A stretch of 35,978 nt of DNA, from the IMG/VR virus record IMGVR_UViG_3300042922_000383, positions 1 to 35,978 of that record; one strand, 5' to 3'. This stretch comes from a virus. Below the pieces are notes generated by a model that saw only the letters and a program-made list of their open reading frames with translations, was not told the origin of the DNA and made no database searches. Positions 1-35,978 of the stretch are shown piece by piece. Position numbers and translations under genes: made by a program. How positions within the stretch are numbered: the first letter of the stretch is position 1; every line of letters begins with the position of its first letter.

Positions 1-45
1 CTTCTAAGCCGTGTGTCGAGCGTTCGAATCGCCCCAGGCGCACCA
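1..45 (+). other. attP core: 3' part of tRNA-Arg(TCT), anticodon loop to CCA
   Basis: The 45 bases parse exactly as a tRNA 3' portion: anticodon loop 1-7 (CTTCTAA, anticodon TCT), 3' anticodon stem 8-12, variable loop 13-17, T stem 18-22 and 30-34 around loop TTCGAAT at 23-29, 3' acceptor strand 35-41, discriminator A42 and CCA 43-45. The T stem has one A-C mismatch (19/33). The bases before it in the circle (35847-35851) cannot pair with 8-12, so homology to the host gene starts in the anticodon loop. Integration here would rebuild the 3' end of a host tRNA-Arg gene. It is a fragment, not a functional tRNA gene. The second copy is 35852-35896. Confidence 0.85.
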
Positions 46-127
46 TATAATTCAATACTCCATGAGGATGGTCACTACATAAACCGTTTGTCATGGTCAC
101 GAAATGGTCACAATAACATGCTATAAC
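1..127. repeat. Terminal direct repeat, left copy (circular-contig overlap)
   Basis: These 127 bases are identical to 35852-35978. The repeat includes not only the tRNA-like core but also int-proximal arm sites, which a prophage would carry at one end only. The length of exactly 127 equals a common de Bruijn k-mer size, so this is most simply the overlap left when a circular molecule is assembled. A natural direct terminal repeat is less likely because the ends coincide with attP. Confidence 0.85.
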
Positions 128-143
128 ATGTTGATGTGACCAT
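68..143. promoter_or_regulatory. Integrase arm-type sites, int-proximal arm of attP
   Basis: The octamer ATGGTCAC occurs at 68-75, 93-100 and 104-111, and inverted at 136-143. The pair at 93/104 has an 11-bp period. The same pair with the same period lies on the other side of the core at 35710-35728. This two-armed arrangement fits arm-type binding sites for the N-terminal domain of the adjacent tyrosine integrase. ATAACATG is also repeated at 113-120 and 123-130. Confidence 0.65.
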
Positions 144-148
144 TTTTT
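102..148 (+). terminator. Rho-independent terminator at the 3' end of int, built from arm sites
   Basis: 102-112 pairs with 135-145 (11 bp), then after a small internal loop 115-120 pairs with 127-132 around a 6-nt loop, and T runs follow at 143-148. The outer stem is formed by two inverted arm-site octamers. The T tract is on the + strand, so in a prophage it would stop tRNA transcription from running antisense into int. Confidence 0.6.
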
Positions 149-1271
149 ATTTTGCCACAACATATAATTTTTGAATTGTATCTGTAATAATTTCATCGTG
201 GTTAGGCATTGCGTGGCTGTACAATTCTAAAGTATGAGTTTGCTTGCTATGACCTAATCTTTTTGCAACGTCAGAAAGTGCTACATCGCCAGTTGCTAAT
301 AATTCCGTTGCATGGGTATGTCTCAATACGTGAAAATTTCTATATGGAACATTTGCATGATTTTCATCAAGTAAGGTTTTCCAAACTCTTTCGAAATTTC
401 GAGGAGCAATAGGAGTATCATTTTTCGTAACAAAACAAAGTTTTTCTTGCTTGAGGTCTAAATTTTTAGTTTTGGCTTTAAGCTTTTTTAATTCATTCAT
501 ACATTCTTCTGTAATTTTAATTTTTCTGATTGAAGCCTTAGTTTTAGGAGTTTCAATTATCAATCCTAAAGAACCAGAACATTGTAATGATCGGCAAATA
601 TGAACAGTAGAATTAAATAGACTAACGTCACGCCACTGTAGCCCTAAAACTTCGCCTAAACGCATTCCTGTATGAGTTGCAAGTAGTAACATAGGATAAT
701 ACTTTTTAAAGATGCTATCAGCCTTGCAAGAAGACAATATAGTTTCAATTTCTTTTTTAGTAAACGTTTCAATTTGCTTTTTCTCAAACTTTGGCGGGGT
801 AACAACTGTCATAATGTTTTTTTGAATCATTTCAAGTTCAAATGCTTTATTATACATATCTTTTAATAGCTTATGAACCTTTGCGATCGTGCAATTAGAA
901 AGGGCGGGTAATGTCTGGTATAACTGCTGTACTTGAAGCGGTTTTAAATCTTGCAATTTAACACCTGCAATTAAAGCTAGATGCTTCGCTAGGCTTGTAT
1001 AGCGTTCATATGTTCGTTGCTTTACCGTATCTTTCTTATAAGTTGTTAACCATTGCAATGTCCATTCCCCAACAGTAAGATCAGACGGATTTACAAACGT
1101 TCCTGTATGCATGTTATGCAATTGTTCTGTTTTCCATTTAACTGCTTCTTCCTCTGATTTACATCTTTTAAATAATCTTTTTCCTTCTGGTGTAGTTATG
1201 GAAGCGCGATAAGAGTCGCGTGCTTCATCATAAGTTATACCACCTTCGCCATTTGAACGTTTTTTTGCCAT
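147..1271 (-). CDS. int: Tyrosine-recombinase phage integrase
   Basis: 374-aa site-specific recombinase that would integrate the phage circle at a tRNA-Arg gene and, with an excisionase, excise it. Residues 1-60 look like an AP2-type arm-binding domain (GEGGITYDEARDSYRA), about 65-160 are the SAM-like core-binding domain, and 170-370 the catalytic domain. Visible catalytic residues: R204 (TGMRLGE), a lysine near 243-245, H314-x-x-R317 (HVLRHTH), H341 (LGHS) and nucleophile Y351 (LELYSHA). Length is normal for Bacillota phage integrases. The ATG at 1271 follows AGAAAG on the minus strand. The gene reads leftward and ends 102 bp from the attP core, the usual int-attP arrangement. Confidence 0.96.
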   Translation of the reverse strand: MAKKRSNGEGGITYDEARDSYRASITTPEGKRLFKRCKSEEEAVKWKTEQLHNMHTGTFVNPSDLTVGEWTLQWLTTYKKDTVKQRTYERYTSLAKHLALIAGVKLQDLKPLQVQQLYQTLPALSNCTIAKVHKLLKDMYNKAFELEMIQKNIMTVVTPPKFEKKQIETFTKKEIETILSSCKADSIFKKYYPMLLLATHTGMRLGEVLGLQWRDVSLFNSTVHICRSLQCSGSLGLIIETPKTKASIRKIKITEECMNELKKLKAKTKNLDLKQEKLCFVTKNDTPIAPRNFERVWKTLLDENHANVPYRNFHVLRHTHATELLATGDVALSDVAKRLGHSKQTHTLELYSHAMPNHDEIITDTIQKLYVVAK

Positions 1272-1432
1272 GAATAATCACTACTTTCTAATTATTTTAA
1301 AATTCTTGCAGGACTTTTGACTTATATCGCTAATTAAATATACTTTTATGCAGAAAAATTTGTAAACTTTTACAACTGGTTACTTTTGGGCGAATTGTGT
1401 AGAATATTTTCGAGAGGTTTATCGCGCTGGCG

Positions 1433-1669
1433 GTGAATGTAGGCTGCTGGCGTGATGTTGTGAAAAATAATATTAAAATACTTCGCCTAAAGAAAAGATG
1501 GACTCAAAAAGAGTTGTCTGTACACACAAAAGAAATTGATCAAGCTGGAAAAGGATTAACACAATCGACAATATCTGATTTAGAAAAGTACCATTTTACA
1601 GTAAAAGGTAGAAACTTAAAACTGCTAATGATCGTTTTTGAAGTAGACAAAGACGAAATATTAATTTAA
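1433..1669 (+). CDS. Short XRE-type helix-turn-helix protein
   Basis: 78-aa protein, nearly all one HTH_XRE fold: NIKILRLKKRWTQKELS, then LTQSTISDLEK as the recognition helix, then a C-terminal helix. No other domain. It lies between leftward int and the leftward CI-like gene but reads rightward, so it has its own control. The first in-frame start is GTG 1433, 16 nt after GAGAGG; GTG 1460 (giving MKNNIKILRLKK) would be a cleaner domain start but lacks an evident SD. It may act as a second lysogeny regulator or control int; role inferred from fold and place only. Confidence 0.7.
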   Translation: MNVGCWRDVVKNNIKILRLKKRWTQKELSVHTKEIDQAGKGLTQSTISDLEKYHFTVKGRNLKLLMIVFEVDKDEILI

Positions 1670-1682
1670 GGAGATGACCAGT

Positions 1683-1706
1683 ATGTCTACATTTTTAACC
1701 TCTTAA
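1683..1706 (+). CDS. Seven-codon leader ORF (MSTFLTS)
   Basis: An ATG nine bases after a strong AAGGAG (1668-1673, overlapping the stop of the XRE gene) opens a 7-codon ORF. Its stop codon (1704-1706) enters the 5' arm of the terminator at 1705-1740. Translation ending there could interfere with hairpin formation, as in translated leader attenuators. The SD and position are seen; the regulatory role is inference. Confidence 0.3.
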   Translation: MSTFLTS

Positions 1707-1740
1707 CTCATTCCTTGCTTGGAGTGGGTTCTTTTTTATT
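1705..1740 (+). terminator. Rho-independent terminator after XRE gene/leader ORF
   Basis: 1705-1714 pairs with 1721-1730 (10 bp with two G-U pairs) around loop TTGCTT, followed by CTTTTTTATT. Confidence 0.75.
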
Positions 1741-1770
1741 AGCGGATATGTTGATGCCGGGAGGGAAAAT

Positions 1771-1866
1771 ATGAAAGCACTTATTTTTGAAATGATTAGA
1801 CCAATCAAGGATGAGAAAAAATTGAAATTAATTTACCTTTTTATCAAAAATGTTATAAAAAATTAA
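1771..1866 (+). CDS. 31-aa small protein
   Basis: ATG 1771 lies 7 bases after GGGAGG, a strong SD. The product MKALIFEMIRPIKDEKKLKL... ends in a hydrophobic/basic helix (LIYLFIKNVIKN). The KLKLIYLFIKN pattern resembles short helical proteins or C-terminal tails found beside phage repressor genes, but I assign no function. It sits downstream of a terminator, so expression needs read-through or its own promoter. It converges on the CI-like gene across a shared terminator. Confidence 0.55.
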   Translation: MKALIFEMIRPIKDEKKLKLIYLFIKNVIKN

Positions 1867-1877
1867 TATAAAAATTA

Positions 1878-1913
1878 AAGGACTGGATTTATAAAATCTA
1901 GTCCTTTTTATTT
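1878..1913. terminator. Bidirectional terminator between the 31-aa gene and the repressor
   Basis: AAGGACTGGATT (1878-1889) pairs with AATCTAGTCCTT (1895-1906) with one G-U. T-rich tracts follow in both directions, so it can end the rightward small gene and the leftward repressor, whose TAG (1898-1900) lies inside the stem. Confidence 0.75.
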
Positions 1914-2287
1914 TGTTGATCATTAAATAATTTCATGGCAATTTTTTCGAGTTCTTTCCATTCGTTCTCATCTAATTTACTAAGCAAAGATGCAAATTTT
2001 TTAGGAAAATCACTTTCATCTTTTTGCATTAGTTTTGCTGCCCAAATCGTAATTTCTTCATCGCGATCAAGTTTATGCATCATATCCCCTTCACCAGTAC
2101 GAAGCCAGTGCTCGTTGATATCGAATTTTAAACATAACAATTGGATAAATGGATTAGTAGGTGGAACTCTTCCTAATTCAATATTTGAAATAGCATCGCG
2201 AGAAACACCGAGGATTTTACCAAAAGCTTCTTGTGAGGTTTTTTGGGGTAAGGACTTTCGAACTTGTTTAATTCTTTCATGAATCAT
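1898..2287 (-). CDS. CI-like XRE repressor without a peptidase domain
   Basis: 129-aa helix-turn-helix repressor, the likely lysogeny maintenance protein. HTH_XRE spans residues 1-65: RIKQVRKSLPQKTSQEAFGK, then LGVSRDAISNIELGRVPP as turn and recognition helix. The rest is helical and acidic. It has no S24 peptidase region, so RecA-driven self-cleavage is not expected. The ATG at 2287 is chosen because AGGTGGTGAT precedes it (2291-2300); an upstream in-frame start (2314) would include this SD. It diverges from the early operon across a region with three operator-like repeats. C-terminal pattern DENEWKELEKIAMKL is common in Bacillota phage repressors. Confidence 0.85.
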   Translation of the reverse strand: MIHERIKQVRKSLPQKTSQEAFGKILGVSRDAISNIELGRVPPTNPFIQLLCLKFDINEHWLRTGEGDMMHKLDRDEEITIWAAKLMQKDESDFPKKFASLLSKLDENEWKELEKIAMKLFNDQQNKKD

Positions 2288-2309
2288 ATAATCACCACCT
2301 TTTAAAAAT

Positions 2310-2338
2310 ATCATACACTAAAAAAATGTGAAAATCAA
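2310..2338 (-). promoter_or_regulatory. PRM-like promoter of the repressor gene
   Basis: On the minus strand, TTGATT (2338-2333), a 17-nt spacer, then TATGAT (2315-2310), 22 nt before the repressor ATG. The -35 box lies inside operator-like repeat O1 (2328-2341). Confidence 0.65.
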
Positions 2339-2403
2339 CACAAAAACAATTATAAAAGTGTTGACGTACTCAAAAAATGAATATATAATGTGAATATCAA
2401 CAC
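2328..2403. promoter_or_regulatory. Three operator-like repeats of the immunity switch
   Basis: Related 14-mers: GTGAAAATCAACAC (2328-2341), GTGTTGACGTACTC (2358-2371, inverted half-site order) and GTGAATATCAACAC (2390-2403). All share GTGTTGA or its complement plus an imperfect opposite half. They overlap the PRM -35, the PR -35 and the PR start point respectively, as expected for repressor operators. Confidence 0.7.
2361..2389 (+). promoter_or_regulatory. PR-like early rightward promoter
   Basis: TTGACG (2361-2366), 17-nt spacer, perfect TATAAT (2384-2389). Start would be near 2396, inside the third operator-like repeat. Drives the early operon starting at 2440. Confidence 0.85.
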
Positions 2404-2439
2404 AGAATGAAATAAATACCAGAGAAAGGAATGATAAAA

Positions 2440-2616
2440 ATGGAAGCTGTGAGCATTGATGTGAATGTTGAAGCAAGAGGTTTAAATGAAAATGAAAAAA
2501 AAATTCTTGGTGTATTTGCAGGGCTACTGCCAAAACTTAATGCTAATGAGCAAGAAAAGCTGCTTTATTTTGGCGAAGGAATAGCATTTGTAAAAAAGCA
2601 GGGAAGGCTAGCCTAA
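2440..2616 (+). CDS. 58-aa early protein in the cro position
   Basis: First gene of the rightward early operon. ATG 2440 is chosen over ATG 2431 because it stands 9 bases after GAAAGGA, while 2431 abuts the SD. The product starts MEAVSIDVNVEARGLN and contains LNANEQEKLLYFGEGIAF. It is acidic and probably helical at the C-terminus, and I see no HTH, so it is not an evident Cro. Its C-terminal half resembles the KLLYxGEGxA pattern seen in small Bacillota phage proteins. Function unknown. Confidence 0.65.
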   Translation: MEAVSIDVNVEARGLNENEKKILGVFAGLLPKLNANEQEKLLYFGEGIAFVKKQGRLA

Positions 2617-2628
2617 TAAAATTTAAAT

Positions 2629-2674
2629 ACTGACTTACCAACAGCTTTCGCACAGAAACAGTTGATAAGTCAGT
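2629..2674. other. Long inverted repeat upstream of the Xis/MerR-like gene
   Basis: A 14-nt arm (ACTGACTTACCAAC) is repeated inverted with one mismatch 18 nt away (GTTGATAAGTCAGT). No T tract follows on the + strand. It is an operator or an mRNA hairpin; the MerR-like product of 2699 could bind here. Confidence 0.5.
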
Positions 2675-2698
2675 TAATAAAAGAAAGAAGGTAATAAA

Positions 2699-2974
2699 AT
2701 GCAAACCATGTACGCAAGTGAATATGCCACACATAGCGGCTATCCGCTTCTAACAGTCAAAAACTTTTGTAAAGAAAAAATTTTACCAAATGAAAAAATA
2801 GGAAGAAAGTATCTTATTGATGTTAGCGTTGCAGATGAAATTTTAAAACAACGCCGCATGACCAAACAAACAACAGATCATATAAATAACAATGTAGTTA
2901 GTATCACATCAAAACAACAATCAAAAAGTTTTAATTTTCTAGATGAATTAAATAAATTGCAAAAGCGTGGGTAA
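2699..2974 (+). CDS. MerR/excisionase-type winged-helix protein
   Basis: 91-aa DNA-binding protein. Residues 6-50 fit the helix-turn-helix of the MerR/excisionase superfamily (YASEYATHSGYPLLTVKNFC, then KIGRKYLIDVSVADEIL as wing and second helix). The rest is polar and probably flexible. AGAAGG precedes ATG 2699. In an integrating phage this is the best excisionase or directionality-factor candidate, although it is far from int; it could equally be an early regulator. The inverted repeat at 2629-2674 just upstream is a possible binding site. Confidence 0.65.
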   Translation: MQTMYASEYATHSGYPLLTVKNFCKEKILPNEKIGRKYLIDVSVADEILKQRRMTKQTTDHINNNVVSITSKQQSKSFNFLDELNKLQKRG

Positions 2975-2981
2975 AGAATGA

Positions 2982-3188
2982 TTATTGCAATTTATAATCA
3001 GCGGAAATATTAACATGTTCAATTTCTTCGTAATCAACTCCGCCGTTAAAACCATCAAAAGCACAGAAGGATAGAGATTTATTAAATTCTTCATCGGCGG
3101 CAGATTCACTGATTTCTACATATTCAACACGATCTTCAAAAAGTTGTTGAGCCATTTTCAAAAGTTCTGGAACTTTAACAGTAATCAT
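2982..3188 (-). CDS. 68-aa small acidic protein, leftward gene
   Basis: The only leftward gene in the early right region. AAAGGA lies 10-15 bases before its ATG at 3188. The product MITVKVPELLKMAQQLFEDR... is acidic, beginning with an amphipathic helix (PELLKMAQQLFEDRVEYVEI) followed by short polar strands. No domain recognised. It ends 7 bp from the end of the rightward 2699 gene. Orientation against the operon suggests expression in the lysogen or an antisense role. Confidence 0.6.
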   Translation of the reverse strand: MITVKVPELLKMAQQLFEDRVEYVEISESAADEEFNKSLSFCAFDGFNGGVDYEEIEHVNISADYKLQ

Positions 3189-3253
3189 TTATATACCAAT
3201 CCTTTCAATAACGAATTTATTTTATGTAGAGATAACAACCTCATACATAAAGA

Positions 3254-3281
3254 GTAACACGAATCTTTGTCAGATTGTTAC
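3254..3281. other. Inverted repeat in divergent intergenic region
   Basis: GTAAC...AATCT, loop, AGATT...GTTAC between the leftward 2982 gene and the rightward 3314 gene. Candidate operator for divergent promoters; no convincing -10/-35 pair recognised. Confidence 0.35.
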
Positions 3282-3313
3282 ATGATAATCCGACAACATA
3301 AGGAGCTAATAAA

Positions 3314-3499
3314 ATGAAACATCAAAAGTTAATTGATAAGTGGATAAAGGCACTTGAATTCGCAAACAAAAACGAAAAATTAAAATGCCAAGTAAACCAA
3401 ATTGAAACGACTATTGAGTTATTAAAGGATGATAATTACATACCTACGTCAACCGATAAAATATTTCCAGATTATTTAATGCCTGAAATAAGGAGCTGA
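3314..3499 (+). CDS. 61-aa hypothetical early protein
   Basis: Preceded by AAGGAGCTAATAAA, a strong SD. The product is mostly a charged helix (DKWIKALEFANKNEKLKCQVNQIETTIELLK) that could form a coiled coil, followed by a short proline-containing tail. Five bases separate it from the next gene, which has a near-identical SD, so the two are co-translated. No family recognised. Confidence 0.65.
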   Translation: MKHQKLIDKWIKALEFANKNEKLKCQVNQIETTIELLKDDNYIPTSTDKIFPDYLMPEIRS

Positions 3500-3504
3500 T
3501 AAAA

Positions 3505-4053
3505 ATGTTAGACGTACCAATGATTGATTCTCTTGGCGATATGATTGATTTGGCAATGATGGCTACTAATATTCCACCAAAGGCGTTGGCTCTGGAGATT
3601 GGTTATTCAGTCGATAGTCTTTACAGCGCAATTAAGGGCGAACGTTCAATTCCGGTCAAGGCGAGAGCAAAACTCGCAAGTAAAAATTTAATTATGGCTT
3701 GCGCGGTGGCAATGGAAAGCACAGGGTTAAGTCAAATATTCGGATATCAAAAAGTAGACAGGCATATTCAATCAATGATATTGCGGGTAAAAAACAAGGA
3801 TAAAGAAATTGGAGTTTTACTAGACGATCTGCCACTAATTTTACTAGACAAAGAAAGGCTTGAAGATTTATCCGATGCTGATTTAGAAAAAGTAAAAATA
3901 GTAGCCGAAAAACTCGGTGAACGTATGAATTACTCATTAAATTTAATGATGGAGCTAGATAGCCGCTATAGGTTAGATATAACAGAAGACATCCAGAAAC
4001 AGAAAAAATCGCCCGTGCTAGCACACAGACGACTTTCGGAGAATCAGATTTAA
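3505..4053 (+). CDS. HTH-containing phage regulatory protein
   Basis: 182 aa. Residues 18-60 look like an XRE-type helix-turn-helix (ATNIPPKALALEIGYSVDSL then YSAIKGERSIPVKARAKLAS). The remainder is helical and charged (KERLEDLSDADLEKVKIVAEK). AAGGAGCTGATAAAA precedes ATG 3505. It closes the early regulatory cluster and is followed by a terminator-like hairpin, then the replication block. Position suggests an early activator or antirepressor-type regulator, in the place lambda has CII, but there is no clear CII similarity. Confidence 0.65.
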   Translation: MLDVPMIDSLGDMIDLAMMATNIPPKALALEIGYSVDSLYSAIKGERSIPVKARAKLASKNLIMACAVAMESTGLSQIFGYQKVDRHIQSMILRVKNKDKEIGVLLDDLPLILLDKERLEDLSDADLEKVKIVAEKLGERMNYSLNLMMELDSRYRLDITEDIQKQKKSPVLAHRRLSENQI

Positions 4054-4075
4054 TTAAGATAACAATTAAATGATG

Positions 4076-4110
4076 CCTAACGATCTACTGGAAATAGGTT
4101 GTTAGGTTTT
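4076..4110 (+). terminator. Terminator after the early regulatory genes
   Basis: 12-bp stem 4076-4087 with 4095-4106 (two G-U pairs), 7-nt loop, then TTTT. Confidence 0.6.
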
Positions 4111-4313
4111 ACTAAAACCATACATAAAATTGTTTAATTTAATTATAAATTATGTGTGGTAAAAGGTCAAGGAAATCAAGGCTTTTACAGCCTATTGTAT
4201 CTTGATAATTAGTATTAATCTTTCGACAATTAGATACAGATTACAAATATTAGCATATCCAATATATAAAATAATATGCAATATTTATAAAATTGATTAC
4301 AGGAGAGTTTGCT
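4111..4313. other. Hairpin-rich AT leader of rep; candidate origin region
   Basis: This gene-free stretch holds two further inverted repeats: 4118-4127 with 4150-4159 (10 bp, one G-U) and 4246-4258 with 4274-4285 (AATATT, bulged A, GCATAT against ATATGC, AATATT). The second lies just before the rep SD. HUH initiators nick in hairpin or ssDNA structures, often near their own gene, so this is the natural place to look for an origin. No nick-site consensus was recognised. Confidence 0.35.
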
Positions 4314-5057
4314 ATGCCATACATAAGAGAAAAAATAAAAGCTGGTAAGCAAAAAGAAGTAAAAGTTTATCATGCATATAAATATCAATCAAAAAAAGCT
4401 AGTAGAAGTAAAAACGTTGAAATCACAGCCGAAGAAATGGCGAAAATAAATACTTATAACGCGGAAAGAAAACTTCGGATTTTACTAAATGCCAATTTCA
4501 AAGAAGATGATCTGTATTTGACTTTGACCTACAAAGAGGAAACTCCAGATGCAGCAGAAGCAAAAAGTTGTCTTGCGAAGTTCACTAGAAAGTTAAGAAA
4601 TTTTTATAAAAAAATAGGAAGCATGCTGAAATATATTGCCGTTACCGAGTACAAGAAAAAAAGAATCCATCACCATATGCTAATAAATGCAAAATCAAAA
4701 GTAAAGAAAAGTGATATCGTGAAGTTTTGGCAACATGGATTTGTGAAAGTAGAGTTTTTCGGAGGAGAACCAGACGATTGTTTAAAACTCGCAAGCTATT
4801 TTATCAAAGAAACAAATAACACTTTTAATACAGATGAAAAAGTGCATGGGCTTCGCTGGATTGGCAGTAAAAATTTAATTCATCCAGTGCCAGAGGTCAA
4901 AATAGTAAAAGCCGATTCATGGCGTGACGATCCTAAAGCAGATAAAGGCTATTACATAGATATATCAAGTATAAAAACATGGCGTACAAATGACGGTTAT
5001 ATGTGCCAGTTTTACCGAATGATTAAATTGGAGCCAATACCATCATGGCGGCAGTAA
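4314..5057 (+). CDS. HUH-type rolling-circle replication initiator (Rep)
   Basis: 247-aa endonuclease that would nick one strand at an origin and attach covalently to the 5' end to prime rolling-circle replication. Motif 1 LYLTLTY at 67-73; metal-binding HUH motif IHHHML at 118-123 (H119, H121); catalytic motif SYFIKE with Y162 and K165, a single-tyrosine type. The LRHP-like/PEVKIVKADSWR stretch (186-206) matches my memory of a Rep family common in Bacillota mobile elements and phages. ATG 4314 is used because it follows AGGAG; a TTG at 4293 would include the SD. No helicase domain is present and no replicative helicase, primase or polymerase gene is seen in the genome. The next gene overlaps its 3' end by 13 bp. 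Confidence 0.85.
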   Translation: MPYIREKIKAGKQKEVKVYHAYKYQSKKASRSKNVEITAEEMAKINTYNAERKLRILLNANFKEDDLYLTLTYKEETPDAAEAKSCLAKFTRKLRNFYKKIGSMLKYIAVTEYKKKRIHHHMLINAKSKVKKSDIVKFWQHGFVKVEFFGGEPDDCLKLASYFIKETNNTFNTDEKVHGLRWIGSKNLIHPVPEVKIVKADSWRDDPKADKGYYIDISSIKTWRTNDGYMCQFYRMIKLEPIPSWRQ

Positions 5058-5356
5058 CAGTAAAAACCAAAATAGCAAAAGCAGGATTTACATTTTGCTT
5101 AGAATGCTTAGTCGAAGGAAATCAGATAGCCTTTAAATACCCAATGTGCATAATGCGGTGTCCAAAATGCGGCAACGAATGGCGGGTACTATCATCAATT
5201 TGCGAAAAGTGCCATATAGCGGCTGGTGTTCCGTACGCTGTAGAATGTAAGCCATGTAATAGCAGACTAAAGGCAAAGCAAAGGGGTGGGAATATAAATT
5301 GTCATGTAAGCACACGCATTACGATGCAGGAGAAGGATATATCTGCAACATTATGA
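5045..5356 (+). CDS. Cysteine-rich zinc-ribbon protein
   Basis: 103 aa with four CxxC knuckles: CLEC (19-22), CPKC (39-42), CEKC (53-56) and CKPC (68-71), i.e. two zinc-ribbon sites. The basic, threonine-rich tail lacks a known domain. ATG 5045 overlaps the end of rep, so translation is probably coupled; the SD is poor. Its stop overlaps the start of the next small ORF (ATGA at 5353). Position suggests an accessory DNA-binding protein for replication, but no function is established. Confidence 0.7.
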   Translation: MAAVTVKTKIAKAGFTFCLECLVEGNQIAFKYPMCIMRCPKCGNEWRVLSSICEKCHIAAGVPYAVECKPCNSRLKAKQRGGNINCHVSTRITMQEKDISATL

Positions 5357-5454
5357 AAAAGCCGTGTCCTTTTCGAAAACCAAATTCAAATACTTGCAAA
5401 AATGCTTTCAAAATAAATAGCGAACGAATAGGGGGAATAGTATGCGAACCGTAA
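5353..5454 (+). CDS. 33-aa cysteine-containing mini-protein
   Basis: Starts in an ATGA overlap with the zinc-ribbon gene and ends inside the start of recU, so it exactly bridges the two. Sequence MKKPCPFRKPNSNTCKNAFK..., with three cysteines. GGAGAAGGA lies about 12-20 bases upstream. The tight overlaps favour a real gene; the small size and imperfect SD spacing leave doubt. Confidence 0.4.
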   Translation: MKKPCPFRKPNSNTCKNAFKINSERIGGIVCEP

Positions 5455-5972
5455 CACAAAAACAAGCGTGGCAAAACAGAGTATCAAATGCACAAGGTCA
5501 TTTAATCGAGGGGAAAATAAAAAAGGCTTGCTTATATTATCAAGTTCAAGGGATTGCTGATATTGATAAAACACCAGAACCGTTTAAAGTAATTAAAAAA
5601 CTTAAAAATGGTACATGCCTTGTCAGACCGACTAGAGATAAAGCACAACCAGATTTTAAAGGTACATTGAAAAATGGTACAAGCATCATCTTTGAAGTAA
5701 AAAGCACCATGAAAGAATCAATTAGTAGAAGCGCATTAACGGAAAATCAAGTAAACGTATTACAAGCTTATCAACTAATGGGAGCGCAGAGTTTTGTTTG
5801 TGTGTCAATACAGAATGAATTCTTCATGATTCCTTGGATTATGTGGAGAGATATGAAACTTATCTATGGGCGGGCATCGTTGAAACAAGAAGACATACAA
5901 GAATATAAAGTACCATACCAAAATGGCATTATGTTTCTGCATCACATTTTAAAAGCGAAAGAAGGAAAATAA
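5442..5972 (+). CDS. recU: RecU-like Holliday junction resolvase
   Basis: 176-aa nuclease of the RecU family (PD-(D/E)XK fold) that resolves branched recombination intermediates. Visible: NAQGHLIEGKIKKAC near the N-terminus as in RecU (family: N-x-x-G-x-x-x-E), PDFKG with D71, and FEVKST with E85 and K87, then an aromatic C-terminal part (FFMIPWIMW). Length is close to phage RecU homologues. GGGGG precedes the ATG. It fits a recombination step in replication or packaging-concatemer resolution, and it stands one base before parA, so the two are in one transcript. Confidence 0.85.
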   Translation: MRTVTQKQAWQNRVSNAQGHLIEGKIKKACLYYQVQGIADIDKTPEPFKVIKKLKNGTCLVRPTRDKAQPDFKGTLKNGTSIIFEVKSTMKESISRSALTENQVNVLQAYQLMGAQSFVCVSIQNEFFMIPWIMWRDMKLIYGRASLKQEDIQEYKVPYQNGIMFLHHILKAKEGK

Positions 5973-5973
5973 A

Positions 5974-6720
5974 ATGAAAACAATATCATTGATAAATCTT
6001 AAAGGCGGAGTAGGAAAGACAACAGTAGCCGTAAACACCGCACATATATTAAATAAACTATATGGGGCGCGTGTACTTCTTATAGATAATGATAAACAAG
6101 GCAATGCAACAAGTTTCTTTAAGGCAAAACAAGAAGATCAAGTAACCATATCCGATATTTTAGCCAATTTACAAACGGATATAACCGAAGCAATCCAAAA
6201 AACAGCCTATGACAATTTAGATATTATAGCTTGCGACTACTCATTAGAAACAGCCATACAAATGGTAATGGAAGATACTCTTAACCCTCAACACAACCGC
6301 TATGAAAAAGCACTAGCAAAAATCAAAGATAACTATGACATATGTATCATAGATAATCCACCGGATAAAAACATAGCGGTCTTAAATTCACTAGCAATCA
6401 CCGATGAAGTGATTATAGTTGCAACGCCAGATGAATACAGTTTGCAAGGCATGAAAGAAATGCAAGAGTACATAGATCACGCAAGATTTTACAAAGGAAA
6501 TTTATTGTTTCGCGGTTGTTTACTCAATCAATTTATAAAAACGTCAAACAGTTTCAAAATAAAAGCAAAAATAAAAAATCATTATCCAGTGTTTAATACT
6601 AACCTTCGCTACACAAAAGATAAATTAAATATCAAAGTGCCGATATTAGAGCTGTCACCTAGAAGCGGCTTTGCAATTGATATCAAAAGATTTGTTAGAG
6701 AACTAATAGGAGAAAAATAA
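5974..6720 (+). CDS. parA: ParA/Soj-type partition ATPase
   Basis: 248-aa Walker-type ATPase for segregation of low-copy replicons. Deviant Walker A KGGVGKTT at 10-17, Walker A' LLIDNDKQGNAT around 35-46, and Walker B CIIDNPP near 126-132. It has no N-terminal HTH, so it resembles Soj/type Ib rather than P1 ParA. Preceded by AAGGAAAATAAA and one base after recU. It is followed by a 19-bp palindrome and ParB, giving a complete parA-site-parB module. Confidence 0.93.
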   Translation: MKTISLINLKGGVGKTTVAVNTAHILNKLYGARVLLIDNDKQGNATSFFKAKQEDQVTISDILANLQTDITEAIQKTAYDNLDIIACDYSLETAIQMVMEDTLNPQHNRYEKALAKIKDNYDICIIDNPPDKNIAVLNSLAITDEVIIVATPDEYSLQGMKEMQEYIDHARFYKGNLLFRGCLLNQFIKTSNSFKIKAKIKNHYPVFNTNLRYTKDKLNIKVPILELSPRSGFAIDIKRFVRELIGEK

Positions 6721-6722
6721 AA

Positions 6723-6741
6723 TGTGTTCATAATGAACACA
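6723..6741. promoter_or_regulatory. parS-like 19-bp perfect palindrome, copy 1
   Basis: TGTGTTCATAATGAACACA: 9-bp perfect half-sites around a central A, placed between parA and parB. An identical copy occurs at 11061-11079; with flanks the identity extends over 26 bp (6717-6742 and 11055-11080). Two identical palindromes, one in the par locus, fit a ParB-binding centromere; an autoregulatory operator is the alternative. Confidence 0.7.
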
Positions 6742-6758
6742 AATTGGAGTGAGTGAAA

Positions 6759-7739
6759 ATGGCAATGTTGCCAAAACGTAATATATCAACGTGGTTAAAC
6801 AGTCAATCACAACCGCAAGAAAAACAGGAAGAAATAAATCTTCCTGTCAAGATGATAAGTGTCTATGATCTTATACCAAATCCGCTAAACTTCTATGAAT
6901 TAAACGATATGGAAGAATTAGAAACCGCAATCGAAATACAGGGCGGAGTAACAACAAGCCTTGAAGTAAAAGCGGTTGAAAACGGTAAGTTCATGGTAGT
7001 TGCTGGTCATAGACGAAGACAAGGCGTAATTAACATACTTCAAGGAGAAAATGAAAAAAACATTAGTGACAAAGTTCCATGTATCGTAAAAGAATACACA
7101 AAAAATCAAGAAATAACCGCGCTTATCTTTTCAAACAAATATCAAAGAGTGCGTACACAAACAGAAAAATTGAAAGAATTTCAGATATTGAAACCGATTC
7201 TTAAAGAAATATATGAAGATGAAAAAGAAAAAGGCTTAATAACTGGTAGATTTAGAAAGTTCTGTGCTGACTTTTTCGAAATTTCAGAAGCAACCGTCCA
7301 CCGCATGAACGCTATGGAAAAGTTGACAGAAGAAGTAAAACAAGGAATTGAACAAGGCGATATAACACCAACAGCCGCAATCCAATTAACCAGTCTTTCT
7401 GCCAGTGAACAAAAAGCAGTGTATGAGGATACCACAAAGCAAGGTACAGCAACCGTAAAAACAATTAAAGAAACAATTAAAGAAACCATAAAGCAAGAGC
7501 AACCACCACAGCCAGAAATGAGCGAAACCGAAATAAAAATAGTTGCCTTAAATGATGTAAGGAGAATCATTGTCAGAGAGATTGAAAAAGTACTAATTTA
7601 CAATCAAGATTTTGGGCGGGTAACAGTAAACAGTATCAAGCTAGAACGTTTAAACCTACTTAAACAAGTATTAGAAAATGAACTAAATGATTTAAACGGT
7701 CAAAACATTTTTGATGATGGCGGTGAAGATGATGTGTAG
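6759..7739 (+). CDS. parB: ParB-like partition protein
   Basis: 326-aa ParB/Spo0J family protein that would bind the centromere and stimulate ParA. N-terminal ParB/sulfiredoxin-like domain (about 30-130): IPNPLNFYELNDMEELETAI, then VVAGHRRRQG as the GERR-like CTP-binding box. Central HTH region: TGRFRKFCADFFEISEATVH, followed by GIEQGDITPTAAIQL. The C-terminal part is helical with acidic end DDGGEDDV. ATG 6759 is 9 bases after GGAG; a GTG at 6753 is too close. parB overlaps the next gene's start. Confidence 0.9.
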   Translation: MAMLPKRNISTWLNSQSQPQEKQEEINLPVKMISVYDLIPNPLNFYELNDMEELETAIEIQGGVTTSLEVKAVENGKFMVVAGHRRRQGVINILQGENEKNISDKVPCIVKEYTKNQEITALIFSNKYQRVRTQTEKLKEFQILKPILKEIYEDEKEKGLITGRFRKFCADFFEISEATVHRMNAMEKLTEEVKQGIEQGDITPTAAIQLTSLSASEQKAVYEDTTKQGTATVKTIKETIKETIKQEQPPQPEMSETEIKIVALNDVRRIIVREIEKVLIYNQDFGRVTVNSIKLERLNLLKQVLENELNDLNGQNIFDDGGEDDV

Positions 7740-8076
7740 CGGTAAGATATGGACTACCAACGAAATTGATTACCTAAAAGCTAATTACCCTACAACGACA
7801 GCACGGAAAATAGGTGAGCATTTAGGCAGAAGTAGAATGGCAGTATGGAAAAAAGCCTATGATTTAGATTTAAGAATAACATCACGTAAGACTCACGACG
7901 TTAAAGTAGTTAAACGTTCACCAAAACAAAAGCCAATAAAAATGAATGAGTCTGAAACACAGCTTGCAGTTAAATTTCTAGGAGTATTAGCAATAGCAAA
8001 GGGTTATAGCGAGCAAACAAAACAAAGAGCAAATGTAAACCTAGCACAATTAAGATATGCATTTCAAGTTTATTGA
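7732..8076 (+). CDS. Myb/SANT-like helix-turn-helix protein
   Basis: 114 aa from ATG 7732 (several in-frame starts from TTG 7711 overlap parB; the ATG after GGCGGTGAAG is the best spaced). Residues 4-45 have the pattern of phage Myb/SANT-like HTH proteins: W-T--EI--LK-NYP-T-A--IG-HLGRS--AV--KA. C-terminal half helical (QLAVKFLGVLAIAKGYSEQ). Translationally coupled to parB, so it may bind the same region or act in early regulation; function not known. Confidence 0.65.
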   Translation: MCSGKIWTTNEIDYLKANYPTTTARKIGEHLGRSRMAVWKKAYDLDLRITSRKTHDVKVVKRSPKQKPIKMNESETQLAVKFLGVLAIAKGYSEQTKQRANVNLAQLRYAFQVY

Positions 8077-8088
8077 GGAGCGAAAGCA

Positions 8089-8184
8089 ATGTGGTACTGG
8101 TATGTATTATTTGGTTTAATGATGGGCGGGATGGTAGGAATTTGGATAATGTGCGTATTCATTTCTGGAAGCGATAGAGGGTGA
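8089..8184 (+). CDS. 31-aa single-span membrane mini-protein
   Basis: GAGGAG lies 8 bases before ATG 8089. The product MWYWYVLFGLMMGGMVGIWI... is one hydrophobic helix with a short polar tail (SGSDRG). It is followed within 6 bases by another well-initiated gene. The strong SD and operon spacing support it. Confidence 0.65.
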   Translation: MWYWYVLFGLMMGGMVGIWIMCVFISGSDRG

Positions 8185-8190
8185 GGATAA

Positions 8191-8373
8191 ATGAATTTAA
8201 CTAAAAAGTATCTTGAAAAAAAGTATGGTGTACAGCTTTTAAGAGATAACGGTTTTGATGATAGTCGCCTATATTGGATGTGTTTTAAAAATGGAAAAGG
8301 TTTATTTGATGGGTGGACACTTGCCGAGATAGAAGAAAAACTAAAGAAATTAGTACAAGGCGGTATAAGCTGA
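8191..8373 (+). CDS. 60-aa hypothetical protein
   Basis: GGTGAGGATAA precedes ATG 8191. The product has mixed aromatic and charged residues (DDSRLYWMCFKNGKGLFDGW) followed by an amphipathic helix (TLAEIEEKLKKLVQGG). Its stop overlaps the start of the next gene (TGATG at 8371). No family recognised. Confidence 0.65.
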   Translation: MNLTKKYLEKKYGVQLLRDNGFDDSRLYWMCFKNGKGLFDGWTLAEIEEKLKKLVQGGIS

Positions 8374-8516
8374 TGAAACAACGATATACAGCCTTTGACC
8401 TCAACCACAAGCAAGTCAATGATTGCAGTAAATTGCGAAATCTGCTAAGTAAGCCAAGCACGGTAAGGAATCGGCAGAAGGTTGAAAAGTTGCGGAAAAG
8501 GTTGGGGATAGCATGA
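8373..8516 (+). CDS. 47-aa basic hypothetical protein
   Basis: Starts in a TGATG overlap with the preceding stop, with AAGGCGG upstream. Very basic and helical (MKQRYTAFDLNHKQVNDCSK ... ending NRQKVEKLRKRLGIA), suggesting nucleic-acid binding. No family recognised. Confidence 0.6.
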   Translation: MKQRYTAFDLNHKQVNDCSKLRNLLSKPSTVRNRQKVEKLRKRLGIA

Positions 8517-8528
8517 AGAGGTGAAAGC

Positions 8529-9389
8529 ATGTTACTAGACAATACTCTGTTTGATAAAGTGAATAAAGTCCAAATAGCAATAGATCGCATTCGTGAATTT
8601 GAACCGCCAGAGGGTTACTATGTAGCATTTAGCGGTGGGAAAGATAGTATTGTTGCCCTTGACTTGGTAAAGCGCGCAGGAGTTAAATACGATGCACATT
8701 TTAACCTTACGACAGTTGATCCGCCAGAACTGATTTATTTTATTCGTAATACATATAAAGTTACTGGTAGAAAATCAAGGTACAAGCAAAGATTAAAAGC
8801 TGCTAAATTAATAGGTAAAAAAATACCGCCAGTGTGGTTAGACAATATAAAAATACATCATCCAGAAAAATCAATGTGGCAGTTGATACCAGAAAAGAGA
8901 ATGCCACCAACGCGGATTGTACGCTATTGTTGCCAAATACTAAAAGAGGGTGGCGGAAAAGGAAGAAGGGTAATAACAGGCGTTCGTTGGGCGGAATCAG
9001 TAAAGCGATCAAAAAGAAAAATGGTCGAGGTTTGTAATAAAGATGACACAAAAACTTATTTACATCCGATTATTGATTGGACTGATGATGAAGTATGGGA
9101 ATACATACATATGCGCAATTTGCCTTACTGCAAATTATATGACGAAGGATATCACCGGATAGGCTGCATAATGTGTCCGATGGCTGGAGCAAAACAACAA
9201 CAGCAAGAAGCACTAAAACACCCCAAATATGCAAGTGCTTATTTAAGAGCATTTAATAAAACTATTGAGCTAAGAAAACGTGATGGATTAAAAACAGACT
9301 GGAATAGTGGTCAAGAAATGTATGATTGGTGGATGTCGGATAAAAAGCACGATAAAGCCGATCCCGACCAAACTATTATATTTGAGTGA
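8529..9389 (+). CDS. PAPS reductase-family PP-loop protein with Fe-S-type cysteines
   Basis: 286-aa member of the adenine nucleotide alpha-hydrolase (PP-loop) family that includes CysH and DndC. PP-loop SGGKDS at 35-40 would bind ATP or an adenylyl sulfate. Cysteines C134-C135 and C213-x-x-C216 form a CC-X77-CxxC pattern like the [4Fe-4S] ligands of bacterial APS reductases. The C-terminal ECGLH-type redox motif of CysH is absent, so simple sulfate reduction is unlikely; sulfur transfer to nucleic acid or cofactor is more plausible. SD GAGGTG. It sits among small accessory genes with no dnd partners. Confidence 0.85.
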   Translation: MLLDNTLFDKVNKVQIAIDRIREFEPPEGYYVAFSGGKDSIVALDLVKRAGVKYDAHFNLTTVDPPELIYFIRNTYKVTGRKSRYKQRLKAAKLIGKKIPPVWLDNIKIHHPEKSMWQLIPEKRMPPTRIVRYCCQILKEGGGKGRRVITGVRWAESVKRSKRKMVEVCNKDDTKTYLHPIIDWTDDEVWEYIHMRNLPYCKLYDEGYHRIGCIMCPMAGAKQQQQEALKHPKYASAYLRAFNKTIELRKRDGLKTDWNSGQEMYDWWMSDKKHDKADPDQTIIFE

Positions 9390-9564
9390 GGTAATCACTA
9401 TATTATGATTTTGGACAAAAAAATAACAAGACCAGCACTAGTGGTCTTGTTTGGAGTAGGAGAAACCTAATTATATACGGTTGGAGTAGTTAAGCCGTAC
9501 CAATTTTAGTATATCCAGTAGTTTGGTTTTTATACGAAAATTAGAGTATTAGGGGTGAGAAGAT
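9390..9564. other. Gene-poor stretch with two hairpins and repeated TTGGAGTAG
   Basis: A perfect 10-bp inverted repeat (9425-9434 with 9442-9451, 7-nt loop) is followed by TTGGAGTAG at 9450-9458 and again at 9480-9488, the latter in the loop of a second, imperfect hairpin (TACGGTT with AAGCCGTA). No T tract typical of a terminator. Could be an RNA element or a processing site. Confidence 0.4.
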
Positions 9565-9843
9565 ATGAAAAAGTTTAGCGGAGCAAGAGAACTTGATGAA
9601 ATCATAAAATTAGCAAAAGAAAAGGGTTTTGATATAGATAGAACCCAGTTTGATAAAGGCGGGGATTGGATTTGGTTGCGTGATATGGACGGTCGCATGG
9701 TACAAATTAAGTTCAATGTGTGTAATGGTTGGTTTTATATCTATACCCCAGCTTCGGGGGATAAACCTTGGGCAACACATATGTCGTCAGAATTAGACGA
9801 TAATCCTCTGTACTCTGAAATTTTAGATTTATTGTATGTTTAG
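9565..9843 (+). CDS. 92-aa hypothetical protein
   Basis: GGGGTGAGAAGAT precedes ATG 9565. Predicted mixed alpha/beta fold: N-terminal helix (ARELDEIIKLAKEKGF), then aromatic strands (WIWLRDMDGRMVQIKFNVCNG and WFYIYTPASG), ending in a hydrophobic helix. No domain recognised. Its 3' end overlaps an upstream possible start of the following gene. Confidence 0.65.
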   Translation: MKKFSGARELDEIIKLAKEKGFDIDRTQFDKGGDWIWLRDMDGRMVQIKFNVCNGWFYIYTPASGDKPWATHMSSELDDNPLYSEILDLLYV

Positions 9844-9856
9844 AAGGGGTGATAAC

Positions 9857-10039
9857 GTGAGTGAATTAAATTGTGATATGTGTTGCAAACAATCAGAATG
9901 TGATACAACGCAAAAAGAATGCTTAAAGGCTATAGAAAAGGCAATGGAAGAATCTTTCGAACCGCAAGACTATGAACAACATATTTTACCAGAGTCGGTA
10001 AGAAATAAAATCATGCAAGACTTTACAAAGCGAGAATAG
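9857..10039 (+). CDS. 60-aa cysteine-rich protein
   Basis: GTG 9857 is preferred because AGGGGTGAT lies 6-12 bases before it; an in-frame ATG at 9836 overlaps the previous gene but has the SD inside. The product MSELNCDMCCKQSECDTTQK... has five cysteines in its first 24 residues, a possible metal or disulfide knuckle, followed by an acidic helix. No family recognised. Confidence 0.6.
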   Translation: MSELNCDMCCKQSECDTTQKECLKAIEKAMEESFEPQDYEQHILPESVRNKIMQDFTKRE

Positions 10040-10043
10040 TAAT

Positions 10044-10205
10044 ATGATTTTGAAATCAAATATAATAGAATTTATTTTAGTAGGAGCAGTACTGTATTTG
10101 CGCGTTATTGGTGAAGTAATTAGTTGTATGTGTTTGATAGTTTTTATATTGTTTTATGAAATTTTAAAGGAGAAGAAATATGGAACTAAAAGTAGCGATA
10201 AATAG
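10044..10205 (+). CDS. 53-aa membrane mini-protein
   Basis: MILKSNIIEFILVGAVLYLR... with two hydrophobic segments (about 7-20 and 26-41) and a basic tail, a typical two-span small membrane protein. SD weak (GCGAG). It overlaps the next gene by 26 bp in another frame. Supported by composition and operon continuity only. Confidence 0.45.
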   Translation: MILKSNIIEFILVGAVLYLRVIGEVISCMCLIVFILFYEILKEKKYGTKSSDK

Positions 10206-10338
10206 TAATTTTAAGATAGGCGTAAATTGGCAAAGAAACCGAAAAGGTATAAATCTAGGATGGTTATCATTTCAAGTAAAAACTGGTCAATACATACCAC
10301 TTGAATACGCAGGTCGAGGAATCTATAAATGCAGGTAG
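10180..10338 (+). CDS. 52-aa hypothetical protein
   Basis: AAAGGAG at 10167-10173 precedes ATG 10180. Product MELKVAINSNFKIGVNWQRN... is basic with aromatic and beta-forming residues (GWLSFQVKTGQYIPLEYAGRG). No family recognised. A GC-rich hairpin follows at about 10345-10366 before the next gene. Confidence 0.55.
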   Translation: MELKVAINSNFKIGVNWQRNRKGINLGWLSFQVKTGQYIPLEYAGRGIYKCR

Positions 10339-10396
10339 ATAAAAAGGGCGGCTAAATGGTCGCCCTGTAAGTGTTAAATAAAAGGGAGGGTTCATT

Positions 10397-10903
10397 ATGG
10401 ACAAAATTGAGATTGTAAGAATGGCGGTTGAAGCAGTACGGCAGTATGATGCAAAACAAAAGAAATCAAGGCATGATAGAAGATTGTACAATACACGGCA
10501 ACTAATGAAAAATTACAATGTGCTTATTGACCATTGCGAACAATCAATAAGTAAAGTCGAAGATATTCAAGTAAATGAAAGCCCTATTGATATCCTTGAC
10601 GATCTTGACGATTTAGACAAGGACACATACATAGAAGCCATAAGGAGAAGTAACACTAGAACATATATCATAATGGCTCATATCAAAGAAATGCTTGATA
10701 TGCTAAAAATTTATTGCGAAAGAACAGGTAATGAAAGAAAATATAGGATACTTTATAATAATTATGTCGAAGGTGAAGCATTGGCAACAATAGCAGAACG
10801 TGAGCATGTAGACAAAAGAACGGTATATCGTGACATAGATTTTGCACTTGAAAAACTAGCTGCTTTAATATTCGGTGTCGATGGACTAGCCCTAATGTCA
10901 TAA
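10397..10903 (+). CDS. ArpU/RinA-like late transcription regulator
   Basis: 168 aa. The C-terminal 45 residues form a sigma-region-4-like HTH (NYVEGEALATIAEREHVDKR then TVYRDIDFALEKLAALIFG); the N-terminal half is helical and charged. This layout and its place just before the packaging genes match the ArpU/RinA group of late-gene activators in Bacillota phages. GGGAGG precedes the ATG. A well-formed promoter (10912-10940) lies directly after the gene, a likely target. Confidence 0.75.
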   Translation: MDKIEIVRMAVEAVRQYDAKQKKSRHDRRLYNTRQLMKNYNVLIDHCEQSISKVEDIQVNESPIDILDDLDDLDKDTYIEAIRRSNTRTYIIMAHIKEMLDMLKIYCERTGNERKYRILYNNYVEGEALATIAEREHVDKRTVYRDIDFALEKLAALIFGVDGLALMS

Positions 10904-10911
10904 AGTTGTCG

Positions 10912-10940
10912 TTGCAATGTCAATTTAACCGTTGTATTAT
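10912..10940 (+). promoter_or_regulatory. Candidate late promoter
   Basis: TTGCAA (10912-10917), 17-nt spacer, TATTAT (10935-10940). Start near 10947, about 30 nt before a strong terminator and upstream of all packaging and structural genes. Confidence 0.55.
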
Positions 10941-10973
10941 AGTATTATAAAAATTTGTAAATAAAACTAGTAG

Positions 10974-11008
10974 AAAAAGCCGTTAGCGTGATGCTGACGG
11001 CTTTTTAT
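10974..11008 (+). terminator. Strong terminator before the packaging genes
   Basis: Stem AAGCCGTTAGC (10977-10987) with GCTGACGGCTT (10993-11003), one G-U, loop GTGAT, flanked by A and T runs. It would end the early operon and also any transcript from the 10912-10940 promoter unless antiterminated. Confidence 0.85.
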
Positions 11009-11036
11009 TATGCCAAATCAAAGGGAGGTCTAACAC

Positions 11037-11225
11037 ATGGTAACATGCGACAATATAAAATGTGTTCATAATGAACACAACATATGTAATTTAAAAGATA
11101 TTTCAATCATTGACGTTACATGTGTTAGTCGGCGAAAACAAGAAACAGAAATTAATTATCAATCGTTAATGAAAAGCAGTGAGCCTACAGGCTGTAAACG
11201 CAATGGAAAGTGGGTGAGAAATTAA
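11037..11225 (+). CDS. DUF1540-like cysteine-rich protein carrying a parS-like site
   Basis: 62 aa, GGGAGG SD. The N-terminus CDNIKCVHNEHNIC matches the spaced-cysteine pattern of DUF1540-type small proteins (C-x4-C-x6-7-C); further cysteines at C29 and C53. Codons 9-15 are supplied by an exact copy of the 19-bp palindrome found between parA and parB. It abuts the following HNH gene. Confidence 0.65.
   Translation: MVTCDNIKCVHNEHNICNLKDISIIDVTCVSRRKQETEINYQSLMKSSEPTGCKRNGKWVRN
11061..11079. promoter_or_regulatory. parS-like 19-bp perfect palindrome, copy 2
   Basis: Exact repeat of 6723-6741 inside the coding sequence of the 11037 gene, read as codons C V H N E H plus part of the next. Identity beyond coding need (26 bp with flanks) supports a protein-binding site. 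Confidence 0.65.
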
Positions 11226-11534
11226 ATGCTTTCAAAGCATAAACGAATAAAAGATAAGAAAATGATAAAAGAATGTAGATTAGATCATTGTGAACACTGC
11301 CCTAATATGCCAGCGTATGGAGAACCACATCATATTTATACAGTTGGTTCTGGCGGTGGAGATATAAAAGAAAACTTAATACAGTTATCATGTGCAAATG
11401 CATGCCACACGAAAGCTCATACTGGAGAAATATCCAAGGATGAGCTTTTATTAATTGTTGCAGAGCGTGAAGGTAAAACAGTAGAACAAATAAAAGCGAT
11501 CAACCGTAGAGCAATGGGGTACGATGTGGAGTAA
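11226..11534 (+). CDS. HNH-like endonuclease, small
   Basis: 102 aa. GEPHHIYTVGSGGGDIKENL followed by CANACHTKAHTGE gives the H-H, N and H-x3-H pattern of HNH nucleases, with a zinc knuckle from CRLDHCEHC near 17-25. HNH proteins next to terminases help cos or headful cleavage in HK97-like phages. Only 'TGAGAAAT' stands upstream, a weak SD, but the gene directly abuts its predecessor. A second HNH domain occurs at 12326. Confidence 0.8.
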   Translation: MLSKHKRIKDKKMIKECRLDHCEHCPNMPAYGEPHHIYTVGSGGGDIKENLIQLSCANACHTKAHTGEISKDELLLIVAEREGKTVEQIKAINRRAMGYDVE

Positions 11535-11568
11535 GTTAAATAAATGATGGGCGGGTGGTGTACATGTA

Positions 11569-12324
11569 ATGCCAAGAGCAAGAAGTCCAAATAGGGATAA
11601 AGCTTTTGAAATATGGAAAGCCAGTAAAGGTAAAAAGAAAAACAAAGATATTGCTAGTGAATTGGGCGTATCTGAAAAGCTAATTTCACGCTGGAAACAA
11701 GAAGATTCGTGGAAAGAAAAATCAACTAAAAAATCTACTAATAGAAAAAGTAGAAATGATGAAAAAATAAAAAGAGAAAAAAAGCAGCAAGAAAGTTTAA
11801 AAAATAATTTATCAAAGTCAATTGAAGAAAATGACGAACTAACAGAAAAACAAAAACTTTTTTGTTTGTATTGGATTGATAACAGAAACGCAACACAAGC
11901 GTATTTAAAAGCACATCAATGTAGTTATAACACCGCGAGAACCGAAGGAAACTTAAACCTTACAAAGCCTTGCATAAAGCGAGAAATAGAAAAATTAAAG
12001 AAAATACGCAATAAAACCCTGATGTTAGACCCGGAAGATATAGTAGAAAAATACATGAAAATAGCATTTGCAAATATTACGGACTTCGTTATGTTTAGTA
12101 AAGATCAAGTTTGGGTTTATGGCAATGAAATGGTTGACGGTGGACTAATTTCAGAAGTTAAACAGACAAAAAGCGGTGTAAGTATAAAACTTGAAAATCG
12201 AATGAAAGCCCTTGAATGGTTATCAAATTATTTTAATATGAATCCGATGGACAAACATAAAATAATGTATGATAACGCTGTGCTTGATATACGAAAGAAA
12301 GAAGCAGAATCAAAGGACTGGTGA
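11569..12324 (+). CDS. terS: Terminase small subunit, PBSX/Terminase_2 type
   Basis: 251 aa. N-terminal HTH (KNKDIASELGVSEKLISRWK, about 23-43) for DNA recognition; a lysine-rich linker; then the Terminase_2 core: LTEKQKLFCLYWIDNRNATQ followed by AYLKAHQCSYNTARTEGNLN. The C-terminal part (ITDFVMFSKDQVWV) matches PBSX-type TerS. SD-like GGGCGGGTGG precedes ATG. Unusually, a second, P27-type TerS lies at 13245 next to TerL, so the division of labour is unclear. Confidence 0.8.
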   Translation: MPRARSPNRDKAFEIWKASKGKKKNKDIASELGVSEKLISRWKQEDSWKEKSTKKSTNRKSRNDEKIKREKKQQESLKNNLSKSIEENDELTEKQKLFCLYWIDNRNATQAYLKAHQCSYNTARTEGNLNLTKPCIKREIEKLKKIRNKTLMLDPEDIVEKYMKIAFANITDFVMFSKDQVWVYGNEMVDGGLISEVKQTKSGVSIKLENRMKALEWLSNYFNMNPMDKHKIMYDNAVLDIRKKEAESKDW

Positions 12325-12325
12325 T

Positions 12326-12994
12326 ATGGCACAAGACTTTGCTAAACAACTTTATACATCTAAAGCATGGATAGAGCTGAGAAGAAACCTAATTATAGAA
12401 CGTGGTCCTATTTGTCAGAAGTGCGGTAAGGTAATGATTGACACATCAAAACTAATAGGTCATCACATAAAAAAGATAACTCCACAAAATATAAATGATA
12501 TAAATATCATACTCAATCCTAAAAACATAGAGCTGATATGTCATGATTGTCATAACTTAGAACCTCATCATTTCGTAGGTAGTAGGAAACATAACATATA
12601 CCTTGTGTATGGTGCGCCTTGTAGTGGTAAGACAACGTTAGTCAATCAAATGGCTGAACGTGGCGATATCATATTAGATATTGATAAACTGTTTGAGTGT
12701 ATAAGTGGCATGGCATTGTATGATAAGCCGGACAATCTTAGGTTTAATGTATTTGCCTTGCGGGATAAGATACTTGATATGATTAAAACACGATTCGGTA
12801 AATGGCATGATGCTTACGTGATCGGGACTTATGCTAATAAACAGGAACGTGAACGAGTCGCAAGAGAAGTGGGAGCGGAGTTAATATATTGTGAGAGTAC
12901 AATAGAAGAATGCTATGCAACAATGGGTGAGCGAAGATTGCCTAATGAATGGATGAAGTATATAGATAAATGGTTTAGTGAGTATACGGAATGA
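12326..12994 (+). CDS. HNH endonuclease fused to a P-loop kinase-like domain
   Basis: 222 aa. Residues about 10-80 are an HNH domain: CQKCGK zinc knuckle, GHHI, NIELICHDCHN. Residues about 90-222 are a P-loop NTPase: YGAPCSGKTT Walker A, ILDIDKLF as an aspartate-bearing second motif, and TIEECYATMGERR as a lid-like segment, similar to polynucleotide- or nucleoside-kinase folds. Start ATG 12326 follows AAGGACTGG; an earlier start overlaps terS. A nuclease joined to a possible end-kinase, between two TerS genes, suggests DNA-end processing in packaging; that is inference. Confidence 0.75.
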   Translation: MAQDFAKQLYTSKAWIELRRNLIIERGPICQKCGKVMIDTSKLIGHHIKKITPQNINDINIILNPKNIELICHDCHNLEPHHFVGSRKHNIYLVYGAPCSGKTTLVNQMAERGDIILDIDKLFECISGMALYDKPDNLRFNVFALRDKILDMIKTRFGKWHDAYVIGTYANKQERERVAREVGAELIYCESTIEECYATMGERRLPNEWMKYIDKWFSEYTE

Positions 12995-13008
12995 AAGGAA
13001 TGGTTACA

Positions 13009-13125
13009 ATGCATCATTACATAACAAAGTATAGAGAACGAGGAGTAAGATACGCAACATCGTGGATACAAATAAATATTTTTGGATTGAAATTTTGCTT
13101 ATGGGAAAAGAAAATAAAATTATGA
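13009..13125 (+). CDS. 38-aa basic mini-protein
   Basis: AAAGGA lies 9 bases before ATG 13009 (in-frame ATGs at 12991, overlapping the previous stop, and 13000 are possible). Product MHHYITKYRERGVRYATSWI... is basic with a short hydrophobic end. No family recognised. Confidence 0.45.
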   Translation: MHHYITKYRERGVRYATSWIQINIFGLKFCLWEKKIKL

Positions 13126-13244
13126 GAGCTGCCCCCCATCCTAAAAATTTGAAATCGTAAACACTAAACCGGTGGCATTACCCTTTTTACACATATACCG
13201 AAAATTTGACTTTTCCCTAGAAAGTTTTCAAAAATAAAAGACAG
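13126..13244. other. Non-coding gap between packaging genes; cos candidate
   Basis: 119 bp with a C6 run (GCCCCCCATCC near 13131-13141) and no ORF or clear terminator. In HK97-like phages cos often lies beside HNH and TerS genes. This is the only gene-free gap of size in the packaging block besides the late promoter. Location is the only support. Confidence 0.25.
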
Positions 13245-13571
13245 TTGGTGATAATCATCAAGGTAGAAGAAGAATACACAAGAATCAAGGATTTGTTTGA
13301 AGGTACAGACGAAAAACAGTTATCTTTGCTAGATGGCACTATATGGGAAGCAGCACGATTGCGGGTAGAACTTGATCGTTTAAATGATATCGTCAAGATA
13401 ACTGGACTAGTAAAAATTCATAAAGACAATCCAACGATGCAAAAAGAGCTACCAATATCGCGATTAATAACAAAAGTGAGAGCGAATTATTTAAATTACG
13501 TTGCTAAACTGAGTAATATTCTAGGTAAAAATATTGACGAAGAAGATGACGATTTAACGGATTATGAATAG
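13245..13571 (+). CDS. Terminase small subunit-like protein, P27 family
   Basis: 108 aa. The pattern LDRLNDIVKITGLVKIHKDN followed by PTMQKELPISRLITKVRANY and YVAKLSNILG resembles P27/Terminase_4 small subunits, which normally pair with the HK97-type TerL found downstream. Acidic tail. The start is uncertain: TTG 13245 or GTG 13248, both with poor SD. It is separated from TerL by a membrane-protein gene. Confidence 0.7.
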   Translation: MVIIIKVEEEYTRIKDLFEGTDEKQLSLLDGTIWEAARLRVELDRLNDIVKITGLVKIHKDNPTMQKELPISRLITKVRANYLNYVAKLSNILGKNIDEEDDDLTDYE

Positions 13572-13583
13572 TGAGGTAGTAGT

Positions 13584-13919
13584 ATGGATGATGTTTCAAT
13601 AATGAAGGTGAATAGTGTGGAAAAAGAAAGTAAAATTTCAGATATATTCATAAGAATGTTTTTAGTTTGGCTTAATTTAGTTTGTATAATATTTTTTACT
13701 ATGATATACGGATATATATTACAAGAGTTTTTTAAAAACATAATTGGATGGATTTTTATTATTCCTTTTGCTTCATTTATGTACATACCTTTAATGTGGT
13801 GTCTTTGCAAAGATTTATTTTACATATTGATAAATAAAACTCAACGAAAAAGATCAATGTTGAGAGTGCCACCTAGACCAAAACATATACCTGCACCAAG
13901 CAGACAAAACAAAATCTAA
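13584..13919 (+). CDS. Membrane protein between TerS and TerL
   Basis: 111 aa with two or three hydrophobic segments (about 22-47, 53-70, possibly 72-85), then a basic proline-rich tail (RVPPRPKHIPAPSR). GTGAGG precedes the ATG. A membrane protein is unusual within a packaging cassette, so it may be a lysogenic-conversion insert. No family recognised. Confidence 0.6.
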   Translation: MDDVSIMKVNSVEKESKISDIFIRMFLVWLNLVCIIFFTMIYGYILQEFFKNIIGWIFIIPFASFMYIPLMWCLCKDLFYILINKTQRKRSMLRVPPRPKHIPAPSRQNKI

Positions 13920-13928
13920 GGGGGTGAT

Positions 13929-13946
13929 CACATGGGAAACCATGTG
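13929..13946. other. Perfect hairpin with GAAA tetraloop before TerL
   Basis: CACATGG, GAAA, CCATGTG: 7-bp stem with a GNRA loop, 25 bp before the TerL start and overlapping a 6-codon ORF (MGNHVQ, ATG 13932) that has its own AGGGGG. Could tune TerL translation. Confidence 0.45.
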
Positions 13947-13970
13947 CAATAAAATAGGGAGGATTGCGGA

Positions 13971-15716
13971 ATGTTAGAAGTTTTAAGAATGAAATATCCG
14001 CAATCTTATTTGTTGGAGTATTGCCAAAAATGCAAGTCTGGTGAAATCGTTATAGGCAGAGAGTTAATGCTACAACTTGATATGCTTATTGAAAATTTCA
14101 GCGATCAAGATATAAAAATTGATTTTACAGATGCAAACAAGCGTATTGATTTTATCGAAACCAAATGTAAACATTCAGAAGCCCCTTTTGCTGGAAAACC
14201 TTTTTTACTAGCTTTATTTCAGAAAGCGTTCATTGAGTCAATTTATATTTTTCAAATATATGATGATGAACTAGAAATGTGGGTAAGAAAATATCAAGAA
14301 ATAATATTTTTAGTAGCCAGAAAAAACGGCAAGACTCCACTAATCAGTGCAATATGTTTAGCGGAGTTTTTTTGTGGGGAAATTGGAACAAAAATATTAT
14401 GCAGTAGTAATGATTATTCACAGGCTGACCTTGCTTTCCAAGCCATAAACAATATGAGGGAACAAAGTCCTTCGCTTGAAAAGGTAACAAGAAAAAATAT
14501 TAAAGGTATTTTCTTTGGCAATCCCAAACGGAAAAATAAAAAAGGTAAGTTTAGTTATCAAAATAAAGGGAACATCTTAAAAATATCTGCTAAAACTGGC
14601 GCAAAAGAAGGTAAAAATATTCGCGCTGGAATGGTTGATGAAATACATGAGTTAAAAGATAATACTTCTATCATGCCGATTAGACAAGCCTTATCAACTC
14701 AAAATAATCCAATATATTTTGAACTAACCACAGAAGGGTTTACCGATGATGGCTATCTAGATAATCGCTTAAAAGAAGCTAGGCAAGTGATAAATGGTGA
14801 GCTAGAAAGACCGCGTTTGTTAATATGGCTTTTCACACAAGATTCAGAAGAAGAAATTTGGCAAGATGAAGGTTCTTGGTATAAATCTAATCCTGGCTTA
14901 AAAATAATCAAGAAAATAAGTTTTTTAAGGCAAATGGTTGAAGAAGCTAAATCAAGCGCAAGTACAAAAGCGTTTGTGTTGGCAAAAGATTTTAATCAAA
15001 AACAAAATAGTGCAACTGCTTGGTTAACTGATGAAGATATAAACAACCCTAATTCTTTTGATGTTAACGAATTCAAAAATAAATACTATATAGGAAGTCT
15101 TGATTTTGCTGAAACTACTGATTTATGCAATGCCAAGGCTCTTTTTTATGACAAGGTGAAACAGCGTACATGTACGCTAACAATGTATTTTATTTGCGAA
15201 AACAAAGCAGATGCAATTTTAGAAGATGGCAATAAATTAAATCAAGAAAAGAAAAATTATCGTGAATGGGCGAAACAAGGACTAGTAACAATTTGCCCGG
15301 GGGATGAAGTTGACCCTGCCTTTATTGTTAAATGGTTTTATAGTCTATATGAAAACTATAAAATGTTGCCGTATAAAGTTGGTTTTGATAATTGGCATAG
15401 TACAGGTTTTAAAAATCTATTCGCTGAATATTTTGGTGAGGAAATTTTAGAAAGGATTGGTATGGATTACAATAGTTTATCCAATCCTATGCGATTATTA
15501 GAATCAGCATTAAAAAATAAAACGCTGATCTATAACAACCATGAAATTGATATATGGAATTTAAGGAATGTATCAATAAAAATGGATAATATAGGTCGCA
15601 TCATGCCAGTGAAAAAATTCAATCAATCTAAAAATCGGATTGATGGTGCTTTAGGATTTATAATAGCCTACGCAACATACAGCAGATTCAAATCTGAATA
15701 CATGGATAAATGTTAG
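13971..15716 (+). CDS. terL: Terminase large subunit (HK97/P27-type)
   Basis: 581-aa packaging motor and nuclease. Walker A variant VARKNGKT near 115-122, Walker B AGMVDEIHE near 218-226, and the motif LTTEG as coupling segment. Nuclease domain: SLDFAETTDL (about 374-383) with the first catalytic aspartate, and NRIDGALG (about 556-563) with the last. Length and motif order fit the Terminase_1 family associated with HK97-like portal and capsid. GGGAGG precedes the ATG; 13 bp to portal. Confidence 0.95.
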   Translation: MLEVLRMKYPQSYLLEYCQKCKSGEIVIGRELMLQLDMLIENFSDQDIKIDFTDANKRIDFIETKCKHSEAPFAGKPFLLALFQKAFIESIYIFQIYDDELEMWVRKYQEIIFLVARKNGKTPLISAICLAEFFCGEIGTKILCSSNDYSQADLAFQAINNMREQSPSLEKVTRKNIKGIFFGNPKRKNKKGKFSYQNKGNILKISAKTGAKEGKNIRAGMVDEIHELKDNTSIMPIRQALSTQNNPIYFELTTEGFTDDGYLDNRLKEARQVINGELERPRLLIWLFTQDSEEEIWQDEGSWYKSNPGLKIIKKISFLRQMVEEAKSSASTKAFVLAKDFNQKQNSATAWLTDEDINNPNSFDVNEFKNKYYIGSLDFAETTDLCNAKALFYDKVKQRTCTLTMYFICENKADAILEDGNKLNQEKKNYREWAKQGLVTICPGDEVDPAFIVKWFYSLYENYKMLPYKVGFDNWHSTGFKNLFAEYFGEEILERIGMDYNSLSNPMRLLESALKNKTLIYNNHEIDIWNLRNVSIKMDNIGRIMPVKKFNQSKNRIDGALGFIIAYATYSRFKSEYMDKC

Positions 15717-15729
15717 GGGGTGAGAACAT

Positions 15730-17019
15730 TTGATAGTTAACTATTTGACAAATCTATTAGCGAAATATAAACAAAAGCAGCAATTAAAAACGCTGACCTC
15801 AATTCTAAATGATGGGCGGGCAATATTTTCTAGCTTTGGCGAAGACGTATATATGTCTGACTTTGTGAATAACTGTATTGATCGTATCGCAACAGAGATA
15901 AGTAAAATAGATATTGTATCTGTAGTACAAAAGCCGGGTAGTATTCGTCAGCAGAATGATGATATTACAAGGCTTTTTCGTTTTAAGCCTAATCCACTAC
16001 AAACAACGAAAGATTTCCTTGCATGTTGCGAATGGTTAAGGCGTAAAGATCATAATTGTTTTATTTATCCTCAATATGATATTGTACTTGATGTTCAAGG
16101 CAATCCATACCGAAAATACACAGCGTTTTATCCGCTTAATCCTACACAAATAGAAATAGGCTTGGATGATTCTGAAAGCATTTGGGAAGTGAAATTTTAT
16201 TGGCGTGATGGAACATTTGATATATTGCCATATGCTGACCTTATCCATTTAAGATGGCGCAGAGGGAAAAACACAATTGTTGGCGGTGGAAATGATTACG
16301 GGCAACCAGATACAAAAGATTTATTGCATTCTGTTACTGCATTAGATCAGGTAATTCAAGGATTGCCTAAGTCGATTGAAGCTAGTTTAAAAATAACAGG
16401 TTTATACCATGTTAAAACACTAGTTGGCACTAGTGAAATAAAAACAGCTAGAGATAATTTCGAAGAACATATTTCTACTAGTAAAACGGGCATTGTTGCT
16501 ACTGATCTAGCAGGAGATTTTACCCCAATCAACATAAAAGCAGCGGAAATAAAACCAGAAACAATGGAATTTTTAAAATCAATCATTCGTAATAGATATG
16601 GAATTTCCGATGCGGTATTATCTGGAGATTATACAGGCGAACAGCATGGCGCATTCTATCAATCGTGCTTAGAGGATTTTATTGTAGAGTTTGAACAAGG
16701 TACAAGTGCTTGCTTGTTTACGCAACGTGAGCAAGACGTAGGTCATAGAGTGAAAGGATATTACAATAAGACAGCATACTTATCAACCGCGAATAAAATT
16801 GCACTTGCTACATTAGCGACTAATACAGGACTGAAAACATTAAATGAAATCAATGATATGTTTGGTGACGAACCTTTTGAGGGCGGGGATAGACGACTAC
16901 AATCACTTAATTTTACGAATGTAAATATTGTTGATGCTTACCAATTGAATATGGCTGGTACAAACGATACAGGTACAACAAATAACGACACAGGAAAGGA
17001 TGATTCCAATAATGCCTAA
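15730..17019 (+). CDS. Portal protein, HK97 family
   Basis: 429-aa ring protein through which DNA enters the head. Typical features: DFVNNCIDRIATEISKIDIV near the N-terminus, then YPLNPTQIEI and YADLIHLRW, and the NRYGISDAVLSGDYTGEQHG wing/stem motif near 287-310. The C-terminus is low-complexity (NDTGTTNNDTGKDD). The start is TTG 15730, 9 bases after GGGGGTGAG. Its 3' end overlaps the protease reading frame by a few bases. Confidence 0.93.
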   Translation: MIVNYLTNLLAKYKQKQQLKTLTSILNDGRAIFSSFGEDVYMSDFVNNCIDRIATEISKIDIVSVVQKPGSIRQQNDDITRLFRFKPNPLQTTKDFLACCEWLRRKDHNCFIYPQYDIVLDVQGNPYRKYTAFYPLNPTQIEIGLDDSESIWEVKFYWRDGTFDILPYADLIHLRWRRGKNTIVGGGNDYGQPDTKDLLHSVTALDQVIQGLPKSIEASLKITGLYHVKTLVGTSEIKTARDNFEEHISTSKTGIVATDLAGDFTPINIKAAEIKPETMEFLKSIIRNRYGISDAVLSGDYTGEQHGAFYQSCLEDFIVEFEQGTSACLFTQREQDVGHRVKGYYNKTAYLSTANKIALATLATNTGLKTLNEINDMFGDEPFEGGDRRLQSLNFTNVNIVDAYQLNMAGTNDTGTTNNDTGKDDSNNA

Positions 17020-17662
17020 AAATAAATTACCAACCAAAGATCAAAAAGTAATTCGCAGTTTTGGCATGCCGGATATAAGGGTGGCTGATGAAAACGGAGT
17101 CATTGAAGGACACGCGGCAGTTTATAATCAAAGAACAAATATCGGCGATTGGTTTTATGAAATAATTGAGCCGGGGGCTTTTGATGGATGTAATTTTGAT
17201 GATGTACTATTTACTGCTAACCATCAAGTCAATGAAATACCTTTAGCCAGAAGTCGTAGAAACAATAGTAATTCAACATTACAAATAACAACTGATCAAC
17301 AAGGATTATTTGTAAGAGCTAATTTAGATATTCAAGGAAATTCTAAAGCTAAAGACTTGTATTCTGCTGTAAGTAGACAAGATATAACTGGTATGAGTTA
17401 CATTTTTTATGTGAAAGACCAAAGATGGGAGAACCTTGATTCTGATATGCCAACTAGACATATTGATAAAGTAGCAAGAGTAGTCGAAACAAGCGCAGTA
17501 AATTATCCGGCATATTTAGGAACTGATATAAACGCGCGCGATAAAGCGGCATTGGATAATGCCAAACTTACGTTGGATAACGTAAGATCGCAGGAGTTGG
17601 ATAACTCTAAAACGCTTGAATTATATAAATTAAAAAATGAAATTTTAGGGGGAAATAATTAA
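17012..17662 (+). CDS. Prohead protease, HK97 type (S78)
   Basis: 216-aa maturation protease that trims the capsid N-terminus. The family pattern is clear: EGHAAVYN, EIIEPGAF, FTANHQ with catalytic H71, GMSYIF with catalytic S129, and VVETSAVNYPAY. The tail after residue 175 is helical and may act as part of the scaffold. ATG 17012 is preferred; ATG 17000 directly abuts the AAAGGA. The stop overlaps the capsid start by one base (TAATG). Confidence 0.92.
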   Translation: MPKNKLPTKDQKVIRSFGMPDIRVADENGVIEGHAAVYNQRTNIGDWFYEIIEPGAFDGCNFDDVLFTANHQVNEIPLARSRRNNSNSTLQITTDQQGLFVRANLDIQGNSKAKDLYSAVSRQDITGMSYIFYVKDQRWENLDSDMPTRHIDKVARVVETSAVNYPAYLGTDINARDKAALDNAKLTLDNVRSQELDNSKTLELYKLKNEILGGNN

Positions 17663-18936
17663 TGAAAGAAAAATTAGTGAAGTTATTAAAAGCAAAAAAG
17701 GAAGCACGTGCTGCTTTAAAAGAAAAATCTAAAAAAAGTACAGACGTTGAAGAATTAAGAAGTATTAATTCGCAACTTGAAAGTATTGATAATGAAATTA
17801 CCGATTTAAACAGCTTAATTACCGAAGCAGAAGGGCAACCAGATGATGGACAAGCGCAAAGAACAAAAGTAGTTAATGGTACTGAACAACCAGAGCCAAG
17901 AAGTTATACTCCCGGTGTTGGATTTACCCCTATTGCTGGTTCTACACCAGTAGGAGGAGAGCAAAGGGAAGATGTAGACCAATACGCAACAGTAGAATAC
18001 AGAAAAGCATTTATGGATTTTTGCAAAACTGGTAAACAATCACCAGAATTACGTGCAAATGCAACAACGACCACTTCTGACGTTTCAGCGGTTATTCCAT
18101 CTACCATCTTAAACGAAGTTATCAGAAAAGTTACATCATACGGTCAAGTTTATAGTCGTTGCCGTAAACTTAGTATTCCGGGCGGCGTAACTGTACCTAT
18201 TTTATCATTGAAACCTGTAGCTACGTGGATTGGCGAAAGCGCAGTTTCAGACAAACAAAAAGTACAAGCTAATGAAAAGGTATCATTTAGCTATTACGGA
18301 TTAGAATGTAAAGTAGCAACATCTTTATTAGCTGATACAGTAACCCTTATTGGTTTTGAAAATACAATTATTGATTTAATTACTGAAGCTATGGTAATTG
18401 CTATTGAAACCGCTATTATTAAAGGGGATGGAGTTGGTAAAGCATTAGGTATAACAGTCGATACTAGAGTTGCTAGTACACAAATTGTTACTCTTTCATC
18501 TAGTGATATTGCTGACTGGTCAGCATGGAAGAAAAAAGTATTTGCTAAGATGCCTTTAGCGTACAAAGCAGGAGCATCTTTCTTTATGGCTTCTGGAACA
18601 TTTGAAGGTTATATTGATGGTATGGTTGATACAAACGGTCAACCTATTGGACGTACTAATTTTGGGATTACTGATGGAATACAAGAGCGATTTGGCGGTA
18701 AAGATGTAATTGAAGTTGAAGACGATATCGTTGCTAATTATGATGATGCAGCCGTTGGTGCTGTTGTTGCAATTTATTGCAACTTGAAAAATTATGCTGT
18801 TAATTCAAATATGCAAATGACAATGTTCAGATATTTAGATCACAATACAAACGAATGGGTTGATAAAGCAATTTTAATGATGGATGGTAAATTGCTAGAC
18901 CCTAATGGTGTAGTTATTATCAAGAAAGGCGCATAA
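17662..18936 (+). CDS. Major capsid protein, HK97 fold
   Basis: 424 aa. Residues 1-65 are a charged coiled coil (the delta/scaffold domain: KLLKAKKEARAALKEKSKKS), followed by a flexible linker. The fold proper begins near 130 (TTTSDVSAVIPSTILNEVIR), with VATWIGESAVSDKQ and the spine/A-domain later. Cleavage by the preceding protease is expected between the linker and about residue 130. It is translationally coupled to the protease and followed by a strong terminator. Confidence 0.95.
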   Translation: MKEKLVKLLKAKKEARAALKEKSKKSTDVEELRSINSQLESIDNEITDLNSLITEAEGQPDDGQAQRTKVVNGTEQPEPRSYTPGVGFTPIAGSTPVGGEQREDVDQYATVEYRKAFMDFCKTGKQSPELRANATTTTSDVSAVIPSTILNEVIRKVTSYGQVYSRCRKLSIPGGVTVPILSLKPVATWIGESAVSDKQKVQANEKVSFSYYGLECKVATSLLADTVTLIGFENTIIDLITEAMVIAIETAIIKGDGVGKALGITVDTRVASTQIVTLSSSDIADWSAWKKKVFAKMPLAYKAGASFFMASGTFEGYIDGMVDTNGQPIGRTNFGITDGIQERFGGKDVIEVEDDIVANYDDAAVGAVVAIYCNLKNYAVNSNMQMTMFRYLDHNTNEWVDKAILMMDGKLLDPNGVVIIKKGA

Positions 18937-18945
18937 ATAAACAAT

Positions 18946-18974
18946 AAAAGAGTCCTACTAGTTAGGACTCTTTT
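18946..18974 (+). terminator. Terminator after the capsid gene
   Basis: 12-bp perfect stem AAAAGAGTCCTA with TAGGACTCTTTT, loop CTAGT. It lies inside the late operon and would reduce transcription of the downstream tail genes relative to capsid. Confidence 0.85.
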
Positions 18975-18992
18975 ATATTAAGGAGTGATTAT

Positions 18993-19598
18993 ATGAAACC
19001 GGGATATAATCCCAAAAACGAAAAAATAAAAACAGATGCAAATGGATTTGATGTTGATCGTATATTTATTGCTCGTTATAAAATATCCGCAGAAAATGCT
19101 GGAGTTGAAGATAATGATGCAGTACTTGCCACTGTAACCGATACAGGAGCAGAACAAGAAATAACGACAAACATTATTAATCCAGCAATACCAAGGAACA
19201 TAACCGCTACAGCAGGAGGAACGGCAACAGATATTGCAGCAATACAAGTTGTTATAAAAGGAACAAATTTCGCTGATGAAGAAATAAGCGAAACGTTACC
19301 TGCCTTTACTGTTGACACCGCTGGAACGGTAACAGGAAATAAAGCTTTTAAAACTGTAACAAGCATAACTATTCCAGCTCATAGCGGAGTTAGCGCAACT
19401 ACTTCTATTGGTGTTGGAAGTAAACTAGGATTGCCGTACAAGTTAGCACATAATACTATTGATGCAGTATATTTTGACAACGCAAAAGAAAGTACAGCAC
19501 CAACGGTAACAGTATCAAGCGAAGCAATTGAAAGTAATACGGTTGTTTTAGCCACGGCGTTAAGTGGTAAAGTAGTAGATATATATTTAAAGGTGTAG
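18993..19598 (+). CDS. Putative head decoration/structural protein
   Basis: 201 aa directly after the capsid gene, SD AAGGAG. Rich in Thr, Val, Ala and Ile with a beta-strand rhythm (NITATAGGTATDIAAIQVVI ... TVTSITIPAHSGVSATTSIG), no helices or signal peptide. Position between capsid and connectors and the beta-rich composition suggest a capsid decoration or accessory head protein. No family recognised with confidence. Confidence 0.65.
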   Translation: MKPGYNPKNEKIKTDANGFDVDRIFIARYKISAENAGVEDNDAVLATVTDTGAEQEITTNIINPAIPRNITATAGGTATDIAAIQVVIKGTNFADEEISETLPAFTVDTAGTVTGNKAFKTVTSITIPAHSGVSATTSIGVGSKLGLPYKLAHNTIDAVYFDNAKESTAPTVTVSSEAIESNTVVLATALSGKVVDIYLKV

Positions 19599-19599
19599 T

Positions 19600-19866
19600 A
19601 TGGAATTAGATGAATTAAAAAGCACTTTAAAAGTTGATAGTGATGATCTTGACAGTACTCTTAGTATGTATCAAGTTGCAGCAGAAGAATATTTAGCTGG
19701 TGCTGGCGTAACCAAAGATTATACAAAAGGCTTATATAAACTAATCGTTACAGTGTTTTGCGGTGCATTGCTTGAAAATCCTACTTTACTAGAAGCGAAG
19801 GGCGGGTTAGATAGCGTTGGTATTACCTTTAATGCTATTGTTGCACAATTGAGGTTATCACAATGA
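19600..19866 (+). CDS. Head-tail connector, gp6-like
   Basis: 88 aa, all-helical pattern of the phage_connect family: MELDELKSTLKVDSDDLDST then AAEEYLAGAGV and ALLENP. HK97 gp6 and SPP1 gp15 occupy the same position after the capsid gene and form the adaptor ring below the portal. One base after the previous gene; it overlaps the next by 4 bp. Confidence 0.85.
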   Translation: MELDELKSTLKVDSDDLDSTLSMYQVAAEEYLAGAGVTKDYTKGLYKLIVTVFCGALLENPTLLEAKGGLDSVGITFNAIVAQLRLSQ

Positions 19867-20189
19867 AAATAGGAAAAATGGATAAGCGTATTACATTGCA
19901 AAAAAACACCACAGTTCCAGACGGACAAGGCGGTAATAAATCTGCATTTGTTGATGTTGTAAAGGTTTGGGCTGAATTTAGAATACCGAAAGTCAAAGAA
20001 TTAGCGATAACTGGTACTGTTGCAAGTGATTTAGTGAGAGAAATATCAATTCGTAGGCGTAGTGATGTAAGGCGTGATTGGCAGGTAGTATATATATCTG
20101 GTACTGTTACTAAGAAGTTTGAAGTAAAACATACATTTGATTATGACATAAATACTACGGTGCTAGTTTGCAAAGAGGTGGTTAAATGA
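19863..20189 (+). CDS. Head closure protein, SPP1 gp16-like
   Basis: 108 aa of the head-tail joining family: KMDKRITLQKNTTVPDGQGG, VWAEFRIPKVKE, IRRRSDVRRDW, all typical of the beta-barrel stopper that closes the connector after packaging. Overlaps both neighbours by 4 bp. Confidence 0.88.
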   Translation: MKIGKMDKRITLQKNTTVPDGQGGNKSAFVDVVKVWAEFRIPKVKELAITGTVASDLVREISIRRRSDVRRDWQVVYISGTVTKKFEVKHTFDYDINTTVLVCKEVVK

Positions 20190-20623
20190 GTTCGTTTAAG
20201 GTCAACCTTGGAATTAACGATTTGCAAAAAAAACTAGCTGACATAAAAAAATATGATACAGCCACACAAGAAAAAATGAAAGATGCAGTTAGAACAACAA
20301 CTACAGAAATTCTTATGGGTGTAAAACGCCGTATACCTGTACGAACAGGTAAAACAATGGGAAAAGCTACTTCGACATATAATTTTATTAAAAATGAAGG
20401 AAAGGTTTCTATTAAGTCACCTATTGCACATCTAATAGAATTTGGAGCAAAAGGCGTAACTATAACGCCAAATAAAAAACAAGCCTTGCATGGTGGTAAA
20501 TTAGTTGGTTTTGCTTCAAAGGTTACAATACCAGCAAGAAAAGCTCATCCCATGATGCGCCCGGCGTTTGAGGATGCAAAACCAAACCTAATGAAAGCTA
20601 TAGAGGATGCAATAAAACCATGA
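20186..20623 (+). CDS. HK97 gp10-like tail-connection protein
   Basis: 145 aa. KRRIPVRTGKTMGKA near 48-62 and the C-terminal PARKAHPMMRPAFEDAKPNL are the signature of HK97-gp10-like neck/tail completion proteins. Starts and ends in 4-bp overlaps (ATGA). Confidence 0.88.
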   Translation: MSSFKVNLGINDLQKKLADIKKYDTATQEKMKDAVRTTTTEILMGVKRRIPVRTGKTMGKATSTYNFIKNEGKVSIKSPIAHLIEFGAKGVTITPNKKQALHGGKLVGFASKVTIPARKAHPMMRPAFEDAKPNLMKAIEDAIKP

Positions 20624-21090
20624 TGATTATAAGAAGAATACCAATGAACGCCTTACAAAAGGGCGTTTATTCTATTTTAATGAGTAAACAGGAAGGTAAT
20701 ATCATCCCTGTTTATGATGATGTGCCAGAGTATCAGCTAGATATAGACGGAAATCCATTGTTAGATGAAGAAGGTAGTCCTATTCCTGTTAAACTTCCGT
20801 ATGTAACACTTGGGGAGTTCACTTATAAAAGAAATGGAACTAAAGATACAGATATAGGTGATGCTTCACAACAACTTCATATATGGTCTGAATACAAAGG
20901 GAAAAAAGAAGTTAATCAAATCGCGGATGATCTTACCGCAATACTAACATCATGGGCTATAGATTTATCTGATGATGGGTTTAAAGTAATAGAACAAGAT
21001 GTTGATTTTTTCGAAGCCTTTCCAGAAGAAGTGGCAGGATACCACGGCGTAATTACTTTTACAAGTAAAATTCAAAATTTAGGAGGATGA
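20620..21090 (+). CDS. Tail terminator/completion protein (DUF3168-like)
   Basis: 156 aa. ALQKGVYSILMSK at the start, LPYVTLGEFTYK, DASQQLHIWSEYKGKKEVNQ and the final ITFTSKIQN match the DUF3168/gp17-like tail completion family that caps the tail tube. A short insertion around residues 33-55 (DIDGNPLLDEEGSPIP) is unusual in length. The gene overlaps gp10-like by 4 bp. Confidence 0.8.
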   Translation: MMIIRRIPMNALQKGVYSILMSKQEGNIIPVYDDVPEYQLDIDGNPLLDEEGSPIPVKLPYVTLGEFTYKRNGTKDTDIGDASQQLHIWSEYKGKKEVNQIADDLTAILTSWAIDLSDDGFKVIEQDVDFFEAFPEEVAGYHGVITFTSKIQNLGG

Positions 21091-21096
21091 TAAAAT

Positions 21097-21837
21097 TTGG
21101 AAAAATTTAAATTTAATTTACAGTGTCATTCAGTAATTTTACCAACTAATCCGTCAACAAGTGCGGCAACGGTTGGTAAAGATTATTTATTATCAATCGC
21201 TACAGGTGAACTTGCTGCGATTATATGGACTCTAGTTGGTGGGCAACGCAGTTCGAATTTATCTAGAAAAGCGGATTCAATTGATGTTTCACATAAAACC
21301 TCTGGCGGCTGGAAATCTACAAAAGCAGGTTTAAAAGAATGGAGCATTGACCTTTCTGGATTAGCTCTATTGCAAGATGCAGGATTAGAAGCATTAGAAC
21401 AGGCATTTAATGCAAGCCAAGATATTTATTTAAAATTTAAATATCCAGACGGAACTTATCGTACTGGATGGGCATCGATTACAGAACTTAGTATAGAAAA
21501 TCCGCACGATGGAGCGGCAACTCTAAAAGGTACTCTAAGTGGAATCGGTGCATTATCAGAGCTACAAACAGAGAGTACAATTACGCCACTTGTAGCTACA
21601 TTCAGCAAAGCAACGGCAGCCGATGCTACATTTAGTATTACTCCAACAACATCAACAATCACAAGTGTTAAAAATGGTAGCGTAACATTAAATGCTACGA
21701 CTGATTATACTTATTCAGCAGGTGCATTAGTAATTAAGAGCGCATACCTAACCACTCTTACTAATGGAGTTGCTACACTTGCTATTGATGTAGGTACAGG
21801 CAGTAATTTATCAATTGCTATTACGGTAGCAGCTTAA
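21097..21837 (+). CDS. Major tail tube protein with C-terminal Ig-like (X2-type) domain
   Basis: 246 aa. Residues 1-160 match the TP901-1-like tail tube family: VGKDYLLSI, DSIDVSHKTSGGWKSTKAGL, EWSIDLSGLAL, GTLSGIGALSEL. Residues about 165-246 look like an X2/Ig-like module: ATFSK start, SVKNGSVTLNATTDYTYS, VIKSAYLTTLTNGVATLAI. Such domains would project from the tube surface and may bind cell-surface sugars. Start is TTG 21097, 7 bases after AGGAGG. Followed by a strong terminator. Confidence 0.85.
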   Translation: MEKFKFNLQCHSVILPTNPSTSAATVGKDYLLSIATGELAAIIWTLVGGQRSSNLSRKADSIDVSHKTSGGWKSTKAGLKEWSIDLSGLALLQDAGLEALEQAFNASQDIYLKFKYPDGTYRTGWASITELSIENPHDGAATLKGTLSGIGALSELQTESTITPLVATFSKATAADATFSITPTTSTITSVKNGSVTLNATTDYTYSAGALVIKSAYLTTLTNGVATLAIDVGTGSNLSIAITVAA

Positions 21838-21853
21838 TAAAAATAAATAATAA

Positions 21854-21899
21854 AAATGGCAACGGATAAACACTTTTATGTTATCGTTGCCATTTATTT
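21854..21899 (+). terminator. Terminator after the tail tube gene
   Basis: Stem AAATGGCAACG (21854-21864) with CGTTGCCATTT (21885-21895) extended by ATAA/TTAT across a bulge, then ATTTT. Confidence 0.75.
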
Positions 21900-21914
21900 T
21901 AAGGAGCGAAAACC

Positions 21915-22265
21915 ATGATTAAAAAAATACCGTTTGATTTATTCAAAGAAGGACACACAATTTACTTTGATATTGTACGAATAATTGAACTTGAAGAACG
22001 CTTGGGCGATTCTATTCTCAATGTTATTCGTAGGAATGAAGCAGGAATGAAATTTTGCCTTAATGGATTAATCGTTGGACTTAAACATAATTACGAAGGT
22101 TTAGTAACACCAGATATGATTATTGAAAAGATTGAAAAATATTTCGATAATGGTGGCAATTTAGATCAATTAGCAGTACCTGTTATTAGAGCACTTTTAG
22201 ATAGTGGAATACTTGGAAGAAAACAGAAGGAAAATGAGAGAAAAAACGAAGCGGAAAAGCAGTAA
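21915..22265 (+). CDS. Tail assembly chaperone, short form (gpG-like)
   Basis: 116 aa, located between tail tube and tape measure as in lambda G/T. Helical and charged: DIVRIIELEERLGDSILNVI, GLIVGLKHNYEG, and a very lysine/glutamate-rich end encoded by the A-rich slippery region. AAGGAG SD. It ends at 22265 in frame 0, while a second frame open from 22238 continues to 22567, allowing a -1 fusion. It would coat the tape measure during tail assembly. Confidence 0.8.
   Translation: MIKKIPFDLFKEGHTIYFDIVRIIELEERLGDSILNVIRRNEAGMKFCLNGLIVGLKHNYEGLVTPDMIIEKIEKYFDNGGNLDQLAVPVIRALLDSGILGRKQKENERKNEAEKQ
22241..22247 (+). other. -1 ribosomal frameshift site A AAA AAC
   Basis: The heptamer is correctly phased in the chaperone frame (AAA 22242-22244, AAC 22245-22247). 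SD-like AGAAGG (22225-22230) ends 10 nt upstream, the spacing of the dnaX stimulator in E. coli. The -1 frame is open from 22238. Confidence 0.8.
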
Positions 22266-22567
22266 AATCTTTTGCAGAATGGGTAGAATGGGCTGAACCT
22301 ATTGCATATGGACCATTGAATTTAAAACCGTGGGAATTTAGCAGACTACAACCGCATGAATTTAATTCTTTGTTAGATGGATATATATGCCGTAAGGAAT
22401 CAAACGAAAATACAATTGCATATTTTGCGGCACATTTAATAAATACGCAGTTAAAAGAACCGATAAGTGCAAAAACATTGCTAGAACCGATTCGCGAAGT
22501 TGATTTAGAAGAAAAGAAAAAAGATGATGAAGACTATTTAAAAGAAAAATTCAAAGGCATATTATAA
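22247..22567 (+). CDS. Tail assembly chaperone, frameshift extension (gpT-like)
   Basis: Frame -1 continuation of the 21915 gene. After the slip at 22241-22247 it adds 106 residues to the first 111, for a 217-aa fusion. It begins RSGKAVKSFAEWVEWAEPIA and continues YGPLNLKPWEFSRLQPHEFN, a motif set typical of second-frame tail chaperones (WEF-R--P-EF). No SD or ATG precedes it (only a TTG at 22316), which supports expression by frameshift only. Confidence 0.8.
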   Translation, partial: RSGKAVKSFAEWVEWAEPIAYGPLNLKPWEFSRLQPHEFNSLLDGYICRKESNENTIAYFAAHLINTQLKEPISAKTLLEPIREVDLEEKKKDDEDYLKEKFKGIL

Positions 22568-22574
22568 AAAAAAT

Positions 22575-22592
22575 AAGGCGTATATACGCCTT
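22575..22592. terminator. Bidirectional terminator between tail chaperone and moron
   Basis: Perfect 18-bp palindrome AAGGCGTATATACGCCTT with an A run before it and a short T run after it, giving a strong leftward and a weaker rightward terminator. Confidence 0.65.
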
Positions 22593-23145
22593 AAGGTTTT
22601 CCTGTTATTCTAGTGAATTCTTCGTCAGAAACTATTTTAATATTTTCTTTACGAAGATTATTTAAATAAGTATTTGAAAAATCAACAATCCATTCAGTAT
22701 CATCTATATGGTTTTTTATTTCATCTGTCATAAGTTTATCGACAAAACTTTTTTTTATATACCTAGTCGGCTTTTCTTGTAGTGATACCTGATTTATTAC
22801 AACTTGCTTTTGCCTAGTTAAAATTTCTTGCTTTTGCAAATCTCTATCCATTTTAGCAGTTATACCGTTATTGTCCCATTGATTGCCACAACTTAAGCAA
22901 CTTAATTTAATATCGCTTGAACCAATACTACCTGCTAATAATCCTAATGGTCCAACAGCCACCGCACCGATAGCAGCTTTACCAACTCCAAAACCTTGTT
23001 TATTGGCAGTGATTGCAGTTGATTTACATTTAGGACACCGTGCAATTAACATATTATCGGGTATAGATGGCTTACGTGATTGTGATATACCAATAGGAAT
23101 CATTATAATAATAAAAATAATAGCAGCCCAAAAAGTCCAATCCAT
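22591..23145 (-). CDS. Leftward moron: membrane-anchored zinc-ribbon protein
   Basis: 184 aa from ATG 23145, 9 bases after AAAGGAG. An N-terminal membrane segment (TFWAAIIFIIIMIPIGI, 4-20) is followed by CPKC and CLSC knuckles framing a glycine-rich hydrophobic stretch (KQGFGVGKAAIGAVAVGPLG), then a basic helical tail. The zinc-ribbon/glycine layout resembles a common Bacillota family of unknown role. It is inserted against the direction of the tail operon with its own promoter and terminator, so it is probably expressed from the prophage and may alter the host envelope or exclude other phages. Confidence 0.8.
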   Translation of the reverse strand: MDWTFWAAIIFIIIMIPIGISQSRKPSIPDNMLIARCPKCKSTAITANKQGFGVGKAAIGAVAVGPLGLLAGSIGSSDIKLSCLSCGNQWDNNGITAKMDRDLQKQEILTRQKQVVINQVSLQEKPTRYIKKSFVDKLMTDEIKNHIDDTEWIVDFSNTYLNNLRKENIKIVSDEEFTRITGKP

Positions 23146-23169
23146 AAAAACAACTCCTTTTTGCTTATT

Positions 23170-23178
23170 AGTATAACA
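23170..23178 (-). promoter_or_regulatory. Extended -10 promoter of the moron
   Basis: On the minus strand TGTTATACT, a TGn-extended -10 (TATACT at 23175-23170), 25 nt before the moron ATG. No clear -35, as usual for extended -10 promoters. Confidence 0.55.
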
Positions 23179-23208
23179 TAAATTTTCCAAAGAAGGGAGG
23201 TAACGAAA

Positions 23209-26200
23209 ATAAGTACAATAGCGGAATTAATGGTCAAAATATCCGGTGACTCTAGCGGATTCCAAAAAGAATTAAATAAGACACAGGATGCTACAGAAAC
23301 AGCATTTTCAGTGAATCCTATAAATGGTTTTACTGGAGCATTACAAGGTGCTGTTGGTGGAGTTAGTAAAATACAAAGTGCACTTTCAAGTGTAGCGTTA
23401 ATGGCTGCTGGCGGATTTGGAATTGGGTCGTTAATGGAAAGTGCGATAACTGCTGGCGATAATGTATATAAATTAGCAACAATACTAGGAACATCTTCGG
23501 CAGAAGCTTCTGGATTGAGTCGTACATTGAAATTAGCTGATACAGATTCACAAACTTTTGCTTTGACAATGGCAAAAATGGATAAAAAACTAACCGAAGG
23601 TGGAGAAGCTGGAGAAAAATTATCTGGTTTTTTAGATGTATTTGGAGTTAGTTTGACCGATAGTAGCGGAAAACTACTACCAGTTACACAACAATTAGGT
23701 GAATTAGCAAAAGGATATAAAGTTGCTGCTGCAAATGGCGTAGAACAAGAATATGTTGTTAATACGCTAGGAGCAAGAGGTTTGAGTCTTGTCGGTGTTT
23801 TGAAAGATTATAATGAAGCTTCCGAAAAAGCATCAAAAGTTAAAGGGATAGGACTTGACCCGGCGCAAATGCACGAAATAAAACAAGAATTACAACTCGT
23901 TCAAATGGAAGCATCACAAGTTAGTTTAGCTTTTACTAGTGCATGGGCACCAATAGCTCAAGAAATATTTCCTGCCGTAATGTCTGGTTTGCAAGGTGTG
24001 GCTGGCGTTTTAGCGGAAAACAAAACAGAAGTAATTTCTTTAACAAAAGAAACTTTAGGCGTAGTTGTTGCTTATAAATCATTAGGAATGTTAGGAGCAG
24101 TGGTTGGAACAATTGGAACGGCATGGCAAAACGCGGCATTACAAGCTGATGCTTCGATGGCGACAGTCGGGAATGCTAGTACAGTATTAACCGCAAAACA
24201 ACAAAAAAATATTACTCAAATAGTAGCGGCTAGTGATAAGGGTTATTTAAAAATGCAAGCTGATGCTATTAAAGCAGCGCAAGCAATGGGGTTAAGTGCA
24301 GAGGAAACAGCGGTAATTATAAAAGAGAAATGCCTTGAAATTTCAGCGGAAGGAACAATTGTAGCAGAAAAACTTCGGGCAGATATGACAGCTAGTTATT
24401 TGCAACAAAATGTGGCGGCGGCAGAGTCGGCTACAATTCAAAAGGCGGAAATGGCAAGTGTAGCAGTAACAGCAACCGAAACGGCGGCTGTTATAAATAA
24501 AGCAACTCTTAGTACAACGGTAGCGACAGAAGAAATGGCAGCGACAAAATTAGCCGTAACAACAGAAAGCGCAGAAGCTTGCGCCGCTGTAACGGCAAGT
24601 TCGGTAGCAACGATGAACGAAGCGATATTAAGCACAGGCATTGCGGCAGAAGAAGCGAATGCAATAAAAACAGCGGCAACTACTGAATCAGCAGAATTGT
24701 GTACAGCCGTAACCGTTGGTTCATCATTGGAACAAGTAGAAGCGATCGCGGGCGTTGGTGTAGCTGCTACATTAACAGGAGAAAAACAAATAGCAGCAAA
24801 CAGCGCGGCAGTAGTAGCGACAGAAGCTAATACATTAGCGCAAGGGGAATTAGCTATAGCAACCGCAACGGCTGGAACTGAAGCTGTTATAGCTGGAGAA
24901 AAAACAGTAGGAGCTATGGCAACGGCAGGAGTTGCAACTAGTAATTTATTAAGTGTTGTATGGGCTTTAGCTGGCGGTTGGCTAGGTGTTGCAGTAGCAG
25001 TAGGTTACGCACTTTATAAAATGAACGAGTACGGCAATACTGCTGGTAGAATAAAAGGTTACAATCCAGATGCAGAGACAAAATACGCTGATGGTAAATA
25101 TTACAAAAAACAAATATATGATGGTGAAGATCAAACAGATGAATTTGGCAATACAGTAAAATGGAAAGGTATGGCTCAATGGACTGAATTAAGTGATGAT
25201 GAATATGCCGCACAATATCAGTATGACGAAGATCAAAAAAATAAGAAAAATGGTACTTATAAACCAGATATTCCAGATATAGACCCTAATATTGCACAAA
25301 AAATGAAAGATGCAATGGCTGGACCGGGGAAAAAAGAAAAGAAAACTGGTAAATCTGACGAAGAAAAAGAATATGAAAAAATGCAGAAAGAAGCTAATAA
25401 GGTTAACAATGAAATCTTAAAAGAATATTCTGCAATGAACAATTCAAAAGTTGATATTGTAAACGCTTGGTATGATACAGAAAAACAAAAACTTGATGAA
25501 TCGCAAGGCGCAAATACTGCTTACAATGAGGCGTTAGATCAATTAAATGCAGTACATCAAGATAAATTACGCAAGGCAAATGCCGAAGAGTTGGCAAGTA
25601 TAGCAAGTTTCAACAATGAAGCTCAAAAATTAATGCTAGAAACGCAAGATTCTGTATCTAGCGCGGGGTTAACTGGAATTGATAAGCAACTTAACGACTT
25701 AGAAAAAAACCATCGTGATAAATTACTAGCGATTGATAAAGAATTTGAAAGTTTAAATTTAAAATATCAAGACATGAGTAAAGGCGACCAGACTAAACAG
25801 CAAGACGCATGGGCTAAAGCAGGTATAAAACCTACGTATCATGATGATGGTAGCGTTACGTTTGAGAAAGAAATAAATGCTCAAAAATTAGCGGCTGATA
25901 AAGATCATGAACAATCGGTAAAAGATTTACACGCTGATACTGCAAAATTTGAAAAGGCACTTGATGATGCTAAACAAGAGGGCGATATTGCTACATTTGC
26001 TGAAACATTAAATAGCAAGCAAGCATTAGTTCAGCAAAATTTATCTGGTACGCAAGAATTAATTAGTGCGTTTTATGATTCGTGGAAAGAAGAACATAGA
26101 ACAGCCGCTAGTTATATGGCAGAAGCAACCAACTCATTTAGGTCTGGAATGACAAGTACTTTTAAAAGTATGATAACCGATATTAGTAGTGCTAAAAGTG

Positions 26201-26793
26201 CATGGGTATCATTTAGAGATGTTGTTTTAGATGTTATTGCCGATATTATTTCAAAACAATTATCCGCTAATCTGACGAATAATATACTTAGTAGCTTTGG
26301 ATTTGGCAGTAGTAGTTCTAGTAGTAATAGCTATAATGCTGAGGTAGGAAGTAGTGATAATGGTTTTGCAAGTGGTGGTTTATTACAAGGACCGGGTACA
26401 GGAACAAGTGATAGTATCCCAATGTATGGGTCAAATGGTGAATATATGATGCAAGCATCCAGCGTTAGTAAATTTGGCGTTGGTTTTTTTGATTCATTAA
26501 ATGCTGGCAGAATCCCAAAATTTGCAACAGGCGGACTGATCACAACAGGACCTTCTTTGTCTTCACTTAGTACTGTTTCTAGTGCTGGGAATGTGGTAAG
26601 TACATCAAATAGCGGTAGTAAAACACCAAATGTGCAAATAAACGTAACAAATAATACAGATAGTCAAGTAACGGCGCAAAATACTACTTCTAGTTTTGAC
26701 GGTGAAACCTATGTACTAGATGTTGTATTAAACGGTGTAGCAACTAATAAATCTGGCTTTAATAGCAATTTAAAAGCCGCTTTAGGGGTGTAA
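23209..26793 (+). CDS. Tape measure protein, probable AUA start
   Basis: 1194 aa if started at ATA 23209, 8 bases after GGGAGG; the first ATG is 23230, 29 bases from that SD and with none of its own. The upstream codons read I-S-T-I-A-E-L-M-V-K-I, matching the STIAELMVKI opening usual in this family. Features: helical N-terminal part, alanine/threonine/valine-rich repeats from about 400 to 590, a membrane segment (SVVWALAGGWLGVAVAVGYA), lysine/glutamate coiled coils, and a C-terminal domain (DISSAKSAWVSFRDVVLDVI) of the lambda gpH type with GG-rich loops (FASGGLLQGPG). It sets tail length and leaves the tail on injection. Confidence 0.9.
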   Translation: MSTIAELMVKISGDSSGFQKELNKTQDATETAFSVNPINGFTGALQGAVGGVSKIQSALSSVALMAAGGFGIGSLMESAITAGDNVYKLATILGTSSAEASGLSRTLKLADTDSQTFALTMAKMDKKLTEGGEAGEKLSGFLDVFGVSLTDSSGKLLPVTQQLGELAKGYKVAAANGVEQEYVVNTLGARGLSLVGVLKDYNEASEKASKVKGIGLDPAQMHEIKQELQLVQMEASQVSLAFTSAWAPIAQEIFPAVMSGLQGVAGVLAENKTEVISLTKETLGVVVAYKSLGMLGAVVGTIGTAWQNAALQADASMATVGNASTVLTAKQQKNITQIVAASDKGYLKMQADAIKAAQAMGLSAEETAVIIKEKCLEISAEGTIVAEKLRADMTASYLQQNVAAAESATIQKAEMASVAVTATETAAVINKATLSTTVATEEMAATKLAVTTESAEACAAVTASSVATMNEAILSTGIAAEEANAIKTAATTESAELCTAVTVGSSLEQVEAIAGVGVAATLTGEKQIAANSAAVVATEANTLAQGELAIATATAGTEAVIAGEKTVGAMATAGVATSNLLSVVWALAGGWLGVAVAVGYALYKMNEYGNTAGRIKGYNPDAETKYADGKYYKKQIYDGEDQTDEFGNTVKWKGMAQWTELSDDEYAAQYQYDEDQKNKKNGTYKPDIPDIDPNIAQKMKDAMAGPGKKEKKTGKSDEEKEYEKMQKEANKVNNEILKEYSAMNNSKVDIVNAWYDTEKQKLDESQGANTAYNEALDQLNAVHQDKLRKANAEELASIASFNNEAQKLMLETQDSVSSAGLTGIDKQLNDLEKNHRDKLLAIDKEFESLNLKYQDMSKGDQTKQQDAWAKAGIKPTYHDDGSVTFEKEINAQKLAADKDHEQSVKDLHADTAKFEKALDDAKQEGDIATFAETLNSKQALVQQNLSGTQELISAFYDSWKEEHRTAASYMAEATNSFRSGMTSTFKSMITDISSAKSAWVSFRDVVLDVIADIISKQLSANLTNNILSSFGFGSSSSSSNSYNAEVGSSDNGFASGGLLQGPGTGTSDSIPMYGSNGEYMMQASSVSKFGVGFFDSLNAGRIPKFATGGLITTGPSLSSLSTVSSAGNVVSTSNSGSKTPNVQINVTNNTDSQVTAQNTTSSFDGETYVLDVVLNGVATNKSGFNSNLKAALGV

Positions 26794-26795
26794 AA

Positions 26796-27167
26796 ATGGC
26801 AGTATTAGTATTCCCAACTAATTTTCCAGAACCAGTTTTAGCAGAAGTTGAAAGCAATAGCTTTAAAGAAGATTTTAAAGATAGTACAATTTCGTCCACG
26901 ACAGATGCAAATTATAAAATAACTCGTCCGCGTGCCACACGATTACCCGGTGCGTGGACTTATTCATGGCGCGGTGTATCTGATACAGAATATTTGACCT
27001 TGATTAATTTTTGGAATTCGGTCAACGGAACAGCAGGAATGTTTTTATTTACTCCTTTTTATGGTCCGCATGCAGAAACACAAGTAATGGTAAGATTCTC
27101 AGCAAAAGGCGATTGGCAATCATATCACGAAGGATATCGCGGTACATTGTCATTTGAAGAGGTTTAA
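26796..27167 (+). CDS. Minor tail protein, gpM-like
   Basis: 123 aa immediately after the tape measure (2-bp gap). The pattern TRPRATRLPGAWTYSWRGVS and FWNSVNGTAGMFLFTPFYG resembles lambda gpM-type distal tail proteins, which start the tail tip complex. Its order with the next three genes (M, L, K, I/J) reproduces lambda. Confidence 0.75.
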   Translation: MAVLVFPTNFPEPVLAEVESNSFKEDFKDSTISSTTDANYKITRPRATRLPGAWTYSWRGVSDTEYLTLINFWNSVNGTAGMFLFTPFYGPHAETQVMVRFSAKGDWQSYHEGYRGTLSFEEV

Positions 27168-27170
27168 CAT

Positions 27171-27761
27171 ATGTTAATTTGGTCAGCGGCAGGAATTTTA
27201 GAAAAAAACAAATTAGCAAATGATAAACCTTTCTTAGTTTTAATACAGCTGACAGTAAAAGAATCTGGTGAAGTTGTTAAATTAGTGCGTAACAACGAAA
27301 ATGTGACGTGGAATAATGATGAATGGATTAGATTCCCTGTAGATTTTGATAAGGTTACCGAAGATGGAAAAAGCTTACCTTCTGTTGCCCTAAAAATCAG
27401 CAATGTTAAAGGGCTAATTCAAAGTTATGTGCAAACATACAAAGGTTTTTGTGATAGTCAAGTCAAGATAATTATTGTACATGCCGCTCATTTAGATAAT
27501 ACAACACCGGAATTAGAGCTTGATTTTGTGATTAACTCTACAAAATATGACGAGCAATGGATAACTTTCACGATTGGGGCATCTAATGATCATAGTTTTA
27601 GATTTCCTGTATGGCGGTACATGAATAAATTTTGTAATTACCATTATAAAGATATCCAGTGCGGATATTATGGGACAGCAACAGCTTGCGATAATACGTT
27701 AAGTACATGCAGAATTAGCACTAGATTTGGCGGCGAGCCGGGATTGGAGGCTGGGACATGA
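27171..27761 (+). CDS. Minor tail protein, gpL-like, with Fe-S-type cysteines
   Basis: 196 aa. The beta-rich body is followed by a C-terminal cysteine cluster: C153 (NKFCNYHYKDIQC), C162, C171 and C178 by my count. Lambda gpL binds a [4Fe-4S] cluster through four C-terminal cysteines in the same place, so this is likely conserved here. It follows the gpM-like gene by 3 bp and overlaps the next gene by 4 bp. Confidence 0.8.
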   Translation: MLIWSAAGILEKNKLANDKPFLVLIQLTVKESGEVVKLVRNNENVTWNNDEWIRFPVDFDKVTEDGKSLPSVALKISNVKGLIQSYVQTYKGFCDSQVKIIIVHAAHLDNTTPELELDFVINSTKYDEQWITFTIGASNDHSFRFPVWRYMNKFCNYHYKDIQCGYYGTATACDNTLSTCRISTRFGGEPGLEAGT

Positions 27762-28147
27762 TAAATTTAGACGACTTAATAGGTATACCTTTTAAAAATG
27801 GAGCAAGAGGGCTAGATCATTACGATTGTTGGGGATTAGCGAAAGAAGTTTATCGCCGTTATGGTATCAACTTACCAGACTATCCTATTTCCGCGATGGA
27901 TGCCGTGAAAATTGGCAATAAATTCGAAGAAGAAAAGCCTAATTGGGTTGAGATAAAACAACCATTACAGATACCATGCTTAGTGGTATTAAGGCTTGAT
28001 TATGGAAGTTGGGCAAATCATGTAGGTGTTTATATTTGTGAAGGTAAATTTATACATGCTTATTCTAAAACTGGAGTTACCATAACCAGAACAGAAGACC
28101 CTAGCTGGAAACATAGAATTATTGGTTATTATGTGCCGAGAAGGTGA
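27758..28147 (+). CDS. Tail tip NlpC/P60 peptidase, gpK-like
   Basis: 129 aa cysteine peptidase that could cut peptidoglycan during entry or act in tail-tip assembly. C24 in HYDCWGL, H88 in ANHVGVY and H100 in FIHAY give the Cys-His-His triad. Only the NlpC/P60 half of lambda gpK is present; the N-terminal JAB-like domain is missing. Confidence 0.88.
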   Translation: MINLDDLIGIPFKNGARGLDHYDCWGLAKEVYRRYGINLPDYPISAMDAVKIGNKFEEEKPNWVEIKQPLQIPCLVVLRLDYGSWANHVGVYICEGKFIHAYSKTGVTITRTEDPSWKHRIIGYYVPRR

Positions 28148-28151
28148 TTAG

Positions 28152-31100
28152 TTGATCGAAATAGTTAGAGTTAAAAATATATTTGATAGAGCGCAACGAG
28201 AAGTTGAAAAAGTAGAATTTTTACCCGGTAAAACCGTTGCTGAATATATACCAGAATATATTGCTACTATTGAAAATAAAAGCATTATTCCTACTGATAT
28301 TCCAGAAATAGAGTTTCTCTTTATCGTAAATGGTAACTTTATTGATCAACCAGAATTAACCTACCTTTGCAATAATGATCAACTCGTAGTTATTCCACAT
28401 GTTGGTTCTGGTGTAGGTAAAATACTTGGAACTATCGCAAGTCTTGCTTTAACCGCATATGCAGGTAATATTATTGGCGGTCTTTGGGGCGGAGTATTTG
28501 CAAAAGGAACTTTAGCGGCATACCTTGCGGCTGGTGCTGTAATGTATGTTGGTGGTAGGATAATTAACTCTGTATTTAATACTACGAAAAATACTAGTAC
28601 TAGCAGTAATACTGACAGCGACACAACATATGGTTGGTCAACACCTTCGGTTGTAAGTGGTGAAGGTGGAACTATAGGCATAACATACGGTGAGTGTATA
28701 CCAACGCCACAAATTCTACAAAAGCATGTTGAAACGGTAAATGATAAGCAGTATCTAAATTTATTATTATGTGGTGGCATGGGGCAAGTTGATAGTATTT
28801 GGGATATAAAGCTTGGCGGTACAGCAATTAGTAACTTTACGGACGTACAAATTGAAACGCGACTAGGAACTAATGATCAAACGCCTATTTCTTTTTTCGA
28901 AAATACAACATTAGACCAAGCAATAGGAATTGAATTAACCGAAGCTGGATTTACACAAACAACCGATACTTATAATGCAAAAGGATTAGAAGTAACAATA
29001 GAATTTCCAAACGGATTATATTATGCAAATGATGATGGAAGTTTGGGTAGTACAACGGTTGAAATAGCGTTATATTACAAAAAAACTACTGCATCAAATT
29101 GGAATCGCTGGATATGCAATTTAACTAATCAAGTTATATATACCGCAGCTAATGGACAAAGTTTAAACAGTTGGTCTAATAGTAATTGGCTGTCAATAAG
29201 AGCATCGTCTAGTCACACTTTAAGTCGTATAAATGTTACAGACGTACAAATATATGCAACCGCAGCAACGGAAAATATAACAATAACATGTACTAGAGTG
29301 TATACAACAACTACTTATAATAATACTACGATATTTGGAAGACAAAGAACTTCTACAGTATTTAATCCTGAATTTTCGATAGTTGGAAGTATTAGCGGAT
29401 ATTTAGGAACAATCACAAGTGGTCAAACTTTTAATAATGGAAATATAAAATTTACATTATATGCTTCTGAAACTGTTGCTGATAAAAATTTAAGCATTGG
29501 AGACAAAGGTACAATTGCAATTATTGGTCAAAATTGGATTGTTAGTGGAGCACAAAACACGGCAATAAGAAGATCAATAAAAATAACTGGATTAGAGGAA
29601 GCCCAATATGATGTTAGGGCAATGGTGGTATCAAGACAAACAGGAAGCAGATACGGAACAACAGTTGATTGGTCAGTATTGACATCATATTTACAGGGGA
29701 GTTATTCACGTCCTAATAAAGTGTTAATCGGTTTAAGAATATTAGCAACAAATCAGCTATCTGGTAGTATTCCAAATGTTACTTGGCGACAAATACGAAA
29801 TTATGTATATGTTTGGAATCCAGATACTAATGCATATGAAACCAGATCAGCAAGAAACCCAATATGGGCGGCTTATGATATATATCATCAATGCAGATAT
29901 ATGAAAAATATTAATACTGGGTTATATGAATATCATGTATTTGGCGTAGATAAATCAAGATTAATACCTCACTGGAATGAATGGGTAGAAGCAGCAGCGT
30001 ACTCTGATGAAGATGTATTGTCAACTGACGGTGTAACTTATGAAAATAGATTCGAATTTGATTATCATTATACGACAGAACTAAAACGTTATGATGCCGC
30101 GCAATTAGCTGCAAACGTAGGACACGCAGTAATAATTATAAAAGGAAATAATATTGGTATTGCTGTAGATAAGCCGGGAAGTATAGTACAAGTATTTGGT
30201 GAAGGACGTACAACAATGTCTTCATTCAGCGGCACATTTACAGGTACAGAGGACAGAGCGAATTCGGTAGAAGTAATTTACTCTGACACAACAAAAGATT
30301 TTGTTAATACTCAATTCTTGATTAGATCGCCAAAATGGAATACTGATGAATCTATTAACGATAATCCAGCACAATTGACGCTTAAAGGTGTAAAAAGAAA
30401 ATCACAGGCATACCGCGAAGGTGTTTATACATTAGCAACTAATTTATTGCAAGTACAATTCGTAGATATTAGTACCGATGTAGATAGTATGATGTGTCAA
30501 TATGGTGATTTAGTAGGATTAAATCATTCGGTAGCGCAAATAGGTATTGCAAGTGGTAGAATTGTTACGGCAACGACAAATACAGTAATACTAGATAAAA
30601 GTGTTACGCTTTCAGTTGGATATACTTATCAAATAATATTACAATTATCTGCCGATGATTCCCTTGTAACAAAAAACATAGTGCCAGTATCGACCGAAAT
30701 AGAAACAAACGTATTAACAGTTACTCAACCATTTACAACAATTCCAAGGCAATTTGATAATTATGTATTTGGTGAAACTGATAAAGCAGTTAAGCCGTTT
30801 CGGTTAGTCGGCGTAGAAAAAAGCGGAGATTTAACCGTTAAATTAAGCCTAGCTGAATATGTACCAGGAATCTACACAGGCGACTTAAATTACCCGGTTA
30901 TTGATTACACTCCACCAACATCAAAAATACAAGACCCTATAAGCGTAAGCCTTGCAGAAGAAAACTATTCAACGCCGGAAGGTATGAAAAATAATAACAT
31001 AAATGTTTCTTGGCTTATGAATAGTTCAGCACAATATGATCAATTTTTAGTGTATTACTCTAAAGACGGTACAAACTACGCACTTTGGACTACGACTTAT

Positions 31101-32249
31101 AATTTATCAACTACCATCACAGGCGTTAAGGCTAAAATAAAATATTATATAAAAATAGTTGCAGTAAAAGATGCTTTTAAATCAACTGGTAAAATTGCAA
31201 GTATCACAACAACTGGTGTGGATGCTCTACCACCAGACGTAATTAGCTTACTTGTTGAAACACTAGCAGATAAAACAAGGCGGTTCACATGGGAATATAT
31301 ATTTCCTAGCACAAATGATGTTGCTGGTTTTAAAATTAAATATAAAGTTGGTAGTTCAACTGATTGGAATACAGCAACAACATTACAATCGCATTTAATC
31401 TTATCATCGCCTTTCGAAACACAAGCGTTTAGAAATAGTGACGTATATACAATTATGATTAAGGCAGTAGATAATGCAGGAAATGAATCTAAAAATATAG
31501 CATATGCAGTGATTAATTTAGGCGATCAGCTAGTCAATAATGTATTATTTACTGACGATATGAGCGATTTCGCAGGAACAAAAACGGATTGTTATATATA
31601 TGATGGCAGACTTATTTCCAACGATTCTGGCGGAAAAATGTGGTCAGAAGACGAAAACACAGCAATGTGGACTAGTGACTCAGCACTATTTTATAATACG
31701 ATATGGCCAGCAATGACTTATCAAGATACTTTTTTACCAGATGCAAGCGGATTATTATCGTTTGATTTTACAATTGAAGGAAACTATACAATTTGGTATA
31801 GAAGAAAATACCCTTATTCCATGTGGACTACTGATAATGATTATATGTGGACTAGCGACAGTAAAACTATGTGGAAAGAAGGACCTTGGGTACGATATGC
31901 TGGCAAAGTAGAAACAACACCAGATATTCATGAGGTTAAAGTTGAAATTGATTCTGGTTATATCAGACCAACCATAATTAAATTAATTGCAATAGTAGAT
32001 GTTGACGATGTTATTGAGTATTTTAATGATATTATTGTGCCAGTAACTGGACTTAGATTACCAATTACAAAAAAATATATAAAAATAAAAAATGTTAGTG
32101 CGACAATACAAGATATTGACGATACTACAGCTTTAACGGTTCGCATTGTGGATAAAAATCCTACTAGCGGACCTTTAATTATGCTCTACGATAAAAACAA
32201 TAACGCTGTAAACGGATGCATTGATGCAACTATACAAGGTTATTATTAA
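28152..32249 (+). CDS. Central tail tip/host-specificity protein (gpI-gpJ-like fusion)
   Basis: 1365 aa. Residues 1-80 look like a beta-grasp, 80-140 hold two glycine-rich hydrophobic segments (KILGTIASLALTAYAGNIIG), both features of lambda gpI; no separate gpI gene exists. Residues 160-900 are the gpJ-like hub (YGECIPTPQILQKHVETVND, YDVRAMVV). Two fibronectin-III-like repeats follow at about 930-1020 and 1025-1130, then a Trp-Asp repeat region at about 1163-1245 (MWTSDS units). The start is TTG 28152 after AAGGTG. It would form the tail tip and contact the host. Confidence 0.88.
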   Translation: MIEIVRVKNIFDRAQREVEKVEFLPGKTVAEYIPEYIATIENKSIIPTDIPEIEFLFIVNGNFIDQPELTYLCNNDQLVVIPHVGSGVGKILGTIASLALTAYAGNIIGGLWGGVFAKGTLAAYLAAGAVMYVGGRIINSVFNTTKNTSTSSNTDSDTTYGWSTPSVVSGEGGTIGITYGECIPTPQILQKHVETVNDKQYLNLLLCGGMGQVDSIWDIKLGGTAISNFTDVQIETRLGTNDQTPISFFENTTLDQAIGIELTEAGFTQTTDTYNAKGLEVTIEFPNGLYYANDDGSLGSTTVEIALYYKKTTASNWNRWICNLTNQVIYTAANGQSLNSWSNSNWLSIRASSSHTLSRINVTDVQIYATAATENITITCTRVYTTTTYNNTTIFGRQRTSTVFNPEFSIVGSISGYLGTITSGQTFNNGNIKFTLYASETVADKNLSIGDKGTIAIIGQNWIVSGAQNTAIRRSIKITGLEEAQYDVRAMVVSRQTGSRYGTTVDWSVLTSYLQGSYSRPNKVLIGLRILATNQLSGSIPNVTWRQIRNYVYVWNPDTNAYETRSARNPIWAAYDIYHQCRYMKNINTGLYEYHVFGVDKSRLIPHWNEWVEAAAYSDEDVLSTDGVTYENRFEFDYHYTTELKRYDAAQLAANVGHAVIIIKGNNIGIAVDKPGSIVQVFGEGRTTMSSFSGTFTGTEDRANSVEVIYSDTTKDFVNTQFLIRSPKWNTDESINDNPAQLTLKGVKRKSQAYREGVYTLATNLLQVQFVDISTDVDSMMCQYGDLVGLNHSVAQIGIASGRIVTATTNTVILDKSVTLSVGYTYQIILQLSADDSLVTKNIVPVSTEIETNVLTVTQPFTTIPRQFDNYVFGETDKAVKPFRLVGVEKSGDLTVKLSLAEYVPGIYTGDLNYPVIDYTPPTSKIQDPISVSLAEENYSTPEGMKNNNINVSWLMNSSAQYDQFLVYYSKDGTNYALWTTTYNLSTTITGVKAKIKYYIKIVAVKDAFKSTGKIASITTTGVDALPPDVISLLVETLADKTRRFTWEYIFPSTNDVAGFKIKYKVGSSTDWNTATTLQSHLILSSPFETQAFRNSDVYTIMIKAVDNAGNESKNIAYAVINLGDQLVNNVLFTDDMSDFAGTKTDCYIYDGRLISNDSGGKMWSEDENTAMWTSDSALFYNTIWPAMTYQDTFLPDASGLLSFDFTIEGNYTIWYRRKYPYSMWTTDNDYMWTSDSKTMWKEGPWVRYAGKVETTPDIHEVKVEIDSGYIRPTIIKLIAIVDVDDVIEYFNDIIVPVTGLRLPITKKYIKIKNVSATIQDIDDTTALTVRIVDKNPTSGPLIMLYDKNNNAVNGCIDATIQGYY

Positions 32250-32264
32250 AAAAGGAGGAATTTT

Positions 32265-33407
32265 ATGACAGTTACATTGCCAAGCAAAGAAAGTTTTACA
32301 GGTAATGTCACACAAGGTCAAGCTAAAGAAGCGTATGATCAGCTCGTTGATTTTATTGGTCAAAGTTTACCTGCCGATGGAACACCGGTTCAAGCAAGTG
32401 CTATTGCTAACACACCAAACGGCAATGTTACATCTACAACTGTACAAGATGCAATTAATGAAGTTGACAGCAGAATAGGTGCTAATCCTAGTTACCGCAA
32501 TTTACTTATTAACGGTAACTTTTTGTTTAGACAGTGGTCTACTTGGGGTGGCATAACGTCTTATCCAATAAATAGTGGTAGTGCTTATGGTTATTTCGAT
32601 AGATGGGTACTAGCTGGGGTAGGTAGCACTCTTAACACTACTCATCAAACTTTTGCATACGGGCAGCCTGAAATTCCTGACGATCCTTTTAACTATGGTA
32701 GGTTTACTGTAACGTCTGTAAACGGTGTTAATAATTATGCAAGTATTGCTCAACGAGTCGAATTTGCAGAGCAATACTCTAGTTCTACCCTTACTTATTC
32801 TTTTTGGGCTAAAGCAGACGCACCAAAAGATATCGCTATCGAGTTTATGCAAATTTTTGGTACAGGAGGTAGTTCTTCTGTTTATGGGATAGGCTCTACT
32901 AAATTTCATTTAACTACTACGTGGACAAAATACACCAGTACTGTAAACCTTCCAAGTGTTGCAGGAAAAACAATAGGTATTGGAAGTGCAGTAGGAATGC
33001 TAGTTTGGTTTGATGCAGGAAGTAACTTTAGTAGTCGTACTGCTTCTTTAGGACAACAAAGTGGAATATTTGATATGACACAGATACAGCTAGAAAGAGG
33101 TGCAGTAGCTACGCCTTTTGAAAATCTACCAGTACCACTCCAATATCAACTTTGCCAAAGATATTGTGAAACCGGTATATCCTATGGTATATCGTATGGT
33201 ATATCTACAACTGAAGCCCAGAGGGTTATAACACCTTATAAAATGACAAAAAGAATAGTACCATCTGTAGGCATTGCACAAATAGGAGGCGCTGGTTCTT
33301 CCCCAGGACTAACATTAAATGACTCTGGGATGTTCGTTGTAGGTTATACCTCAGTTGGCTCCAGTGTAGAAATGATATTTAAATGGCTGAGTAATGCAGA
33401 ACTATAA
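32265..33407 (+). CDS. Tail fibre/receptor-binding protein
   Basis: 380 aa with AAGGAGG SD. The N-terminal 75 residues include a short helical stretch (NVTSTTVQDAINEVDSRIG) as in fibre attachment regions. Residues about 78-290 fit the NLLINGNFLF-RQW ... YFDRWVLAG carbohydrate-binding jelly-roll often seen at fibre tips, ending IQLERGAVATPFE. A 12-bp in-frame repeat at 33174-33205 gives GISYGISYGIS. Thymine/cytosine use is higher than in neighbouring A-rich genes, compatible with module exchange. Confidence 0.8.
   Translation: MTVTLPSKESFTGNVTQGQAKEAYDQLVDFIGQSLPADGTPVQASAIANTPNGNVTSTTVQDAINEVDSRIGANPSYRNLLINGNFLFRQWSTWGGITSYPINSGSAYGYFDRWVLAGVGSTLNTTHQTFAYGQPEIPDDPFNYGRFTVTSVNGVNNYASIAQRVEFAEQYSSSTLTYSFWAKADAPKDIAIEFMQIFGTGGSSSVYGIGSTKFHLTTTWTKYTSTVNLPSVAGKTIGIGSAVGMLVWFDAGSNFSSRTASLGQQSGIFDMTQIQLERGAVATPFENLPVPLQYQLCQRYCETGISYGISYGISTTEAQRVITPYKMTKRIVPSVGIAQIGGAGSSPGLTLNDSGMFVVGYTSVGSSVEMIFKWLSNAEL
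33174..33205 (+). repeat. Short tandem repeat in fibre gene
   Basis: GGTATATCCTAT, GGTATATCGTAT, GGTATATC: two and two-thirds copies of a 12-bp unit, in frame (GISY). Copy number could vary without breaking the frame. Confidence 0.8.
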
Positions 33408-33419
33408 AAGGAGGTCAAT

Positions 33420-33758
33420 ATGGAAAAATATAAATTAACAAAAGATGAGAATATGATAATTCGATTATCTGACAATGTTTATATTCCACTTGTTGAAGGT
33501 AATTGCGACTATCAACAATATTTAGAAGATGTAGCAAATGGTGCTACCGTAGAACCAGCACAAACAACAGAAGAAATTAAAATTTCAAGACTAGTTACGC
33601 TTGATGCCGAATACGATCCACAATTTGATGCTTTAACGCTTGCTTGGGCTACTGCTAGTATGGATGGAGATACAGCAACAGTGACAGCACGGCTGGCTGA
33701 CAAGCAAGTACTTAAACAAGAATATCAAAAAAAAAGAGAGGCGATTATGAATGGCTAG
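33420..33758 (+). CDS. Fibre-associated/tail assembly protein
   Basis: 112 aa, AAGGAGG SD, directly after the fibre gene. N-terminus MEKYKLTKDENMIIRLSDNV is beta-like; the C-terminal half (ISRLVTLDAEYDPQFDALTL ... EYQKKREAIMNG) is helical. The same position and design occur for tail fibre assembly or DUF4376/XkdW-like proteins. Function inferred from position. Confidence 0.6.
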   Translation: MEKYKLTKDENMIIRLSDNVYIPLVEGNCDYQQYLEDVANGATVEPAQTTEEIKISRLVTLDAEYDPQFDALTLAWATASMDGDTATVTARLADKQVLKQEYQKKREAIMNG

Positions 33759-33879
33759 ACCTTATTGCTCTCAGTGTGGTGCAAAAAATGATTTGCAAGG
33801 CAATTGTACAAATACAACTTGCCCTAGAAATGTTCCAGAGACAACAGAAAATACAGAAACAACGACAAAGTCTGAATAA
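33751..33879 (+). CDS. 42-aa zinc-ribbon mini-protein
   Basis: ATG 33751 overlaps the previous stop and follows GAGAGG. Product MARPYCSQCGAKNDLQGNCT... has C6-x2-C9 and C19-x4-C24, a compact zinc ribbon, followed by a Thr/Glu tail (PETTENTETTTKSE). Its position after fibre genes is frequent for such mini-proteins; role unknown. Confidence 0.6.
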   Translation: MARPYCSQCGAKNDLQGNCTNTTCPRNVPETTENTETTTKSE

Positions 33880-33911
33880 GTGATATTTTGAATAGAGCGA
33901 GAGAACCGTGT

Positions 33912-33937
33912 GGACGTGAATAACGTCTATTTTTTTA
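33912..33937 (+). terminator. Terminator before the lysis block
   Basis: GGACGT (33912-33917), loop GAATA, ACGTCT (33923-33928), then ATTTTTTT. Confidence 0.6.
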
Positions 33938-33963
33938 TGCCGTTTTTGAGAGGAGGGGAATTT

Positions 33964-34137
33964 GTGGGTGATGATATAATTCAAAGACTTTTTAACAAAA
34001 TTGATAATCTATCTGATCGCTTGGCACGAGTTGAAACAATGCTGGAAGAACGTGAGAAGAAGCAGACGAACATTGCAGGCATAATCGCTTGGATAGCGAC
34101 GACAGCAATTGCGATATATGGCGCAGTACCTAAATAA
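33964..34137 (+). CDS. XhlA-like holin-associated protein
   Basis: 57 aa from GTG 33964, six bases after AGGAGGG. The protein starts MGDDIIQRLFNKIDNLSDRL as a coiled coil and ends in one membrane span (IAGIIAWIATTAIAIYGAV), the layout of haemolysin XhlA family proteins, which support holins and endolysin release. No second classic holin is evident nearby. Confidence 0.8.
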   Translation: MGDDIIQRLFNKIDNLSDRLARVETMLEEREKKQTNIAGIIAWIATTAIAIYGAVPK

Positions 34138-34158
34138 ATTTAAAGAGGAGATTTTAAT

Positions 34159-34674
34159 ATGAAGATTTGTATAAACGGTGGTCATTATCCGGGACTAGAT
34201 AGCGGTGCTTGCGGGAGCTATCTACAAGAAGCAGATGTAGTAAAAATTCTTATGCAAAAAGTTGCTGGTTATCTACGCAATGTAGGTTATGAGGTTCTAG
34301 AAGTACAAGAAAATGAACTTGCTGATATCACAAATGCTAGTAATGATTTTGGTACTGAACTATTCGTATCAATCCATTGTAATTCTGCCCAAAGCAACGA
34401 AGCAAAAGGAACTGAAACATTTTGTTATGATTTAAACGGTCAAGGTGCAATATTAGCACAATGCATACAAACACAGATCGTAAATAGTTTGGGTACTGTA
34501 GATCGCGGCGTAAAAGAAAGTAAAGGCTTATATGTGCTAAAGCATACTGATTGCACAGCTTGTTTAGTTGAAACAGCATTTATCAATAATGAAAATGATG
34601 AAAAATTATTATCAAGTAGACAAGATGACTTCGCAAGAGCAATTGCGCGCGGCGTTACTGATTATTTTCAGTGA
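34159..34674 (+). CDS. Endolysin: N-acetylmuramoyl-L-alanine amidase (Amidase_3)
   Basis: 171 aa zinc amidase cutting between MurNAc and L-Ala of peptidoglycan. Zinc and catalytic residues are visible: H9 (INGGHYPG), E24 (LQEAD), H73 (FVSIHCNS) and E138 (CLVETAF). The length equals the catalytic domain alone; there is no cell-wall-binding domain and no signal peptide, so release depends on the holin system. GAGGAG SD. It overlaps the next frame's first start codon. Confidence 0.92.
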   Translation: MKICINGGHYPGLDSGACGSYLQEADVVKILMQKVAGYLRNVGYEVLEVQENELADITNASNDFGTELFVSIHCNSAQSNEAKGTETFCYDLNGQGAILAQCIQTQIVNSLGTVDRGVKESKGLYVLKHTDCTACLVETAFINNENDEKLLSSRQDDFARAIARGVTDYFQ

Positions 34675-34691
34675 GAGGGGGTGATGAAAAA

Positions 34692-35195
34692 ATGGCAAAA
34701 GTAATATATGTTTTTGTGGGTGGCAATAGTAAAATAGATAAACTCATAACTGGCGTTTCTGGTGGTGATAAATCTCATGTAGCTATAAAAATATTTGATG
34801 GAATCTTAGAAAGCACAGGAGAAAGAGAAAATATTGACCCATATCCCGGCGTTTGGTTACATAGACCAGATAAATATAATAACAATCAATACGCTGAATT
34901 TGTAGCGGTAGAAATACCAGATATTGAAGGTTTTAAAGCCGAAGCTAGAAAATTATTAGGAACGCCTTACGGATATAGTGATTGTATTCGTACAGGCGTT
35001 TTTGATTTATTAGGAATTGAGATACCAGACAACGATTGGGTAATGGATTGCAGTGAATTAGGCACAAGATTAGCTAGGGCGGGTAAATTAGATATATTGC
35101 CAGATATCGAAGCTGGTTGTATAGACCCTATGCGACTTCGTAATGCAATACTTGATGGCGGATACGGCAAAATAATCAACTCTATTGCTTCATAA
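34692..35195 (+). CDS. Permuted papain-like hydrolase (YiiX/NlpC-related)
   Basis: 167 aa. H29 in KSHVAIKI precedes C120 in DCSELG; this reversed order is typical of circularly permuted NlpC/P60 (YiiX/YaeF-like) amidases. TPYGYSD (91-97) fits the segment between. ATG 34692 is chosen, 9 bases after GAGAGGGGG; ORF extension to 34671 includes that SD. Next to the amidase, it may be a second cell-wall hydrolase or an amide hydrolase acting on lipids. No signal peptide. Confidence 0.7.
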   Translation: MAKVIYVFVGGNSKIDKLITGVSGGDKSHVAIKIFDGILESTGERENIDPYPGVWLHRPDKYNNNQYAEFVAVEIPDIEGFKAEARKLLGTPYGYSDCIRTGVFDLLGIEIPDNDWVMDCSELGTRLARAGKLDILPDIEAGCIDPMRLRNAILDGGYGKIINSIAS

Positions 35196-35209
35196 AGGGA
35201 GCTGAATAA

Positions 35210-35617
35210 ATGGCTTACTTAACTCCAATAATTGAGTTTTTAAAACCTTACGCTATTCAACTGGTAGAAAAATTAATACCAGTTCTAATAGAAAATATAA
35301 TTTTAAATAAAAGAAAAGAGGAATTTAAAATGGATGAACAAACAAAAGAAACAGTAGGCGCAGTAGTAGAAACGGTGGCAACGACAGTCGAAGCAACAGC
35401 AGAAGAACAATTACAGGCTAGAATGGATGCAGAATTAGCGGATTTTACAGCTAAGAAGCAAGCTGAAATCGCTACTACAAAATCAAGCTATGTAAAAGTT
35501 CGTGATCAGTTATATATTACATTGGTAACAGCAGCGGAAGCAGAATTAGATGCGCAAATTTCGGTTCTTGGCGTGAAAGCATTAGCGCAACTTGAAAAAT
35601 TAATCGCTAAAATGTAA
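35210..35617 (+). CDS. Amphipathic helical protein, last gene of lysis block
   Basis: 135 aa, AAGGGAG SD. Residues 1-33 are hydrophobic/amphipathic (MAYLTPIIEFLKPYAIQLVE, KLIPVLIENIIL); the rest is a long acidic alanine-rich coiled coil (EEQLQARMDAELADFTAKKQ). An internal in-frame ATG at 35330 follows AAAGAGG by 8 bases and would give a 95-aa soluble form lacking the hydrophobic part. Could be a holin-like or spanin-like accessory, but no family is recognised. Confidence 0.65.
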   Translation: MAYLTPIIEFLKPYAIQLVEKLIPVLIENIILNKRKEEFKMDEQTKETVGAVVETVATTVEATAEEQLQARMDAELADFTAKKQAEIATTKSSYVKVRDQLYITLVTAAEAELDAQISVLGVKALAQLEKLIAKM

Positions 35618-35654
35618 ACCACACAATAATATTAAATTTATAATTAGACAAAAA

Positions 35655-35700
35655 AGCGGCAACTAAGTATAATAAAACATACTTAGTTGCCGTCTTTTTG
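35655..35700 (+). terminator. Strong terminator at the end of the late operon
   Basis: 14-bp perfect stem CGGCAACTAAGTAT with ATACTTAGTTGCCG around AATAAAAC, preceded by A6 and followed by TCTTTTTG. Confidence 0.92.
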
Positions 35701-35709
35701 TATTTTCCA

Positions 35710-35728
35710 GTGGTCACGAAATGGTCAC
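35710..35728. promoter_or_regulatory. Integrase arm-type sites, distal arm of attP
   Basis: GTGGTCAC (35710-35717) and ATGGTCAC (35721-35728), an 11-bp-period pair identical in design to 93-111 on the other side of the core. Confidence 0.65.
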
Positions 35729-35851
35729 TACAACGAAAAAAGACATTCAATAACACCAATAAATACAACGCAACACAAAATGAAAAAAATAGAAGGAAAA
35801 CAACTGTTATCCATTGATTTTACTAGAGTTATAGCGGTTTTAATCGTAATA
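35729..35851. other. attP arm between arm sites and tRNA core, no gene
   Basis: A-rich, no credible ORF with an SD. An open frame that runs from 35687 through the att core is not a gene. Such A-tracts are common in attP arms and may bind a bending protein; no specific site recognised. Confidence 0.5.
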
Positions 35852-35978
35852 CTTCTAAGCCGTGTGTCGAGCGTTCGAATCGCCCCAGGCGCACCATATA
35901 ATTCAATACTCCATGAGGATGGTCACTACATAAACCGTTTGTCATGGTCACGAAATGGTCACAATAACATGCTATAAC
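35852..35978. repeat. Terminal direct repeat, right copy
   Basis: Exact copy of 1-127. In the circle this and the left copy are one locus, so the bases before 35852 are the true upstream flank of attP and the bases after 127 its downstream flank. Confidence 0.85.

Follow-up and report, generated by a model that had tools for sequence, protein, structure and literature searches.

The window, which is the whole 35,978-nt stretch of viral DNA analysed in this study, carries an integrase gene, a replication initiator, ParA/ParB-like genes and terminase genes, together with nine copies of the heptamer GGGCGGG. These features are as follows.

1..46, + strand: attP core with the same sequence as the 3' half of a tRNA-Arg(TCT) gene, which indicates the host group
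147..1271, - strand: integrase (PHROG 1, 4e-65)
902..908, + strand: GGGCGGG copy 1, in the leftward int gene, template side
4293..5057, + strand: replication initiator (Rep), PF23343 family, with HUH-like motifs recognised by eye
5442..5972, + strand: RecU-like Holliday junction resolvase (PF03838, 5.6e-15; PHROG 843)
5868..5874, + strand: GGGCGGG copy 2, in the RecU-like gene, frame Gly-Arg-Ala
5974..6720, + strand: ParA-like ATPase (PHROG 164, 6e-52)
6753..7739, + strand: ParB-like protein (PHROG 4715, 4e-34)
7614..7620, + strand: GGGCGGG copy 3, in the ParB-like gene, frame Gly-Arg-Val
8124..8130, + strand: GGGCGGG copy 4, in small ORF 8089-8184, for which no PHROGs family was shown
11549..11555, + strand: GGGCGGG copy 5, 20 bases 5' of the small-terminase start
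11569..12324, + strand: small terminase (PF03592, 3.9e-36)
13971..15716, + strand: large terminase (TerL; PHROG 9, 2.5e-105), which bounds the motif-rich region in relatives
15814..15820, + strand: GGGCGGG copy 6, in the portal gene
16881..16887, + strand: GGGCGGG copy 7, in the portal gene
19800..19806, + strand: GGGCGGG copy 8, in ORF 19600-19866
35077..35083, + strand: GGGCGGG copy 9, in ORF 34671-35195

Packaging probably starts near the small terminase gene. The placement of copy 5 is similar to that in the G159 prophage, where GGGCGGG lies at 15256 and the small terminase at 15277. Alignment of 65 portal loci ruled out conservation of the heptamer at fixed places in portal relatives: copy 6 was common to two loci (L061 and L062) and copy 7 was found in none. 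The sequence AATGATGGGCGGG is common to copies 4, 5 and 6; a longer consensus was rejected, as the flanks of GGGCGGG are poor in information and AATGATGGGCGGG is not general beyond these three window copies. The integrase scan gave one relative (28%), the tape-measure scan one local match, and the ParB scan no match.

The earlier note on this DNA had described GGGCGGG as a strongly over-represented heptamer confined to one strand, and all nine copies were found on the + strand where it had placed them, with CCCGCCC absent from the whole window. Base content was A 37.2, C 14.9, G 20.1 and T 27.8%, which corrects the note's estimate of near 18% for each of G and C. The + strand copies expected under Markov models of orders 0-4 were 0.35, 0.55, 0.37, 0.94 and 1.37, and order 5, a model that contains most of the word, gave 4.0 expected for 9 observed. 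Ranked by z-score, with words of fewer than five copies (four at order 5) set aside, GGGCGGG came top at orders 1, 2 and 4; it was second at order 3 and took 11th place at order 5. When codons were exchanged among synonymous positions and intergenic DNA was remade, 0.32 copies were expected and the maximum in 500 shuffles was 3; against this codon-preserving null GGGCGGG was the most over-represented heptamer of the window (-log10P 10.1, compared with 5.6 for the best word of any shuffle). The strong excess is confirmed. The other six G6C isomers had 0, 0, 3, 1, 0 and 0 copies on the + strand, one of the three copies of the commonest sitting within GGGCGGGG, and the reversed isomers were represented by a single GGGGGGC. 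One-letter neighbours had 0-3 copies each, and the near matches on the + strand that had been pointed out were present (GGGCGGA 3, GGGCGGC 3). As had also been claimed, the word is read in three coding frames and antisense in int, and copy 5 lies outside every gene of the computed list.

The excess was replicated in independent prophages. Nineteen segments, chosen by Rep or terminase homology with the motif not used, contained 101 copies of GGGCGGG where 10.3 were expected, with 3 reversed, and 12 of the 19 were enriched at P<0.01. The Rep search had matches in 45 of 380 genomes, from which 12 loci were taken, plus G094 and L140, and 5 of 13 TerL loci at 56-66% were added; the count retains all segments, G089 being counted over its whole 11.8-kb piece. 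The seven that were not enriched were G328 (P 0.40), G094 (P 0.06), G251T, G181T and the Rep-bearing G362, G377 and G387. Twenty control regions, chosen by other terminase matches, had 24 copies against 19.5 expected, with 4 reversed; the sole enriched one, G230, is, like G073 (560 bases used), a close TerL relative shortened by contig ends. A general excess across related loci was rejected, since pooled viral and genome contigs gave 71 copies against 57.8 expected over 116 loci, 7 of them contributed by L140. GGGCGGG is in excess in some phage types, in this phage and in many Negativicutes prophages.

In 14 pooled early regions (window excluded) GGGCGGG was the top heptamer, with 105 copies against 8.7 expected and 1 reversed; this set, 15 with the window, omits G362, G377, G387, G251T and G181T. 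Of 300 occurrences of GGCGG in 13 early regions, 106 were in the G_G context, and the other 15 contexts had 8-22 each; GGGCGGG is thus a discrete heptamer unit. Two isomers were also raised in the pooled regions (GGGGCGG 63 and GGCGGGG 43, against 8.9 each), with 18 and 17 copies, respectively, not overlapping GGGCGGG. Over 15 elements the three frames held 23, 31 and 36 copies, 26 copies lay outside computed ORFs, 16 were in opposite-strand ORFs and 1 was reversed. Flanks were non-homologous at 81 of 94 sites. The polar excess is a real signal, and the core claim of the earlier note, that it acts at the level of DNA rather than protein, is supported. Polarity by itself is weak evidence, because the G6C isomers, taken together, strongly favour the leading strand of putative host chromosomes.

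The copies are concentrated in one part of the phage genome. Twelve enriched elements had 96 copies in 187.7 kb upstream of TerL and 14 in 182.1 kb downstream (G362, G377, G387, G251T, G181T, G089, G094 and G328 are omitted from this comparison), and in nine enriched elements the density was 0.55/kb from Rep to TerL and 0.29/kb left of Rep. GGGGCGG and GGCGGGG together showed the same step at TerL. The TerL of G088a, G088b, G090C6, G309, G328, G387 and L140 was placed via a shared family, PHROGs-confirmed in two members. In the window itself five of the nine copies precede the terminase, or six reading round the circle, and late genes hold four. GGGCGGG is thus a one-strand, frame-independent heptamer found mainly between the replication initiator and terminase genes.

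In a family scan of 97 early ORFs from enriched elements, most of them 130-480 aa, the 25 families shown (of 33) included no RecT, ERF, Rad52 or AAA_24; RecU was found in 2 of these ORFs and SSB in 8. AAA_24, which we take to be a Sak4-like domain, is present in the non-enriched G331a and G251T. No recombinase or AddAB inhibitor was found in the window ORFs scanned. The non-enriched G362, G377 and G387 carry another word, and TGATGCGG is the polar word of another Negativicutes group (46/2 in three prophages). GAAGCGG counts were 46/0 over seven loci, of which six belong to Clostridia-type genomes. GCGG is contained in GGGCGGG and in both TGATGCGG and GAAGCGG. Phages of hosts with a known Chi gave a weak positive control: GAAGCGG was present 5/0 in phi11 (2.0 expected) and 6/0 in 80alpha (1.7 expected), and the lactococcal Chi word was absent from two lactococcal phages.

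The enzyme cognate to such a word is encoded by the putative hosts, with AddA above the cut-off in 16 of 16 genomes and AddB in 13 of 16; the AddB match of G362, G377 and G387 was below it. Leading/lagging counts of GGGCGGG in host samples were 15/4 (G088), 12/2 (G094), 8/0 (G095) and 7/3 (G310); the corresponding leading-strand expectations are about 9-12, 8-11, 7-10 and 12-14. By Markov comparison G094, G095 and G310 were near or below expectation and G088 was at 1.3-1.7x, and whole-genome counts were no higher than those of both isomers in G094, G095, G110 and G310. The sampled likely-host chromosomes thus had no clear excess of the kind expected of a host Chi. A host-wide Chi or KOPS was rejected on the table of 380 Negativicutes genomes, judged by eye, which had no general excess over the isomers, though a few genomes exceed both. 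The host Chi-like site that had been suggested is the best fit of the options then offered, but the excess in the host genome that would go with it was not seen in the tested genomes; the predicted skew was seen, but other G6C words are skewed too. Rival host words were sought among GC-rich polar heptamers of the four host samples. GGGGCGG showed weak enrichment in each of the four (-log10P 1.7-2.7) and occurred 51/1 in phage early regions, mostly as GGGGCGGG, while GAAGGTG was enriched at -log10P 1.7-8.4 and occurred 22/2. Other top host words, such as TGGCGGT, TTGGCGG and GGTGCTG, were discarded as non-polar or much less polar in phages. The host may read a related G-rich word instead.

It is rather likely that GGGCGGG works as a Chi-like site, probably for AddAB. 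The word has the one-strandedness expected of an asymmetric Chi (101/3 in the 19 segments). Speaking against this reading are the lack of a clear chromosomal excess, the seven segments without enrichment, the raised isomers, the weak control phages and the four window copies in late genes. The phage appears to have no annealing recombinase or AddAB inhibitor of its own, and would therefore depend on host AddAB-RecA recombination, which would make or repair its concatemers. AddAB would enter a free terminase-side end, or a broken replication tail, and unwind leftwards, encountering GGGCGGG on the strand with its 3' end at the entry end; there degradation would stop and RecA would be loaded, and the phage RecU-like resolvase would complete the junctions. 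Its position, with the origin on one side and the packaging cut on the other, would explain why the early region has so many sites.

The AddAB Chi words AGCGG (B. subtilis) and GAAGCGG (S. aureus) were established by experiment. GGGCGGG is likewise short, asymmetric, confined to one strand and GCGG-containing, and the hosts here have AddAB; the word itself differs, and the excess of GAAGCGG in phi11 and 80alpha is no more than mild. In the study by Bobay, Touchon and Rocha (2013; PMC3784561), Chi (GCTGGTGG) is over-represented in lambdoid phages without recombinases, concentrated between replication genes and terminase, and the chromosomes of E. coli and Salmonella are also enriched for it. 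The likeness lies in the same concentration of GGGCGGG, with no recombinase among the families shown for the early ORFs; the differences are another word, AddAB instead of RecBCD, another host class, a site predicted from sequence, and no clear excess in the host chromosome where E. coli has one for Chi. More tentatively, GGGCGGG is possibly a phage-specific attenuation word, which host AddAB reads best though the chromosome shows no clear selection in its favour. Chi use would then be an exploited weakness of AddAB and not a host self-mark, and the GCGG-type word of each host group (GGGCGGG, TGATGCGG or GAAGCGG) could be read from its phages. If the Chi-like reading holds, recombinase-less prophages would offer a simple way of reading, for uncultured hosts, the Chi words of AddAB, and the idea of Chi as a host self-mark would be put to the test by the lack of a chromosomal excess. 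To our knowledge, no Chi word has been described for Negativicutes. No relevant literature tying GGGCGGG to Chi or to phages, or Chi and AddAB to Veillonella, was found, which bears only weakly on this point.

A phage DNA-binding or partition function reading GGGCGGG, such as the ParA/ParB-like pair or a factor on replicating single strands, is rather improbable. The ParA/ParB family was found in 9 of 14 enriched elements and in none of the 24 that are not enriched, with G094 and G328 set aside, and a phage-encoded reader would suit both the host chromosomes without clear excess and the two other prophages of host G308 that are not enriched. The pair is, however, present in G094 and G328, neither significantly enriched (P 0.06 and 0.40), and has no match, profiles included, in the enriched G308T (11 copies), G307T (10) and G088a, the only ParB-like domain of G308T being fused to a DNA methyltransferase. 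ParB matches also occur in non-enriched elements (two weak by profile; Pfam ParB_N in 2 ORFs), and known ParB sites are unlike asymmetric, nearly flank-free, widely spaced words such as GGGCGGG. Under the Chi-like reading the ParA/ParB co-occurrence is a correlate that the model does not need.

A replication signal, for example a primosome site, or one for strand-specific priming, on the strand displaced during rolling-circle replication, is unlikely. It would fit the constant polarity on either side of Rep, the HUH-like initiator of the window (motifs by eye), the SSB genes among the 97 early ORFs of enriched elements and the lack of enrichment in elements with their own polymerase and helicase (by eye), but not the sharp fall in density at the terminase, the absence of a Rep match from G308T, G307T and G087T, whose genomes are outside the 45 with one, or the Rep-bearing G362, G377 and G387, which have no GGGCGGG upstream of TerL. 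A signal acting in the RNA, for instance in ribosome binding or antitermination, is very unlikely: several copies in relatives lie directly before start codons (by eye), but copies occur in all three frames and the + strand is kept inside leftward ORFs (902 in int of the window, 4383 and 4500 in L140, 2504 in G310).

The translocase guides KOPS and SRS (GGGNAGGG, GAGAAGGG) are, like GGGCGGG, G-rich and leading-strand, and the polarity would match the leading strand after tRNA-Arg integration in G094 and G095. A KOPS-like guide for FtsK, another option of the earlier note, is nevertheless extremely unlikely; such a guide would show excess and polarity from origin to dif, whereas GGGCGGG is polar with no clear chromosomal excess, its isomers are similarly polar, and its excess is concentrated in the early region of some phage types and not along host chromosomes. 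Chance or composition, making GGGCGGG merely the best of 16,384 words on a G-rich strand, is hardly credible: the word was picked by eye and its expectation depends on the null (4.0 at order 5), but no shuffle approached the observed count or score, and the reading is contradicted because the excess was replicated in 19 segments selected without the motif.

GGGCGGG was found nine times in the window, at 902, 5868, 7614, 8124, 11549, 15814, 16881, 19800 and 35077, always on the + strand, and the recount of CCCGCCC gave zero copies, confirming the positions and polarity described in the earlier note. Its excess was upheld by two agreeing tests: GGGCGGG was the top heptamer at Markov orders 1, 2 and 4 among window heptamers with at least five copies, and came first of all heptamers in a shuffle preserving codon pool and protein (expected 0.32; maximum 3 in 500 shuffles). 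Isomers, with the C at another position, are rare in the window. At order 2, -log10P was 9.5, versus 3-7 for the best heptamer of most comparison segments (other phage loci and 20 host segments of 37-40 kb); comparison loci reaching at least 8 did so with GAAGCGG or AAGCGGA (L025, L033, L037) or CGCCGAA (L022). Second in the shuffle test was TGGTCAC:

69, 94, 105, 35711, 35722, 35920, 35945, 35956: direct repeats of TGGTCAC, flanking attP

These repeats are likely integrase arm sites, and this resemblance suggests that the shuffle test picks up functional words.

Bases 1-127 are identical to bases 35852-35978, so the record is probably a circular assembly with a true length of 35,851. It encodes an integrase, a PF23343-family initiator, a RecU-like resolvase, ParA/ParB-like proteins, terminase, portal, capsid and tail; a phosphoadenosine phosphosulfate reductase-like gene lies in the early region (8529-9389), upstream of the large terminase gene, terL. 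The attP core is identical to a tRNA-Arg(TCT) gene over its 3' half; among the 380 Negativicutes genomes, three match it exactly (G094, G095 and G110), GC and skew being alike in G094 and G095. The nearest terminase relatives across all phyla were in Selenomonadaceae genomes (52-57%) and, inside Negativicutes, in G073 (66%) and G308 (64%); the nearest initiators inside Negativicutes were in G088, G089 and G090 (53-54%). In G095, two tRNA-Arg 3' ends 26.6 kb apart with low GC between them (C1:1682563-1709247; L117, L118) probably delimit an element integrated at the same attB.

The first relative reached via the initiator, a viral record (L140/L236), carries GGGCGGG 7/0 (+ strand/reversed). Prophages were then chosen by initiator or terminase homology before being counted: upstream of terL, 19 such segments (306.5 kb) held 101 copies versus 10.3 expected, with 3 reversed, and P was below 0.01 in 12 of them. 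Twenty segments chosen by other terminase hits held 24 versus 19.5 expected (P<0.01 in one). Within a single host, G308, the window-type prophage has 11 copies and two further prophages have 1 and 0 in 20 kb, so the word tracks phage type and not host alone. In the pool of 12 enriched elements, the stretch between 16 and 2 kb before terL carries 0.3-0.8 copies per kb; the density drops to 0.04 per kb in the 2 kb next to the gene and does not exceed 0.17 on the downstream side. Two isomers combined show the same step. For GGGCGGG, density was 0.55 per kb from initiator to terminase and 0.29 left of the initiator. The window itself has four copies in late genes.

We propose, as a fairly probable reading and not as a proven one, that GGGCGGG works like Chi, as a recombination word for the host end-repair nuclease AddAB. 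Bobay, Touchon and Rocha (PMC3784561) report that Chi is over-represented in lambdoid phages lacking recombinases and that its copies gather in the interval from the replication genes to the terminase; GGGCGGG shows this pattern. Pfam searches of 97 early ORFs (mostly 130-480 aa) from enriched elements found SSB, RecU and initiators; the 25 families listed, of 33 in all, include no RecT, ERF, Rad52 or AAA_24. AAA_24 proteins occur in the non-enriched G331a and G251T. Both AddA and AddB are encoded by the hosts. AddAB reads Chi on the strand by whose 3' end it enters; under this rule, + strand copies would protect the DNA end on the terminase side. Our confidence is kept at this level by doubts from chromosomes, from phages whose hosts have a known Chi word, from ParA/ParB and from isomers.

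The Chi reading failed the test of chromosomal excess. Leading/lagging counts in chromosome samples (sample size; Markov expectation) were 15/4 for G088 (400 kb; 8.7-11.9), 12/2 for G094 (360 kb; 8.1-11.2), 8/0 for G095 (360 kb; 6.9-10.2) and 7/3 for G310 (200 kb; 11.6-13.5). Whole genomes gave the following counts.

Whole-genome counts of GGGCGGG, GGGGCGG and GGCGGGG
G094: 155, 199, 174
G095: 60, 132, 97
G110: 358, 447, 358
G088: 288, 312, 243

Host copies are skewed to the leading strand, but isomers are likewise polar, making polarity alone ordinary, and neither the samples nor the isomer comparison gave a clear host-wide excess. GGGGCGG was weakly enriched in all four samples; a related word may therefore be the one that the host reads. 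In the G095 sample (L100-L116, L119), GTAGCACC is strongly over-represented and likely a dispersed repeat.

In phages whose hosts have a known Chi word, that word showed little excess. GAAGCGG reached 46/0 versus 2-3 expected across seven loci, of which six come from Clostridia-type genomes and some are perhaps near-duplicates, and 0.8- to 2.9-fold its reversed control in 11 Clostridia-type genomes; a phage-over-host excess is therefore not peculiar to GGGCGGG. GAAGCGG was the top polar heptamer in L018, L025, L029, L035, L036, L037, L038 and L312 (G347), L033 having the overlapping AAGCGGA. Prophages of a separate Negativicutes group (G362, G377, G387) have related initiators and no GGGCGGG upstream of terL; they carry TGATGCGG at 13/1, 19/1 and 14/0 (46 + and 2 - in total; L251, L252, L253, L254). 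This word, frequent in chromosomes too, is a Chi candidate for that group: its ratio to the reversed control is 2.6 to 9.5 in 12 of the group's genomes, 1.2 to 3.0 in eight genomes of the GGGCGGG group, 3.9 in G251 and 3.1 in G347. AddB fell below the family cut-off in three searched genomes of the group. In L308 (G328:C40), GTTAGAC occurs 12 times on + and twice on - versus 0.4 expected in 10.5 kb.

A link to ParA/ParB counts against the Chi reading, as the pair is present in 9 of the 14 elements enriched in the word and in 0 of 24 others; G094 and G328, however, have the pair but no significant excess. As for isomers, GGGGCGG (63) and GGCGGGG (43) are also raised in 15 early regions; 45 and 26 of these lie within GGGGCGGG and GGGCGGGG, respectively, leaving 18 and 17 free of overlap with GGGCGGG. 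In 13 early regions 106 of 300 GGCGG sites have G on both sides and each of the remaining 15 contexts accounts for 8-22, which marks the heptamer as the main unit. Flanks carry little information and surroundings are non-homologous at 81 of 94 sites, indicating independent origin of most. A protein or RNA cause is unlikely, as the earlier note had argued for protein, since copies fall in all frames (23/31/36), 26 are not in any computed ORF and 16 are in opposite-strand ORFs, some of these ORFs possibly spurious (clearest: window 902 in int; L140 4383 and 4500). Two related phage contigs, L074 and L073, carry GGGGCGG at 9/0 and 5/0.

What the first reader, a model, noticed from the sequence alone, without database searches (positions are those of the whole stretch)
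4314..7739. Integrating siphophage with a plasmid-like HUH Rep + RecU + ParAB module
The genome has int/attP and also a rolling-circle HUH initiator and a complete partition locus, but no replicative helicase, primase, polymerase or helicase loader. ParAB is pointless for a purely integrated prophage, so an autonomous, segregated circular stage (phage-plasmid life style) is plausible. HUH-driven replication is known in tailed phages such as P2, but this Rep family is plasmid/element-like.
Basis: partly seen in the sequence, partly recalled or inferred. Interest (0 to 1): 0.65.

Follow-up and report, generated by a model that had tools for sequence, protein, structure and literature searches.

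The report
Integrating phage with rolling-circle replicon, ParABS
This is a tail-bearing virus of anaerobic bacteria that can insert itself into the bacterial chromosome but also carries a complete plasmid-type kit (a replication starter with its start site and a DNA-segregation machine with its docking sites), and the same kit turns up in many related, mostly integrating, viruses, which blurs the usual line between chromosomal prophage and phage-plasmid.

Summary
The window is a circularly assembled siphophage genome (exact 127-bp terminal repeat, 35,851-bp circle) with int, a tRNA-Arg(TCT) attP, an HUH Rep, RecU, ParA and ParB, and no replicative helicase, primase or polymerase found. I also located both cis-sites. 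(i) A candidate double-strand origin, CTTGATA at 4201-4207 behind a hairpin, 113 nt upstream of rep; the motif lies 38-150 nt upstream of rep in 58 of 117 relatives and resembles the pC194 plasmid origin. (ii) A candidate parS, a 17-19-bp palindrome (GTGWYCRnnnYGRWCAC) between parA and parB and again at 11061; 78 of 115 ParB loci have it near parB, against a control mean of 1.2. Rep-ParABS is a recurrent module of Clostridia/Negativicutes phages; 24 of 33 Rep+ParAB records also carry an integrase. Relatives lie inside chromosomes; none was found in PLSDB. So 'phage-plasmid' is only partly supported: the best reading is an integrating temperate phage with a replicating, partitioned episomal stage, comparable to SXT/R391 ICEs. 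The Rep is a phage family. The parS family and systematic coexistence with integrase appear unreported (limited literature search). Function is inferred from sequence only.

The parts
1..45 (+). attP core = 3' end of tRNA-Arg(TCT), anticodon loop to CCA (again at 35852-35896)
   Evidence: exact match to tRNA-Arg(TCT) 3' ends in three Negativicutes genomes; integrated elements there share the same left junction
1..127 (.). direct terminal repeat of the record (= 35852-35978); circle closure
   Evidence: 100% identical 127 bp
69..142 (.). right attP arm: TGGTCAC at 69, 94, 105 and inverted at 136 (candidate Int arm-type sites)
   Evidence: all 6 TGGTCAC of the circle lie around attP
147..1271 (-). 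tyrosine integrase
   Evidence: PF00589 1e-25; phrog_1 4e-65
1898..2290 (-). CI-like repressor (HTH_3)
   Evidence: PF01381 3e-9; phrog_8
3505..4053 (+). early regulator conserved upstream of Rep in relatives
   Evidence: phrog_1124; 56-59% identical ORF before Rep in L005 and G078
4167..4207 (+). candidate double-strand origin: TCAAG 4167-4171, hairpin AGGCT-TTTAC-AGCCT 4179-4193, nick motif CTTG^ATA 4201-4207
   Evidence: CTTGATA 38-150 nt upstream of rep, same strand, in 58/117 Rep loci, with hairpin
4314..5057 (+). Rep, HUH endonuclease (initiator)
   Evidence: PF23343, phrog_3584; invariant H119-x-H121 and Y162; model pLDDT 87, Foldseek hits mostly HUH Reps
5045..5356 (+). Cys-rich (Zn-ribbon-like) small protein next to Rep
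   Evidence: homologue directly after Rep in G001, G076a/b, L009, L010, L020, L083
5442..5972 (+). RecU-like Holliday-junction resolvase
   Evidence: PF03838 6e-15; phrog_843 3e-39
5974..6720 (+). ParA ATPase (deviant Walker A KGGVGKTT, no N-terminal HTH)
   Evidence: PF13614 1e-39; phrog_164 6e-52
6723..6741 (.). candidate parS 1: TGTGTTCATAATGAACACA between parA and parB
   Evidence: perfect palindrome; consensus GTGWYCRnnnYGRWCAC near parB in 78/115 loci vs control mean 1.2
6759..7739 (+). ParB (ParB/Noc/KorB CTPase fold, GHRRR motif, HTH)
   Evidence: phrog_4715 4e-34; profile hits Noc 7e-11 and Spo0J; Foldseek Noc/ParB/KorB
11061..11079 (.). candidate parS 2, identical copy with shared flanks, 0.5 kb upstream of terS
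   Evidence: 29-nt repeat D6 at 97%, exact palindrome
11569..18936 (+). TerS, HNH-P-loop protein, TerL, portal, protease, major capsid protein
   Evidence: PHROG matches; 73% TerL relatives lack a detectable Rep-ParAB module
35711..35728 (+). left attP arm: TGGTCAC at 35711 and 35722

Best explanation
This is a temperate siphophage of a Negativicutes host that integrates at tRNA-Arg(TCT) and owns a complete plasmid-type replication-partition module. Shown by sequence: attP with arm-type repeats, an HUH Rep with a conserved candidate origin 113 nt upstream, ParA, a ParB-CTPase homologue, and two copies of a palindrome that recurs beside parB across this phage group. Inferred mechanism: after entry or excision the circle is nicked by Rep at CTTG^ATA and replicated by rolling circle with host helicase, primase, polymerase and SSB, which feeds packaging. 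While the circle is present in a lysogenising or induced cell, ParB loads at parS and ParA moves the copies apart, so that both daughters keep one until Int integrates it. Stable lysogeny is most likely integrated, so ParABS serves a facultative or transient episomal stage, as the partition system of SXT/R391 ICEs does.
For: Rep is an HUH initiator: PF23343/phrog_3584, invariant HxH and Tyr, AlphaFold model matching SIRV1 Rep, circovirus and AAV Rep and pMV158 RepB. Candidate origin: CTTGATA on the rep strand 38-150 nt upstream in 58/117 non-redundant Rep loci, with only 12 forward hits elsewhere in the scanned 1.9 kb and 28 scattered reverse hits; the consensus ACTTGATAAAAGTATTAACTT follows a hairpin with compensatory changes and shares CTTGATAA..GGGTAACT with the pC194 origin printed in PMC7072734. 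ParABS: parB-proximal palindrome in 78/115 loci (permuted-palindrome controls mean 1.2, max 10), in 52/80 ParB clusters when the loci used to find it are left out, 58 of 82 sites within 50 nt of the parB start; in 39 of 51 virus records, with no hits of the reversed pattern in them. Integration: attP/attB identity and arm repeats; integrated relatives; int or LSR in 24/33 Rep+ParAB records. Circle: 127-bp terminal repeat. Inference: the record starts at the exact base where tRNA/attP identity begins and the repeat equals a common assembler k (127), as expected if the assembly graph branched there because attL (integrated) and attP (circle) copies were both in the sample. Rep-only relatives Arawn/Idris show the Rep does not require ParAB.
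Against: No experiment and no reads. A circular assembly is equally expected from virion DNA or a briefly excised prophage. Rolling-circle plasmids usually lack ParABS, so the pairing is unusual. No close relative was found as a plasmid in PLSDB. About one third of ParB loci lack the consensus site. The assembly-graph argument depends on undocumented assembler behaviour.
Confidence: 0.6

Rival explanations
1. Ordinary integrating prophage in which ParB-parS has been turned into a regulator: ParB binds the parA-parB gap and the site upstream of terS to autoregulate and to time late gene expression, as KorB or the N15 Sop system do.
For: The second site lies 0.5 kb upstream of terS in the window, and one Cormatin site lies 36 nt before terS; the ParB model also matches KorB; N15 sop affects late gene expression (cited in PMC11652158).
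Against: parA is kept next to parB in nearly all loci, and ParA is not needed for a mere repressor; the distal sites do not sit upstream of terS consistently in other genomes (positions).
Confidence: 0.18
2. True phage-plasmid: the lysogen keeps the phage as a low-copy circular plasmid driven by Rep and ParABS, and Int mainly resolves multimers or integrates rarely.
For: Complete replicon and ParABS; circular assembly; 9/33 Rep+ParAB records show no integrase or large serine recombinase, and a plasmid prophage with ParA/ParB is known in Clostridia (phiCD38-2, PMC8026635).
Against: Intact tRNA attP with arm sites, integrated relatives, no relatives among 72,556 plasmids.
Confidence: 0.14
3. The par genes are passengers of an exchangeable early module and have no role in this phage.
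For: The module is exchangeable: phages with 73% identical TerL lack a detectable Rep-ParAB, and Rep occurs without ParAB in Arawn/Idris and others.
Against: ORFs are intact, and the palindrome is perfectly kept in two copies and maintained across widely diverged phages.
Confidence: 0.08

Closest known systems
SXT/R391 ICEs (TraI/oriT replication + SrpMRC partition, PMC4489591)
   Same: Integrating element with its own circular-form replication by a relaxase and an active partition system that stabilises it
   Different: Conjugative, ParM-type partition, no virion; here a tailed phage with ParABS
Cluster A mycobacteriophages with parABS (RedRock, Miko; PMC7157519)
   Same: Temperate siphophages with phage-borne ParABS and two parS loci
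   Different: There parABS generally replaces the integrase, parS is an array of 8-bp direct repeats and replication is RepA- or RNA-based; here int and ParABS coexist, parS is a single palindrome and Rep is HUH
Butyrivibrio phages Arawn/Idris (Rep of the same family)
   Same: Rep 39% identical, same origin motif upstream (L006)
   Different: No ParA/ParB seen
Flavonifractor phage Cormatin
   Same: ParA-ParB with the same parS family (GTGTCCAAGTTGGACAC)
   Different: Replication by an initiator + DnaB helicase, not HUH Rep
pC194-type rolling-circle plasmids
   Same: Origin core CTTGATAA..GGGTAACT (PMC7072734)
   Different: This Rep matched no plasmid Rep family in Pfam other than PF23343; no ParABS or virion genes there
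Phage-plasmids P1, N15, phiCD38-2
   Same: Virion genes plus a partition system
   Different: Here a working-looking integrase/attP; plasmid state not shown

Membership tests
HUH Rep, REP_ORF2-G2P / phrog_3584 | profile match over the nuclease domain | tested here: met
   PF23343 65 bits vs cut-off 27.8; phrog_3584 1e-52
HUH Rep, REP_ORF2-G2P / phrog_3584 | HxH metal motif and catalytic Tyr | tested here: met
   H119, H121, Y162 invariant in 16 sequences
HUH Rep, REP_ORF2-G2P / phrog_3584 | HUH endonuclease fold | tested here: met
   pLDDT 87; best Foldseek hit SIRV1 Rep 2x3g, E 1.5e-3, prob 1.00, then circovirus/AAV/pMV158 Reps; E-values are modest
HUH Rep, REP_ORF2-G2P / phrog_3584 | nicks a specific origin | not testable with these tools
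   candidate origin only
Class I ParABS | ParA with deviant Walker A | tested here: met
   KGGVGKTT; PF13614
Class I ParABS | ParB CTPase/HTH protein encoded next to parA | tested here: met
   GHRR invariant in 16 ParBs; Noc/Spo0J profile and fold hits; Pfam ParB_N and HTH_ParB only below cut-off
Class I ParABS | centromere (parS) near parAB | tested here: met
   conserved palindrome by position and statistics; binding not shown
Class I ParABS | stabilises a replicon | not testable with these tools
   needs a stability assay
Integrating temperate phage | integrase plus attP matching a host tRNA | tested here: met
Integrating temperate phage | this phage seen integrated | tested here: inconclusive
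   no integrated copy held; relatives are integrated; assembly start at the att boundary suggests attL in the sample
Phage-plasmid | virion genes together with plasmid-type replication/partition genes | tested here: met
Phage-plasmid | lysogen maintained as plasmid | not testable with these tools
   no reads or lysogens
Phage-plasmid | same or close element recorded as a plasmid | tested here: not met
   no PLSDB record with Rep or ParB at high identity/coverage

The most novel reading that the evidence does not exclude
A broad group of Clostridia and Negativicutes temperate phages inherits itself by two routes at once: integrase-based lysogeny plus a rolling-circle replicon held by its own ParABS with a shared centromere family (GTGWYCRnnnYGRWCAC), so that a segregated episome is a regular stage of lysogenisation rather than an alternative to integration.
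Probability: 0.42. Interest if true: 0.75.

Novelty: new variant of a known kind. Interest (0 to 1): 0.6.

Why it matters
Partition and plasmid replication genes are described as very rare in phages and as marks of phage-plasmids (PMC10879196), and in the best-studied phages parABS replaces integrase (PMC7157519). Here both coexist as the rule in a large, mostly uncultured group, with candidate origin and centromere sequences that can be tested directly. It would warn against calling phage-plasmids from par genes alone, provide portable rolling-circle and partition parts for poorly tractable anaerobes, and make the question of how phages are inherited before integration testable.

Tried and rejected
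(1) An 8-mer TCTTGATA scan found the motif near rep in 1 of 95 loci and I first rejected a pC194-like origin; an unbiased k-mer comparison and the 7-mer CTTGATA showed that this was too strict, and the rejection was reversed. (2) Four small plasmids with weak Rep similarity do not have CTTGATA upstream of rep, so the origin motif is not shared with those plasmids. (3) The distal parS as a terS-linked packaging or late-gene signal: true in the window and Cormatin, not general. (4) Circularity of relatives: 16 viral records tested have no terminal repeats, so it says nothing about their life style. (5) A second host-flank search for the int side of attP in viral contigs found nothing. (6) attL/attR repeats of the G076 prophage: only a 14-nt repeat found, boundaries left open. 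(7) A conventional Clostridia plasmid with ParB 26% identical (pOBV01) lacks a good parS consensus match in the 16 kb around parAB. (8) The literature search for five parS 17-mers found no paper.
Full report
WHAT IS THERE. The window is a 35,978-base virus record whose first and last 127 bases are identical, i.e. a circular 35,851-bp assembly. It encodes a complete siphophage: TerS/TerL, portal, protease, capsid, connectors, major tail protein, tape measure, J-like fibre, endolysin. Between the lysogeny genes and the late genes lie Rep 4314-5057, a small Cys-rich ORF 5045-5356, RecU 5442-5972, ParA 5974-6720 and ParB 6759-7739. Pfam and PHROG scans of about 37 ORFs found no replicative helicase, loader, primase or polymerase; a few short ORFs were not scanned.

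INTEGRATION. The first 45 bases are the 3' half of tRNA-Arg(TCT), from the anticodon loop to CCA. They match exactly in three Negativicutes genomes; two of these hold a second, 3'-fragment copy, i.e. elements inserted at the same site with the same left junction. All six TGGTCAC of the circle lie within about 140 bp of this core, on both sides (simulated sequences never exceed 3 in 440 bp), as arm-type integrase sites would. Int ends next to attP. Inference: the record starts at the very base where tRNA identity starts, and the 127-bp overlap is a common assembler k; a closed circle would be cut at an arbitrary base, so the likeliest reason is a graph branch at that base, created by attL of integrated copies beside attP circles in the same sample. 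This is suggestive, not proof.

REP AND ITS ORIGIN. Rep belongs to phrog_3584/PF23343. Its full-length relatives are tailed phages and prophages of Clostridia and Negativicutes; plasmid matches are 25-30% over part of the protein. His119/His121 and Tyr162 are invariant, and the model (pLDDT 87) finds mainly HUH Reps in the PDB, with modest E-values. Comparing upstream regions of related Reps without a preset motif gave ACTTGATAA at about -115. The 7-mer CTTGATA lies on the rep strand 38-150 nt upstream of rep in 58 of 117 non-redundant loci, with 12 forward hits elsewhere in the 1.9-kb regions. Its context, hairpin then ACTTGATAAAAGTATTAACTT, is conserved, and three of four consensus hairpin pairs show compensatory changes. 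In the window it is 4201-4207, hairpin 4179-4193. The pC194 origin used in PMC7072734 (TTCTTTCTTATCTTGATAATAAGGGTAACTATTGCC) shares CTTGATAA, and in L015/L069 also GGGTAACT. I therefore propose nicking at G4204^A4205.

PARABS. ParA has a deviant Walker A motif (KGGVGKTT). ParB matches Noc, Spo0J and ParB by profile and fold and has an invariant GHRR motif. A perfect 19-bp palindrome lies between parA and parB and again at 11061-11079 (expected 0.04). Three other loci had a related repeated palindrome. The pooled pattern GTGTYCANNNTGRACAC falls in the parA-parB gap in 36 of 96 loci, against a mean of 0.18 for 40 permuted palindromes. The widened pattern is near parB in 78 of 115 loci (control mean 1.2, max 10), in 52 of 80 ParB clusters with the discovery loci left out, mostly within 50 nt of the parB start. 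It occurs in 39 of 51 virus records, often twice, with no reversed-pattern hits in those records. I read it as parS. No paper in the library holds any of five of these 17-mers, and a Clostridia plasmid with a distant ParB lacks a good match in the 16 kb around its parAB.

HOW COMMON, AND IN WHICH STATE. ParA relatives are in at least 446 viral stretches. Of 50 viral records chosen for Rep and/or ParAB, 33 have Rep + ParA + ParB; 24 of these carry a tyrosine integrase or large serine recombinase and 9 show neither (records may be fragments). In genomes, Rep + ParA + ParB lie inside a single 5.1-Mb contig (G076; its length is that of Pelosinus sp. UFO1 as I remember it), with a 470-aa serine recombinase at the prophage edge beside sporulation and division genes, in Sporomusa sp. 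KB1, and in a 965-kb Clostridium contig. No PLSDB plasmid has this Rep or ParB at high similarity. Phages with 73% identical TerL lack a detectable Rep-ParAB, so the module is exchangeable; Arawn has Rep without annotated ParAB.

INTERPRETATION. The Rep and origin are best read as the phage's replication system, and need no plasmid life style. ParABS is the part that implies a stage in which few circles must reach both daughter cells. Because integration machinery is intact and relatives are integrated, a facultative or transient episomal stage fits better than a pure phage-plasmid. SXT/R391 ICEs are a close functional parallel (PMC4489591). [quoted passage not shown] single examples of int + ParAB were known (PMC4490671). 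Regulatory use of ParB (KorB-like) remains the main rival.

LIMITS. No reads, no lysogens, no binding or nicking data. About a third of ParB loci have no consensus site. Host assignment is to Negativicutes by tRNA identity and nearest relatives only.

Noticed in passing
L234:18095-19860 and L233:1-9000 (G076:C1 about 2,628,000-2,639,000): The related prophage with Rep/ParAB in G076 lies directly beside a sigma-factor C-terminal ORF that looks like sigE, next to spoIIGA- and ftsZ-like genes, with a large serine recombinase at the junction; could matter for sporulation control, boundaries not resolved.
   Followed up: partly
window 12269-12994: HNH nuclease fused to a P-loop kinase-like domain between terS and terL; conserved at this place (40-68%) in TerL relatives L286-L295.
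   Followed up: partly
window 21097-21837: Major tail protein carries a C-terminal CBM_X2 (carbohydrate-binding) domain, PF03442 3e-15.
   Followed up: no
window 8529-9389: PAPS-reductase-like protein (PF01507 1e-28), a common phage auxiliary gene family.
   Followed up: no
window 5045-5356: Small Cys-rich ORF directly after Rep is conserved with Rep in Sporomusaceae-type prophages; possible Rep partner.
   Followed up: partly
L005:8776-9294, L234:12216-12632: Relatives carry an SSB gene after Rep; the window has none in this place.
   Followed up: no
G082:C6:687573-689207, G083:C1:1682563-1709247: tRNA-Arg(TCT) is an integration hot spot: a 26.6-kb element in G083 and a 1.6-kb remnant in G082 share the same core.
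   Followed up: partly
L026:9525-10868: ParB of an integrase-less relative has an extra C-terminal part (residues 308-432) that matches proteins of large Enterococcus phages, 34-39%.
   Followed up: no
G435:C167 (70,583 bp): A contig of a gut isolate genome carries four exact parS-like sites; possibly two phages or a phage-plasmid.
   Followed up: no
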